NCBI GenBank assembly: GCA_944472155.2
Contig: OX235277.1
Span: forward strand, 35,350,804 to 35,414,803
DNA length: 64,000 nt
Reading direction: 5' to 3'
DNA from: Trichobilharzia szidati
Lineage: Eukaryota; Platyhelminthes; Trematoda; Strigeidida; Schistosomatidae
In this document: piece after piece, positions 1 to 64,000 of the stretch
Layout of the letters: each line of letters opens with the position of its first letter
How positions within the stretch are numbered: position 1 is the first letter of the stretch
Program-made: the position numbers and the translations under genes
The notes under the pieces: generated by a model
Databases searched by the model: none
What the model was told of the DNA's origin: nothing
The model's input: the letters and a program-made list of their open reading frames with translations, nothing else

Positions 1-392
1 CACAGTCGTCGTCGTCGAGTTCGTCACATGCACGATTGACATGGTAAGGCGGACCTCACGACAGTCGTAAGACACACAACTACTTCAATCCATGAGGGCC
101 ACAACCAATGAGTCACATGTCTTCCCAACTCATCCACTCAACATATGTGCGTGTGTGTGCGTGTGCGTGTGCGTGTGCCATTGTGGATTTCACTCTGACA
201 CTTTGAATGCGTGCATGACACCAGTGATTGTGAGTGTTGTCTGTAGTCAAGTGGTGTGCGCATTTCAGGGGTGATACTGGCTGTAGTACTGTGTGTTTGT
301 GCATGAATGTGTCTGTGTGTGTTTGTTTGTTTGTGTGTGGACAGTGGCCGGTGTTATGTACGGATTCGAGTGTGAGTGTGAAATATACTCAC

Positions 393-446
393 CTGACGAC
401 GCCGGTACGATTTCCTCCTCCTCGATTATCTCAGCCTTTGGGGATT
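393..446 (-). CDS. Acidic 18-residue repeat exon, copy 1 (54 bp)
   Basis: This is the reference copy of the repeated exon. Read on the minus strand, a pyrimidine-rich acceptor (CTTTCTTTTTCAG) precedes 54 bp, followed by the donor GTGAGTATA. The exon starts with two bases that complete a codon and ends with one base (phase 1-1), so any number of copies can be joined or skipped in frame. Joined copies encode ESPKAEIIEEEEIVPASS, with E1 formed across each junction. The segment is strongly acidic, low complexity and lacks cysteine. Length and symmetry resemble exons of schistosome micro-exon genes, although classical micro-exons are 36 bp or shorter. No biochemical function is assigned. The plus strand is also open here but lacks any such boundary signals. 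No transcript evidence was available. Confidence 0.7.
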
Positions 447-1278
447 CTGAAAAAGAAAGCAGTGTGGCAAGTGTAGTGAATGAGTCGGCAGCGTGTCAAT
501 CAATATACACTACACTCTTCCTCATCGTGACAACGGAGACGACGACAGGTGAATGAATGTCAATCCTGGCTGACATTTGTTGATGGCGATTTCGGCCGAG
601 ATGTGAGGTGTTGGCGAGTGATGATTCAGTGAGTATCATCGCCCACTCACATTTCATACAACAAACACGTACACTCGGAGAGATTTTGCATGTCGTGATC
701 GCTGTTACTTACATTGATCGCCAACTCACACTGGTGTCTCATCACTGCTAACGTCACTCCACGCATCAAATTCTGTCTCTCACGAACATCATCGAATTGC
801 ACGATGTCATTGTGAATGAAGTCTGTGCAAGTCTGTCGACTTCAGTCATGTGCGCACACACAAACCCACACACACACACAAACACACACAGTCGTCGTCG
901 TCGAGTTCGTCACATGCACGATTGACATGGTAAGGCGGACCTCACGACAGTCGTAAGACACACAACTACTTCAATCCATGAGGGCCACAACCAATGAGTC
1001 ACATGTCTTCCCAACTCATCCACTCAACATATGTGCGTGTGTGTGCGTGTGCGTGTGCGTGTGCCATTGTGGATTTCACTCTGACACTTTGAATGCGTGC
1101 ATGACACCAGTGATTGTGAGTGTTGTCTGTAGTCAAGTGGTGTGCGCATTTCAGGGGTGATACTGGCTGTAGTACTGTGTGTTTGTGCATGAATGTGTCT
1201 GTGTGTGTTTGTTTGTTTGTGTGTGGACAGTGGCCGGTGTTATGTACGGATTCGAGTGTGAGTGTGAAATATACTCAC

Positions 1279-1332
1279 CTGACGACGCCGGTACGATTTC
1301 CTCCTCCTCGATTATCTCAGCCTTTGGGGATT
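1279..1332 (-). CDS. Acidic 18-residue repeat exon, copy 2
   Basis: Same sequence and splice sites as copy 1, lying 886 bp from it. Confidence 0.7.
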
Positions 1333-2160
1333 CTGAAAAAGAAAGCAGTGTGGCAAGTGTAGTGAATGAGTCGGCAGCGTGTCAATCAATATACACTACA
1401 CTCTTCCTCATCGTGACAACGGAGACGACGACAGGTGAATGAATGTCAATCCTGGCTGACATTTGTTGATGGCGATTTCGGCCGAGATGTGAGGTGTTGG
1501 CGAGTGATGATTCAGTGAGTATGATCGCCCACTCACATTTCATACAACAAACACGTACACTCGGAGAGATTTTGCATGTTGTGATCGCTGTTACTTACAT
1601 TGATCGCCAACTCACACTGGTGTCTCATCACTGCTAACGTCACTCCACGCATCAAATTCTGTCTCTCACGAACATCATCGAATTGCACGATGTCATTGTG
1701 AATGAAGTCTGTGCAAGTCTGTCGACTTCAGTCATGTGCGCACTCACAAACCCACACACACACACAAACACACACAGTCGTCGTCGTCGAGTTCGTCACA
1801 TGCACGATTGACATGGTAAGGCGGACCTCACGACAGTCGTAAGACACACAACTACTTCAATCCATGAGGGCCACAACCAATGAGTCACATGTCTTCCCAA
1901 CTCATCCACTCAACATATGTGCGTGTGTGTGTGCGTGTGCGTGTGCCATTGTGGATTTCACTCTGACACTTTGAATGCGTGCATGACACCAGTGATTGTG
2001 AGTGTTGTCTGTAGTCAAGTGGTGTGCGCATTTCAGGGGTGATACTGGCTGTAGTACTGTGTGTTTGTGCATGAATGTGTCTGTGTGTGTTTGTTTGTTT
2101 GTGTGTGGACAGTGGCCGGTGTTATGTACGGATTCGAGTGTGAGTGTGAAATATACTCAC

Positions 2161-2214
2161 CTGACGACGCCGGTACGATTTCCTCCTCCTCGATTATCTC
2201 AGCCTTTGGGGATT
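2161..2214 (-). CDS. Acidic 18-residue repeat exon, copy 3
   Basis: Exon identical to copy 1. The adjoining minus-strand upstream intron carries a private change (caatggag instead of caacggag) that is shared with copies 5 and 9. Confidence 0.7.
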
Positions 2215-3042
2215 CTGAAAAAGAAAGCAGTGTGGCAAGTGTAGTGAATGAGTCGGCAGCGTGTCAATCAATATACACTACACTCTTCCTCATCGTGACA
2301 ATGGAGACGACGACAGGTGAATGAATGTCAATCCTGGCTGACATTTGTTGATGGCGATTTCGGCCGAGATGTGAGGTGTTGGCGAGTGATGATTCAGTGA
2401 GTATGATCGCCCACTCACATTTCATACAACAAACACGTACACTCGGAGAGATTTTGCATGTCGTGATCGCTGTTACTTACATTGATCGCCAACTCACACT
2501 GGTGTCTCATCACTGCTAACGTCACTCCACGCATCAAATTCTGTCTCTCACGAACATCATCGAATTGCACGATGTCATTGTGAATGAAGTCTGTGCAAGT
2601 CTGTCGACTTCAGTCATGTGCGCACACACAAACCCACACACACACACAAACACACACAGTCGTCGTCGTCGAGTTCGTCACATGCACGATTGACATGGTA
2701 AGGCGGACCTCACGACAGTCGTAAGACACACAACTACTTCAATCCATGAGGGCCACAACCAATGAGTCACATGTCTTCCCAACTCATCCACTCAACATAT
2801 GTGCGTGTGTGTGTGCGTGTGCGTGTGCCATTGTGGATTTCACTCTGACACTTTGAATGCGTGCATGACACCAGTGATTGTGAGTGTTGTCTGTAGTCAA
2901 GTGGTGTGCGCATTTCAGGGGTGATACTGGCTGTAGTACTGTGTGTTTGTGCATGAATGTGTCTGTGTGTGTTTGTTTGTTTGTGTGTGGACAGTGGCCG
3001 GTGTTATGTACGGATTCGAGTGTGAGTGTGAAATATACTCAC

Positions 3043-3096
3043 CTGACGACGCCGGTACGATTTCCTCCTCCTCGATTATCTCAGCCTTTGGGGATT
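3043..3096 (-). CDS. Acidic 18-residue repeat exon, copy 4
   Basis: Exon identical to copy 1. It is followed on the plus strand by a longer, 900-bp unit spacing. Confidence 0.7.
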
Positions 3097-3942
3097 CTGA
3101 AAAAGAAAGCAGTGTGGCAAGTGTAGTGAATGAGTCGGCAGCGTGTCAATCAATATACACTACACTCTTCCTCATCGTGACAACGGAGACGACGACAGGT
3201 GAATGAATGTCAATCCTGGCTGACATTTGTTGATGGCGATTTCGGCCGAGATGTGAGGTGTTGGCGAGTGATGATTCAGTGAGTATGATCGCCCACTCAC
3301 ATTTCATACAACAAACACGTACACTCGGAGAGATTTTGCATGTCGTGATCGCTGTTACTTACATTGATCGCCAACTCACACTGGTGTCTCATCACTGCTA
3401 ACGTCACTCCACGCATCAAATTCTGTCTCTCACGAACATCATCGAATTGCACGATGTCATTGTGAATGAAGTCTGTGCAAGTCTGTCGACTTCAGTCATG
3501 TGCGCACTCACAAACCCACACACACACACAAACACACACAGTCGTCGTCGTCGAGTTCGTCACATGCACGATTGACATGGTAAGGCGGACCTCACGACAG
3601 TCGTAAGACACACAACTACTTCAATCCATGAGGGCCACAACCAATGAGTCACATGTCTTCCCACCTCATCCACTCAACATATGTGCGTGTGTGTGTGCGT
3701 TTGTGTGTGCGTGTGCGTGTGCGTGTGCCATTGTGGATTTCACTCTGACACTTTGAATGCGTGCATGACACCAGTGATTGTGAGTGTTGTCTGTAGTCAA
3801 GTGGTGTGCGCATTTCAGGGGTGATACTGGCTGTAGTACTGTGTGTTTGTGCATGAATGTGTCTGTGTGTGTTTGTTTGTTTGTGTGTGGACAGTGGCCG
3901 GTGTTATGTACGGATTCGAGTGTGAGTGTGAAATATACTCAC

Positions 3943-3996
3943 CTGACGACGCCGGTACGATTTCCTCCTCCTCGATTATCTCAGCCTTTGGGGATT
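3943..3996 (-). CDS. Acidic 18-residue repeat exon, copy 5
   Basis: Exon identical to copy 1. It is the first member of a four-unit higher-order repeat that recurs from copy 9. The caatggag intron marker is present. Confidence 0.7.
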
Positions 3997-4824
3997 CTGA
4001 AAAAGAAAGCAGTGTGGCAAGTGTAGTGAATGAGTCGGCAGCGTGTCAATCAATATACACTACACTCTTCCTCATCGTGACAATGGAGACGACGACAGGT
4101 GAATGAATGTCAATCCTGGCTGACATTTGTTGATGGCGATTTCGGCCGAGATGTGAGGTGTTGGCGAGTGATGATTCAGTGAGTATGATCGCCCACTCAC
4201 ATTTCATACAACAAACACGTACACTCGGAGAGATTTTGCATGTCGTGATCGCTGTTACTTACATTGATCGCCAACTCACACTGGTGTCTCATCACTGCTA
4301 ACGTCACTCCACGCATCAAATTCTGTCTCTCACGAACATCATCGAATTGCACGATGTCATTGTGAATGAAGTCTGTGCAAGTCTGTCGACTTCAGTCATG
4401 TGCGCACACACAAACCCACACACACACACAAACACACACAGTCGTCGTCGTCGAGTTCGTCACATGCACGATTGACATGGTAAGGCGGACCTCACGACAG
4501 TCGTAAGACACACAACTACTTCAATCCATGAGGGCCACAACCAATGAGTCACATGTCTTCCCACCTCATCCACTCAACATATGTGCGTGTGTGTGTGCGT
4601 GTGCGTGTGCCATTGTGGATTTCACTCTGACACTTTGAATGCGTGCATGACACCAGTGATTGTGAGTGTTGTCTGTAGTCAAGTGGTGTGCGCATTTCAG
4701 GGGTGATACTGGCTGTAGTACTGTGTGTTTGTGCATGAATGTGTCTGTGTGTGTTTGTTTGTTTGTATGTGGACAGTGGCCGGTGTTATGTACGGATTCG
4801 AGTGTGAGTGTGAAATATACTCAC

Positions 4825-4878
4825 CTGACGACGCCGGTACGATTTCCTCCTCCTCGATTATCTCAGCCTTTGGGGATT
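4825..4878 (-). CDS. Acidic 18-residue repeat exon, copy 6
   Basis: Exon identical to copy 1. The flanking intron has TTTGTATGTGG instead of TTTGTGTGTGG, a marker shared only with copy 10. Confidence 0.7.
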
Positions 4879-5706
4879 CTGAAAAAGAAAGCAGTGTGGC
4901 AAGTGTAGTGAATGAGTCGGCAGCGTGTCAATCAATATACACTACACTCTTCCTCATCGTGACAACGGAGACGACGACAGGTGAATGAATGTCAATCCTG
5001 GCTGACATTTGTTGATGGCGATTTCGGCCGAGATGTGAGGTGTTGGCGAGTGATGATTCAGTGAGTATGATCGCCCACTCACATTTCATACAACAAACAC
5101 GTACACTCGGAGAGATTTTGCATGTCGTGATCGCTGTTACTTACATTGATCGCCAACTCACACTGGTGTCTCATCACTGCTAACGTCACTCCACGCATCA
5201 AATTCTGTCTCTCACGAACATCATCGAATTGCACGATGTCATTGTGAATGAAGTCTGTGCAAGTCTGTCGACTTCAGTCATGTGCGCACACACAAACCCA
5301 CACACACACACAAACACACACAGTCGTCGTCGTCGAGTTCGTCACATGCACGATTGACATGGTAAGGCGGACCTCACGACAGTCGTAAGACACACAACTA
5401 CTTCAATCCATGAGGGCCACAACCAATGAGTCACATGTCTTCCCACCTCATCCACTCAACATATGTGCGTGTGTGTGTGCGTGTGCGTGTGCCATTGTGG
5501 ATTTCACTCTGACACTTTGAATGCGTGCATGACACCAGTGATTGTGAGTGTTGTCTGTAGTCAAGTGGTGTGCGCATTTCAGGGGTGATACTGGCTGTAG
5601 TACTGTGTGTTTGTGCATGAATGTGTCTGTGTGTGTTTGTTTGTTTGTGTGTGGACAGTGGCCGGTGTTATGTACGGATTCGAGTGTGAGTGTGAAATAT
5701 ACTCAC

Positions 5707-5760
5707 CTGTCGACGCCGGTACGATTTCCTCCTCCTCGATTATCTCAGCCTTTGGGGATT
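5707..5760 (-). CDS. Acidic 18-residue repeat exon, copy 7 (S18T)
   Basis: One base differs from copy 1, changing the last residue from Ser to Thr (repeat ends PAST). The reading frame and both splice sites are kept. Copies 11, 12, 15 and 30 share this change. Confidence 0.7.
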
Positions 5761-6588
5761 CTGAAAAAGAAAGCAGTGTGGCAAGTGTAGTGAATGAGTC
5801 GGCAGCGTGTCAATCAATATACACTACACTCTTCCTCATCGTGACAACGGAGACGACGACAGGTGAATGAATGTCAATCCTGGCTGACATTTGTTGATGG
5901 CGATTTCGGCCGAGATGTGAGGTGTTGGCGAGTGATGATTCAGTGAGTATGATCGCCCACTCACATTTCATACAACAAACACGTACACTCGGAGAGATTT
6001 TGCATGTCGTGATCGCTGTTACTTACATTGATCGCCAACTCACACTGGTGTCTCATCACTGCTAACGTCACTCCACGCATCAAATTCTGTCTCTCACGAA
6101 CATCATCGAATTGCACGATGTCATTGTGAATGAAGTCTGTGCAAGTCTGTCGACTTCAGTCATGTGCGCACACACAAACCCACACACACACACAAACACA
6201 CACAGTCGTCGTCGTCGAGTTCGTCACATGCACGATTGACATGGTAAGGCGGACCTCACGACAGTCGTAAGACACACAACTACTTCAATCCATGAGGGCC
6301 ACAACCAATGAGTCACATGTCTTCCCAACTCATCCACTCAACATATGTGCGTGTGTGTGTGCGTGTGCGTGTGCCATTGTGGATTTCACTCTGACACTTT
6401 GAATGCGTGCATGACACCAGTGATTGTGAGTGTTGTCTGTAGTCAAGTGGTGTGCGCATTTCAGGGGTGATACTGGCTGTAGTACTGTGTGTTTGTGCAT
6501 GAATGTGTCTGTGTGTGTTTGTTTGTTTGTGTGTGGACAGTGGCCGGTGTTATGTACGGATTCGAGTGTGAGTGTGAAATATACTCAC

Positions 6589-6642
6589 CTGACGACGCCG
6601 GTACGATTTCCTCCTCCTCGATTATCTCAGCCTTTGGGGATT
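6589..6642 (-). CDS. Acidic 18-residue repeat exon, copy 8
   Basis: Exon identical to copy 1; last member of the first higher-order repeat. Confidence 0.7.
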
Positions 6643-7488
6643 CTGAAAAAGAAAGCAGTGTGGCAAGTGTAGTGAATGAGTCGGCAGCGTGTCAATCAAT
6701 ATACACTACACTCTTCCTCATCGTGACAACGGAGACGACGACAGGTGAATGAATGTCAATCCTGGCTGACATTTGTTGATGGCGATTTCGGCCGAGATGT
6801 GAGGTGTTGGCGAGTGATGATTCAGTGAGTATGATCGCCCACTCACATTTCATACAACAAACACGTACACTCGGAGAGATTTTGCATGTCGTGATCGCTG
6901 TTACTTACATTGATCGCCAACTCACACTGGTGTCTCATCACTGCTAACGTCACTCCACGCATCAAATTCTGTCTCTCACGAACATCATCGAATTGCACGA
7001 TGTCATTGTGAATGAAGTCTGTGCAAGTCTGTCGACTTCAGTCATGTGCGCACTCACAAACCCACACACACACACAAACACACACAGTCGTCGTCGTCGA
7101 GTTCGTCACATGCACGATTGACATGGTAAGGCGGACCTCACGACAGTCGTAAGACACACAACTACTTCAATCCATGAGGGCCACAACCAATGAGTCACAT
7201 GTCTTCCCACCTCATCCACTCAACATATGTGCGTGTGTGTGTGCGTTTGTGTGTGCGTGTGCGTGTGCGTGTGCCATTGTGGATTTCACTCTGACACTTT
7301 GAATGCGTGCATGACACCAGTGATTGTGAGTGTTGTCTGTAGTCAAGTGGTGTGCGCATTTCAGGGGTGATACTGGCTGTAGTACTGTGTGTTTGTGCAT
7401 GAATGTGTCTGTGTGTGTTTGTTTGTTTGTGTGTGGACAGTGGCCGGTGTTATGTACGGATTCGAGTGTGAGTGTGAAATATACTCAC

Positions 7489-7542
7489 CTGACGACGCCG
7501 GTACGATTTCCTCCTCCTCGATTATCTCAGCCTTTGGGGATT
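7489..7542 (-). CDS. Acidic 18-residue repeat exon, copy 9
   Basis: Exon identical to copy 1. The unit matches copy 5, lying 3,546 bp from it, including the caatggag marker and the extra GCGTTTGTGT block in the microsatellite. Confidence 0.7.
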
Positions 7543-8370
7543 CTGAAAAAGAAAGCAGTGTGGCAAGTGTAGTGAATGAGTCGGCAGCGTGTCAATCAAT
7601 ATACACTACACTCTTCCTCATCGTGACAATGGAGACGACGACAGGTGAATGAATGTCAATCCTGGCTGACATTTGTTGATGGCGATTTCGGCCGAGATGT
7701 GAGGTGTTGGCGAGTGATGATTCAGTGAGTATGATCGCCCACTCACATTTCATACAACAAACACGTACACTCGGAGAGATTTTGCATGTCGTGATCGCTG
7801 TTACTTACATTGATCGCCAACTCACACTGGTGTCTCATCACTGCTAACGTCACTCCACGCATCAAATTCTGTCTCTCACGAACATCATCGAATTGCACGA
7901 TGTCATTGTGAATGAAGTCTGTGCAAGTCTGTCGACTTCAGTCATGTGCGCACACACAAACCCACACACACACACAAACACACACAGTCGTCGTCGTCGA
8001 GTTCGTCACATGCACGATTGACATGGTAAGGCGGACCTCACGACAGTCGTAAGACACACAACTACTTCAATCCATGAGGGCCACAACCAATGAGTCACAT
8101 GTCTTCCCACCTCATCCACTCAACATATGTGCGTGTGTGTGTGCGTGTGCGTGTGCCATTGTGGATTTCACTCTGACACTTTGAATGCGTGCATGACACC
8201 AGTGATTGTGAGTGTTGTCTGTAGTCAAGTGGTGTGCGCATTTCAGGGGTGATACTGGCTGTAGTACTGTGTGTTTGTGCATGAATGTGTCTGTGTGTGT
8301 TTGTTTGTTTGTATGTGGACAGTGGCCGGTGTTATGTACGGATTCGAGTGTGAGTGTGAAATATACTCAC

Positions 8371-8424
8371 CTGACGACGCCGGTACGATTTCCTCCTCCT
8401 CGATTATCTCAGCCTTTGGGGATT
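8371..8424 (-). CDS. Acidic 18-residue repeat exon, copy 10
   Basis: Exon identical to copy 1. The unit matches copy 6 (shared TTTGTATGTGG marker), 3,546 bp away. Confidence 0.7.
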
Positions 8425-9246
8425 CTGAAAAAGAAAGCAGTGTGGCAAGTGTAGTGAATGAGTCGGCAGCGTGTCAATCAATATACACTACACTCTTCCT
8501 CATCGTGACAACGGAGACGACGACAGGTGAATGAATGTCAATCCTGGCTGACATTTGTTGATGGCGATTTCGGCCGAGATGTGAGGTGTTGGCGAGTGAT
8601 GATTCAGTGAGTATCATCGCCCACTCACATTTCATACAACAAACACGTACACTCGGAGAGATTTTGCATGTCGTGATCGCTGTTACTTACATTGATCGCC
8701 AACTCACACTGGTGTCTCATCACTGCTAACGTCACTCCACGCATCAAATTCTGTCTCTCACGAACATCATCGAATTGCACGATGTCATTGTGAATGAAGT
8801 CTGTGCAAGTCTGTCGACTTCAGTCATGTGCGCACACACAAACCCACACACACACACAAACACACACAGTCGTCGTCGTCGAGTTCGTCACATGCACGAT
8901 TGACATGGTAAGGCGGACCTCACGACAGTCGTAAGACACACAACTACTTCAATCCATGAGGGCCACAACCAATGAGTCACATGTCTTCCCACCTCATCCA
9001 CTCAACATATGTGCGTGTGTGTGTGCGTGTGCCATTGTGGATTTCACTCTGACACTTTGAATGCGTGCATGACACCAGTGATTGTGAGTGTTGTCTGTAG
9101 TCAAGTGGTGTGCGCATTTCAGGGGTGATACTGGCTGTAGTACTGTGTGTTTGTGCATGAATGTGTCTGTGTGTGTTTGTTTGTTTGTGTGTGGACAGTG
9201 GCCGGTGTTATGTACGGATTCGAGTGTGAGTGTGAAATATACTCAC

Positions 9247-9300
9247 CTGTCGACGCCGGTACGATTTCCTCCTCCTCGATTATCTCAGCCTTTGGGGATT
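9247..9300 (-). CDS. Acidic 18-residue repeat exon, copy 11 (S18T)
   Basis: Carries the Ser-to-Thr change of copy 7, which lies 3,540 bp away. It sits in one of two short 876-bp units. Confidence 0.7.
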
Positions 9301-10122
9301 CTGAAAAAGAAAGCAGTGTGGCAAGTGTAGTGAATGAGTCGGCAGCGTGTCAATCAATATACACTACACTCTTCCTCATCGTGACAACGGAGACGACGAC
9401 AGGTGAATGAATGTCAATCCTGGCTGACATTTGTTGATGGCGATTTCGGCCGAGATGTGAGGTGTTGGCGAGTGATGATTCAGTGAGTATGATCGCCCAC
9501 TCACATTTCATACAACAAACACGTACACTCGGAGAGATTTTGCATGTCGTGATCGCTGTTACTTACATTGATCGCCAACTCACACTGGTGTCTCATCACT
9601 GCTAACGTCACTCCACGCATCAAATTCTGTCTCTCACGAACATCATCGAATTGCACGATGTCATTGTGAATGAAGTCTGTGCAAGTCTGTCGACTTCAGT
9701 CATGTGCGCACACACAAACCCACACACACACACAAACACACACAGTCGTCGTCGTCGAGTTCGTCACATGCACGATTGACATGGTAAGGCGGACCTCACG
9801 ACAGTCGTAAGACACACAACTACTTCAATCCATGAGGGCCACAACCAATGAGTCACATGTCTTCCCACCTCATCCACTCAACATATGTGCGTGTGTGTGT
9901 GCGTGTGCCATTGTGGATTTCACTCTGACACTTTGAATGCGTGCATGACACCAGTGATTGTGAGTGTTGTCTGTAGTCAAGTGGTGTGCGCATTTCAGGG
10001 GTGATACTGGCTGTAGTACTGTGTGTTTGTGCATGAATGTGTCTGTGTGTGTTTGTTTGTTTGTGTGTGGACAGTGGCCGGTGTTATGTACGGATTCGAG
10101 TGTGAGTGTGAAATATACTCAC

Positions 10123-10176
10123 CTGTCGACGCCGGTACGATTTCCTCCTCCTCGATTATCTCAGCCTTTGGGGATT
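10123..10176 (-). CDS. Acidic 18-residue repeat exon, copy 12 (S18T)
   Basis: Same Ser-to-Thr exon as copy 11. The two adjacent units are nearly identical, which suggests a recent local duplication or conversion. Confidence 0.7.
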
Positions 10177-11022
10177 CTGAAAAAGAAAGCAGTGTGGCAA
10201 GTGTAGTGAATGAGTCGGCAGCGTGTCAATCAATATACACTACACTCTTCCTCATCGTGACAACGGAGACGACGACAGGTGAATGAATGTCAATCCTGGC
10301 TGACATTTGTTGATGGCGATTTCGGCCGAGATGTGAGGTGTTGGCGAGTGATGATTCAGTGAGTATCATCGCCCACTCACATTTCATACAACAAACACGT
10401 ACACTCGGAGAGATTTTGCATGTCGTGATCGCTGTTACTTACATTGATCGCCAACTCACACTGGTGTCTCATCACTGCTAACGTCACTCCACGCATCAAA
10501 TTCTGTCTCTCACGAACATCATCGAATTGCACGATGTCATTGTGAATGAAGTCTGTGCAAGTCTGTCGACTTCAGTCATGTGCGCACTCACAAAACCACA
10601 CACACACACAAACACACACAGTCGTCGTCGTCGAGTTCGTCACATGCACGATTGACATGGTAAGGCGGACCTCACGACAGTCGTAAGACACACAACTACT
10701 TCAATCCATGAGGGCCACAACCAATGAGTCACATGTCTTCCCACCTCATCCACTCAACATATGTGTGTGTGTGTGTGCGTTTGTGTGCGCGTGTGCGTGT
10801 GCGTGTGCCATTGTGGAATTCACTCTGACACTTTGAATGCGTGCATGACACCAGTGATTGTGAGTGTTGTCTGTAGTCAAGTGGTGTGCGCATTTCAGGG
10901 GTGATACTGGCTGTAGTACTGTGTGTTTGTGCATGAATGTGTCTGTGTGTGTTTGTTTGTTTGTGTGTGGACAGTGGCCGGTGTTATGTACGGAATCGAG
11001 TGTGAGTGTGAAATATACTCAC

Positions 11023-11076
11023 CTGACGACGCCGGTACGATTTCCTCCTCCTCGATTATCGCAGCCTTTGGGGATT
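11023..11076 (-). CDS. Acidic 18-residue repeat exon, copy 13 (E6A)
   Basis: One change replaces Glu6 with Ala (ESPKAAII...). The surrounding unit is the most divergent in array 1 and shares several changes with the lone unit at 46.8 kb: cggaatcgag, gtcggcggcg, caagcctg and gaggagttagcg. Confidence 0.7.
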
Positions 11077-11916
11077 CTGAAAAAGAAAGCAGTGTGGCAA
11101 GTGTAGTGAATGAGTCGGCGGCGTGTCAATCAATATACACTACACTCTTCCTCATCGTGACAACGGAGACGACGACAGGTGAATGAATGTCAAGCCTGGC
11201 TGACATTTGTTGATGGCGATTTCGGCCGAGATGTGAGGAGTTAGCGAGTGATGATTCAGTGAGTATGATCGCCCACTCACATTTCATACAACAAACACGT
11301 ACACTCGGAGAGATTTTGCATGTCGTGATCGCTGTTACTTACATTGATCGCCAACTCACACTGGTGTCTCATCACTGCTAACGTCACTCCACGCATCAAA
11401 TTCTGTCTCTCACGAACATCATCGAATTGCACGATGTCATTGTGAATGAAGTCTGTGCAAGTCTGTCGACTTCAGTCATGTGCGCACACACAAACCCACA
11501 CACACACACAAACACACACAGTCGTCGTCGTCGAGTTCGTCACATGCACGATTGACATGGTAAGGCGGACCTCACGACAGTCGTAAGACACACAACTACT
11601 TCAATCCATGAGGGCCACAACCAATGAGTCACATGTCTTCCCACCTCATCCACTCAACATATGTGCGTTTGTGTGTGCGTTTGTGTGTGCGTGTGCGTGT
11701 GCCATTGTGGATTTCACTCTGACACTTTGAATGCGTGCATGACACCAGTGATTGTGAGTGTTGTCTGTAGTCAAGTGGTGTGCGCATTTCAGGGGTGATA
11801 CTGGCTGTAGTACTGTGTGTTTGTGCATGAATGTGTCTGTGTGTGTTTGTTTGTTTGTGTGTGGACAGTGGCCGGTGTTATGTACGGATTCGAGTGTGAG
11901 TGTGAAATATACTCAC

Positions 11917-11970
11917 CTGACGACGCCGGTACGATTTCCTCCTCCTCGATTATCTCAGCCATTGGGGATT
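11917..11970 (-). CDS. Acidic 18-residue repeat exon, copy 14 (K4M)
   Basis: One change replaces Lys4, the only basic residue of the repeat, with Met (ESPMAEII...). The frame and splice sites are kept. Confidence 0.7.
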
Positions 11971-12816
11971 CTGAAAAAGAAAGCAGTGTGGCAAGTGTAG
12001 TGAATGAGTCGGCAGCGTGTCAATCAATATACACTACACTCTTCCTCATCGTGACAACGGAGACGACGACAGGTGAATGAATGTCAATCCTGGCTGACAT
12101 TTGTTGATGGCGATTTCGGCCGAGATGTGAGGTGTTGGCGAGTGATGATTCAGTGAGTATCATCGCCCACTCACATTTCATACAACAAACACGTACACTC
12201 GGAGAGATTTTGCATGTCGTGATCGCTGTTACTTACATTGATCGCCAACTCACACTGGTGTCTCATCACTGCTAACGTCACTCCACGCATCAAATTCTGT
12301 CTCTCACGAACATCATCGAATTGCACGATGTCATTGTGAATGAAGTCTGTGCAAGTCTGTCGACTTCAGTCATGTGCGCACACACAAACCCACACACACA
12401 CACAAACACACACAGTCGTCGTCGTCGAGTTCGTCACATGCACGATTGACATGGTAAGGCGGACCTCACGACAGTCGTAAGACACACAACTACTTCAATC
12501 CATGAGGGCCACAACCAATGAGTCACATGTCTTCCCACCTCATCCACTCAACATATGTGCGTTTGTGTGTGCGTTTGTGTGTGCGTGTGCGTGTGCGTGT
12601 GCCATTGTGGATTTCACTCTGACACTTTGAATGCGTGCATGACACCAGTGATTGTGAGTGTTGTCTGTAGTCAAGTGGTGTGCGCATTTCAGGGGTGATA
12701 CTGGCTGTAGTACTGTGTGTTTGTGCATGAATGTGTCTGTGTGTGTTTGTTTGTTTGTGTGTGGACAGTGGCCGGTGTTATGTACGTATTCGAGTGTGAG
12801 TGTGAAATATACTCAC

Positions 12817-12870
12817 CTGTCGACGCCGGTACGATTTCCTCCTCCTCGATTATCTCAGCCTTTGGGGATT
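12817..12870 (-). CDS. Acidic 18-residue repeat exon, copy 15 (S18T)
   Basis: Carries the Ser-to-Thr change. The downstream intron has a private change (tgtacgtattcg). Confidence 0.7.
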
Positions 12871-13698
12871 CTGAAAAAGAAAGCAGTGTGGCAAGTGTAG
12901 TGAATGAGTCGGCAGCGTGTCAATCAATATACACTACACTCTTCCTCATCGTGACAACGGAGACGACGACAGGTGAATGAATGTCAATCCTGGCTGACAT
13001 TTGTTGATGGCGATTTCGGCCGAGATGTGAGGTGTTGGCGAGTGATGATTCAGTGAGTATGATCGCCCACTCACATTTCATACAACAAACACGTACACTC
13101 GGAGAGATTTTGCATGTCGTGATCGCTGTTACTTACATTGATCGCCAACTCACACTGGTGTCTCATCACTGCTAACGTCACTCCACGCATCAAATTCTGT
13201 CTCTCACGAACATCATCGAATTGCACGATGTCATTGTGAATGAAGTCTGTGCAAATCTGTCGACTTCAGTCATGTGCGCACACACAAACCCACACACACA
13301 CACAAACACACACAGTCGTCGTCGTCGAGTTCGTCACATGCACGATTGACATGGTAAGGCGGACCTCACGACAGTCGTAAGACACACAACTACTTCAATC
13401 CATGAGGGCCACAACCAATGAGTCACATGTCTTCCCACCTCATCCACTCAACATATGTGCGTGTGTGTGTGCGTGTGCGTGTGCCATTGTGGATTTCACT
13501 CTGACACTTTGAATGCGTGCATGACACCAGTGATTGTGAGTGTTGTCTGTAGTCAAGTGGTGTGCGCATTTCAGGGGTGATACTGGCTGTAGTACTGTGT
13601 GTTTGTGCATGAATGTGTCTGTGTGTGTTTGTTTGTTTGTGTGTGGACAGTGGCCGGTGTTATGTACGGATTCGAGTGTGAGTGTGAAATATACTCAC

Positions 13699-13752
13699 CT
13701 GACGACGCCGGTACGATTTCCTCCTCCTCGATTATCTCAGCCTTTGGGGATT
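13699..13752 (-). CDS. Acidic 18-residue repeat exon, copy 16
   Basis: Exon identical to copy 1. Confidence 0.7.
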
Positions 13753-14580
13753 CTGAAAAAGAAAGCAGTGTGGCAAGTGTAGTGAATGAGTCGGCAGCGT
13801 GTCAATCAATATACACTACACTCTTCCTCATCGTGACAACGGAGACGACGACAGGTGAATGAATGTCAATCCTGGCTGACATTTGTTGATGGCGATTTCG
13901 GCCGAGATGTGAGGTGTTGGCGAGTGATGATTCAGTGAGTATCATCGCCCACTCACATTTCATACAACAAACACGTACACTCGGAGAGATTTTGCATGTC
14001 GTGATCGCTGTTACTTACATTGATCGCCAACTCACACTGGTGTCTCATCACTGCTAACGTCACTCCACGCATCAAATTCTGTCTCTCACGAACATCATCG
14101 AATTGCACGATGTCATTGTGAATGAAGTCTGTGCAAGTCTGTCGACTTCAGTCATGTGCGCACACACAAACCCACACACACACACAAACACACACAGTCG
14201 TCGTCGTCGAGTTCGTCACATGCACGATTGACATGGTAAGGCGGACCTCACGACAGTCGTAAGACACACAACTACTTCAATCCATGAGGGCCACAACCAA
14301 TGAGTCACATGTCTTCCCACCTCATCCACTCAACATATGTGCGTGTGTGTGTGCGTGTGCGTGTGCCATTGTGGATTTCACTCTGACACTTTGAATGCGT
14401 GCATGACACCAGTGATTGTGAGTGTTGTCTGTAGTCAAGTGGTGTGCGCATTTCAGGGGTGATACTGGCTGTAGTACTGTGTGTTTGTGCATGAATGTGT
14501 CTGTGTGTGTTTGTTTGTTTGTGTGTGGACAGTGGCCGGTGTTATGTACGGATTCGAGTGTGAGTGTGAAATATACTCAC

Positions 14581-14634
14581 CTGACGACGCCGGTACGATT
14601 TCCTCCTCCTCGATTATCTCAGCCTTTGGGGATT
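14581..14634 (-). CDS. Acidic 18-residue repeat exon, copy 17
   Basis: Exon identical to copy 1. On the minus strand it is the first repeat exon met after block 1. The unit ends near 14,866, where block sequence replaces the usual CA-rich part. Confidence 0.7.
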
Positions 14635-14866
14635 CTGAAAAAGAAAGCAGTGTGGCAAGTGTAGTGAATGAGTCGGCAGCGTGTCAATCAATATACACTA
14701 CACTCTTCCTCATCGTGACAACGGAGACGACGACAGGTGAATGAATGTCAATCCTGTCTGACATTTGTTGATGGCGATTTCGGCCGAGATGTGAGGTGTT
14801 GGCGAGTGATGATTCAGTGAGTATGATCGCCCACTCACATTTCATACAACAAACACGTACACTCGG

Positions 14867-15565
14867 AGTGAATTTGCTTGTCGCTGTCTGTGTTACTTGT
14901 GTTATTCCCTTTTTCGTGCACTTGTGCTCTATTCTTATTTTCTTATCCACAAATTCTGTTTTTCTCTGTTGCTCTTCTTGTGGTTTTTCTCTTTCCTTGT
15001 TGAGAATATCCACATACTCCTCCATCTTCACTTTCTCTTGTTTAGTATTTTGGGCATGTTTTGTGGAATTTTCTCCTATCGATGACCATTTAGTTACTGT
15101 CTTCCGGTTTCAATTTTGTAATTTCTCTTCACTTCCCTGTGCAGTCTTTGTTTTCACCTCGTTCCGATTTATTCTGCTTTCATTTTGTGTGCTCCGTGAA
15201 ATCGTATTGGAATTGCTTTATTTATTCTGTAATCTGTGAATTCGTATCTCTGGTCTCCCCTGTCTTAGTCCTCTGCAACATTATTATAGTCTGTTCGCGG
15301 CATAATTTCATACATAACACCTTGACTATTGCTCACGACAATTTTTGCCAGTATTTTGTCAACTGACGTTTTCACTCTTCCTTCTCTTTTCCTCTATCAG
15401 ATTGCTAGGTTCAGAATTCCTTCATGGTTGTTTTCGTCCCGTCCTAACTGTCACTTCTCACCGACGTTTCTCACATTCAATAGCCTCGTTCTATTCTCGT
15501 GGCCGCTATTTGTGGTGCTTTTCACTCTTACTCTGTTTGACATTACATTTGTTGTCTGTGGAACT
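14867..15565. other. T-rich intronic stretch, no gene seen (block 1)
   Basis: The plus strand is rich in T and TTCT (A-rich on the minus strand). Minus-strand reading 14,684-15,031 is open here (Lys/Glu-rich), but the equivalent stretch has stops in blocks 2 and 3 and no convincing acceptor, so I treat it as intron. Equivalents lie at about 31,198-31,895, 39,001-39,696 and 47,093-47,782, and this is one of the least conserved parts of the block. Confidence 0.5.
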
Positions 15566-15835
15566 TCAACTATCTATCCACAAAATTGACTGTTTGCTAT
15601 TCAGCCACTCCGACTCTGTCCAACTTCTGACAAATCGCGATTGATGTACATCACAACCACCAACCAAAGACGTAGGCCAGTATCTGTTCTTCCTTACGTG
15701 ACTTGGTGGACCGCACTGGTCACAACATCTCAATACCACTCCAGAACTTCCAGTGTAGAGCCAGTCGGTAGTGAGCATCAGATTCATTGTGGAGTTTCGG
15801 CTTGTAGGATTTTGACGTATTGCATGTGTGACCAC
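15566..15835 (-). other. Conserved 89-codon ORF, status unclear
   Basis: An open frame is kept in all four blocks (also 31,896-32,165, 39,697-39,966 and 47,783-48,052), with a few amino-acid changes clustered at the CCDQCGPPSH segment. It includes a possible donor (CAC|GTAAGG) but no acceptor that is present in every copy. It could be part of an exon or simply a chance frame in a young duplication. No family is recognised. Confidence 0.25.
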
Positions 15836-16305
15836 TAGTCGACATCAATTAGAGGAGGATTGAAGAACGTGTGAGTGCAGAAACCAGAAGTCCCTCGGTC
15901 GAGCCCTGGTGAGTTCCTACTAATGAAGAGCGTCAAACTAGGAGGATACAGCTGTTCGTCGAGTGATGACAACCAGCGATCAGTCCTGTGACCAATCAAA
16001 TACCTGCGAACCAACACTTATTCCTTTTTCAATATGTCACCTTTATCTCCGTTTCCATGTCTAGTTATTCTGTCTGTGCATTTGGTTTCTCAGTGGTGAT
16101 CGTTACAATCGACTTCATTTTTGAGAGATGCCCACCATTTTCGCATGAGTGCATTGATTATGTACACACCAGGGAAAATCAATCTGTTGTGCTGTAGTCG
16201 ACAAAATTACGCGTCATGCACACTAACTAACTATATCATAGATAATGTTAGCATTGAAATAATTTAGGTTTCACACACAATTTTGTTAATTATTGAATCA
16301 GTTAC

Positions 16306-16554
16306 CTAGAGTCGGAAGAGAGAATCTTTCTTCATGGAGAACTGCCAAAATGATGACAACGTCCTTCGAGTTTCTTATTTTCGTAGGTACTGCACTTTCA
16401 ATAGGAACAATGGTCATTTCCAGAGATTCATCAGCTTGTCCTTCGAATATGATAACACTGTCACTGGGATGGCACGGAGAACCTTCCAACGTCCATTTCA
16501 CCAATTGATTTCTATTTGACAACGGTTCGAATTCAACCTTTGCAACTCTCGGAA
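16306..16554 (-). CDS. 249-bp symmetric exon, possible FN3-like fold (block 1)
   Basis: On the minus strand the acceptor TTTTCTTTTCTCTGTCAG precedes 249 bp (83 codons, phase 1-1) and the donor GTAACTG follows. The frame is open and reads like real protein. It begins PRVAKVEFEPLSNRNQ, then LVKWTLEG, SDSVIIFEG and DVVIILAVL, ending FSLPTLG. A P-x-V-x-x-V-x-F-x-P-L start, a Trp in the next strand and alternating hydrophobic strands recall a fibronectin type III or other beta-sandwich domain, but this is by eye only. There is one Cys. In minus-strand order it is the last confident exon of the block before the array of acidic repeat exons, and its phase matches theirs. Confidence 0.78.
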
Positions 16555-17449
16555 CTGACAGAGAAAAGAAAATCGTGAACATTCACAAGGCGATAGGGTG
16601 CACGGTGGAGATTGTGTGAATGAATGCAAATAATTAGAGTTATTAGTGATTTAGTAGGAATGTGAAAAGAAAGTGTCGATGAATCACGATGCTTTCACCA
16701 CTTGTAAAGTATCGAAATATCAGCTAGGACTTCGGGCTTTCTAAAGTCAATAATTTTCAGTCATCTGATTCACTTGTGCCAAAATAAGTTTCATCCTGTT
16801 GTCTTTTGTTCAGTATCCTCATGATTTATTCGGAAGAAGAATAACTACGGTGAACAATGGTTTTCAATGAACTCTCCCTCAGGTTATTCAATGATAAATC
16901 CACTCATTCTAGCAGACAATACTGTCAGTAACGGGGAACTGGAATTAATCACAAAATGTTCTGAGTGGTGCACACACAAGACGGATCGGTAGTAGTGGTC
17001 AGTGAGTTCCGATCACCATCTCGAATACGTGTGGTCAATGAGAAAATGCGACAGAATGAAGTTGAATAATTCAGTGATGTGAATATTTACGTAGCCAACA
17101 AAAGCGCAGTCTTCAAAGGTGTCTGTAGTCAGTGATGTGTGAGACAATATGAATACTAACGGCAAATAGACCAAGAAATGCGATGAACTGGACAACAATA
17201 TTGATGAAAAAATAACGACGGGCTGGTGTCAACTCAAACGTCCTATCAGCACACCTTCATCAGGCAAGACTGAATTAAATCAAGTGGAATGAACACCATT
17301 GTGGAAATATAATATCAAGTTTGAGAAGCATTGCGCCAACCTGAGGTTGCTAAGCTGTAGGAGGTCTCAAATAAACATCTGTAAATAAACCACAGGATAA
17401 AAAGGGAGAACGTGGTTCAGGAATTTTAAATGCCAACGTTGTCCATGGT
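16555..17449. other. Intronic stretch, block 1
   Basis: AT-rich, with no confident exon. A 61-codon minus-strand frame at 17,013-17,198 is kept in all blocks and starts with a hydrophobic run (FLVYLPLVFILS). It contains a possible 32-bp exon (acceptor CTACAG, donor GTAAAT; TFEDCAFVGY), but that would be asymmetric (phase 1-0), so I do not call it. Confidence 0.4.
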
Positions 17450-18465
17450 AGACAAAGCGGTTAGGCATACCGCCTCTGTATACGGCGATCGGGTCTCCTA
17501 GCACTGGTTGCTACCGTTTCAGCTACTGATGGAAGACGTAGTCGAGGTCATCTGGACAGATTGCTAGGAAGGCGTAGCTGACGGACAACGTCTCTTATGA
17601 TTCCATTCAATGTCCAGTATCTGCTGGGTGGGTCTAGACTACACTGTTCACGCATTCGATTTAGGGGAGTATGCTGACAAAATGCAGAGTCTTCTGAACA
17701 CCTTGAGCAGCAATCCTCGTATGTTTGGCATGCGAGTCGCCCCTGTAAAATGTAAGATGCTGCTACAGGACTGGACTACGTCAACTCCTAGCTTAGTGAT
17801 AGGGAGTGAAGTGATAGAACATGTTGACCACTTCATCTATTTGGGAAGTTGTATCAGCACCAACGGATTGATTGGTGACGAAATCTCAGAACGGATCCAA
17901 AGTGCTCGGGCTGCTTTCGCTAGCTTACACCGTCTCTGGCGTAGGCGTGACATCCGGCTATCAACCAAGGGACGTGTGTACTGCTCAGCAGTTGGCTCCG
18001 TCCTTCTCTATGGCTCTGAAACATGGCCAATGCGAGTTGAAGACATGAAAAGATTGTCTGTTTTTGATCATAGATGTTTGCGATCTCTTTCTCACGTTAG
18101 GTGGCATAAAAATGTAAGTCACGTTGACGTCAGGTGTAGAGTGTTGGGCAAAGAGGGAAAATCAATCGACGAGGCTATAAAGTTACATAGATTGAGATGG
18201 CTAAGTCACGTGCTTTGCATGCCTAACCATCGCCTCCCCCGACGGGCATTACCAGCTGATATAGGTGCAGGTTGGAAAAGAGTAAGTGGTGGCCAAACAA
18301 AAACGTGGCATCAATCCATGAAATCCCTGACAGTTAAACTGAGTCAGGTAGGGAGATGCAGACTTCCGGGTTGGGGCTTGCCTTCGGGACTCTAAGAATC
18401 ATTGGCTGGAGACAATAGGTGACATGGCTCAAAATCGTTGTCAATGGCTTACGCAGATGTATTCA
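17450..18465 (+). mobile_element. RTE-like LINE 3' fragment, block 1 (antisense in intron)
   Basis: An open frame of 261 codons (17,610-18,395) encodes the region just past the reverse transcriptase palm and the C-terminal tail of an RTE-like non-LTR element. Landmarks are KCKMLLQDW, FIYLGSCIS, VLLYGSETWP, RCLRSLSHVRW and [19 protein letters not shown]. The catalytic YADD box is gone (the position reads LDYTVHAFDL), and everything upstream of the palm is missing, so it cannot act. It lies antisense to the host gene. Of the four block copies this one is the least broken. Family knowledge: SR2/RTE-type elements are common in schistosomes. Confidence 0.85.
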
Positions 18466-18567
18466 GTCTCTGTAATCTTTCATATTTCTTTCTACCATTA
18501 CTCATTCTGTTTCACTCCTATACTTATCAAAACTATACTGATTCTCTTCACTCATCTTCCTGTCTAC

Positions 18568-18674
18568 CTTTGTGTGCTGTTTGAAATGTGGCAACTCGAA
18601 CTGCTGCACTTCGGTGCCAAGTTCTATGTTGAATCCAGCAGCAGCAGCAGCAGCAGCGACTTCCTCTTCAGTGA
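18568..18674 (-). CDS. Poly-alanine exon candidate (block 1)
   Basis: On the minus strand, acceptor GCGTCAG, then 107 bp, then donor GTAGAC. It encodes TEEEV, seven alanines from a GCT repeat, GFNIELGTEVQQFELPHFK and QHTK. Phase is 1-0, unlike the other exons, so the donor may be misplaced, or this may be a terminal exon: the frame runs on to a TGA at about 18,499. The GCT tract varies between blocks (7, 8, 8 and 7 Ala) without changing the frame. The Glu-rich start resembles the acidic tone of the 18-residue repeats. Confidence 0.45.
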
Positions 18675-18759
18675 CTGACGCAGCTACAGACTCCACTATT
18701 TTCTAGTAGCTATGGACTCTGAAATGTTCATGAAAGTTTGCAGCACAAAATGTACTCAC

Positions 18760-19032
18760 CTCGTTCGTATATCAGACTCCTCCTTGCCTCCTCATAGTGA
18801 CCAAAGTAGCCTGACGTCTTTGCAATTATATGATAATTTTCAGGTATGCATGATTGCCCAATTACATTGAATTCTGATTGATTAACCAAGGGGAGATCCA
18901 AAGTATCATCAAAGGCCCAGTCTACTTCCCGTTCCAAAATCAGCTTTGAAATGCCTTTCTCATCAAATCGATTCCATCCGAATACCAGGGAGTCTGTCTT
19001 CTCCTGAAGAAGCCTGAATGTTGTACGTTTCC
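18760..19032 (-). CDS. 273-bp symmetric exon, conserved domain of unknown family (block 1)
   Basis: This is the best-defined exon of the block. On the minus strand a TTTTTTCCAG acceptor leads into 273 bp (91 codons, phase 1-1) and the donor is GTGAGTAC. It encodes KRTTFRLLQEKTDSLVFGW, then NRFDEKGISKLILEREVDW, AFDDTLDLPLVNQSEFNVIG and QSCIPENYHIIAKTSGYFG. Trp and aromatic residues and NQS (a possible N-glycosylation site) fit a folded, possibly extracellular domain. The peptide is the same in all four blocks although the flanking introns differ. I do not recognise the family. Schistosome egg protein CP391S-like proteins are a guess from general memory only. Confidence 0.8.
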
Positions 19033-19303
19033 CTGGAAAAAACAAATGCACAAAAATGTGTTACTGGCAATCGACAATTTCCACTTCAAACAAGGAACCT
19101 TTATTCACTGCACTGTTGTTAGAGTCACTCAAATCTGCTGGCCTCAAATGCAGTCGAGATGAATTCAATAGCTACTGATCTACAGGTTGAGTGATGCCAA
19201 CAAGTCGGAGGAAACTTTCACCGGCTTCCATAGTTACAGTGACTTGGTAGTGAAGTTCAATTCAGCTCTTCATCATTTAAAAATACCCATTGAGTCATAG
19301 AGA

Positions 19304-20296
19304 CGAGAAGGCGTTCGGCGAAGAGTGAATATCTCCAGCCATGTTATTCTCAAGCTGCACAATAGCATATGTATAGTGCATATTCTAAGCAGCGAAAGCA
19401 CTATTCGTGAGGAAGTGTGATCAACACTGAAGATTTCAGATGAGGCATTACGTAGTGTGGAATGCGTGAATTCGGTGGAGACCAAAACCAAATGGAATAA
19501 GTCAATTGAGTGATGCAATATAGCTGAAGGGGTTGAGTATCATTCAACTCGCATGGAACCAGCGTCAGGTTTCGATTGCAATGTACATCCACCAATTCAC
19601 ATGATCCTGGGGAGATGGGAATGTCGGTCGCAGCCAGTGTTCGCTATCCAAATGCACCATCGAACACTCACCTTCATGATTTCTGAGAGGAGAGGAGAGA
19701 TTCCCTCGCCACTTATTTATCCCAGCACTCTTGATGCGATCAGAACATTAAGCACACCAGCTAGATAACTTAAAAAGTATCCACCTATTACGTGGTGATC
19801 TTACTGAAAGTGTGCCAATCAAACTTCTTCAGACTCCAGAAGCAACGACAGCTCACACGTGGAATCCTGAACTCTGCATGCAAAGGAATACTGTTCAGTC
19901 CCAAATCTACACTGGACCAGATCTATCTCAACACTGGATAAGTAACTCCTGTGTTGTTTGCTTCCGAATTCAATTATATTCTCCCACCACCATCTACTAA
20001 ATTTTCACTCATTATCACCACTGCTGCTAATGTGACATCCGTTCAATTTCAGTTGCTTGATACTCAACCCCTTCAGCTATATTGCATCACTCATTTGACT
20101 TGTTCCATTTGGTTTTGGTCTCCACCGAATTCACGCATTCCACACTACGTAATGCGTCATCTGAAATCTTCAGTGTTGATCACACTTCCTCACGAATATT
20201 GCTTTCGCTGCTTAGAATATGCACTACACATATGCTAATGTGCAGCTTGAGAATAACATGGCTGAAGATATTCACTATTCGCCGAACGCCTTCTCT
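19304..20296. repeat. Inverted repeat with 517-bp loop (block 1)
   Basis: Left arm 19,304-19,541 and right arm 20,059-20,296 (about 238 bp each) are near-perfect reverse complements. Both encode the same frame on opposite strands (LVSTEFTHSTLRNASSE...RITWL). The loop (19,542-20,058) shows nothing recognisable. The arms have no clear target-site duplication, so I cannot say whether this is a foldback element or a local inverted duplication. It is intronic with respect to the minus-strand gene. Confidence 0.85.
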
Positions 20297-20463
20297 TGCA
20301 TTTACTATTCGAATCACACAATCAGTTTGAAAAGCAATACCACTTGAAATATGTCCGAAAACAGATTAGTTCTGTCACAATCTGCCATTGAGTAAGAACA
20401 CAAAATGAAACGAGCTGTATTCGACACTGATTCAACCAGATTTATCAATCCATTCCTACATAA

Positions 20464-20742
20464 TTAATAATTCAACTGTCTATTCTCAAGTGGTAGGCAT
20501 CCACATGTGTGGTGAGCATACTCAAGCAGCACAACACTGCTACAGATTATGGTGCAATGTTTTGTGTTTTGTTTGACATCAAGGGAGAACAAATCGCACC
20601 AGAATCTGAAGTGAACATGATGTCTACGAAGTTTGGCAATGCAACCTGTTAACAAGTGCATTTCTGCATTCCGTTGTGTTTCGAGTGGAACATACTGACT
20701 GAAGCTGGAGCTATGGAGAATCATTACCAGTGGCACATTCAA
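20464..20742 (-). other. Conserved Cys-rich ORF, splicing unclear (block 1)
   Basis: A 92-codon frame is kept in all blocks (also 36,823-37,101, 44,796-45,074 and 52,026-52,304). It has six Cys in its last 60 residues, including FWCDLF and HTCGCLPL. An alternative frame from the acceptor CTTCAG also gives a Cys-rich peptide (CSTRNTTECRNALVNRLHC). Either could belong to a PSI-like or other small disulfide domain, but no acceptor/donor pair gives a convincing exon, so the exact coding part is undecided. Confidence 0.3.
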
Positions 20743-21125
20743 CTGGTTGGGGTAGCCAGTCCTACACTCAAGCGTTCCTCTTTAACTGGATGATGACCGA
20801 GGTTTAGGAGTGCATGATTAGCGAACGTTCTACCAGTGAACCATTCACGCGAGGTCAGTTCCCTGGGAGGCCATGTACGCACGAAACCTGGGCTTTCCAC
20901 TTCTCACCAAACAACTTCTTCTAGTCGTAAACTAAACCAGTAGTATCATACCAGGTTTCATTTATTGTTACATGAAACAACGCCCGCCAAGTGTGCTCCA
21001 GTTAAATCACAAACATCTCACATACACGCTACCAAATAATGAGCAAACCAATGTCTTTTTCGAAATCAAAATACACTCAAATTATGCAAACTTTGATGAC
21101 AAATATCAAAGTACAGAAGACTTAC

Positions 21126-21194
21126 CTCTTTGTGCATTGCCTTCGAGATATTGAGGACTGAAACTGTCAACTCCCTGTTGTGCCAGTAGAGTGG
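21126..21194 (-). CDS. 69-bp symmetric exon (block 1)
   Basis: On the minus strand a pyrimidine-rich acceptor (TTGCTTTTGTCTGCTTTAATAG) precedes 69 bp and the donor GTAAGTC follows. Phase is 1-1, 23 codons. It encodes TLLAQQGVDSFSPQYLEG then NAQR. The sequence and both splice sites are the same in all four blocks. A shorter version starting after CACAACAG (49 bp) would not be symmetric, which favours the 69-bp form. No domain is recognised. Confidence 0.6.
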
Positions 21195-21576
21195 CTATTA
21201 AAGCAGACAAAAGCAATGCCTCACAATGTTCACAGTGACTAACGAGTTTCTAATTTCCATCGAAAACAATTCTTGAAATGTCACCACAAAGCATATAGGA
21301 TAATGAATCAAATGCAACTGGATAGCCATTTCAAACAAGACGACCATTATTAGTCAGTTTTCATTGCAGTCCGTTCTCAACTATTTCATCTTCTGGAAAG
21401 TGACCAATATCGTGTGTCTAGTGCTTGTGTTTATTCTCAATTGAACGCAATCATTCAAGTTGTCAATATGCGTTGGAACTCTACAGCAAGGCGAATCTCA
21501 CTCCCTAGATACAATTCATGTCTCATTTGAGGCTTGAGCTTGCGTCAGTAGCCCATTCCACAGTCAAACACCTTAC

Positions 21577-21648
21577 CAATCAGCAATTCGGGCTCACGAT
21601 TGACATCCTCTAAGACAGTAATCGATGTATTCAGATGCAATGTGACAT
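21577..21648 (-). CDS. 72-bp symmetric exon (block 1)
   Basis: On the minus strand, acceptor GCTTTGCACCTAG, 72 bp (phase 1-1), donor GTAAGG. It encodes VTLHLNTSITVLEDVNRE then PELLI, with an N-glycosylation-type NTS. In block 1 only, a further acceptor upstream would give a 99-bp in-frame form adding NRLHALHL; the other blocks have TAA there. Between blocks the changes are amino-acid substitutions without frameshifts (ITVLED in 1 and 4, ISLLEN in 2, SSLLEN in 3). After a 72-bp intron, a possible continuation SEIRLAVEFQR (ending at 21,504) joins in phase, but I found no clear donor for it. Confidence 0.6.
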
Positions 21649-21866
21649 CTAGGTGCAAAGCATGGAGCCGATTGTCTGCAACCACCTCACAGGAAAATCT
21701 ATGAGGCGTCTAAACCTACACACCCAGGAGTTAGTCGAAGCAGGCAGTTGAGGTTAATGCTTATCTGGAAGTGTTAATACTGTGTTTCGCCACATCCCAG
21801 TGTAAAACACAGATATTAGTTAACGGGTATAAATGTGCTTCGGAATATCAAAAGTCACAAGGAAAA

Positions 21867-21977
21867 CTACAGTATAAAACCAACACAATAACAAAATCTT
21901 ATATGAAAATGCTTTAACAGTGAGAACTCAATATCATAAAACAACGAGACGGCCATCAGCAAAAACAAGAATAACAT
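21867..21977 (-). CDS. Candidate signal-peptide first exon (block 1)
   Basis: An ATG-led 36-codon frame starts MLFLFLLMAVSLFYDIEFSL, which looks like a secretion signal: a hydrophobic core right after Met. It sits at the 5' (right) edge of the block, where a first exon would be expected. A weak phase-1 donor (GTTG|GTTTTA) would join it to the 72-bp exon. Block 2 is identical. Block 3 keeps a hydrophobic frame (LLFLCSLIVVTMLYG) but has TTG instead of ATG and an early stop. No promoter could be identified. Confidence 0.35.
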   Translation of the reverse strand: MLFLFLLMAVSLFYDIEFSLLKHFHIRFCYCVGFIL

Positions 21978-22321
21978 GGAAAGGCCTATGTCACTAAAGT
22001 CGGAAGAACCTCAAATACTTCAATCCATGAGGGCCACAACCAATGAGTCACATATCTTCCCACCTCATCCACTCAACATATGTGCGTGTGTGTGCGTGTG
22101 CGTGTGCCATTGTGGATTTCACTCTGACACTTTGAATGCGTGCATGACACCAGTGATTGTGAGTGTTGTCTGTAGTCAAGTGGTGTGCGCATTTCAGGGG
22201 TGATACTGGCTGTAGTACTGTGTGTTTGTGCATGAATGTGTCTGTGTGTGTTTGTTTGTTTGTGTGTGGACAGTGGCCGGTGTTATGTACGGATTCGAGT
22301 GTGAGTGTGAAATATACTCAC

Positions 22322-22375
22322 CTGACGACGCCGGTACGATTTCCTCCTCCTCGATTATCTCAGCCTTTGGGGATT
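22322..22375 (-). CDS. Acidic 18-residue repeat exon, copy 18
   Basis: Exon identical to copy 1. On the minus strand it is the last copy before block 1. Confidence 0.7.
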
Positions 22376-23191
22376 CTGAAAAAGAAAGCAGTGTGGCAAG
22401 TGTAGTGAATGAGTCGGCAGCGTGTCAATCAATATACACTACACTCTTCCTCATCGTGACAACGGAGACGACGACAGGTGAATGAATGTCAATCCTGTCT
22501 GACATTTGTTGATGGCGATTTCGGCCGAGATGTGAGGTGTTGGCGAGTGAGGATTCAGTGAGTATGATTGCTCACTCACATTTCATACAACAAACACGTA
22601 CACTCGGAGAGATTTTGCATGTCGTGATCGCTGTTACTTACATTGATCGCCAACTCACACTGGTGTCTCATCACTGCTAACGTCACTCCACGCATCAAAT
22701 TCTGTCTCTCACGAACATCATCGAATTGCACGATGTCATTGTGAATGAAGTCTGTGCAAATCTGTCGACTTCAGTCATGTGCGCACTCACAAAACCACAC
22801 ACACACACAAACACACACAGTCGTCGTCGTCGAGTTCGTCACATGCACGATTGACATGGTAAAGCGGACCTCACGACAGTCGTAAGACACACAACTACTT
22901 CAATCCATGAGGGCCACAACCAATGAGTCACATGTCTTCCCACCTCATCCACTCAACATATGTGCGTGTGCGTGTGCCATTGTGGATTTCACTCTGACAC
23001 TTTGAATGCGTGCATGACACCAGTGATTGTGAGTGTTGTCTGTAGTCAAGTGGTGTGCGCATTTCAGGGGTGATACTGGCTGTAGTACTGTGTGTTTGTG
23101 CATGAATGTGTCTGTGTGTGTTTGTTTGTTTGTGTGTGGACAGTGGCCGGTGTTATGTACGGATTCGAGTGTGAGTGTGAAATATACTCAC

Positions 23192-23245
23192 CTGACGACG
23201 CCGGTACGATTTCCTCCTCCTCGATTATCTCAGCCTTTGGGGATT
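23192..23245 (-). CDS. Acidic 18-residue repeat exon, copy 19
   Basis: Exon identical to copy 1; type A unit with a shortened GTGTGC tract. Confidence 0.7.
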
Positions 23246-24054
23246 CTGAAAAAGAAAGCAGTGTGGCAAGTGTAGTGAATGAGTCGGCAGCGTGTCAATC
23301 AATATACACTACACTCTTCCTCATCGTGACAACGGAGACGACGACAGGTGAATGAATGTCAATCCTGGCTGACATTTGTTGATGGCGATTTCGGCCGAGA
23401 TGTGAGGTGTTGGCGAGTGATGATTCAGTGAGTATGATCGCCCACTCACATTTCATACAACAAACACGTACACTCGGAGAGATTTTGCATGTCGTGATCG
23501 CTGTTACTTACATTGATCGCCAACTCACACTGGTGTCTCATCACTGCTAACGTCACTCCACGCATCAAATTCTGTCTCTCAAGAACATCATCGAATTGCA
23601 CGATGTCATTGTGAATGAAGTCTGTGCAAATCTGTCGACTTCAGTCATGTGCGCACTCACAAAACCACACACACACACAAACACACACAGTCGTCGTCGT
23701 CGAGTTCGTCACATGCACGATTCACATGGTAGGCAGACCTCACGACAGTCGGATGACCCTCAACAACTTCAATCCATGAGGGCCACAACCAATGAGTCAC
23801 ATGTCTTCCCACCTCATCCACTCAACATGTGGGCGTGTGTCATTGTGGATTTCACTCTGACACTTTGAAGGCGTGCATGACACCAGTGATTGTGAGTGTT
23901 GTCTGTAGTCAAGTGGTGTGCGCATTTCAGGGGTGATACTGGCTGTAGTACTGTGTGTTTGTGCATGAATGTGTCTGTGTGTGTTTGTTTGTTTGTGTGT
24001 GGACAGTGGCCGGTGTTATGTACGGATTCGAGTGTGAGTGTGAAATATACTCAC

Positions 24055-24108
24055 CTGACGACGCCGGTACGATTTCCTCCTCCTCGATTATCTCAGCCTT
24101 TGGGGATT
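24055..24108 (-). CDS. Acidic 18-residue repeat exon, copy 20
   Basis: Exon identical to copy 1. It sits in the hybrid unit: type B on its left (ATGTGGGCGTGTGTC), type A around the exon. Confidence 0.7.
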
Positions 24109-24902
24109 CTGAAAAAGAAAGCAGTGTGGCAAGTGTAGTGAATGAGTCGGCAGCGTGTCAATCAATATACACTACACTCTTCCTCATCGTGACAACGGAG
24201 ACGACGACAGGTGAATGAATGTCAATCCTGGCTGACATTTGTTGATGGCGATTTCGGCCGAGATGTGAGGTGTTGGCGAGTGATGATTCAGTGAGTATGA
24301 TCGCCCACTCACATTTCATACAACAAACACGTACACTCGGAGAGATTTTGCATGTCGTGATCGCTGTTACTTACATTGATCGCCAACTCACACTGGTGTC
24401 TCATCACTGCTAACGTCACTCCACGCATCAAATTCTGTCTCTCAAGAACATCATCGAATTGCACGATGTCATTGTGAATGAAGTCTGTGCAAATCTGTCG
24501 ACTTCAGTCATGTGCGCACTCACAAAACCACACACACACACAAACACACACAGTCGTCGTCGTCGAGTTCGTCACATGCACGATTGACATGGTAAGGCGG
24601 ACCTCACGACAGTCGTAAGACACACAACTACTTCAATCCATGAGGGCCACAACCAATGAGTCACATGTCTTCCCACCTCATCCACTCAACATGTGGGCGT
24701 GTGTCATTGTGGATTTCACTCTGACACTTTGAAGGCGTGCATGACACCAGTGATTGTGAGTGTTGTCTGTAGTCAAGTGGTGTGCGCATTTCAAGGATGA
24801 TACAGGCTGGAGTACTGTGTGTTCGTGCATGAGTGTGTCTGTGTGTGTGTACAGTGACCGATGTTATGCACGGAATCGAGTGTGAGTGTGAAATATACTC
24901 AC

Positions 24903-24956
24903 CTGACGACGCCGGTACGATTTCCTCCTCCTCGATTATCTCAGCCTTTGGGGATT
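24903..24956 (-). CDS. Acidic 18-residue repeat exon, copy 21
   Basis: Exon identical to copy 1 in a type B unit. The flanking minus-strand upstream intron is diverged (gtgtaaatc, tgcactc, catcatgac), so the exon is better conserved than its surroundings. Confidence 0.7.
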
Positions 24957-25772
24957 CTGAAAAAGAAAGCAGTGTGGCAAGTGTAGTGAATGAGTCGGCA
25001 GCGTGTAAATCAATATACACTGCACTCTTCCTCATCATGACAACAGAGATGACGACAGGTGAATGAATGTCAAGCCTGGCTGACATTTGTTGATGGCGAT
25101 TTCGGCCGAGATGTGAGGTGTCGGCGAGTGATGATTCAGTGAGTATGATCGGCCACACACATTTCATACAACAAACACGTACACTCGGAGAGATTTTGCA
25201 TGTCATGATCGCTGTTACTTACATTGATCGCCAACTCACACTGGTGTCTCATCACTGCTAACGTCACTCCACGCATCAAATTCTGTCTCTCAAGAACATC
25301 ATCGAATTGCACGATGTCATTGTGAATGAAGTCTGTGCAAATCTGTCGACTTCAGTCATGTGCGCACTCACAAAACCACACACACACACAAACACACACA
25401 GTCGTCGTCGTCGAGTTCGTCACATGCACGATTGACATGGTAAGGCGGACCTCACGACAGTCGTAAGACACACAACTACTTCAATCCATGAGGGTCACAA
25501 CCAATGAGTCACATATCTTCCCACCTCATCCACTCAACATATGTGCGTGTGCGTGTGCCATTGTGGATTTCACTCTGACACTTTGAATGCGTGCATGACA
25601 CCAGTGATTGTGAGTGTTGTCTGTAGTCAAGTGGTGTGCGCATTTCAGGGGTGATACTGGCTGTAGTACTGTGTGTTTGTGCATGAATGTGTCTGTGTGT
25701 GTTTGTTTGTTTGTGTGTGGACAGTGGCCGGTGTTATGTACGGATTCGAGTGTGAGTGTGAAATATACTCAC

Positions 25773-25826
25773 CTGACGACGCCGGTACGATTTCCTCCTC
25801 CTCGATTATCTCAGCCTTTGGGGATT
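25773..25826 (-). CDS. Acidic 18-residue repeat exon, copy 22
   Basis: Exon identical to copy 1; type A unit. Confidence 0.7.
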
Positions 25827-26620
25827 CTGAAAAAGAAAGCAGTGTGGCAAGTGTAGTGAATGAGTCGGCAGCGTGTCAATCAATATACACTACACTCTTC
25901 CTCATCGTGACAACGGAGACGACGACAGGTGAATGAATGTCAATCCTGGCTGACATTTGTTGATGGCGATTTCGGCCGAGATGTGAGGTGTTGGCGAGTG
26001 ATGATTCAGTGAGTATGATCGCCCACTCACATTTCATACAACAAACACGTACACTCGGAGAGATTTTGCATGTCGTGATCGCTGTTACTTACATTGATCG
26101 CCAACTCACACTGGTGTCTCATCACTGCTAACGTCACTCCACGCATCAAATTCTGTCTCTCAAGAACATCATCGAATTGCACGATGTCATTGTGAATGAA
26201 GTCTGTGCAAATCTGTCGACTTCAGTCATGTGCGCACTCACAAAACCACACACACACACAAACACACACAGTCGTCGTCGTCGAGTTCGTCACATGCACG
26301 ATTGACATGGTAAGGCGGACCTCACGACAGTCGTAAGACACACAACTACTTCAATCCATGAGGGCCACAACCAATGAGTCACATGTCTTCCCACCTCATC
26401 CACTCAACATGTGGGCGTGTGTCATTGTGGATTTCACTCTGACACTTTGAAGGCGTGCATGACACCAGTGATTGTGAGTGTTGTCTGTAGTCAAGTGGTG
26501 TGCGCATTTCAAGGATGATACAGGCTGGAGTACTGTGTGTTCGTGCATGAGTGTGTCTGTGTGTGTGTACAGTGACCGATGTTATGCACGGAATCGAGTG
26601 TGAGTGTGAAATATACTCAC

Positions 26621-26674
26621 CTGACGACGCCGGTACGATTTCCTCCTCCTCGATTATCTCAGCCTTTGGGGATT
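26621..26674 (-). CDS. Acidic 18-residue repeat exon, copy 23
   Basis: Exon identical to copy 1; type B unit, first member of a 2,570-bp three-unit repeat. Confidence 0.7.
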
Positions 26675-27494
26675 CTGAAAAAGAAAGCAGTGTGGCAAGT
26701 GTAGTGAATGAGTCGGCAGCGTGTAAATCAATATACACTGCACTCTTCCTCATCATGACAACAGAGATGACGACAGGTGAATGAATGTCAAGCCTGGCTG
26801 ACATTTGTTGATGGCGATTTCGGCCGAGATGTGAGGTGTCGGCGAGTGATGATTCAGTGAGTATGATCGGCCACACACATTTCATACAACAAACACGTAC
26901 ACTCGGAGAGATTTTGCATGTCGTGATCGCTGTTACTTACATTGATCGCCAACTCACACTGGTGTCTCATCACTGCTAACGTCACTCCACGCATCAAATT
27001 CTGTCTCTCAAGAACATCATCGAATTGCACGATGTCATTGTGAATGAAGTCTGTGCAAATCTGTCGACTTCAGTCATGTGCGCACACACAAACCCACACA
27101 CACCCACAAACACACACAGTCGTCGTCGTCGAGTTCGTCACATGCACGATTGACATGGTAAGGCGGACCTCACGACAGTCGTAAGACACACAACTACTTC
27201 AATCCATGAGGGTCACAACCAATGAGTCACATGTCTTCCCACCTCATCCACTCAACATATGTGCGTGTGCGTGTGCCATTGTGGATTTCACTCTGACACT
27301 TTGAATGCGTGCATGACACCAGTGATTGTGAGTGTTGTCTGTAGTCAAGTGGTGTGCGCATTTCAGGGGTGATACTGGCTGTAGTACTGTGTGTTTGTGC
27401 ATGAATGTGTCTGTGTGTGTTTGTTGGTTTGTGTGTGTGTGGACAGTGGCCGGTGTTATGTACGGATTCGAGTGTGAGTGTGAAATATACTCAC

Positions 27495-27548
27495 CTGACG
27501 ACGCCGGTACGATTTCCTCCTCCTCGATTATCTCAGCCTTTGGGGATT
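27495..27548 (-). CDS. Acidic 18-residue repeat exon, copy 24
   Basis: Exon identical to copy 1; type A' unit with the extended TTGGTTTGTGTGTGTGTGG tract. Confidence 0.7.
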
Positions 27549-28342
27549 CTGAAAAAGAAAGCAGTGTGGCAAGTGTAGTGAATGAGTCGGCAGCGTGTCA
27601 ATCAATATACACTACACTCTTCCTCATCGTGACAACGGAGACGACGACAGGTGAATGAATGTCAATCCTGGCTGACATTTGTTGATGGCGATTTCGGCCG
27701 AGATGTGAGGTGTTGGCGAGTGATGATTCAGTGAGTATGATCGCCCACTCACATTTCATACAACAAACACGTACACTCGGAGAGATTTTGCATGTCGTGA
27801 TCGCTGTTACTTACATTGATCGCCAACTCACACTGGTGTCTCATCACTGCTAACGTCACTCCACGCATCCAATTCTGTCTCTCAAGAACATCATCGAATT
27901 GCACGATGTCATTGTGAATGAAGTCTGTGCAAATCTGTCGACTTCAGTCATGTGCGCACACACAAACCCACACACACCCACAAACACACACAGTCGTCGT
28001 CGTCGAGTTCGTCACATGCACGATTGACATGGTAAGGCGGACCTCACGACAGTCGTAAGACACACAACTACTTCAATCCATGAGGGCCACAACCAATGAG
28101 TCACATGTCTTCCCACCTCATCCACTCAACATGTGGGCGTGTGTCATTGTGGATTTCACTCTGACACTTTGAAGGCGTGCATGACACCAGTGATTGTGAG
28201 TGTTGTCTGTAGTCAAGTGGTGTGCGCATTTCAAGGATGATACAGGCTGGAGTACTGTGTGTTCGTGCATGAGTGTGTCTGTGTGTGTGTACAGTGACCG
28301 ATGTTATGCACGGAATCGAGTGTGAGTGTGAAATATACTCAC

Positions 28343-28396
28343 CTGACGACGCCGGTACGATTTCCTCCTCCTCGATTATCTCAGCCTTTGGGGATT
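28343..28396 (-). CDS. Acidic 18-residue repeat exon, copy 25
   Basis: Exon identical to copy 1. The unit is a B/A recombinant: type B to the left of the exon, type A to its right. Confidence 0.7.
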
Positions 28397-29190
28397 CTGA
28401 AAAAGAAAGCAGTGTGGCAAGTGTAGTGAATGAGTCGGCAGCGTGTCAATCAATATACACTACACTCTTCCTCATCGTGACAACGGAGACGACGACAGGT
28501 GAATGAATGTCAATCCTGGCTGACATTTGTTGATGGCGATTTCGGCCGAGATGTGAGGTGTTGGCGAGTGATGATTCAGTGAGTATGATCGCCCACTCAC
28601 ATTTCATACAACAAACACGTACACTCGGAGAGATTTTGCATGTCGTGATCGCTGTTACTTACATTGATCGCCAACTCACACTGGTGTCTCATCACTGCTA
28701 ACGTCACTCCACGCATCAAATTCTGTCTCTCAAGAACATCATCGAATTGCACGATGTCATTGTGAATGAAGTCTGTGCAAATCTGTCGACTTCAGTCATG
28801 TGCGCACACACAAACCCACACACACCCACAAACACACACAGTCGTCGTCGTCGAGTTCGTCACATGCACGATTGACATGGTAAGGCGGACCTCACGACAG
28901 TCGTAAGACACACAACTACTTCAATCCATGAGGGCCACAACCAATGAGTCACATGTCTTCCCACCTCATCCACTCAACATGTGGGCGTGTGTCATTGTGG
29001 ATTTCACTCTGACACTTTGAAGGCGTGCATGACACCAGTGATTGTGAGTGTTGTCTGTAGTCAAGTGGTGTGCGCATTTCAAGGATGATACAGGCTGGAG
29101 TACTGTGTGTTCGTGCATGAGTGTGTCTGTGTGTGTGTACAGTGACCGATGTTATGCACGGAATCGAGTGTGAGTGTGAAATATACTCAC

Positions 29191-29244
29191 CTGACGACGC
29201 CGGTACGATTTCCTCCTCCTCGATTATCTCAGCCTTTGGGGATT
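29191..29244 (-). CDS. Acidic 18-residue repeat exon, copy 26
   Basis: Exon identical to copy 1; type B unit, repeating copy 23 at 2,570 bp. Confidence 0.7.
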
Positions 29245-30064
29245 CTGAAAAAGAAAGCAGTGTGGCAAGTGTAGTGAATGAGTCGGCAGCGTGTAAATCA
29301 ATATACACTGCACTCTTCCTCATCATGACAACAGAGATGACGACAGGTGAATGAATGTCAAGCCTGGCTGACATTTGTTGATGGCGATTTCGGCCGAGAT
29401 GTGAGGTGTCGGCGAGTGATGATTCAGTGAGTATGATCGGCCACACACATTTCATACAACAAACACGTACACTCGGAGAGATTTTGCATGTCGTGATCGC
29501 TGTTACTTACATTGATCGCCAACTCACACTGGTGTCTCATCACTGCTAACGTCACTCCACGCATCAAATTCTGTCTCTCAAGAACATCATCGAATTGCAC
29601 GATGTCATTGTGAATGAAGTCTGTGCAAATCTGTCGACTTCAGTCATGTGCGCACACACAAACCCACACACACCCACAAACACACACAGTCGTCGTCGTC
29701 GAGTTCGTCACATGCACGATTGACATGGTAAGGCGGACCTCACGACAGTCGTAAGACACACAACTACTTCAATCCATGAGGGTCACAACCAATGAGTCAC
29801 ATGTCTTCCCACCTCATCCACTCAACATATGTGCGTGTGCGTGTGCCATTGTGGATTTCACTCTGACACTTTGAATGCGTGCATGACACCAGTGATTGTG
29901 AGTGTTGTCTGTAGTCAAGTGGTGTGCGCATTTCAGGGGTGATACTGGCTGTAGTACTGTGTGTTTGTGCATGAATGTGTCTGTGTGTGTTTGTTGGTTT
30001 GTGTGTGTGTGGACAGTGGCCGGTGTTATGTACGGATTCGAGTGTGAGTGTGAAATATACTCAC

Positions 30065-30118
30065 CTGACGACGCCGGTACGATTTCCTCCTCCTCGATTA
30101 TCTCAGCCTTTGGGGATT
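30065..30118 (-). CDS. Acidic 18-residue repeat exon, copy 27
   Basis: Exon identical to copy 1; repeats copy 24 at 2,570 bp. Confidence 0.7.
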
Positions 30119-30911
30119 CTGAAAAAGAAAGCAGTGTGGCAAGTGTAGTGAATGAGTCGGCAGCGTGTCAATCAATATACACTACACTCTTCCTCATCGT
30201 GACAACGGAGACGACGACAGGTGAATGAATGTCAATCCTGGCTGACATTTGTTGATGGCGATTTCGGCCGAGATGTGAGGTGTTGGCGAGTGATGATTCA
30301 GTGAGTATGATCGCCCACTCACATTTCATACAACAAACACGTACACTCGGAGAGATTTTGCATGTCGTGATCGCTGTTACTTACATTGATCGCCAACTCA
30401 CACTGGTGTCTCATCACTGCTAACGTCACTCCACGCATCAAATTCTGTCTCTCAAGAACATCATCGAATTGCACGATGTCATTGTGAATGAAGTCTGTGC
30501 AAATCTGTCGACTTCAGTCATGTGCGCACACACAAACCCACACACACCCACAAACACACACAGTCGTCGTCGTCGAGTTCGTCACATGCACGATTCACAT
30601 GGTAGGCAGACCTCACGACAGTCGGATGACCCTCAACAACTTCAATCCATGAGGGCCACAACCAATGAGTCACATGTCTTCCCACCTCATCCACTCAACA
30701 TGTGGGCGTGTGTCATTGTGGATTTCACTCTGACACTTTGAAGGCGTGCATGACACCAGTGATTGTGAGTGTTGTCTGTAGTCAAGTGGTGTGCGCATTT
30801 CAAGGATGATACAGGCTGGAGTACTGTGTGTTCGTGCATGAGTGTGTCTGTGTGTGTGTACAGTGACCGATGTTATGCACGGAATCGAGTGTGAGTGTGA
30901 AATATACTCAC

Positions 30912-30965
30912 CTGACGACGCCGGTACGATTTCCTCCTCCTCGATTATCTCAGCCTTTGGGGATT
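30912..30965 (-). CDS. Acidic 18-residue repeat exon, copy 28
   Basis: Exon identical to copy 1; repeats copy 25 at 2,569 bp. On the minus strand it is the first copy met after block 2. Confidence 0.7.
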
Positions 30966-32661
30966 CTGAAAAAGAAAGCAGTGTGGCAAGTGTAGTGAAT
31001 GAGTCGGCAGCGTGTCAATCAATATACACTACACTCTTCCTCATCGTGACAACGGAGACGACGACAGGTGAATGAATGTCAATCCTGGCTGACATTTGTT
31101 GATGGCGATTTCGGCCGAGATGTGAAGTGTCGGCGAGTGATGATTCAGTGAGTATGATCGCCCACTCACATTTCATACAACAAACACGTACACTCGGAGA
31201 GAGTTTGGTTGTCGCGTTGTGTGTTACTTGTGATATTCTTTTTGTGAAGGACTTTGAATTATTCTTATTTTTTTCTCCTACATATTATGTTTTTCCTTGT
31301 TTCAATACTTGTGGTTCCTTCTTTGCTTGTCGAGAATTTTCACTTACTCCTCCACCTTTACTTTCTGGATTTTATTTTGTTGGGCATGTTTTGTGGAATT
31401 TTCTCCTATCGATGACCATTTAGTTACTGTCTTCCGGTTTCAATTTTGTAATTTCTCTTCACTTCCCTGTGCAGTCTTTGTTTTCAACTCGTTTCGATTT
31501 ATTCTGCTTTCATTTTGTGTGCTCCGTGAAATCGTATTGGAATAGCTTTATTCATTCTGTAATCTGTGAAGTCGTATCTCTGGTCTCCCCTGTCTTAGTC
31601 CTCTGCAACATTATTATAGTCTGTTCGCGGCATAATTTCTTACACAACACCTTGACTATTGCTCACGACAAATTTTTCCAGTATTTTTTCAGCTGATGTT
31701 TTCACTCTTCCTTCTCTTTTCCTCTATCAGATTGCAAGGTTCAGAATTCCTTCATGGTTGTTTTCGTCTCGTCCTAACTGTCACTTCTCGCCGACTTTTC
31801 TCACATTCAATAGCCTCGTTCTATTCTCGTGGCCGCTATTTGTGGTGCTTTTCACTCTTACTCTGTTTGACATTACATTTGTTGTCTGTGGAACTTCAAC
31901 TATCTATCCACAAAATTGACTGTTTGCTATTCAGCCACTCCGACTGTGTCCAACTTCTGACAAATCGCGATTGATGTACATCACAACCACCAACCAAAGA
32001 CGTAGGCCAGTATCTGTTCTTCCTTACGTGAATTCGTGGACTGCACCGGTCACAACATCTCAATACCACTCCAGAACTTCCAGTGTAGAGCCAGTCGGTA
32101 GTGAGCATCAGATTCATTGTGGAGTTTCGGCTTGTAGGATTTTGACGTATTGCATGTGTGACCACTAGTCGACATCAATTAGAGGAGGATTGAAGAACGT
32201 GTGAGTGCAGAAACCAGAAGTCCCTCAGTCGACCCCTGGTGAGTGCGTACTAATGAAGAGCGTCAAACTCGGAGGAAACAGCTGTCCACTACTCCCAGGT
32301 TTCCCAACGGTTCCTCGAGTGATGACAACCAGCGATCAGTCCTGTGACCAATCAAATACCTGCGAACCAACACTTATTCCTTTTTCAATATGTCACCTTT
32401 ATCTCCGTTTCCATGTCTAGTTATTCTGTCTGTGCATTTGGTTTCTCAGTGGTGATCGTTACAATCGACTTCATTTTTGAGAGATGCCCACCATTTTCGC
32501 ATGAGTGCATTGATTATGTACACACCAGGGAAAATCAATCTGTTGTGCTGTAGTCGACAAAATTACGCGTCATGCACACTAACTAACTATATCATAGATA
32601 ATGTTAGCATTGAAATAATTTAGGTTTCACACACAATTTTGTAAATTATTGAATCAGTTAC

Positions 32662-32910
32662 CTAGAGTCGGCAGAGAGAATCTTTCTTCATGGAGAACTG
32701 CCAAAATGATGACAACGTCCTTCGAGTTTCTTATTTTCGTAGGTACTGCACTTTCAATAGGAACAATGGTCATTTCCAGAGATTCATCAGCTTGTCCTTC
32801 GAATATGATAACACTGTCACTGGGATGGCACGGAGAACCTTCCAACGTCCATTTCACCAATTGATTTCTATTTGACAACGGTTCGAATTCAACCTTTGCA
32901 ACTCTCGGAA
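32662..32910 (-). CDS. 249-bp symmetric exon, possible FN3-like fold (block 2)
   Basis: Same peptide and splice sites as the block 1 copy at 16,306-16,554. Confidence 0.78.
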
Positions 32911-33805
32911 CTGACAGAGAAAAGAAAATCGTGAACATTCACAAGGGGATAGGGTGCACGGTGGAGATTGTGTGAATGAATGCAAATAATTAGAGTTATT
33001 AGTGATTTAGTAGGAATGTGAAAAGAAAGTGTCGATGAATCACGATGCTTTCACCACTTGTAAAGTATCGAAATATCAGCTAGGACTTCGGGCTTTCTAA
33101 AGTCAATAATTTTTAGTCATCTGATTCACTTGCACCAAAATAAGTTTCATCCTGTTGTCTTTTGTTCAGTATCCTCATGATTTATTCGGAAGAAGAATAA
33201 CTACGGTGAACAATGGTTTTCAATGAACTCTCCCTCAGGTTATTCAATGATAAATCCACTCATTCTAGCAGACAATACTGTCAGTAACGGGGAACTGGAA
33301 TTAATCACAAAATGTTCTGAGTGGTGCACACACAAGACGGATCGGTAGTAGTGGTCAGTGAGTTCCGATCACCATCTCGAATACGTGTGGTCAATGAGAA
33401 AATGCGACAGAATGAAGTTGAATAATTCAGTGATGTGAATATTTACGTAGCCAACAAAAGCGCAGTCTTCAAAGGTGTCTGTAGTCAGTGATGTGTGAGA
33501 CAATATGAATACTACAGGCAAATAGACCAACAAATGCGATAAACTGGACAACAATATTGATGAAAAAATAACGACGGGCTGGTGTCAACTCAAACGTCCT
33601 ATCAGCACACGTTCATCAGGCAGGACTGAATTAAATCAAGTGGAATGAACACCATTGTGGAAATATAATATCAAGTTTGAGAAGCATTGCGCCAACCTGA
33701 GGTTTCTAAACTGCAGAAGGTCTCAAATAAACATCTGTAAATAAAACACAGGAGAGAAAGTGAAGACGTGCTTCAGGAATTTTAAATGCCAACGTTGTCC
33801 ATGGT

Positions 33806-34821
33806 AGACAAAGCGGTTGGGCATACCCCCTCTGTATATGGCGATCGGGTCTCCTAGCACTGGTTGCTACCGTTTCAGCTACTGATGGAAGACGTAGTCG
33901 AGGTCATCTGGACAGATTGCTAGGAAGGCGTAGCTGACGGACAACGTCTCTTATGATTCCATTCAATGTCCAGTATCTGCTGGGTGGGTCTAGACTACAC
34001 TGTTCACGCATTCGATTTAGGGGAGTATGCTGACAAAATGCAGAGTCTTCTGAACACCTTGAGCAGCAATCCTCGTATGTTTGGCATGCGAGTCGCCCCT
34101 GTAAAATGTAAGATGCTGCTACAGGACTGGACTACGTAAACTCCTAGCTTAGTGATAGGGAGTGAAGTGATAGAACATGTTGACCACTTCATCTATTTGG
34201 GAAATTGTATCAGCACCAACAGATTGATTGGTGACGAAATCTCAGCACGGATCCAAAATGCTCGGGCTGCTTTCGCTAGCTTACACCGTCTCTGGCGTAG
34301 GCGTGACATCCGGCTATCAACCAAGGGACGTGTGTACTGCTCAGCAGTTCGCTCCGTCCTTCTCTATGGCTCTGAAACATGGCCAATACGAGTTGAAGAC
34401 ATGAAAAGATTGTCTGTTTTTGATCATAGATGTTTACGATCTCTTTCTCACGTTAGGTGGCACAATAAAGTAAGTAATGTTGACGTTAGGCGTAGAGTGT
34501 TGGGCAAAGAGGGAAAATCAATCGACGAGGCTATAAAGTTACATAGATTGAGATGGCCAAGTCACGTGCTTTGCATGCCTAACCATCGCCTCCCCCGACG
34601 GGCATTACTAGCTGATATAGGTGCAGGTTGGAAAAGAGTAAGTGGTGGTAAAACAAAAACGTGGCATCAATCCATGAAATCCCTGACAGTTAAACTGAGT
34701 CAGGTAGGGAGATGCAGACTTCCGGGTTGGGGCTTGCCTTCGGGACTCTAAGAATCAATGGCTGGAGACAATAGGTGACATGGCTCAAAATCGTTGTCAA
34801 TGGCTTACGCAGATGTATTCA
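33806..34821 (+). mobile_element. RTE-like LINE 3' fragment, block 2
   Basis: Same insertion as in block 1, but with an in-frame stop (ctacgtaaact for ctacgtcaact) just before the 34,152-34,751 open frame. Being at the same place in every block, it predates the block duplications. Confidence 0.85.
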
Positions 34822-34923
34822 GTCTCTGCAATCTTTCATATTCCTTTCTACCATTACTCATTCTGTTTCACTCCTATACTTATCAAAACTATACTGATTC
34901 TCTTCACTCATCTTCCTGTCTAC

Positions 34924-35033
34924 CTTTGTGTGCTGTTTGAAATGTGGCAACTCGAACTGCTGCACTTCGGTGCCAAGTTCTATGTTGAATCCAGCAGCAG
35001 CAGCAGCAGCAGCAGCGACTTCCTCTTCAGTGA
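34924..35033 (-). CDS. Poly-alanine exon candidate (block 2)
   Basis: 110-bp version with eight alanines, one GCT more than block 1. Same acceptor and donor. Confidence 0.45.
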
Positions 35034-35118
35034 CTGACGCAGCTACAGACTCCACTATTTTCTAGTACCTATGGACTCTGGAATGTTCATGAAAGTTTGC
35101 AGCACAAAATGTACTCAC

Positions 35119-35391
35119 CTCGTTCGTATATCAGACTCCTCCTTGCCTCCTCATAGTGACCAAAGTAGCCTGACGTCTTTGCAATTATATGATAATTTTC
35201 AGGTATGCATGATTGCCCAATTACATTGAATTCTGATTGATTAACCAAGGGGAGATCCAAAGTATCATCAAAGGCCCAGTCTACTTCCCGTTCCAAAATC
35301 AGCTTTGAAATGCCTTTCTCATCAAATCGATTCCATCCGAATACCAGGGAGTCTGTCTTCTCCTGAAGAAGCCTGAATGTTGTACGTTTCC
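35119..35391 (-). CDS. 273-bp symmetric exon (block 2)
   Basis: Peptide identical to the block 1 copy at 18,760-19,032. The acceptor side reads TTTTTTCCAG and the donor GTGAGTAC. Confidence 0.8.
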
Positions 35392-35662
35392 CTGGAAAAA
35401 ACAATTGCACAAAAATGTGTTACTGACAATCGACAATTTCCACTTCAAACAAGGAACCTTTATTCACTGCACTGTTGTTAGAGTCACTCAAATCTGCTGG
35501 CTTCAAATACAGTCGAGATGAATTCAGTAGCTACTGATCTACAGGTTGAGTGATGCCAACAAGTCAGAGGAAACTTTCACCGGCTTCCATAGTTACAGTG
35601 ACTTGGTAGTGAAGTTCAATTCAGCTCTTCATCATTTAAAAATACCCATTGAGTCATAGAGA

Positions 35663-36655
35663 CGAGAAGGCGTTCGGCGAAGAGTGAATATCTCCAGCCA
35701 TGTTATTCTCAAGCTGCACAATAGCATATGTATAGTGCATATTCTAAGCAGCGAAAGCACTATTCGTGAGGAAGTGTGATCAACACTGAAGATTTCAGAT
35801 GAGGCATTACGTAGTGTGGAATGCGTGAATTCGGTGGAGACCAAAACCAAATGGAATAAGTCAATTGAGTGATGCAATATAGCTGAAGGGGTTGAGTATC
35901 ATTCAACTCGCATGGAACCAGCGTCAGGTTTCGATTGCAATGTACATTCACCAATTCACATGATCCTGGGGAGATGGGAATGTCGGTCGCAGCCAGTGTT
36001 CGCTATCCAAATGCACCATCGAACACTCACCTTCATGATTTCTGAGAGGAGAGGAGAGATTCCCTCGCCACTTATTTATCCCAGCACTCTTGATGCGATC
36101 AGAACATTAAGCACACCAGCTAGATAACTTAAAAAGTATCCACCTATTACGTGGTGATCTTACTGAAAGTGTGCCAATCAAACTTCTTCAGACTCCAGAA
36201 GCAACGACAGCTCACACGTGGAATCCTGAACTCTGCATGCAAAGGAATACTGTTCAGTCCCAAATCTACACTGGACCAGATCTATCTCAACACTGGATAA
36301 GTAACTCCTGTGTTGTTTGCTTCCGAATTCAATTATATTCTCCCACCACCATCTACTAAATTTTCACTCATTATCACCACTGCTGCTAATGTGACATCCG
36401 TTCAATTTCAGTTGCTTGATACTCAACCCCTTCAGCTATATTGCATCACTCATTTGACTTGATCCATTTGGTTTTGGTCTCCACCGAATTCACGCATTCC
36501 ACACTACGTAATGCGTCATCTGAAATCTTCAGTGTTGATCACACTTCCTCACGAATAGTGCTTTCGCTGCTTAGAATATGCACTATACATATGCTATTGT
36601 GCAGCTTGAGAATAACATGGCTGGAGATATTCACTCTTCGCCAAACGCCTTCTCT
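35663..36655. repeat. Inverted repeat with loop (block 2)
   Basis: Left arm about 35,663-35,900, right arm about 36,418-36,655, with the same loop as block 1. Confidence 0.85.
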
Positions 36656-37495
36656 TGCATTTACTATTCGATTCACACAATCAGTTTGAAAAGCAATACC
36701 ACTTGAAATATGTCCGAAAACAGATTAGTTCTGTAAAAATCTGCAATTGAAATTAAACACAAAATGAAACGAGCTGTATTCGACACTGATTCAACCAGAT
36801 TTATCAATCCATTCCTACATAATTAATAATTCAACTGTCTATTCTCAAGTGGTAGGCATCCACATGTGTGGTGAGCATACTCAAGCAGCACAACACTGCT
36901 ACAGATTATGGTGCAATGTTTTGTGTTTTGTTTGACATCAAGGGAGAACAAATCGCACCAGAATCTGAAGTGAACATGATGTCTACGAAGTTTGGCAATG
37001 CAACCTGTTAACAAGTGCATTTCTGCATTCCGTTGTGTTTCGAGTGGAACATACTGACTGAAGCTGGAGCTATGGAGAATCATTACCAGTGGCATATTCA
37101 CCTGGTTGGGGTAGCCAGTCCTACACTTAAGCGTTCCTCTTTAACTGGCGCACCACAGGATGATGACCGAGGTTTAGGAGTGCATGATTAGCGAACGTTC
37201 TACCAGTGAACCATTCACGCGAGGTCAGTTCCCTGGGAGGCCATGTACGCATGAAACCTGGGCTTTTTACTTCTCACCAAACAACTTCTTCTAGTCGTAA
37301 ACTAAACCAGTAGTATCATACCAGGTTTCATTTATTGTTACATGGAACAACGCCCGCCAAGTGTTCTCCGGTTTCATCACAAACATCTTACATACACGCT
37401 ACCAAATATTGAGCAAATCAATGTCTTTTTCGAAATCAAAATACACTCAAATTATGCAAACTTTGATGACAAATATCAAAATACAGAAGACTTAC

Positions 37496-37564
37496 CTCTT
37501 TGTGCATTGCCTTCGAGATATTGAGGACTGAAACTGTCAACTCCCTGTTGTGCCAGTAGAGTGG
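37496..37564 (-). CDS. 69-bp symmetric exon (block 2)
   Basis: Sequence and splice sites identical to 21,126-21,194. Confidence 0.6.
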
Positions 37565-37946
37565 CTATTAAAGCAGACAAAAGCAATGCCTCACAATGTT
37601 CACAGTGACTAACGAGTTTCTAATTTCCATCGAAAACAATTCTTGAAATGTCACCACAAAGCATATAGGATAATGAATCAAATGCAACTGGATAGCCATT
37701 TCAAACAAGACGACCGTTATTGGTCAGCTATAATTGAAGCCCGTTCTCAACTATTTCATCGTCTGGGAAGTGACCAATATCGTGTGTCTGGTGCTTGTGT
37801 TTATTCTCAATTGAACGCAATCATTCAAGTTGTCAATATGCGTTGGAACTCTACAGCAAGGTGAATCTCACTCCCTAGATACAATTCATGTCTCATTTGA
37901 GGCTTGAGCTCGCGTCAGTAGCCCATTCCACAGTCAAACACCTTAC

Positions 37947-38018
37947 CAATCAGCAATTCGGGCTCACGATTGACATTCTCTAAGAGACTAATCGATGTAT
38001 TCAGATGCAATGTGACAT
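37947..38018 (-). CDS. 72-bp symmetric exon (block 2)
   Basis: Phase 1-1. The middle of the peptide reads ISLLENVNRE instead of ITVLEDVNRE. The longer 99-bp alternative seen in block 1 is closed here by a TAA. Confidence 0.6.
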
Positions 38019-38236
38019 CTAGGTGCAAAGCTTACAACCGATTGTCTGCAACCACCTCAGAGAAGAAACTATGAGGCGTCTAAACCTACACACCCAGGAA
38101 TTAGTCGAAGCAGGCAGTTGAGGTTAATGCTTATCTGGAAGTGTTAATACTGTCTTTCGCCACATCCCAGTGTAAAACACAGATATTAGTTAACGGGTAT
38201 AAATGTGCTTCGGAATATCAAAAGTCACAAGGAAAA

Positions 38237-38347
38237 CTACAGTATAAAACCAACACAATAACAAAATCTTATATGAAAATGCTTTAACAGTGAGAACTCA
38301 ATATCATAAAACAACGAGACGGCCATCAGCAAAAACAAGAATAACAT
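38237..38347 (-). CDS. Candidate signal-peptide first exon (block 2)
   Basis: ATG-led hydrophobic frame identical to that of block 1 (21,867-21,977). Confidence 0.35.
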   Translation of the reverse strand: MLFLFLLMAVSLFYDIEFSLLKHFHIRFCYCVGFIL

Positions 38348-38385
38348 GGGAAGGCCTATGTCACGAAAGTCGGAAGAACCTCAAA

Positions 38386-39000
38386 TACTTCAATCCATGA
38401 GGGCCACAACCAATGAGTCACATGTCTTCCCACCTCATCCACTCAACATATGTGCGTGTGCGTGTGCCATTGTGGATTTCACTCTGACACTTTGAAGGCG
38501 TGCATGACACCAGTGATTGTGAGTGTTGTCTGTAGTCAAGTGGTGTTCGCATTTCAGGGGTGATACTGGCTGTAGTACTGTGTGTTTGTGCATGAGTGAG
38601 TCTGTCTGTGTGTGTTCGTTTCCTTGTGAGTGTTTGTGTACAGTGACCGGTGTTATGCACCTAATCGAAAGCGAGTGTGAGTGTGTGTGTCTGGGAGTGT
38701 GAAATATACTCACTTGACGACGCCGGTACGATTTCCTCCTCCTCGATTATCTCAGCCTTTGGGGATTCTGAAAAAGAAAGCAGTGTGGCAAGTGTAGTGA
38801 GTGAGTCGGCGGCGTGTCAGTCAAAATGCACTACACTCTTCCTCATCGTGACAACAGAGATGACGACAGGTGAATGAATGTCAAGCCTGTCTGACATTTG
38901 TTGATGGCGATTTCGGCCGAGATGTGAGGTGTTGGCGAGTGATGATTCAGTGAGTATGATCGCCCACTCACATTTCATACAACAAACACGTACACTCGGA
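38386..39000. repeat. Single diverged tandem unit between blocks 2 and 3
   Basis: About 615 bp of the array unit, truncated before the CA-rich part. The microsatellite is short, and the stretch right of it has private insertions (cgaaagcgagtgtgagtgtgtgtgtctgg). Confidence 0.9.
38714..38767 (-). CDS. Acidic 18-residue repeat exon, copy 29 (altered donor)
   Basis: The last exon base is A instead of G, so the donor context becomes CAA|GTGAGT. Splicing to another 54-bp exon would then give Lys (AAA) instead of Glu (GAA) at the junction. The rest of the peptide is unchanged. Confidence 0.65.
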
Positions 39001-40462
39001 GAGAGTTTGACTGTTACGTTCTGTGTTAATTGTGATATTCTCTTTGTGGGGCACATTGCACTTTTCTTATTTTCTTGTCTACAATTTCTGTTTATCTGTG
39101 TCTCTTTTTTTGTCGTTTCTTCTTTCCTTGTCGAGGTTTTTCACTTACTCGCCCACCTTTACTTTCTGTATTTCGTTTTGTTGGGCATGTTTTGTGGAAT
39201 TTTCTCTTATCAATTACCAGTTAGTTACTGTCTTCCGGTTTCAATTTTGTAATTTCTCTTCACTTCCCTGTGCAGTCTTTGTTTTCAACTCGTTTCGATT
39301 TATTCTGCTTTCATTTTGTGTGCTCCGTGAAATCGTATTGGAATAGCTTTATTCATTCTGTAATCTGTGAAGTCGTATCTCTGGTCTCCCCTGTCTTAGT
39401 CCTATGCAACATTACTATAATCGTCTCGCGGCATAATTTCATACACAACACCTTGACTATTGCTCACGACAAATTTTTCCAGTATTTTGTCAACTGACGT
39501 TTTCACTCTTCCTTCTCTTTTCCTCTATCAGATTGCTAGGTTCAGAATTCCCTCATGGTTGTTTTCGTCTCGTCCTAACTGTCACTTCTCGCCGACTTTT
39601 CTCACATTTTCTAGCCTCGTTCTATTCTCGTGGCCGCTATTTGTGGTGCTTTTCACTCTTACTCTGTTTGACATTACATTTGTTGTCTGTGGAACTTCAA
39701 CTATCTATCCACAAAATTGACTGTTTGCTATTCAGCCACTCCGACTCTGTCCAACTTCTGACAAATCGCGATTGATGTACATCACAACCACCAACCAAAG
39801 ACGTAGGCCAGTATCTGTTCTTCCTTACGTGACTTGGCGGACCACACTCGTCACAACATCTCAATACCACTCCAGAACTTCCAGTGTAGAGCCAGTCGGT
39901 AGTGAGCATCAGATTCATTGTGGAGTTTCGGCTTGTGGGATTTTGACGTATTGCATGTGTGACCACTAGTCGACATCAATTAGAGGAGGATTGAAGAACG
40001 TGCGAGAGCAGAAACCAGAAGTCCCTCAGTCGACCCCTGGTGAGTTCGTACTAATGAAGAGCGTCAAACTAGGAGGAAACAGCTGTCCACTACTCCCAGG
40101 TTTCCCAACGGTTCCTCGAGTGATGACAACCAGCGATCAGTCCTGTGACCAATCAAATACCTGCGAACCAACACTTATTCCTTTTTCAATATGTCACCTT
40201 TATCTCCGTTTCCATGTCTAGTTATTCTGTCTGTGCATTTGGTTTCTCAGTGGTGATCGTTACAATCGACTTCATTTTTGAGAGATGCCCACCATTTTCG
40301 CATGAGTGCATTGATTATGTACACACCAGGGAAAATCAATCTGTTGTGCTGTAGTCGACAAAATTACGTGTCATGCACACTAACTAACTATATCATAGAT
40401 AATGTTAGCATTGAAATAATTTAGGTTTCACACACAATTTTGTTAATTATTGAATCAGTTAC

Positions 40463-40711
40463 CTAGAGTCGGAAGAGAGAATCTTTCTTCATGGAGAACT
40501 GCCAAAATGATGACAACGTCCTTCGAGTTTCTTATTTTCGTAGGTACTGCACTTTCAATAGGAACAATGGTCATTTCCAGAGATTCATCAGCTTGTCCTT
40601 CGAATATGATAACACTGTCACTGGGATGGCACGGAGAACCTTCCAACGTCCATTTCACCAATTGATTTCTATTTGACAACGGTTCGAATTCAACCTTTGC
40701 AACTCTCGGAA
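40463..40711 (-). CDS. 249-bp symmetric exon, possible FN3-like fold (block 3)
   Basis: Peptide identical to the block 1 and 2 copies. Confidence 0.78.
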
Positions 40712-41606
40712 CTGACAGAGAAAAGAAAATCGTGAACATTCACAAGGCGATAGGGTGCACGGTGGAGATTGTGTGAATGAATGCAAATAATTAGAGTTAT
40801 TAGTGATTTAGTAGGAATGTGAAAAGAAAGTGTCGATGAATCACGATGCTTTCACCACTTGTAAAGTATCGAAATATCAGCTAGGACTTCGGGCTTTCTA
40901 AAGTCAATAATTTTTAGTCATCTGATTCACTTGCACCAAAATAAGTTTCATCCTGTTGTCTTTTGTTCAGTATCCTCATGATTTATTCGGAAGAAGAATA
41001 ACTACGGTGAACAATGGTTTTCAATGAACTCTCCCTCAGGTTATTCAATGATAAATCCACTCATTCTAGCAGACAATACTGTCAGTAACGGGGAACTGGA
41101 ATTAATCACAAAATGTTCTGAGTGGTGCACACACAAGACGGATCGGTAGTAGTGGTCAGTGAGTTCCGATCACCATCTCGAATACGTGTGGTCAATGAGA
41201 AAATGCGACAGAATGAAGTTGAATAATTCAGTGATGTGAATATTTACGTAGCCAACAAAAGCGCAGTCTTCAAAGGTGTCTGTAGTCAGTGATGTGTGAG
41301 ACAATATGAATACTACAGGCAAATAGACCAACAAATGCGATAAACTGGACAACAATATTGATGAAAAAATAACGACGGGCTGGTGTCAACTCAAACGTCC
41401 TATCAGCACACGTTCATCAGGCAGGACTGAATTAAATCAAGTGGAATGAACACCATTGTGGAAATATAATATCAAGTTTGAGAAGCATTGCGCCAACCTG
41501 AGGTTTCTAAACTGCAGAAGGTCTCAAATAAACATCTGTAAATAAAACACAGGAGAGAAAGTGAAGACGTGCTTCAGGAATTTTAAATGCCAACGTTGTC
41601 CATGGT

Positions 41607-42622
41607 AGACAAAGCGGTTGGGCATACTCCCTCTGTATACGGCGATCGGGTCTCCTAGCACTGGTTGCTACCGTTTCAGCTACTGATGGAAGACGTAGTC
41701 GAGGTCATCTGGACAGATTGCTAGGAAGGCGTAGCTGACGGACAACGTCTCTTATGATTCCATTCAATGTCCAGTATCTGCTGGGTGGGTCTAGACTACA
41801 CTGTTCACGCATTCGATTTAGGGGAGGATGCTGACAAAATGCAGAGTCTTCTGAACACCTTGAGCAGCAATCTTCGTATGTTTGGCATGCGAGTCGCCCC
41901 TGTAAAGTGTAAGATGCTGCTACAGGACTGGACTACGTAAACTCCTAGCTTAGTGATAGGGAGTGAAGTGATAGAACATGTTGACCACTTCACCTATTTG
42001 GGAAGTTGTATCAGCACCAACAGATTGATTGGTGACGAAATCTCAGCACGGATCCAAAATGCTCGGGCTGCTTTCGCTAGCTTACACCGTCTCTGGCGTA
42101 GGCGTGACATCCGGCTATCAACCAAGGAACGTGTGTACTGCTCAGCAGTTCGCTCCGTCCTTCTCTATGGCTCTGAAACATGGCCAATACGAGTTGAAAA
42201 CATGAAAATGTTGTCTGTTTCTGATCATAGATGTTTACGATCTCTTTCTCACGTTAGGTGGCACAATAAAGTAAGTAATGTCGACGTTAGGCGTAGAGTG
42301 TTGGGCAAAGAGTGAGAATCAGTCGACGAGGCTATAAAGTTACATAGATTGAGATGGCCAAGTCACGTGCTTTGCATGCCTAACCATCGCCTCCCCCGAC
42401 GGGCATTACCAGCTGATATAGGTGCAGGTTGGAAAAGAGTAAGTGGTGGTAAAACAAAAACGTGGCATCAATCCATGAAATCCCTGACAGTTAAACTGAG
42501 TCAGGTAGGGAGATGCAGACTTCCGGGTTGGGGCTTGCCTTCGGGACTCTAAGAATCAATGGCTGGAGACAATAGGTGACATGGCTCAAAATCGTTGTCA
42601 ATGGCTTACGCAGATGTATTCA
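41607..42622 (+). mobile_element. RTE-like LINE 3' fragment, block 3
   Basis: Has the same stop as block 2 (ctacgtaaact) and a second one (gagtgagaatcag) that splits the remaining frame into 41,953-42,315 and 42,349-42,552. Confidence 0.85.
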
Positions 42623-42724
42623 GTCTCTGCAATCTTTCATATTCCTTTCTACCATTACTCATTCTGTTTCACTCCTATACTTATCAAAACTATACTGATT
42701 CTCTTCACTCATCTTCTTGTCTAC

Positions 42725-42834
42725 CTTTGTGTGCTGTTTGAAATGTGGCAACTCGAACTGCTGCACTTCGGTGCCAAGTTCTATGTTGAATCCAGCAGCA
42801 GCAGCAGCAGCAGCAGCGACTTCCTCTTCAGCCG
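42725..42834 (-). CDS. Poly-alanine exon candidate (block 3)
   Basis: 110-bp version with eight alanines. The exon start reads A-E-E-E-V instead of T-E-E-E-V (gccgctg for gtgactg), a change shared with block 4. Confidence 0.45.
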
Positions 42835-42919
42835 CTGACGCAGCTACAGACTCCACTATTTTCTAGTACCTATGGACTCTGGAATGTTCATGAAAGTTTG
42901 CAGCACAAAATGTACTCAC

Positions 42920-43192
42920 CTCGTTCGTATATCAGACTCCTCCTTGCCTCCTCATAGTGACCAAAGTAGCCTGACGTCTTTGCAATTATATGATAATTTT
43001 CAGGTATGCATGATTGCCCAATTACATTGAATTCTGATTGATTAACCAAGGGGAGATCCAAAGTATCATCAAAGGCCCAGTCTACTTCCCGTTCCAAAAT
43101 CAGCTTTGAAATGCCTTTCTCATCAAATCGATTCCATCCGAATACCAGGGAGTCTGTCTTCTCCTGAAGAAGCCTGAATGTTGTACGTTTCC
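42920..43192 (-). CDS. 273-bp symmetric exon (block 3)
   Basis: Peptide identical to the other three blocks. One base differs next to the acceptor (TTGATTTTTCCAG). Confidence 0.8.
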
Positions 43193-43463
43193 CTGGAAAA
43201 ATCAATTGCACAAAAATGTGTTACTGACAATCGACAATTTCCACTTCAAACAAGGAACCTTTATTCACTACACTGTTGTCAGATTCACTCAAATCTGCTG
43301 GCTTCAAATACAGTCGAGATGAATTCAATAGCTACTGATCTACAGGTTGAGTGATGCCAACAAGTCAGAGGAAACTTTCACCGGCTTCCATAGTTACAGT
43401 GACTTGGTAGTGAAGTTCAATTCAGCTCTTCACCATTTAAAAATACCCACTGTGTCATATAGA

Positions 43464-44628
43464 GGAGAAGGCGTTCGGCGAAGAGTGAATATCTTCAGCC
43501 ATGTGGTTAGGACTCTCGCCGACCATGCACGTTGTCCGGGGTTCGATCCCCTGCCGGCGCACACCCGATATCTATGGTCGGCCTGGGCTACCGATATTCA
43601 TGCTGAAAATTCCATACTTGTACTGAAAATGCGATGTGGAATCAAGCTGTAAATCAGAATTTAAATTAAACTAAATTATTCTTAAGCTGCACAATAGCAT
43701 ATGTATAGTGCATATTCTAAGCAGCGAAAGCAATATTCGTGAGGAAGTGTGATCAACACTGAAGATTTCAGATGAGGCATTACGTAGTGTGGAATGCGTG
43801 AATTCGGTGGAGACCAAAACCAAATGGAATAAGTCAATTGAGTGATGCAATATAGCTGAAGGGGTTGAGTATCATTCAACTCGCATGGAACCAGCGTCAG
43901 GTTTCGATTGCAATGTACATTCACCAATTCACATGATCCTGGGGAGATGGGAATGTCGGTCGCAGCCAGTGTTCGCTATCCAAATGCACCATCGAACACT
44001 CACCTTCATGATTTCTGAGAGGAGAGGAGAGATTCCCTCGCCACTTATTTATCCCAGCACTCTTGATGCGATCAGAACATAAGGCACACCAGGTAAATAA
44101 CTTTAAAAGTATTCACCTATTACGTGGTGATCTTACTGAAAGTGTGCCAATCAAACTTCTTCAGACTCCAGAAGCAACGACAGCTCACACGTGGAATCCT
44201 GAACTCTGCATGCAAAGGAATACTGTTCAGTCCCAAATCTACACTGGACCAGATCTATCTCAACACTGGATAAGTAACTCCTGTGTTGTTTGCTTCCGAA
44301 TTCAATTATATTCTCCCACCACCATCTACTAAATTTTCACTCATTATCACCACTGCTGCTAATGTGACATCCGTTCAATTTCAGTTGCTTGATACTCAAC
44401 CCCTTCAGCTATATTGCATCACTCATTTGACTTGATCCATTTGGTTTTGGTCTCCACCGAATTCACGCATTCCACACTACGTAATGCGTCATCTGAAATC
44501 TTCAATGTTGATCACACTTCCTCACGAATAGTGCTTTCGCTGCTTAGAATATGCACTATACATATGCTATTGTGCAGCTTGAGAATAACATGGCTGGAGA
44601 TATTCACTCTTCGCCGAACGCCTTCTCT
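43464..44628. repeat. Inverted repeat, left arm split by a SINE (block 3)
   Basis: Left arm 43,464-43,873, including the SINE at 43,504-43,674; right arm about 44,391-44,628. Confidence 0.85.
43504..43674 (+). mobile_element. tRNA-derived SINE (5' truncated)
   Basis: Comparison with blocks 1, 2 and 4 shows a clean insertion in the sequence ccatgttattctcaagc. It contains the pol III B-box GGTTCGATCCC in a C-rich/G-rich T-arm, the CCGGCGCACACCCGATATC segment, a body ending in AATCAAGCTGTAAATC and an A/T-rich tail. The A-box part is missing. The family is the same as at 45,812, 59,259 and 60,757. Confidence 0.85.
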
Positions 44629-45468
44629 TGCATTTACTATTCGAATCACACAATCAGTTTGAAAAGCAATACCACTTGAAATGTGTCCGAAAACAGATTG
44701 ATTCTGTCACAATCTGCCATTGAAATAAACAACAAAGTGAAACTTGCTGTAGTCGACACTGATTCAACCAGATTTATCAATCCATTCCTACATAATTAAT
44801 AATTCAACTGTCTTTTCTCAAGTGGTAGGCATCCACATGTGTGGTGAGCATACTCAAGCAGCACAACACTGCTACAGATTATGGTGCAATGTTTTGTGTT
44901 TTGTTTGACGTCAAGGGAGAACAAATCGCACCAGAATCTGAAGTGAACATGATGTCTACCAAGTCTGGCAATGCAACCTGTTAACAAGTGCATTTCTGCA
45001 TTCTCTTGTGTTTCGAGTGGAACATACTGACTGAAGCTGGAGCTATGGGGAATCATTAACAGTGGCATATTCACCTGGTTGGGGTAGCCAGTCCTACACT
45101 TAAGCGTTCCTCTTTAACTGGCGCACCACAGGATGATGACCGAGGTTTAGGAGTGCATGATTAGCGAACGTTCTACCAGTGAACCATTCACGCGAGGTCA
45201 GTTCCCTGGGAGGCCATGTACGCACGAAACCTGGGCTTTCCACTTCTCACCAAACAACTTCTTCTAGTCGTAAACTAAACCAGTAGTATCATACCAGGTT
45301 TCATTTATTGTTACATGAAACAACGCCCGCCAAGTGTGCTCCAGTTAAATCACAAACATCTCACATACACGCTATCAAATAATGAGCAAACCAATGTCTT
45401 TTTCGAAATCAAAATACACTCAAATTATGCAAACTTTGATGACAAATATCAAAATACAGAAGACTTAC

Positions 45469-45537
45469 CTCTTTGTGCATTGCCTTCGAGATATTGAGGA
45501 CTGAAACTGTCAACTCCCTGTTGTGCCAGTAGAGTGG
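45469..45537 (-). CDS. 69-bp symmetric exon (block 3)
   Basis: Sequence and splice sites identical to the block 1 copy. Confidence 0.6.
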
Positions 45538-45811
45538 CTATTAAAGCAGACAAAAGCAATGCCTCACAATGTTCACAGTGACTAACGAGTTTCTAATTTC
45601 CATCGAAAATAATTCTTGAAATGTCACCACAAAGCATATAGGATAATGAATCAAATGCAACTGGATAGCCATTTCAAACAAGACGACCGTTATTGGTCAG
45701 CTTTCATTGCAGTCCGTTCTCAACTATTTCATCGTCTGGGAAGTGACCGATATCGTGTGTCTAGTGCTTGTGTTTATTCTCAATTGAACTCAATCATTCA
45801 AGTTGTCAATA

Positions 45812-45989
45812 TTTATTTTTTTATTTTATTTTTGGTTACAGCTTGATGCCACATGGTATTTTCAGTACAAGTATGGCATTTTCAGCCCAATTTTCGCAGG
45901 CCGTCCATAGATATCGGGTGTGCGTCGGCAGGGGATCGAACTCCGGACCATGTGCATGGTCGGCGAGAGTCCCAACCACTGTGCCACCG
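45812..45989 (-). mobile_element. tRNA-derived SINE, minus orientation
   Basis: Inserted in the sequence gtcaatatgcgttgg that is uninterrupted in the other blocks. Read on the minus strand it has the full tRNA-like head (CGGTGGCACAGTGGTTGGG, A-box-like), the B-box GAGTTCGATCC, the body, and a tail of A/T-rich repeats. It has split the SEIRLAVEFQR frame. Confidence 0.85.
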
Positions 45990-46098
45990 ATGCGTTGGAA
46001 CTCTACAGCAAGGCGAATCTCACTCCCTAGATACAATTCATGTCTCATTTGAGGCTTGAGCTCGCGTCAGTAGCCCATTCCACAGTCAATCACCTTAC

Positions 46099-46170
46099 CA
46101 ATCAGCAATTCGGGCTCACGATTGACATTCTCTAAGAGACTACTCGATGTATTCAGATGCAATGTGACAT
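46099..46170 (-). CDS. 72-bp symmetric exon (block 3)
   Basis: Phase 1-1. The middle reads SSLLENVNRE. The upstream 99-bp alternative is closed by TAA as in block 2. Confidence 0.6.
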
Positions 46171-46509
46171 CTAGGTGCAAAGCTTACAACCGATTGTCTG
46201 CGTCCACCTCAGAGAAGAAACTATGAGGCGTCTAAACTTGCACACCCAGGAGTCAGTCGAAGCAGGCAGTTGAGGTTAATGCTCATCTGGAAGTGTTAAT
46301 ACTGTCTTTCGCCACATCCGAGTATAAAACTCAGATATTAGTTTACGGGTATGAATGTGCTTCGGAATATTTAAATTCACAAGGAAAAATACAGTATAGA
46401 ACCATCCTATAATCAATACCTAATTTGAAAATACGTTCATCGCGAGAACTCAATACCATACAACATCGTGACCACTATCAGCGAACACAAGAATAACAAG
46501 GAAAGGCCG

Positions 46510-47092
46510 ACGTCACGACAGTCGGATGACCCTCAACTACTTCAATCCATGAGCGCCACAACCAATGAGTCACATGTCTTCCCACCTCATCCACTCAACA
46601 TATGTGCGTGTGTGTGCGTCATTGTGGATTTCACTCTGACACTTTGAAGGCGTGCATGACACCAGTGATTGTGAGTGTTGTCTGTAGTCAAGTGGTGTGC
46701 ATATTTCAGGGTGGAGTACTGTGTGTTTGTGAATGAATGTGTCTGTGTGTGTGGACAGTGACCGGTGTTATGCACGGAATCGAGTGTGAGTGTGAAATAT
46801 ACTCACCTGTCGACGCCGGTACGATTTCCTCCTCCTCGATTATCGCAGCCTTTGGGGATTCTGAAAAAGAAAGCAGTGTGGCAAGTGTAGTGAATGAGTC
46901 GGCGGCGTGTCAATCAATATACACTACACTCTTCCTCATCGTGACAACAGAGATGACGACAGGTGAATGAATGTCAAGCCTGTCTGACATTTGTTGATGG
47001 CGATTTCGGCCGAGATGTGAGGAGTTAGCGAGTGATGATTCAGTGAGTATCATCGCCCACTCACATTTCATACAACAAACACGTACACTCGG
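46510..47092. repeat. Single diverged tandem unit between blocks 3 and 4
   Basis: About 580 bp of the array unit, lacking the CA-rich part. It shares markers with the unit of copy 13 in array 1 (gtcggcggcg, gaggagttagcg, attatcgcagcc), although the two are 36 kb apart. Confidence 0.9.
46807..46860 (-). CDS. Acidic 18-residue repeat exon, copy 30 (E6A, S18T)
   Basis: Combines the two changes found singly in array 1 (copy 13 and copies 7/11/12/15). The splice sites are intact. Confidence 0.7.
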
Positions 47093-48522
47093 AGAGAATT
47101 TGCTTGTCGCGTTGTGGTTTACTTGTGATATTCTCTTTGTGGTGCACTTTTCCTATTTTCTTGTCTAGGATTTTTGTTTTTCTGTGCTGCTCTTCTTCTG
47201 GTTCCTTCTTTCCTTGTTGACAATTTACACTTACTCGTCTATCTTTACTTTCTGTAGTTTATTTTGTTGGGCATGTTTTGTGGAATTTTCTCCTATCGAT
47301 TACCAGTTAGTTACCGTATTGCGGTTTCAACTTTGTAATTTCACTTCACCTCCCTGTACAGTCTTTGTTTTCACGTCATTCTGATTTATTCTGATTACTT
47401 TTTGTGTGGTTGGTGAAATCGTATTGGAATTGCTTTATTTATTCTGTAATCTGTGAAGTCGTATCTCTGGTCTCCCCTGTCTTATTCCTATGCAACATTA
47501 CTATAATCGTCTCGCGGCATAATTTCTTACACAACACCTTGACTATTGCTCACGACAAATTTTTCCAGTATTTTTTCAGCTGACGTTTTCACTCTTCCTT
47601 CTCTTTTCCTCTATCAGATTGCTAGGTTCAGAATTCCCTCATGGTTGTTTTCGTCCCGTCCTAACTGTCACTTCTCACCGACGTTTCTCACATTCAATAG
47701 CCTCGTTCTATTCTCGTGGCCGCTATTTGTGGTGCTTTTCACTCTTACTCTGTTTGACATTACATTTGTTGTCTGTGGAACTTCAACTATCTATCCACAG
47801 AATTGACTGTTTGCTATTCATCCACTCCGAATCTGTCCAACTTCTGACAAATCGCGATTGATGTACATCACAACCACCAACCAAAGACGTAGGCCAGTAT
47901 CTGTTCTTCCTTACGTGACTTGGCGGACCACACTCGTCACAACATCTCAATACCACTCCAGAACTTCCAGTGTAGAGCCAGTCGGTAGTGAGCATCAGAT
48001 TAATTGTGGAGTTTCGGCTTGTAGGATTTTGACGTATTGCATGTGTGACCACTAGTCGACATCAATTAGAGGAGGATTGAAGAACGTGTGAGTGCAGAAA
48101 CCAGAAGTCCCTCGGTCGACCCCTGGTGAGTTCGTACTAATGAAGAGTGTCAAACTAGGAGGATACAGCTGTTCGTCGAGTGATGACAACCAGCGATCAG
48201 TCCTGTAACCAATCAAATACCTGTGAACCAACACTTATTCCTTTTTCAATATGTCACCTTTATCTCCGTTTCCATGTCTAGTTATTCTGTCTGTGCATTC
48301 GGTTTCTCAGTGGTGATCGTTACAATCGACTTCATTTTTGAGAGATGCCCACCATTTTCGCATGAGTGCATTGATTATGTACACACCAGGGAAAATCATT
48401 CTATTGTGCTGTAGTCGACAAAATTACGTGTCATGCACACTAACTAACTATATCATAGATAATGTTAGCATTGAAATAATTTAGGTTTCACACACAATTT
48501 TGTTAATTATTGAATCAGTTAC

Positions 48523-48771
48523 CTAGAGTCGGCAGAGAGAATCTTTCTTCATGGAGAACTGCCAAAATGATGACAACGTCCTTCGAGTTTCTTATTTTCG
48601 TAGGTACTGCACTTTCAATAGGAACAATGGTCATTTCCAGAGATTCATCAGCTAGTCCTTCGAATATGATAACACTGTCACTGGAATGGCACGGAGAACC
48701 TTCCAACGTCCATTTCACCAATTGATTTCTATTTGACAACGGTTCGAATTCAACCTTTGCAACTCTCGGAA
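48523..48771 (-). CDS. 249-bp symmetric exon, possible FN3-like fold (block 4)
   Basis: Two substitutions against the other copies (CHSSDS for CHPSDS, GLADE for GQADE). Frame and splice sites are kept. Confidence 0.78.
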
Positions 48772-49670
48772 CTGACAGAGAAAAGAAAATCGTGAACATT
48801 CACAAGGCGATAGGGTGCACGGTGGAGATTGTGTGAATGAATACAAATAATTGAAGTTATTATTGATTTAGTAGGAATGTGAAAAGAAAGTGTCGATGAA
48901 TCACGATGCTTTCACCACTTGTAAAGTATCGAAATATCAGCTAGGACTTCAGGCTTTCTAAAGTCAATAATTTTTAGTCATCTGTTTCACTTGTACCAAA
49001 ATAAGTTTCATCCTGGTGTCTTTTGTTCAGTATCCTCATAATTTATTCGGAAGAAGAATCACTACGGTGAACAATGGTTTTCAATGAACTCTTCCTCAGA
49101 TTATTCAATGATAAATCCACTCATTCTAGCAGACAATACTGTCAGTAACAGTGAACTGGAATTAATCACAAAATGTTCTGAGTAGTGCACACACAAGACG
49201 GATTGATAGTAGTGGTCAGTGAGTTCCGATCACCATCTCGAACACGTGTGGCCAATGAGAAAATGCGACAGAATGAAGTTGAATAATTCAGTGATGTGAA
49301 TATTTACGTAGCCAACAAAAGCGCAGTCTTCAAAGGTGTCTGTAGTCAGTGATGTGTGAGACAATATGAATACTACAGGCAAATAGACCAAGAAATGCGA
49401 TGAACTGGACAACAATATTGATGAAAAAATAACGACGGGCTGGTGTCAACTCAAACGTCCTATCAGCACACGTTCATCAGGCAAGACTGAATTAAATCAA
49501 GTGGAATGAACACCATTGTGTAAATATAATATCAAGTTTGAGAAGCATTGCGCCAACCTGAGGTTTCTAAGCTGTAGAAGGTCTCAAATAAACATCTGTA
49601 AATAAAACACAGGAGAAAAAGGGAGAACGTGGTTCAGGAAATTTAAATGCCAACGTTGGCCATGATAGAC

Positions 49671-50688
49671 AAAGCGGTTGGGCATACTCCCTCTGTATAC
49701 GGCGATCGGGTCTCCTAGCACTCATTGCTACCGTTTCAGCTACTGATGGAAGACGTAGTCGAGGTCATCTGGACAGACTGCTAGGAAGGCGTAGCTGACC
49801 GACAACGTCTCTTATGATTCCATTCAATGCCCAGTATCTGCTGGGTGGGTCTAGACTACACTGTTCATGCATTCGATTTAGGGGAGGATGCTGACAAAAT
49901 GCAGAGTCTTCTGAACACCTTGAGCAGCAATCTTCGTATGTTTGGTATGTGATTCGCCCCTGTAAAATGTAAGATGCTGCTACAGGACTGGACTACGTCA
50001 ACTCCTAGCTTAGTGATAGGGAGTGAAGTGATAGAACATGTTGACCACTTCATCTATTTGGGAAGTTGTATCAGCACCAACGGATTGATTGGTGACGAAA
50101 TCTCAGCACAGATCCCAAAAGCTCGGGTTGCTTTCGCTAGCTTACACCGTCTCTAACGTAGGCGTGACATCCGGCTATCAACCAAGGGACGTGTGTACTG
50201 CTCAGCAGTTCGCTCCGTCCTTCTCTATGGCTCTGAAACATGGCCAATACGAGTTGAAGACATGGAAAGTTGTCTGTTTCTGATCATAGATGTTTACGAT
50301 CTCTTTCTCACGTTAGGTGGCACAATAAAGTAAGTAATGTTGACGTTAGGCGTAGAGTGTTGGGCAAAGAGGGAAAATCAATCGACGAGGCTATAAAGTT
50401 ACATAGATTGAGATGGCTAGGTCACATGCTGTACATGCCTAACCATCGCCTCCCGCGATGGGCATTAATTACTAGCTGATATAGCTGCAGGTTGGAAAAG
50501 AGTAAGTGGTGGCCAAACAAAAACATGGCATCAATCCATGAAATCCCTGACAGTTAAACTGAGTCAGGTAGGGAGGAGATGCAGACTTCCGGGTTGGGGC
50601 TTGCCTTCGGGACTCTAAGAATCATTGGCTGGAGACAATAGGTGACATGGCTCAAAATCGTTGTCAATGGCTTATGCAGATGTATTCA
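49671..50688 (+). mobile_element. RTE-like LINE 3' fragment, block 4
   Basis: The most decayed copy: a stop in CGTCTCTAACGTAGG, a frameshift at gacatggaaagttgtc, and a small insertion at gcattaattactagc. Confidence 0.85.
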
Positions 50689-50790
50689 GTCTCTGCAATC
50701 TTTCATATTCCTTTCTACCATTACTCATTCTATTTCACTCCTATACTTATCAAAACTATACTGATTCTCTTCACTCATCTTCTTGTCTAC

Positions 50791-50897
50791 CTTTGTGTGC
50801 TGTTTGAAATGTGGCAACTCGAACTGCTGCACTTCGGTGCCAAGTTCTATGTTGAATCCAGCAGCAGCAGCAGCAGCAGCGACTTCCTCTTCAGCCG
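50791..50897 (-). CDS. Poly-alanine exon candidate (block 4)
   Basis: 107-bp version with seven alanines and the A-E-E-E-V start shared with block 3. Confidence 0.45.
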
Positions 50898-50982
50898 CTG
50901 ACGCAGCTACAGACTCCACTATTTTCTAGTACCTATGGACTCTGGAATGTTCATGAAAGTTTGCAGCACAAAATGTACTCAC

Positions 50983-51255
50983 CTCGTTCGTATATCAGAC
51001 TCCTCCTTGCCTCCTCATAGTGACCAAAGTAGCCTGACGTCTTTGCAATTATATGATAATTTTCAGGTATGCATGATTGCCCAATTACATTGAATTCTGA
51101 TTGATTAACCAAGGGGAGATCCAAAGTATCATCAAAGGCCCAGTCTACTTCCCGTTCCAAAATCAGCTTTGAAATGCCTTTCTCATCAAATCGATTCCAT
51201 CCGAATACCAGGGAGTCTGTCTTCTCCTGAAGAAGCCTGAATGTTGTACGTTTCC
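50983..51255 (-). CDS. 273-bp symmetric exon (block 4)
   Basis: Peptide identical to the other three blocks. Confidence 0.8.
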
Positions 51256-51526
51256 CTGGAAAAAACAATTGCACAAAAATGTGTTACTGACAATCGACAA
51301 TTTCCACTTCAAACAAGGAACCTTTATTCACTGCACTGTTGTAAGAGTCACTCAAATCTGCTGGCTTCAAATACAGTCGAGATGAATTCAATAGCTACTG
51401 ATCTACAGGTTGAGTGATGCCAACAAGTCAGAGGAAACTTTCACCGGCTTCCATAGTTACAGTGACTTGGTAGTGAAGTTCAATTCAGCTCTTCACCATT
51501 TAAAAATACCCACTGTGTCATATAGA

Positions 51527-51858
51527 GGAGAAGGCGTTCGGCGAAGAGTGAATATCTCCAGCCATGTTATTCTCAAGCTGCACAATAGCATATGTATAGT
51601 GCATATTCTAAGCAGCGAAAGCAATATTCGTGAGGAAGTGTGATCAACATTGAAGATTTCAGATGACGCATTACGTAGTGTGGAATGCGTGAATTCGGTG
51701 GGGACCGAAACGAATGCCTCATCTGAAATTTTCAATTTTGATCACACTTCCTCACGAATATTGCTTTCGCTGCTTAGAATATGCACTATACATATGCTAT
51801 TGTGCAGCTTGAGAATAACATGGCTGGAGATATTCACTCTTCGCCGAACGCCTTCTCT
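51527..51858. repeat. Collapsed inverted repeat (block 4)
   Basis: Arms about 51,527-51,667 and 51,718-51,858 face each other over only about 50 bp. The loop and the inner 100 bp of each arm present in blocks 1-3 are gone. Confidence 0.8.
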
Positions 51859-52698
51859 TGCATTTACTATTCGAATCACACAATCAGTTTGAAAAGCAAT
51901 ACCACTTGAAATATGTCTGAAAACAGATTAGTTCTGTAAAAATCTGCAATTGAAATTAAACACAAAATGAAACGAGCTGTAATCGACACTGATTCAACCA
52001 GATATAACAATCCATTCCTACATAATTAATAATTCAACTGTCTTTTCTCAAGTGGTAGGCATCCACATGTGTGGTGAGCATACTCAAGCAGCACAACACT
52101 GCTACAGATTATGGTGCAATGTTTTGTGTTTTGTTTGACGTCAAGGGAGAACAAATCGCACCAGAATCTGAAGTGAACATGATGTCTACCAAGTCTGGCA
52201 ATGCAACCTGTTAACAAGTGCATTTCTGCATTCTCTTGTGTTTCGAGTGGAACATACTGACTGAAGCTGGAGCTATGGGGAATCATTAACAGTGGCATAT
52301 TCACCTGGTTGGGGTAGCCAGTCCTACACTTAAGCGTTCCTCTTTAACTGGCGCACCACAGGATGATGACCGAGGTTTAGGAGTGCATGATTAGCGAACG
52401 TTCTACCAGTGAACCATTCACGCGAGGTCAGTTCCCTGGGAGGCCATGTACGCACGAAACCTGGGCTTTCTACTTCTCACCAAACAACTTCTTCTAGTCG
52501 TAAACTAAACCAGTAGTATCATACCAGGTTTCATTTATTGTTACATGAAACAACGCCCGCCAAGTGTGCTCCAGTTAAATCACAAACATCTCACATACAC
52601 GCTACCAAATAATGAGCAAACCAATGTCTTTTTCGAAATCAAAATACACTCAAATTATGCATACTTTAATGACAAATATCAAAGTACAGAAGACTTAC

Positions 52699-52767
52699 CT
52701 CTTTGTGCATTGCCTTCGAGATATTGAGGACTGAAACTGTCAACTCCCTGTTGTGCCAGTAGAGTGG
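52699..52767 (-). CDS. 69-bp symmetric exon (block 4)
   Basis: Sequence and splice sites identical to the block 1 copy. Confidence 0.6.
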
Positions 52768-53149
52768 CTATTAAAGCAGACAAAAGCAATGCCTCACAAT
52801 GTTCACAGTGACTAACGAGTTTCTAATTTCCATCGAAAATAATTCTTGAAATGTCACCACAAAGCATATAGGATAATGAATCAAATGCAACTGGATAGCC
52901 ATTTCAAACAAGACGACCGTTATTGGTCAGCTTTCATTGCAGTCCGTTCTCAACTATTTCATCGTCTGGGAAGTGACCGATATCGTGTGTCTAGTGCTTG
53001 TGTTTATTCTCAATTGAACTCAATCATTCAAGTTGTCAATATGCGTTGGAACTCTACAGCAAGGCGAATCTCACTCCCTAGATACAATTCATGTCTCATT
53101 TGAGGCTTGAGCTCGCGTCAGTAGCCCATTCCACAGTCAAACACCTTAC

Positions 53150-53221
53150 CAATCAGCAATTCGGGCTCACGATTGACATCCTCTAAGACAGTAATCGATG
53201 TATTCAGATGCAATGTGACAT
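53150..53221 (-). CDS. 72-bp symmetric exon (block 4)
   Basis: Same peptide as block 1 (ITVLEDVNRE). The 99-bp alternative is closed by TAA as in blocks 2 and 3. Confidence 0.6.
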
Positions 53222-53485
53222 CTAGGTGCAAAGCTTACAACCGATTGTCTGCAACCACCTCAGAGAAGAAACTATGAGGCGTCTAAACTTACACACCCAG
53301 GAGTCAGTCGAAGCAGGCAGTTGAGGTTAATGCTTATCTGGAAGTGTTAATACTGTCTTTCGCCACATCCGAGTATAAAACTCAGATATTAGTTTACGGG
53401 TATAAATGTGCTTCGGAATATCAAAATTCACAAGGAAAAATACAGTACAGAACCATCCTAATAACCAATACCTAATTTGAAATAC

Positions 53486-54700
53486 TCGTTTAGGGGTGAA
53501 ATTCAAATATATTCTTTGGATAATCCATACACACCACTTTCAATCTGTTATAAAATTTTTCTCATAATTTATGTTTACCTTGAACCCATGTGTTTTTTGA
53601 AAGAATTCATTTCGAAATTTGCACGAAATCTTACCTGATATGAAAGCTAATAGGTACCATTTGACTTGAACTTCCAGTAACATAGTGGAGATACGCCACT
53701 CTGTGAAGCGATACCTTTTTATATATCCGTATTTATATGTGCCCTAATTAACTGAGTCTTTTGTCGCAGATTTCGCATACTGAAATTTGTCGTAAGATGC
53801 ATCTTACAGAAAATCATGCTATCAGCAGATATCTGTGAATTGTGAGATGATCCGATTTTTTCAATGGATATCATTCCTTTCAAATCAAGTTCACCCAGAC
53901 AACATATGCATAAACTCAATATCGTGTAATGAATTATTACTAATCAGACTCCTACACACAGAATAATACCACATTAGGTAAAGAGAATCATCTTCATAAC
54001 GAAAAGAATATTTGATATTAACAAAACCTCTAAAGTTTTCTCATCTGTTAACAATGAATGGTGACTGTCGCCTCAATGAACTTGTATCCAACTATATTTG
54101 TGGCGTGATAATCTGAGCAGTAAGTTAGACTAACTAAAAATCACTGAGATGAAGAAATTAGGAATAGAGTCTTGAAAATAAGTTTATTTACCTGAAAAGA
54201 TCACTACACAAACAGAATGTCAGATTATGCAGTATATTCACTGAAACTCTAAACTGTAGAATATATACACACTTGAAATATGCCTTGGCGTCCTTATGGT
54301 GAAATCAGATATGTTGATGGAGTGCAATAATTGAAACACATTCTGCACAGCTAAGGAAGTGCGAAGAAATGAAATTGGTACACGATACAGTCTTGTGGGA
54401 GAATTATTGATCATATTTCTATGGAATTGTTAAAGCGTGTTCAATGCATGCATAATGCAGTCATTTTCAATGTGCCCAACAGTGCCAACATGAAAACATT
54501 GAGAAACAATTTTAAAGGCATGTTAAATACCAGATTCCCATCTACAAAAAATTAACTTAAAACTCATCTGATACATTCTGTCAATTAATGTTCAAATTTA
54601 CTAGCATTGTGTATGCAAGCCACTTTGTCGGTGACCAGCACCATTTTAGAAGAGTAAGCAGTTTTAAAAGTATACGTATTATTCACGACGGGACACCAAT
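53486..54700. other. AT-rich stretch, nothing recognised
   Basis: Single-copy in the window. It has only a short minus-strand frame (53,719-53,919) without splice context or family resemblance. If the minus-strand gene begins with block 4, its promoter and first exon could lie here, but no element was identified. Confidence 0.4.
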
Positions 54701-54708
54701 CCAACGCC

Positions 54709-55380
54709 ATGCCAAACAAGGTATTTCAGCATATGAAATCAGATATATCAAGCCCCACCACCTTTAACTTCAAAAGAAGCCCTCCACCTGGTTACCATAA
54801 AATGAAGCTTGATACGGTTACCAATGCTAAATCGAGTATTTCTCTAGTTGTCATACAACCCAAAAAGCACTCACCTGCTGCAACAGGTACCAATAAAAAT
54901 CATACCCGCCCTACTAAAAGTATCGAGAACCGTTATATTACCTTCCCATCTAACTCTAAGATTCTGTGTAAAACTGCAAGCAACAGAATTTCTGTGTATG
55001 GCATACACTCTATTAAGTCTAATTCAACGCCCTCTACTTCTCATGCGCTTAAATCTGCTCAAAGGACGTCTAAGGTAACAAACATAACTGAGATTAGTCA
55101 ACCTATCTCCTTCCCTTATCCTCACCATTTTAATACAACTTGTTGCAGCCACCCAACTTTTACTTTGAGGAGGAGTAATACCCTCTTTAATTATGCGCAT
55201 AATACAGGCACGCAGCCAAACAGAGTAAGTTGCCTAATCCTTCAGTACAGCCTGTTTGGAGATCCACCCAATAAATGCTGCTTCTCCATAAACATACTCC
55301 TCCAACACCGAAACCATCATTATAACGCTCCAACTAGTCAAACTCCTCACAATTTTTTGCTTTTTCGTACCCAACAGTAG
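54709..55380 (+). mobile_element. Probable ORF1 of a CR1/Jockey-like LINE
   Basis: An open frame of 223 codons, rich in Ser, Thr, Asn, Pro and His, basic, with no recognised domain. It lies 200 bp upstream of a CR1-like endonuclease remnant on the same strand, which fits the ORF1 position of such elements. It could instead be an unrelated chance frame. Confidence 0.4.
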
Positions 55381-55578
55381 TGCTACCAATCGACCTAATG
55401 TCGAGCAATGTATTTCCTTGCCCTCAAATCTGCCCTCTACAGACAACCAGGATACCTTAGTCTATCTCCATGCTCTGATGAACTGAGTGATCAGCCATGA
55501 ATACCCTCTTATTTTTCGCAGAAGTTTAACGAAAACGATGAAAGCTTAACGCACTGAACACTCTATGTACCGGTCAGG

Positions 55579-56491
55579 TTGTCATCTAATATTAATTGCC
55601 ATTTAAACTTAACAAAATCACACCATCATCTCCTTCCTTCTACCTCAACCCTTACTACTAATCAAAGATCTTTTACTCTTTTCCTTAAAAGCGCTAGTTG
55701 TCTCTGCAATAAAATTTCGTACCTTCACTCTATGCCTTTACTTTGTGTGCCTTCAGTACTGTTAGTTACCGAGACCTGGTTACTCTTTGAATTCAATGAG
55801 AGACTGTTAAAACTTCCAGGATACACACACTTTAGACATGGCAGAGAAGAAAGACGTGGTGATGGTTGTCCTTTTTGTTAGTAACAAATTCTTGGCTGTA
55901 GAATTTGATGATCTGGGTTGCTCACTGATAGATTGAATACAGGTTACACTGGACACTTAGTTGAATACAAGGCTTTTATTGGGATGTATATAAAACCCGC
56001 CCAATTCTGATACTAACCCGACAAACCATTTATGTGAAATTGTTGAACATGTCTCTTCTATAAATTCTGACTACAAAATTATAGCTGACGACTTTAGCAT
56101 GCCTGGTATTCACTGGAATAGCCCAAATGCTCCTACATACCCCGATCATTTTAAAAATACGGTTGAATTCTATGTCTGGACACTAAATGTCAGTCACCCT
56201 ACACGTAAATCCAACATCCTGGATCTTATTTTCACACACGACATTCTTCCCGTCAGCACTCGAGTTTGGCGTTTATTCTCTGGTAGCGACCACAACACGG
56301 TCGTTTCTACCTTCAACCTAGCAGCAAGCGGGTCAGCTAAAAGCCATCACCGCACAGTAAAATTCAGGGACTTTTCAAATGCCAAGTGGGAAACCCCACT
56401 GTGTTTTATTAGTTCCCAAGACTGGGATACCTCTTTCTCCTTGGCAGACACTGATACTGTTCTTATCAGTTTCTACTCCAACATATCCTAG
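55579..56491 (+). pseudogene. Broken APE endonuclease of a CR1/Jockey-like LINE
   Basis: Two frames, 55,579-55,881 and 56,099-56,491. The first holds NKISYLHSM, VLLVTETWL and LKLPGYTHFRHGREERRGDG, matching the N-terminal half of LINE apurinic-type endonucleases. The second starts MPGIHWNSP (after IADDFS, where GDFN is usual) and ends with the SDHNTVVSTFN box. Stops and missing sequence lie between them, and the D of the GDFN-type motif context is altered. It stops abruptly at about 56,491, where an RTE-type element begins. Confidence 0.7.
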
Positions 56492-56518
56492 ACAGCACCA
56501 ACGGCAACGAAGGCCCTG

Positions 56519-57031
56519 ATGCAATGGGAGGCTATCTCACCCAGGATAATAACCGCCAGATTCAACTCCAAAGGAAGGAAAGTGTCAGTTATACAATGCT
56601 ATGCACCGACAAACAACGCAGAACTCGAAAAGAAAGAAGAATTCTACAGACAACTACAGGCAACAATGGACAATAATCCAACTGGTGACATTAAAATACT
56701 TATGGGAGACATGAACGCCAAACTGGCACCAGACAACACAGGAAGGGAACTCATCATGGGTAGGGATTCTCTTGAAGAAATGAATGAAAATGGAGAACTC
56801 TTCGCTGACTTCTGCGCCTTCAATGAACTAGTGATTGGTGGCAGCGTATACAAAAACAAGGATATCCACAAGGCTACATGGGTGTCACCAGATGGGCGAA
56901 CCAAAAACCAAATTGACTTCATCTCAATTTCAAGGAAGTGGAGGCGCAGCCCACTGGACACAAAAGTAAGGAAAGGAGCAGACATTGGTTCAGACCACTA
57001 CCTCGTACAAGGGACAATCCAAATCAAATAA
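56519..57031 (+). pseudogene. RTE-like LINE endonuclease domain (5' truncated)
   Basis: 170 codons covering the central and C-terminal part of an APE-type endonuclease: VIQCYAPTN, ILMGDMNAKLAPDN, NQIDFISI and the GSDHYLV box with the catalytic His. The N-terminal catalytic region is absent. The frame ends at a TAA at 57,029-57,031, where the element would normally continue. Confidence 0.8.
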
Positions 57032-57435
57032 GAAGCTTTCAGAGAAACAGGAGCTGCAGATAGACCACAAGCCAAGTTCAACACTCAAAAACTGAAAGAC
57101 CAGGATAAAAAGGACATCTTCACTGCAAGCATAAGGTAAAAAGCCGAGACACAAGTAAACAATAGCGAAGAGGTCAGCGTTGAAAAGCACTGAGACAACC
57201 TGAAAGCGGTGTGGAATCAAACCTGCATGGAAGTTCTAGGTAGAAAAAAGTGACAGGACAAACAGTGGCTGACTACGGAAACTTGCAGACTAATAGAAGA
57301 GAGAAGGATGGTGGAACAAAACTTATCCAGTGCATCGACGAGCAACATAAACAGGAGTTGAATGCAGGCTACAATACACTGAAAAAAAGAGTAAAGAAGA
57401 GTGCCAGGGAATTCAAAAGAAAATATTATGTAGCC
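57032..57435 (+). pseudogene. RTE-like LINE linker between endonuclease and RT
   Basis: Continuation of the element with several stops. A recognisable piece at 57,250-57,459 ends in REFKRKYYVAMAS, where the SINE entered. Confidence 0.6.
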
Positions 57436-57445
57436 ATGGCAAGTG

Positions 57446-57673
57446 CGTCGGTGGCATAGCGGTTAGGACGCCGACCATGCACATGGTCCGGGGTTCGATC
57501 CCCGGCCGGCGCACTCTTTTACCTCGCTAAGCCAGAACTAAAAAGCTGGTGAAGAGGAAAGGTTGGACATGGGGCTAGCAATCCCATCCTGTAAAAATAA
57601 ACACTGCTACAGAAACTTCAAGCCTCTAGCTTGAAGCCCTACGTTCCACTGGGAACGCGAAGGAATTAAAAAA
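57446..57673 (+). mobile_element. tRNA-derived SINE with perfect 10-bp target duplication
   Basis: Flanked by ATGGCAAGTG at 57,436-57,445 and 57,674-57,683. The head (about 57,444-57,513) folds like a tRNA: a 7-bp acceptor stem (TGCGTCG with CGGCGCA, one G-T pair), A-box-like GGCATAGCGGTTAGG and a T-arm CCGGGGTTCGATCCCCGG containing the B-box. The body differs from the other SINEs in the window and ends in an A-run. The insertion interrupts the RTE frame between its linker and RT. Confidence 0.9.
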
Positions 57674-58651
57674 ATGGCAAGTGAAGCAGAACAAACTGCA
57701 GGCAGAGGAGACCTCGCAACACTCTACCAAACTACTAGGTACCTTTTGGGCAAAAGTTCAACACAAATTAAGCCAGTGAAGGATGCCAATGAAAAGTCAC
57801 TCACCAAAGAAGTGGAGCAAAGAAAACACTGGGCTGAACACTTCAAAAGACTCCTAAATCGACCACCACCGACAACGCGCCCAACAATACCAACAACGGA
57901 GACAGAGCTACCAGTGAACACCAACCCCCCGACGAAATCAGAAGTCCTGAAGGCAATCAAGATGCTAAAAGCTGGAAAAGCAGCAGGACCAGATGGAATC
58001 CCAGCAGAAGCATGGAAAATGGACCCAGAGACAATAGTGGACTTGATGACGCCACTACTGGAGAAGGTGTGGAAAGAAGGCAAAGTACCTGAAGATTGGA
58101 AGAAGGGATACGTATTCAAACTACCAAAGAAAGGAGACTTAAGTCAATGCAAGAACTGGCGCGGAATTATGCTCCTGTCCATCCCAAGCAAAATACTAAG
58201 CCGCATCATCCTAGAGAGAATCAAATGCACCGAATTGGGTGAAAAACTTCGACCGGAACAGGCTGGATTCAGGAGAAACAAGTCATGTATTGATCAGCTC
58301 GCCACATTACGGATCATCATTGAACAAAGCCTGCAATGGCAGTCATCTCTCTATCTCAACTTCATCGACTTTGAAAAGGCCTTTGACAGCATCGATCGAA
58401 AGGTGATTTGGAAACTATTTCTCTACTACGGGGTGCCACTGACAATTATACATCTCATCCAACAGCTATACGACAATGCTGCATTCCAAGTAATCCACAA
58501 CGGGAAACTTACGGAACCCTTCGAAGTGAGAACAGGAGTAAGACAAGGCTGTCTACTATCGCCAATGATTTTCTTGATTGCAGTAGACTGGATAATGCGA
58601 CAAACAGTGGGCAATGAGGAAACAGGCATAAAATGGACACACAAAAAACTT
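57674..58651 (+). pseudogene. RTE-like LINE reverse transcriptase, fingers and palm
   Basis: Open frame from 57,674 with the RT motifs in order: LKAGKAAGPDGIPAEAW, LPKKGDLSQCKNWRGI, PEQAGFRRNKSCIDQ, NFIDFEKAFDSIDRK (catalytic Asp) and GVRQGCLLSPMIF. The frame is lost at an A-run (58,642-58,647), just before the catalytic FADD box, which continues in another frame at 58,665-58,676. This RT is clearly distinct from the RTE fragments inside the blocks. Confidence 0.9.
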
Positions 58652-59253
58652 GGAGGATCTGGACTTCGCCGATGATATGTGTCTGATTTCCCACAAAGTG
58701 GAAGATGTGCAAGTGAAAAGCAACAAGTTGGCAGAAGAAGCATCAAAGATAGGCCTTCAGATGAACATAGAGAAAACAGAGGTGATGAAGATTCCTGGGC
58801 AAGACCACCAACAATGACAGACAACAGTCAGCATAAGTGGGAGGAACCTGAAAGAAACAACCTCCTTTACCTGCCTGGGAAGCATCGTTTCAACTACAGG
58901 CGGAACTGACGAGGATATCAAAGCAACAATCGGGAAAGCAAGGCAAGCTTTCATTACTCTCAAGTTTGTTTAGTGGTCAACAGCACTCAGCATGAAAAAT
59001 AAGATCCGGATTTTCAACTCCAATGTGAAGTCAGTGCTACTATACAGATCAGAGACTTGGCGCGTCATAAAGAGCACCTCAAACAAATTACAGACTTTCA
59101 TTAGCAGATGCCTTCGCTCAATAATCAAGATTAGATGGCCAGAAAAGATCAGCAACAGGGAGGGATATCTGAGAGCGATCCAAGCCAGCAGGAACCGATT
59201 GTGCAACAAATAGGTAGGAAGAAATGGAGATGGATTGGCCATACATTGTGTGA
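58652..59253 (+). pseudogene. RTE-like LINE RT C-terminal part, frameshifted
   Basis: After the frameshift: LDFADDMCLISHKVEDVQ, NIEKTEVMKIPGQD, then stops, SVLLYRSETWRV, RCLRSIIKIRW and IGRKKWRWIGHTLC. The element breaks off at about 59,253 against a SINE. Confidence 0.8.
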
Positions 59254-59258
59254 TTATA

Positions 59259-59388
59259 GCTTGTTACCACACAGTATTTTTGGTACAAGTATGGAATTTT
59301 CAGCATGTGATATCAGTAGCCCAGATTTCGCAGGCCGACCATAGATATCAGGTGTGCGTCGGCAGAGGGTCGAACTCCGGACCATGTC
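59259..59388 (-). mobile_element. tRNA-derived SINE fragment, minus orientation
   Basis: Same family as 43,504 and 45,812. The tRNA-like head is cut off just past the B-box (GGGTTCGA on the minus strand reads as gtcgaactccgg on the plus strand). It lies exactly between two different RTE 3' parts. Confidence 0.8.
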
Positions 59389-59392
59389 ACCA

Positions 59393-59832
59393 TCCAACAG
59401 ATTGATTGGTGACGAAATCTCAGCACGGATCCAAAAAGCTCGGGCTGCGTTCTCTAGCTTACACCGTCTCTGGCGTAGGCGTGACATCCGGCTATCAAAC
59501 AAGGGACGTGTGTACTGCCCAGCAGTTCGCTCCGTCCTTCTCTATGGCTCTGAAACATGGCCAATACGAGTTGAAGACATGAAAAGGTTGTCTGTTTTTG
59601 ATCAAAGATGTTTACGATCTCTTTCTCACGTTAGGTGGCACAATAAAGTAAGTAATGTTGAAGTTAGGCGTAGAGTGTTGGGCAAAGAGGGAAAATCAAT
59701 CGACGAGACAATAAAGTTACATAAATTGAGATGGCTAGGTCACGTGCTGCGCATGCCTAACAATCGCCTCCCCCGACGGGCATTACTAGCTGATGTAGGT
59801 GCAGGTCGGAAAAGAGTAAGTGGTGGCCAAAT
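59393..59832 (+). mobile_element. RTE-like LINE 3' part, same subfamily as in the blocks, first half
   Basis: Open from TNRLIGDEISARIQKARAAF through GSETWPIRVEDMKRLSV and LRWLGHVLRMPNNRLPRR to KRVSGGQ. It is less decayed than the block copies. It is interrupted at about 59,832 by an antisense LINE and resumes at 62,511. Confidence 0.85.
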
Positions 59833-60756
59833 AAATAAATAAATTTATTCTCATAGTACAGTACATGAGGGACGCCAGTTTACAGGCATCATCAAATTGT
59901 TACAGAAATAGAACCATATGCTTCAATCACAATTTACAGGCAGTAGCAAGATATGCTTTACATGTTCGCTGGAGATTATACATACACTAGATAAATGTTA
60001 ATTCCACTAGTATAAAACCGCCTTTTCACTTATATACAATCATTTCTGTGCACAGTTGGAAAAATCTGCTAGATTGTCAGTGAGTGCAACACTTCGGGAA
60101 ATACAGAAGTATTGCCTCCGCATTAACAAAAAACCAGGTCTTTGATGGATGGATTATAAGTGCCTGGGAAAAAAATAAAGCTTGAAGTCAATTTTCATGC
60201 ATAACTTTGTTGTGTGCAGAATCCTTGAATTATAGTTCATTGATGTGTTATTTTTAAATCAGTGATATGTTTATCTCATTTGATCTGCAATGTCATTGTT
60301 GGGTGTAAATACATAAGCTTCAGACGCATTAATTAATGGATTTCTACTGCTTGTGGGTATTTTCTTAGCGTGAGGAAGGTTTATGAATTTCAGCTGTTCC
60401 GACAGGAGTTGAGAATATTAACTGCTCAGCAACACTATGGATATAAGTTCATCACATTATCTAAGGAAAGGTGGGTTGCAGTTGGTGAGGGATATATGGT
60501 GCCCAACTAGCGTACATCTGTCCATGTGATGAGTTATACCTTTTTCATGTTGTCGGTTTATGTCCATTTTATTCCACTTATTGTGTTGGGTGGTAGTTTT
60601 ACAAACGAGATTTCTTGTCTGTTTGAGGATACGTATCTTAACCGTTAATGCTTTATCTAGAATTATAAATATAGGCAAAAAACAACAGGTGTAGTATTTA
60701 AGCTTATACATTAAATGGACCTATAATTTCGGAGGCTCTCAGATAGGAACTAGAAC

Positions 60757-60955
60757 TACAGTGGCACAGTGGTTAGGACTCTCGCCGACCATGCACATGG
60801 TCCGGGGTTCGATCCCCTGCCGGCGCACACCCGATATCTATGGTCGGCCTGAATTTGGGCTACCGATATCCATGCTGAAAGTTCCTTACTTGTACTGAAA
60901 ATACGGTGTGGAATCAAGCTGTAAATCAAAATAAAAATATAAAAAAATAAAATAC
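60757..60955 (+). mobile_element. Full-length tRNA-derived SINE
   Basis: The most complete copy of the main family: head TGGCACAGTGGTTAGGACTC (A-box region), B-box GGTTCGATCCC, body with CGATATCTATGGTCGGCCTG, and a tail after AATCAAGCTGTAAATC of A-rich AAAATAT repeats. It lies antisense near the end of the LINE ORF, whose frame now runs into it. Confidence 0.9.
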
Positions 60956-60959
60956 TATC

Positions 60960-62045
60960 GTTTGCAAACTCTTGTAGTTTGTCATTAAGCACCTTTTTGA
61001 AGGAGGCCAATGTACTTGCTTGACGCATTTCCATTGGTAGTTTATTCCATATCTGTGCATACCTAATCAAGTAAAACTTTTGCCTGGTGGCTGTTTTACA
61101 TTGTTCGATAGCTACTGTACCCTTAGTGTGTCTTAGTTTGTAGCCATTGTCATCTGAAAGTCGAGTGCCATTAGTAGAGGTAAAAACTAAGTGGTTTAGA
61201 AGCTTATAGTTAAGTGTTAAGTTTAGTCTCAGGCGTCTTAGCCATAGTGTTTCTAGTCCTAGGGTATCACATCTAGTGGAGTAGTTCGCACAATTTTCGG
61301 TTCCGACTAATTTTAACGTGAAGTACCTCTGCACTCCCTCGACTTTCAATTTGTCCTCTATGCGTATACTACTATACATGGATGAACAGTAATCAAATAA
61401 AGGACGCACACAAACCTTGTACAACAGAATTCTAGACTCATTTCCGTAAAAGTTCCTGAGTAGAAAGCCGATAAGTCTGCGTGACTTTGACACTTGTTTG
61501 GAGATATGTTCAGAAAATGATAAGTTATGTGAATATTTCAGCCCTAGGTCCAGTACAGATTCCAGTCGTAGAAGTGCATGATCCTGAATTGTCAGGTCAA
61601 GTTCTAAATTGCTGCAACCTATGCAGAGCCAGCCACATTTTTCGACATTAAATTGGAGTTGCCAGGTGTCACACCATCTATCCATTTTTTCTAATTCTTG
61701 CTGTATGGCGTTTACTGTTATCCCAAGATCTGTGTTCTTGCATTTATATGTCACTTTTAAGTCATATGCATATAGTATTGGTTTACCTACACTAAAGCAT
61801 TCACAGATACTGTTTATATATATTATGAATAAGAGTGGGCCTAATACACTTCCCTGGATCACACCACTACTTACTGGTTTAGGCCTTGAGATTATCGAGA
61901 CAACTTTCGTTGTCTGACTTCGGCCACTGAGAAATGATTTTATCCAGCTCAGGAGAGGGTCACATATCCCTAGTGAGCATAACCTGCTGACTAGCAGATT
62001 ATGGGGAACTCTGTCGAAGGCTTTTGTTATATCAAAATATAGCAC
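60960..62045 (-). pseudogene. CR1/Jockey-like reverse transcriptase with mutated catalytic box
   Basis: The open minus-strand frame contains the RT motifs FDITKAFDRVPHNLLVSRL, FLSGRSQTTKV, SSGVIQGSVLGPLLFIIYIN, then LYAYDLKV, where F/YADD is expected: GAT is changed to TAT, so a catalytic Asp is replaced by Tyr. Downstream are GWLCIGCS, LGLKYSHNLSFSEHI, PLFDYCSSMY and the usual C-terminal tail. VIQGSVLGP replaces the common VPQGSVLGP. Without the Asp the enzyme would be inactive. Confidence 0.88.
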
Positions 62046-62072
62046 AATTACTAGTTCTCTGTTGTCCCTAAT

Positions 62073-62510
62073 TCATGTAACTTCGTTGAAAAAGTCTATG
62101 TGACACGTCACACATGATCTCTTTTTGCGAAATCCGTGTTGTGATGGATTGATAAGTTCATGTTCTAGTAAGTTATCTGACACTTGGTCTTTAATCACTT
62201 TATCCATTATTCGTGATATTACCGGTGTTATATTGATAGGTCTATAGTTGCATGAACTGCTTTTGGCCCCTGCTTTGTGCTTAGGTAATATGTATGTGGT
62301 TTTCCACACTTCAGGATAAGTTCCAGTTTCCAACGAGAGTAAATATTCTAAGTAACAAGACTACCATTTCCGTGATACCATTTTTGTAAATGACAGATGG
62401 TATGTCGTCTGTTCCAGTACTACCATTAGACTTCAATGTCTTAATCGCTGAGTCTATATTTTGTATATTAAAGTCTATTTCGCCTAATTTGTGGTTACTT
62501 TCACATGGCA
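62073..62510 (-). pseudogene. CR1/Jockey-like RT N-terminal part, frameshifted
   Basis: Two overlapping minus-strand frames, 62,311-62,511 and 62,073-62,333. They hold AIKTLKSNGSTGTDDIPSVI, then YPEVWKTTYILPKHKAGAKS, NYRPINITPVISRIMDKVI and QHGFRKKRSCVTCHIDFFNE. One frameshift near 62,320 and stops near 62,070 separate them from the main frame. Confidence 0.85.
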
Positions 62511-62720
62511 CATGGCATCAATCCATGAAATCCTTGACAGTTGAACAGAGTCAGGTAGGCAGATGCAGACTTTCGGGTTGGGGCCCTCGGGACTTTAGGA
62601 ATCAATGGCTGGAGACAATAGGTGACATGGCTCAAGCAGAGAACCGAACGGAATGGAGACGCGCGGCTGAAGCCCTATGTTCCTCTAGTAATTAAAGGAA
62701 ATAATAATAATGATGCCACA
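62511..62720 (+). mobile_element. RTE-like LINE 3' end, second half
   Basis: Resumes the copy interrupted at 59,832: [45 protein letters not shown] and stop, then a short 3' tail AAATAATAATAATGATG, typical of RTE 3' ends. It shows the intact C-terminus that the block copies have lost. Confidence 0.85.
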
Positions 62721-64000
62721 GCTTGGGTATAAACTCTCTGAAAACAAGCTCATTGTACTTTAGAAGGATATCTTACTGTATATATCAGAACCACAGCATA
62801 AATAAATATTACTATACTTTCTCTTTTCTTCTACATACTTTATGTACTTTGGCGTTTGCATTTAACTTCTTCGGTTTCTATTGCCAGCATTACCCTATAT
62901 AGGTGTGAAAATCATCATCATTCGTTTCTCCCTAATTTTTCATTTTATTTTGTTATTATACACTTTTTGACACCATAAACTTGAACTAACCGTTAGCATG
63001 TAACACTTAAATTCAATGACAATAAACTCTTAGTAATAGAAAAGGGGAATGAACCCTGCGGTTATCACATATTGTTTGTTCAAATTATTATTATTTGCTG
63101 GCTGCCTCTGCACCTCTCTTTCTGTTTCCTTCTGTCTTCTCTTTTCGAAGGTATTGCTTTGGAGCGCTAAGTACAGTAATGCTGCTTTCTGCGTTTGTAC
63201 TACTTGAACGATATTCGAAATATTGTTAGCACCTATGATGAATAACGGAACAAATTCCATTCTGAGATCTGTTTATCATCGCAAAGTTGGTCCCTTGTAT
63301 CTGCTAATACCAAAATAATGCTGTCCTTACCCTCTACTGTGGAGTGTTACAAATTTTCGAGACCTTAATAATTGGTCCAATGATAATGATCCTAAGCTCT
63401 GCATCCTGTGTGTCATACTCTAGCACCTGTGTATCACCTCTCTTACCTTCTATTAACGCAAACTTTCGTAACTCCCGCATGAAGTTGACTGGCTGTAAGT
63501 ATATTACAGATTAAAAATTTAGACTTCTAACTTATCCAATTAAAGTAAGCATCAAAACTTCTTTAAACGTTTCCAGAGCATTTTTCAATTTTTCAGGTCA
63601 TAAAACAGTGTTCCATTTCCAATTGCTCCGGTCAAACATGATCATGCCTGTACAAACGGTATGTCAAACATGTAAATCACGAAAAATACCCATTTATTCA
63701 TAAGTAAAAACACAGTTTTTGTTCAGCGAAGAAATTTCTTTTCAACGACTTCATTTTCAAGCTGTACAGTTGTATTTATATTACAGAAAAGGTCATTAAG
63801 TGGCACTAAATAATTGTTCAGTCAATATACATATATGTGATAAGAATAACAATTATTAAAATGTTATAAGGGGTAGAGTTGAAGTGGATAAATTACAAAA
63901 TTATTAAAGATTGTTTTATAAGTGAATTGAAAAATGTTTTAAAAATGTCAAGTGTTGTCTAAAAATTTTATAAAATAACAGTACGATTACGATAAGAATG
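62721..64000. other. AT-rich stretch, no confident gene
   Basis: No exon or element is confidently seen. A minus-strand frame at 63,030-63,260 contains KRRQKETEREVQRQPANNNN with an AATAATAATAAT tract, which may be the 3' end of another retroelement. The last 300 bp are very AT-rich. Confidence 0.4.

Follow-up and report, generated by a model that had tools for sequence, protein, structure and literature searches.

Trichobilharzia szidati is a bird schistosome, one of the blood flukes, a group that diversifies host-exposed proteins from few genes. The closest described precedent is found in the polymorphic mucins of S. mansoni (SmPoMuc). According to the part of the source drawn on here, these genes carry tandem repeats of about 1 kb, each consisting of a 27-bp exon with its introns, over 93-94% identical, with dinucleotide microsatellites between them, in the 5' part of the genes of a small multigene family (PMC2576457). 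The same part of that source describes secreted mucins in which a 9-residue repeat, present in at most about 20 genomic copies, directly follows the signal peptide and varies in number; it proposes concerted evolution and places a hammerhead ribozyme in an intron (PMC2576457). Micro-exon genes (MEGs) are the second point of reference. In the corresponding part of their source they are characterised by short exons among long introns, alternative inclusion and a secretion signal, with exons of 6-81 bp, mostly 15 bp (3-81 in the abstract) (PMC10526429).

We analysed a 64-kb stretch of the T. szidati genome, referred to as the window, in which near-identical units of about 880 bp surround a 54-bp exon much as the SmPoMuc repeats surround theirs. 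Unlike SmPoMuc as described in that source, the T. szidati exon encodes 18 acidic residues, exon 2 and exons X and Y intervene between exon 1 and the repeat, a single array holds up to 27 copies, whole multi-exon modules have been duplicated as well, and several paralogues are membrane-anchored. An Rfam search of the window, which does not contain the 3' part of the gene, found no hammerhead or other RNA at gathering scores. The first-pass annotation of this DNA had instead drawn a parallel with MEGs, and there are points of likeness: some exons are short and symmetric, the introns are long, and exon 1 resembles a signal-peptide exon. The comparison is nevertheless loose, since exon lengths are 49, 69, 273, 249 and 54 bp, the main domains lie on the 273- and 249-bp exons, several paralogues carry membrane anchors, and one short exon occurs in 63 copies, all unlike MEGs as described in their source. 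Judged by these described features, the layout appears to parallel SmPoMuc in a different protein family, and SmPoMuc appears to be the nearer precedent.

Results

The locus is composed of five tandem modules on the minus strand, each containing a 69-bp exon (exon 2), a 273-bp exon X, a 249-bp exon Y and n copies of the 54-bp exon, where n is 1, 1, 11, 27 and 23 in modules D, C, B, A and E (Table 1). The repeated exons of all modules are symmetric (1-1), and the arrays are separated by modules of 7-8 kb with three further coding exons apiece. Exon 1 was called signal-peptide-like by reading its sequence, without a signal-peptide predictor, and TATA-like ATATAAATA/TATATAAAAA stands just upstream of it. 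No second signal-peptide exon was found, leaving this one for all five modules. The span of 1..47092 originally assigned to the repeats proved too small, since the array of module A leaves the window leftward with 10 further copies (27 in all) and is followed by module E with its 23, and since the 5' exon of the gene at 53635-53683 falls outside it.

Table 1. Coordinates of the exons and arrays of the locus within the window.
Feature	Position	Strand	Remarks
Exon 1	53635..53683	-	49 nt with start codon and signal-peptide-like MLLEVQVKWYLLAFIS; terminal phase 1; begins public protein P0011
Module D exon 2	52699..52767	-	69 bp, 1-1
Module D exon X	50983..51255	-	273 bp, 1-1; 91 aa; no Pfam match
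Module D exon Y	48523..48771	-	249 bp, 1-1; 83 aa; no Pfam match
Module D 54-bp exon	46807..46860	-	one copy (ESPKAAIIEEEEIVPAST); contained in P0011
Module C exon 2	45469..45537	-	
Module C exon X	42920..43192	-	
Module C exon Y	40463..40711	-	
Module C 54-bp exon	38714..38767	-	one copy
Module B exon 2	37496..37564	-	
Module B exon X	35119..35391	-	
Module B exon Y	32662..32910	-	
Module B array	22322..30965	-	11 identical 54-bp exons, 847-874 bp apart
Module A exon 2	21126..21194	-	
Module A exon X	18760..19032	-	
Module A exon Y	16306..16554	-	
Module A array, window part	393..14634	-	17 54-bp exons, 876-900 bp apart

A pattern search of the window allowing up to 16 mismatches returned 30 copies of the 54-bp exon on the minus strand and 0 on the plus strand, confirming all 30 of the same-phase copies without frameshift that had been reported before. 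Every one of them has the acceptor ...CTTTCTTTTTCAG, the donor GTGAGTATAT and phase 1-1. By reading, phase 1 alone is open, with a stop in both other frames, and it gives the acidic 18-residue peptide ESPKAEIIEEEEIVPASS. Neighbouring copies within the window's arrays lie 847-900 bp apart. The reference sequence is matched exactly by 22 of the 30 copies, and the other eight comprise four S-to-T changes, one E-to-A, one K-to-M, one G-to-A at the last base and one double variant. Where four non-reference haplotypes had been claimed for the array of module A, we counted three (T, A and M), in 6 of its 17 window copies. Genome-wide, a search with up to 3 mismatches gave 64 matches, versus 0 for a reversed control pattern; 63 of them belong to the locus, and the remaining one is a relative situated in a neighbouring gene. 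The 20-bp acceptor side and the 10-bp donor are identical, and the frame undamaged, in all 63 locus copies. Because the copies are near-identical recent duplicates, the 30 open frames do not amount to 30 independent pieces of evidence; the diverged homologous exons of paralogues supply the more independent evidence. These homologues keep its length, phase and ag/gt boundaries, dN and dS between the window and paralogue locus L015 are 0.35 and 1.69, and the sole difference between proteins P0001 and P0002 is the 18 residues of one such exon.

The public T. szidati protein P0011 (unnamed, 661 aa) corresponds letter for letter to exon 1 and 11 downstream exons, which follow genomic order through the five modules. 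Since P0011 is reproduced exactly from exons of the locus, one gene has already been modelled here. This unnamed model is the one source of splice evidence at the locus; it takes up 2 of the 63 copies of the 54-bp exon, while Y is missing from four of the five modules and exon 2 from two. The earlier proposal of a single huge modular gene gains backing from the five modules, the one signal-peptide exon, the 1-1 cassettes and the passage of P0011 across modules. In the approximately 58 kb from the last array to the next module gene there was no convincing candidate for a 3' exon, and the best anchor-exon match in the interval from the last array to 35256901 (E 0.031) was interrupted by a stop. 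The nearest same-strand anchor exon among those listed lies at 35173945-35174040, past modules L024 and L025 and 230 kb from exon 1.

Homology searches returned only unnamed or uncharacterized Trichobilharzia proteins, and the locus is probably one protein-coding gene of a family that is confined to this genus within the searches made. It shares the plan of P0001-P0011, namely a signal exon, exon 2, X, Y, acidic cassettes and repeated 1-1 exons. No description of this X-Y family was found in the published literature, covered as titles and abstract openings of the top-ranked papers. Of the 11 paralogue loci in which exon 2 was matched (L015-L025), nine were retrieved, and each of these is preceded by an exon 1 of its own, with an intact GT donor in eight. 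Several paralogues are single-pass membrane proteins, and a C-terminal anchor with a YFSYRR-W/C-CKQK tail is found in P0001, P0002, P0004, P0005, P0007 and P0008. As at the locus, X-Y-acidic modules are repeated within one predicted protein in P0007 and P0008 (T. szidati, two modules) and in P0006 (T. regenti, three). Unlike the locus, these models are without a 54-bp array; a membrane anchor followed by a short tail closes P0007 and P0008, but not P0006.

Several candidate readings were discarded. An open frame (KLVSHC...ALLLSAL) lying ahead of exon 2 was dropped as a signal-peptide exon or trans-splice start because the public models and exon 1 place the start of the coding exon at a later acceptor. 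A titin-like spring, suggested by exon pattern only, was dropped in view of the signal peptide and membrane anchor of the paralogues. P0011 scored above the curated Pfam cut-off for DUF7349, ToxB_N and DUF2239, scores that arise from weak matches summed over repeats, and these were rejected, as 0 stretches pass alone. Open reading frames with RVT_1 at 57.6-58.7 and 60.8-62.4 kb look like retroelements and not like part of the gene. X and Y had no Pfam match at E up to 1. By eye they resemble fibronectin type III or immunoglobulin-like proteins, which we note as a lead only; seven full family proteins gave no credible Pfam match. Profile A2 had no PDB sequence match, and neither a tRNA scan nor the PDB sequence searches were informative.

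Constraint and alternative explanations

Among modules A-D, exon 2, X and Y together vary at 3 of 591 sites, versus 392 of 5979 elsewhere (Fisher p = 5e-13), a non-coding tally in which the 54-bp exon was counted with 48 of its 54 columns. The 54-bp exon itself varies at 3 of 54 sites, near the non-coding rate, and, unlike exon 2, X and Y, shows little constraint inside the locus. Under passive amplification, the unit of about 880 bp would have spread as an intronic satellite by unequal crossing-over with the exon carried along, most copies being skipped and the protein having one or two spacers. We consider this quite possible and a serious rival to the single-gene array reading. It is in keeping with the two copies used in P0011, with this near-non-coding variation of the exon, with the TG/CA-rich microsatellite stretches in the units, with the identical twin that 26 of the 63 aligned units possess, and with the changes among exon copies, all of which are non-synonymous by reading. 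Exon diversity in arrays A and E (0.0086 and 0.0088) exceeds that of the downstream intron (0.0024 and 0.0025), though it stays below that of the upstream intron (0.0112 and 0.0139), and intron stretches of 32-37 bp match the exon in invariance. Passive spread fits less well with the intact splice sides and frame of all 63 copies, with the single-copy cassette in modules C and D, and with array B, in which the exon varies at 0 of 54 sites and its flanks at 60 of 511 (Fisher p = 0.004, ignoring relatedness and boundary units).

The near-identity of modules A and E (99.87% over 7,011 bp) and the opening unit order S S T M A T T S S S common to their arrays are allele-like, and would be expected if the assembly had placed two haplotypes in tandem or had collapsed or expanded the arrays. 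We judge such an error improbable: over their long pieces, modules B, C and D diverge from A by about 3-5%, one piece of C by 9%, and they are improbable as alleles of it, the contig measures 72 Mb, there is no N in the window or in L009-L012, and 40 copies would remain without module E. Membership of the locus in the MEGs is less probable still. Its signal-peptide exon, its short symmetric exons (48-69 bp), its long introns and the exon skipping in gene models would suit a MEG, but the 249- and 273-bp exons hold most of the unique coding sequence, several paralogues have a membrane anchor, and a MEG-named protein is absent from the homology matches, a weak point given matches that lack a name or characterization and a search restricted to shared words. 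Tandem paralogous genes do occur nearby on the same chromosome, and the modules could by analogy be five separate genes, each with its own transcription. This we regard as very improbable, because there is a single exon 1 with TATA-like upstream sequence, the block joins fall in introns and bring no exon 1, an anchor exon between modules was not found, and P0011 spans modules.

Discussion

We favour, with a probability of roughly 0.62, a single modular gene with five modules, amplified cassettes and subset splicing that would encode a variable surface or secreted protein; its function and use in transcripts we infer from sequence. With phase-1 introns on both sides of every junction, internal duplication would have left the frame intact. 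Three modules show the 54-bp cassette and its introns further amplified, to 11, 27 and 23 copies. Unequal crossing-over between the units of about 880 bp may have kept the arrays nearly uniform while altering their lengths. Splicing could include any subset of cassettes, and the predicted ectodomain would carry as many as five X-Y heads, set apart by acidic stretches of 18n residues; counted from exon 1 to the end of the last array, it would come to 2,135 aa if nothing were skipped. The resulting protein would be secreted or anchored in the membrane at the surface, and could vary in reach, charge and number of repeats. The first-pass suggestion that copy number varies gains indirect support from the 27 and 23 copies of arrays A and E, a difference seen within one assembly (or between misplaced haplotypes) and not between individuals.

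A larger unit is conceivable, although we think it unlikely. The window would then be the 5' part of a seven-module unit of about 230 kb, made of the five modules with L024 and L025, with two start exons, a shared anchor exon at C7:35173945 and a two-tier spacer dial. If this were true, the upstream start would yield very large forms, secreted or in the membrane, that carry as many as 63 acidic spacers, and the L024 start a short anchored form, and the L025 start exon, its splice donor lost, would be a relic of an earlier gene fusion. Array length would then be a fast-changing dial on the reach of a surface protein, SmPoMuc-like but separately evolved, operating at both module and cassette levels.

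The layout of the locus would let the worm alter the length of a surface or secreted protein by splicing or by copy number. SmPoMuc showed, in one species, that a repeated exon array can diversify host-exposed proteins. The T. szidati locus adds another such array from a different genus and protein family, which the assembly allows to be counted whole. It makes testable the idea that exon arrays are a recurring solution among schistosomatids, together with the splicing of dozens of near-identical exons per transcript.

Modular organization of the locus

The first-pass annotation had read positions 1-47092 of the window as a tandem array of a 54-bp minus-strand exon encoding an acidic 18-residue repeat. 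Such arrays are present, but the window holds more than these: compared with itself, it shows four blocks in tandem, each some 7-8 kb long and each carrying other coding exons. A search allowing up to 16 mismatches recovered all 30 of the claimed copies, every one of them on the minus strand. As had been stated, each of the 30 is flanked by a pyrimidine-rich CAG acceptor and a GTGAGTATAT donor, and reading of the sequence left phase 1 as the single open phase, with stops in both other frames. Twenty-two of the 30 copies are identical, and the unit-to-unit distance within arrays is 847-900 bp. To the left of the window, 10 further copies complete array A, followed by a fifth module (E) and then 23 copies. 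In order of transcription, modules D, C, B, A and E thus hold 1, 1, 11, 27 and 23 copies, a total of 63. The window occupies C7:35350804-35414803. Across the genome (1.114 Gb, 907 contigs) the 54-bp pattern gave 64 matches at up to 3 mismatches, every one on contig C7. The copies of the locus account for 63 of these, and the remaining match is a relative with 3 mismatches that lies in L024, a neighbouring paralogue; a reversed control pattern gave 0 matches. Other paralogues hold homologues that have diverged beyond 3 mismatches.

By aligning the four blocks and locating runs of invariant sites, we found that every block has three additional exons: exon 2 of 69 bp, X of 273 bp and Y of 249 bp. 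Each of them starts and ends in phase 1. Exon X shows no differences among the five modules and exon Y has 3 haplotypes. Among modules A-D, exons 2, X and Y together vary at 3 of 591 sites, compared with 392 of 5,979 other ungapped sites, the latter taking in 48 columns of the 54-bp exon (Fisher p = 5e-13). Between the window and its paralogues dN/dS was below 1 for X (0.118/0.219 to 0.149/0.203) and for Y (0.155/0.372 to 0.189/0.305), while some close paralogue pairs show more non-synonymous than synonymous change (Y, L015 vs L017: dN 0.056, dS 0.009). A match to the start exon, exon 1, was sought for blocks A, B and C and, outside the window, for E, and none was found. In 11 paralogue stretches of about 10 kb each (L015-L025), exon 2 was matched in nine; exon 1 lay upstream of it in 9/9, with a GT donor in eight. 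The ninth, in L025, has lost its GT donor, and the public protein model P0007 joins exons of L024 to those of L025 past this exon 1. The sequence of this locus shows symmetric cassettes, a single start exon, modular repetition and unit homogeneity.

The last 150 bp or so of the intron that precedes exon 2 (21195-21345 in A; likewise in B, C and D) hardly differ between modules: of 234 aligned columns, which span A 21112-21345 and thus include exon 2, one varies. The stretch holds an open frame (KLVSHC...) conserved in several paralogues. This stretch is possibly an alternative 5' extension or a splicing element.

Coding status and history of the 54-bp arrays

Several observations argue that the 54-bp segment is coding. 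Its splice sites are fixed in 63/63 copies, diverged homologues in the paralogues retain the 54 bp, the phase and the ag/gt borders, and the exon is present in public gene models. Comparison of the window with L015 gave dN 0.35 and dS 1.69, on about 13 synonymous sites only; against L024a, 3/3 changes are non-synonymous. Strong selection within the locus is, however, argued against by variation at 3 of 54 sites in modules A-D, by the fact that every change seen alters an amino acid, and by invariant runs of 32-37 bp that occur in introns as well. Exon diversity (0.0086 in array A, 0.0088 in E) exceeds that of the downstream intron (0.0024 and 0.0025) and lies below that of the upstream intron (0.0112 and 0.0139). 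Array B shows no variation in the exon, against 60 variable sites among 511 in the flanks (Fisher p = 0.004, a value that takes no account of relatedness or of boundary units).

Across 7,011 bp, modules A and E share 99.87% identity. The variants at the start of their arrays follow one order (S S T M A T T S S S), yet the arrays contain 27 and 23 units. Either a large segment was duplicated recently and units were gained or lost afterwards, or two haplotypes were wrongly placed in tandem. Module B shares 97.1% identity with A over its full module, whereas C and D align to A piecewise, at about 91-97%.

Gene model, gene end and family

The proposal that the arrays form one gene is supported by P0011, an unnamed T. 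szidati protein of 661 aa encoded at the locus: this predicted model runs through all five modules, but takes up 2 of the 63 54-bp copies, and Y once only. It begins with exon 1, X and the 54-bp exon of D, exon 2 and X of C, and exon 2 and X of B, continues with X of A, a 54-bp copy and exons 2, X and Y of E, and ends two residues into the following intron. Joining exactly those predicted exons yields P0011 letter for letter. Since neither X nor exon 2 differs between modules, exons were assigned to modules by their order and by the distinctive variants of the 54-bp exon; of these variants, the second is also found in array E.

On C7 there are at least 20 matches to X, and the membrane-anchor exon has at least 11 matches (at least 10 on C7 and at least one on contig C372). 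Among the matches listed for the minus strand at 34.99-35.41 Mb, four anchors each follow a single X, and the anchor at 35173945 follows seven: the five of the locus and those of L024 and L025. The distance from exon 1 to this anchor is 230,542 bp. A tblastn search with known stalk and anchor pieces, run on sequence retrieved from the interval 35256901-35315107, gave no convincing match, the best anchor match (in L027, E 0.031) being interrupted by a stop. Therefore the gene either stops short of an anchor and gives a secreted product, or has a 3' exon that escaped recognition, or extends into L024/L025.

Proteins that match the predicted exons carry the label Trichobilharzia szidati, a bird schistosome. 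Related models contain two modules (P0007) or three (P0006, T. regenti), and the sole difference between P0001 and P0002 is a homologue, 18 residues long, of the 54-bp exon. In the neighbouring P0007 gene, the stalk that follows downstream is made up of additional symmetric cassettes, 48, 54 and 60 bp long. At L032 6585-9324 in this gene, the stalk cassettes themselves (SEAAV..., the 54-bp ESPQTSK and the 60-bp GSR...) recur in order with those of L025, so that symmetric exons have undergone a further small duplication here. Among candidates sharing short exact words, homology searches matched Trichobilharzia only (5, 10 and 4 proteins), with about 8,000 candidates at most scored for the 10- and 4-protein results.

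Other features of the locus

In modules A, B and C, inverted repeats 206-245 bp long, with arms about 96-97% identical, lie in the intron between exon 2 and X; they could fold in the pre-mRNA and affect skipping. Antisense frames within the X-Y intron resemble, by eye, the end of a retroelement protein. Retroelement remains lie upstream of exon 1 (54658-62360), where the best match of 2 of 4 ORFs falls just under the Pfam cut-off. Just downstream of the last array, L012 contains a self-complementary inverted repeat of ~1.07 kb (about 1350-2417, 93.8% identical) that is probably a mobile element.

Features of the locus in window coordinates
Feature	Position	Strand	Remark
Exon 1 (ATG and hydrophobic leader; TATA-like sequence upstream)	53635-53683		found once in window
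Inverted repeat, module A	19305-19549 / 20051-20295		
Inverted repeat, module B	35664-35908 / 36410-36654		
Inverted repeat, module C	43676-43881 / 44383-44588		
Inverted repeat, module D	51528-51857		arms abutting
Antisense open frame, module A	17601-18392	+	264 aa
Antisense open frame, module B	34140-34748	+	203 aa
Antisense open frame, module C	41941-42312	+	124 aa
Endonuclease-like and reverse-transcriptase ORFs	56492-58672	+	
RVT_1 ORFs	60759-62360	-	

Comparison with known systems

The genes for the polymorphic mucins of Schistosoma mansoni (SmPoMuc) have genomic repeats of 1,022-1,037 bp, each with one 27-bp exon, that are >94% identical with microsatellites between them, up to about 20 per gene in the genome and 1-100 in transcripts (PMC2576457). 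At the level of gene architecture the principle is the same, but the locus has a different repeat in a different position, other domains beside it and a second level of repetition, module duplication. Schistosome micro-exon genes have short exons in common with the locus but not its architecture (PMC10526429). At the Trichobilharzia locus, we infer that unequal crossing-over may alter array length, that splicing could include any subset of cassettes in frame, and that the X-Y heads would be extended by the acidic spacers.
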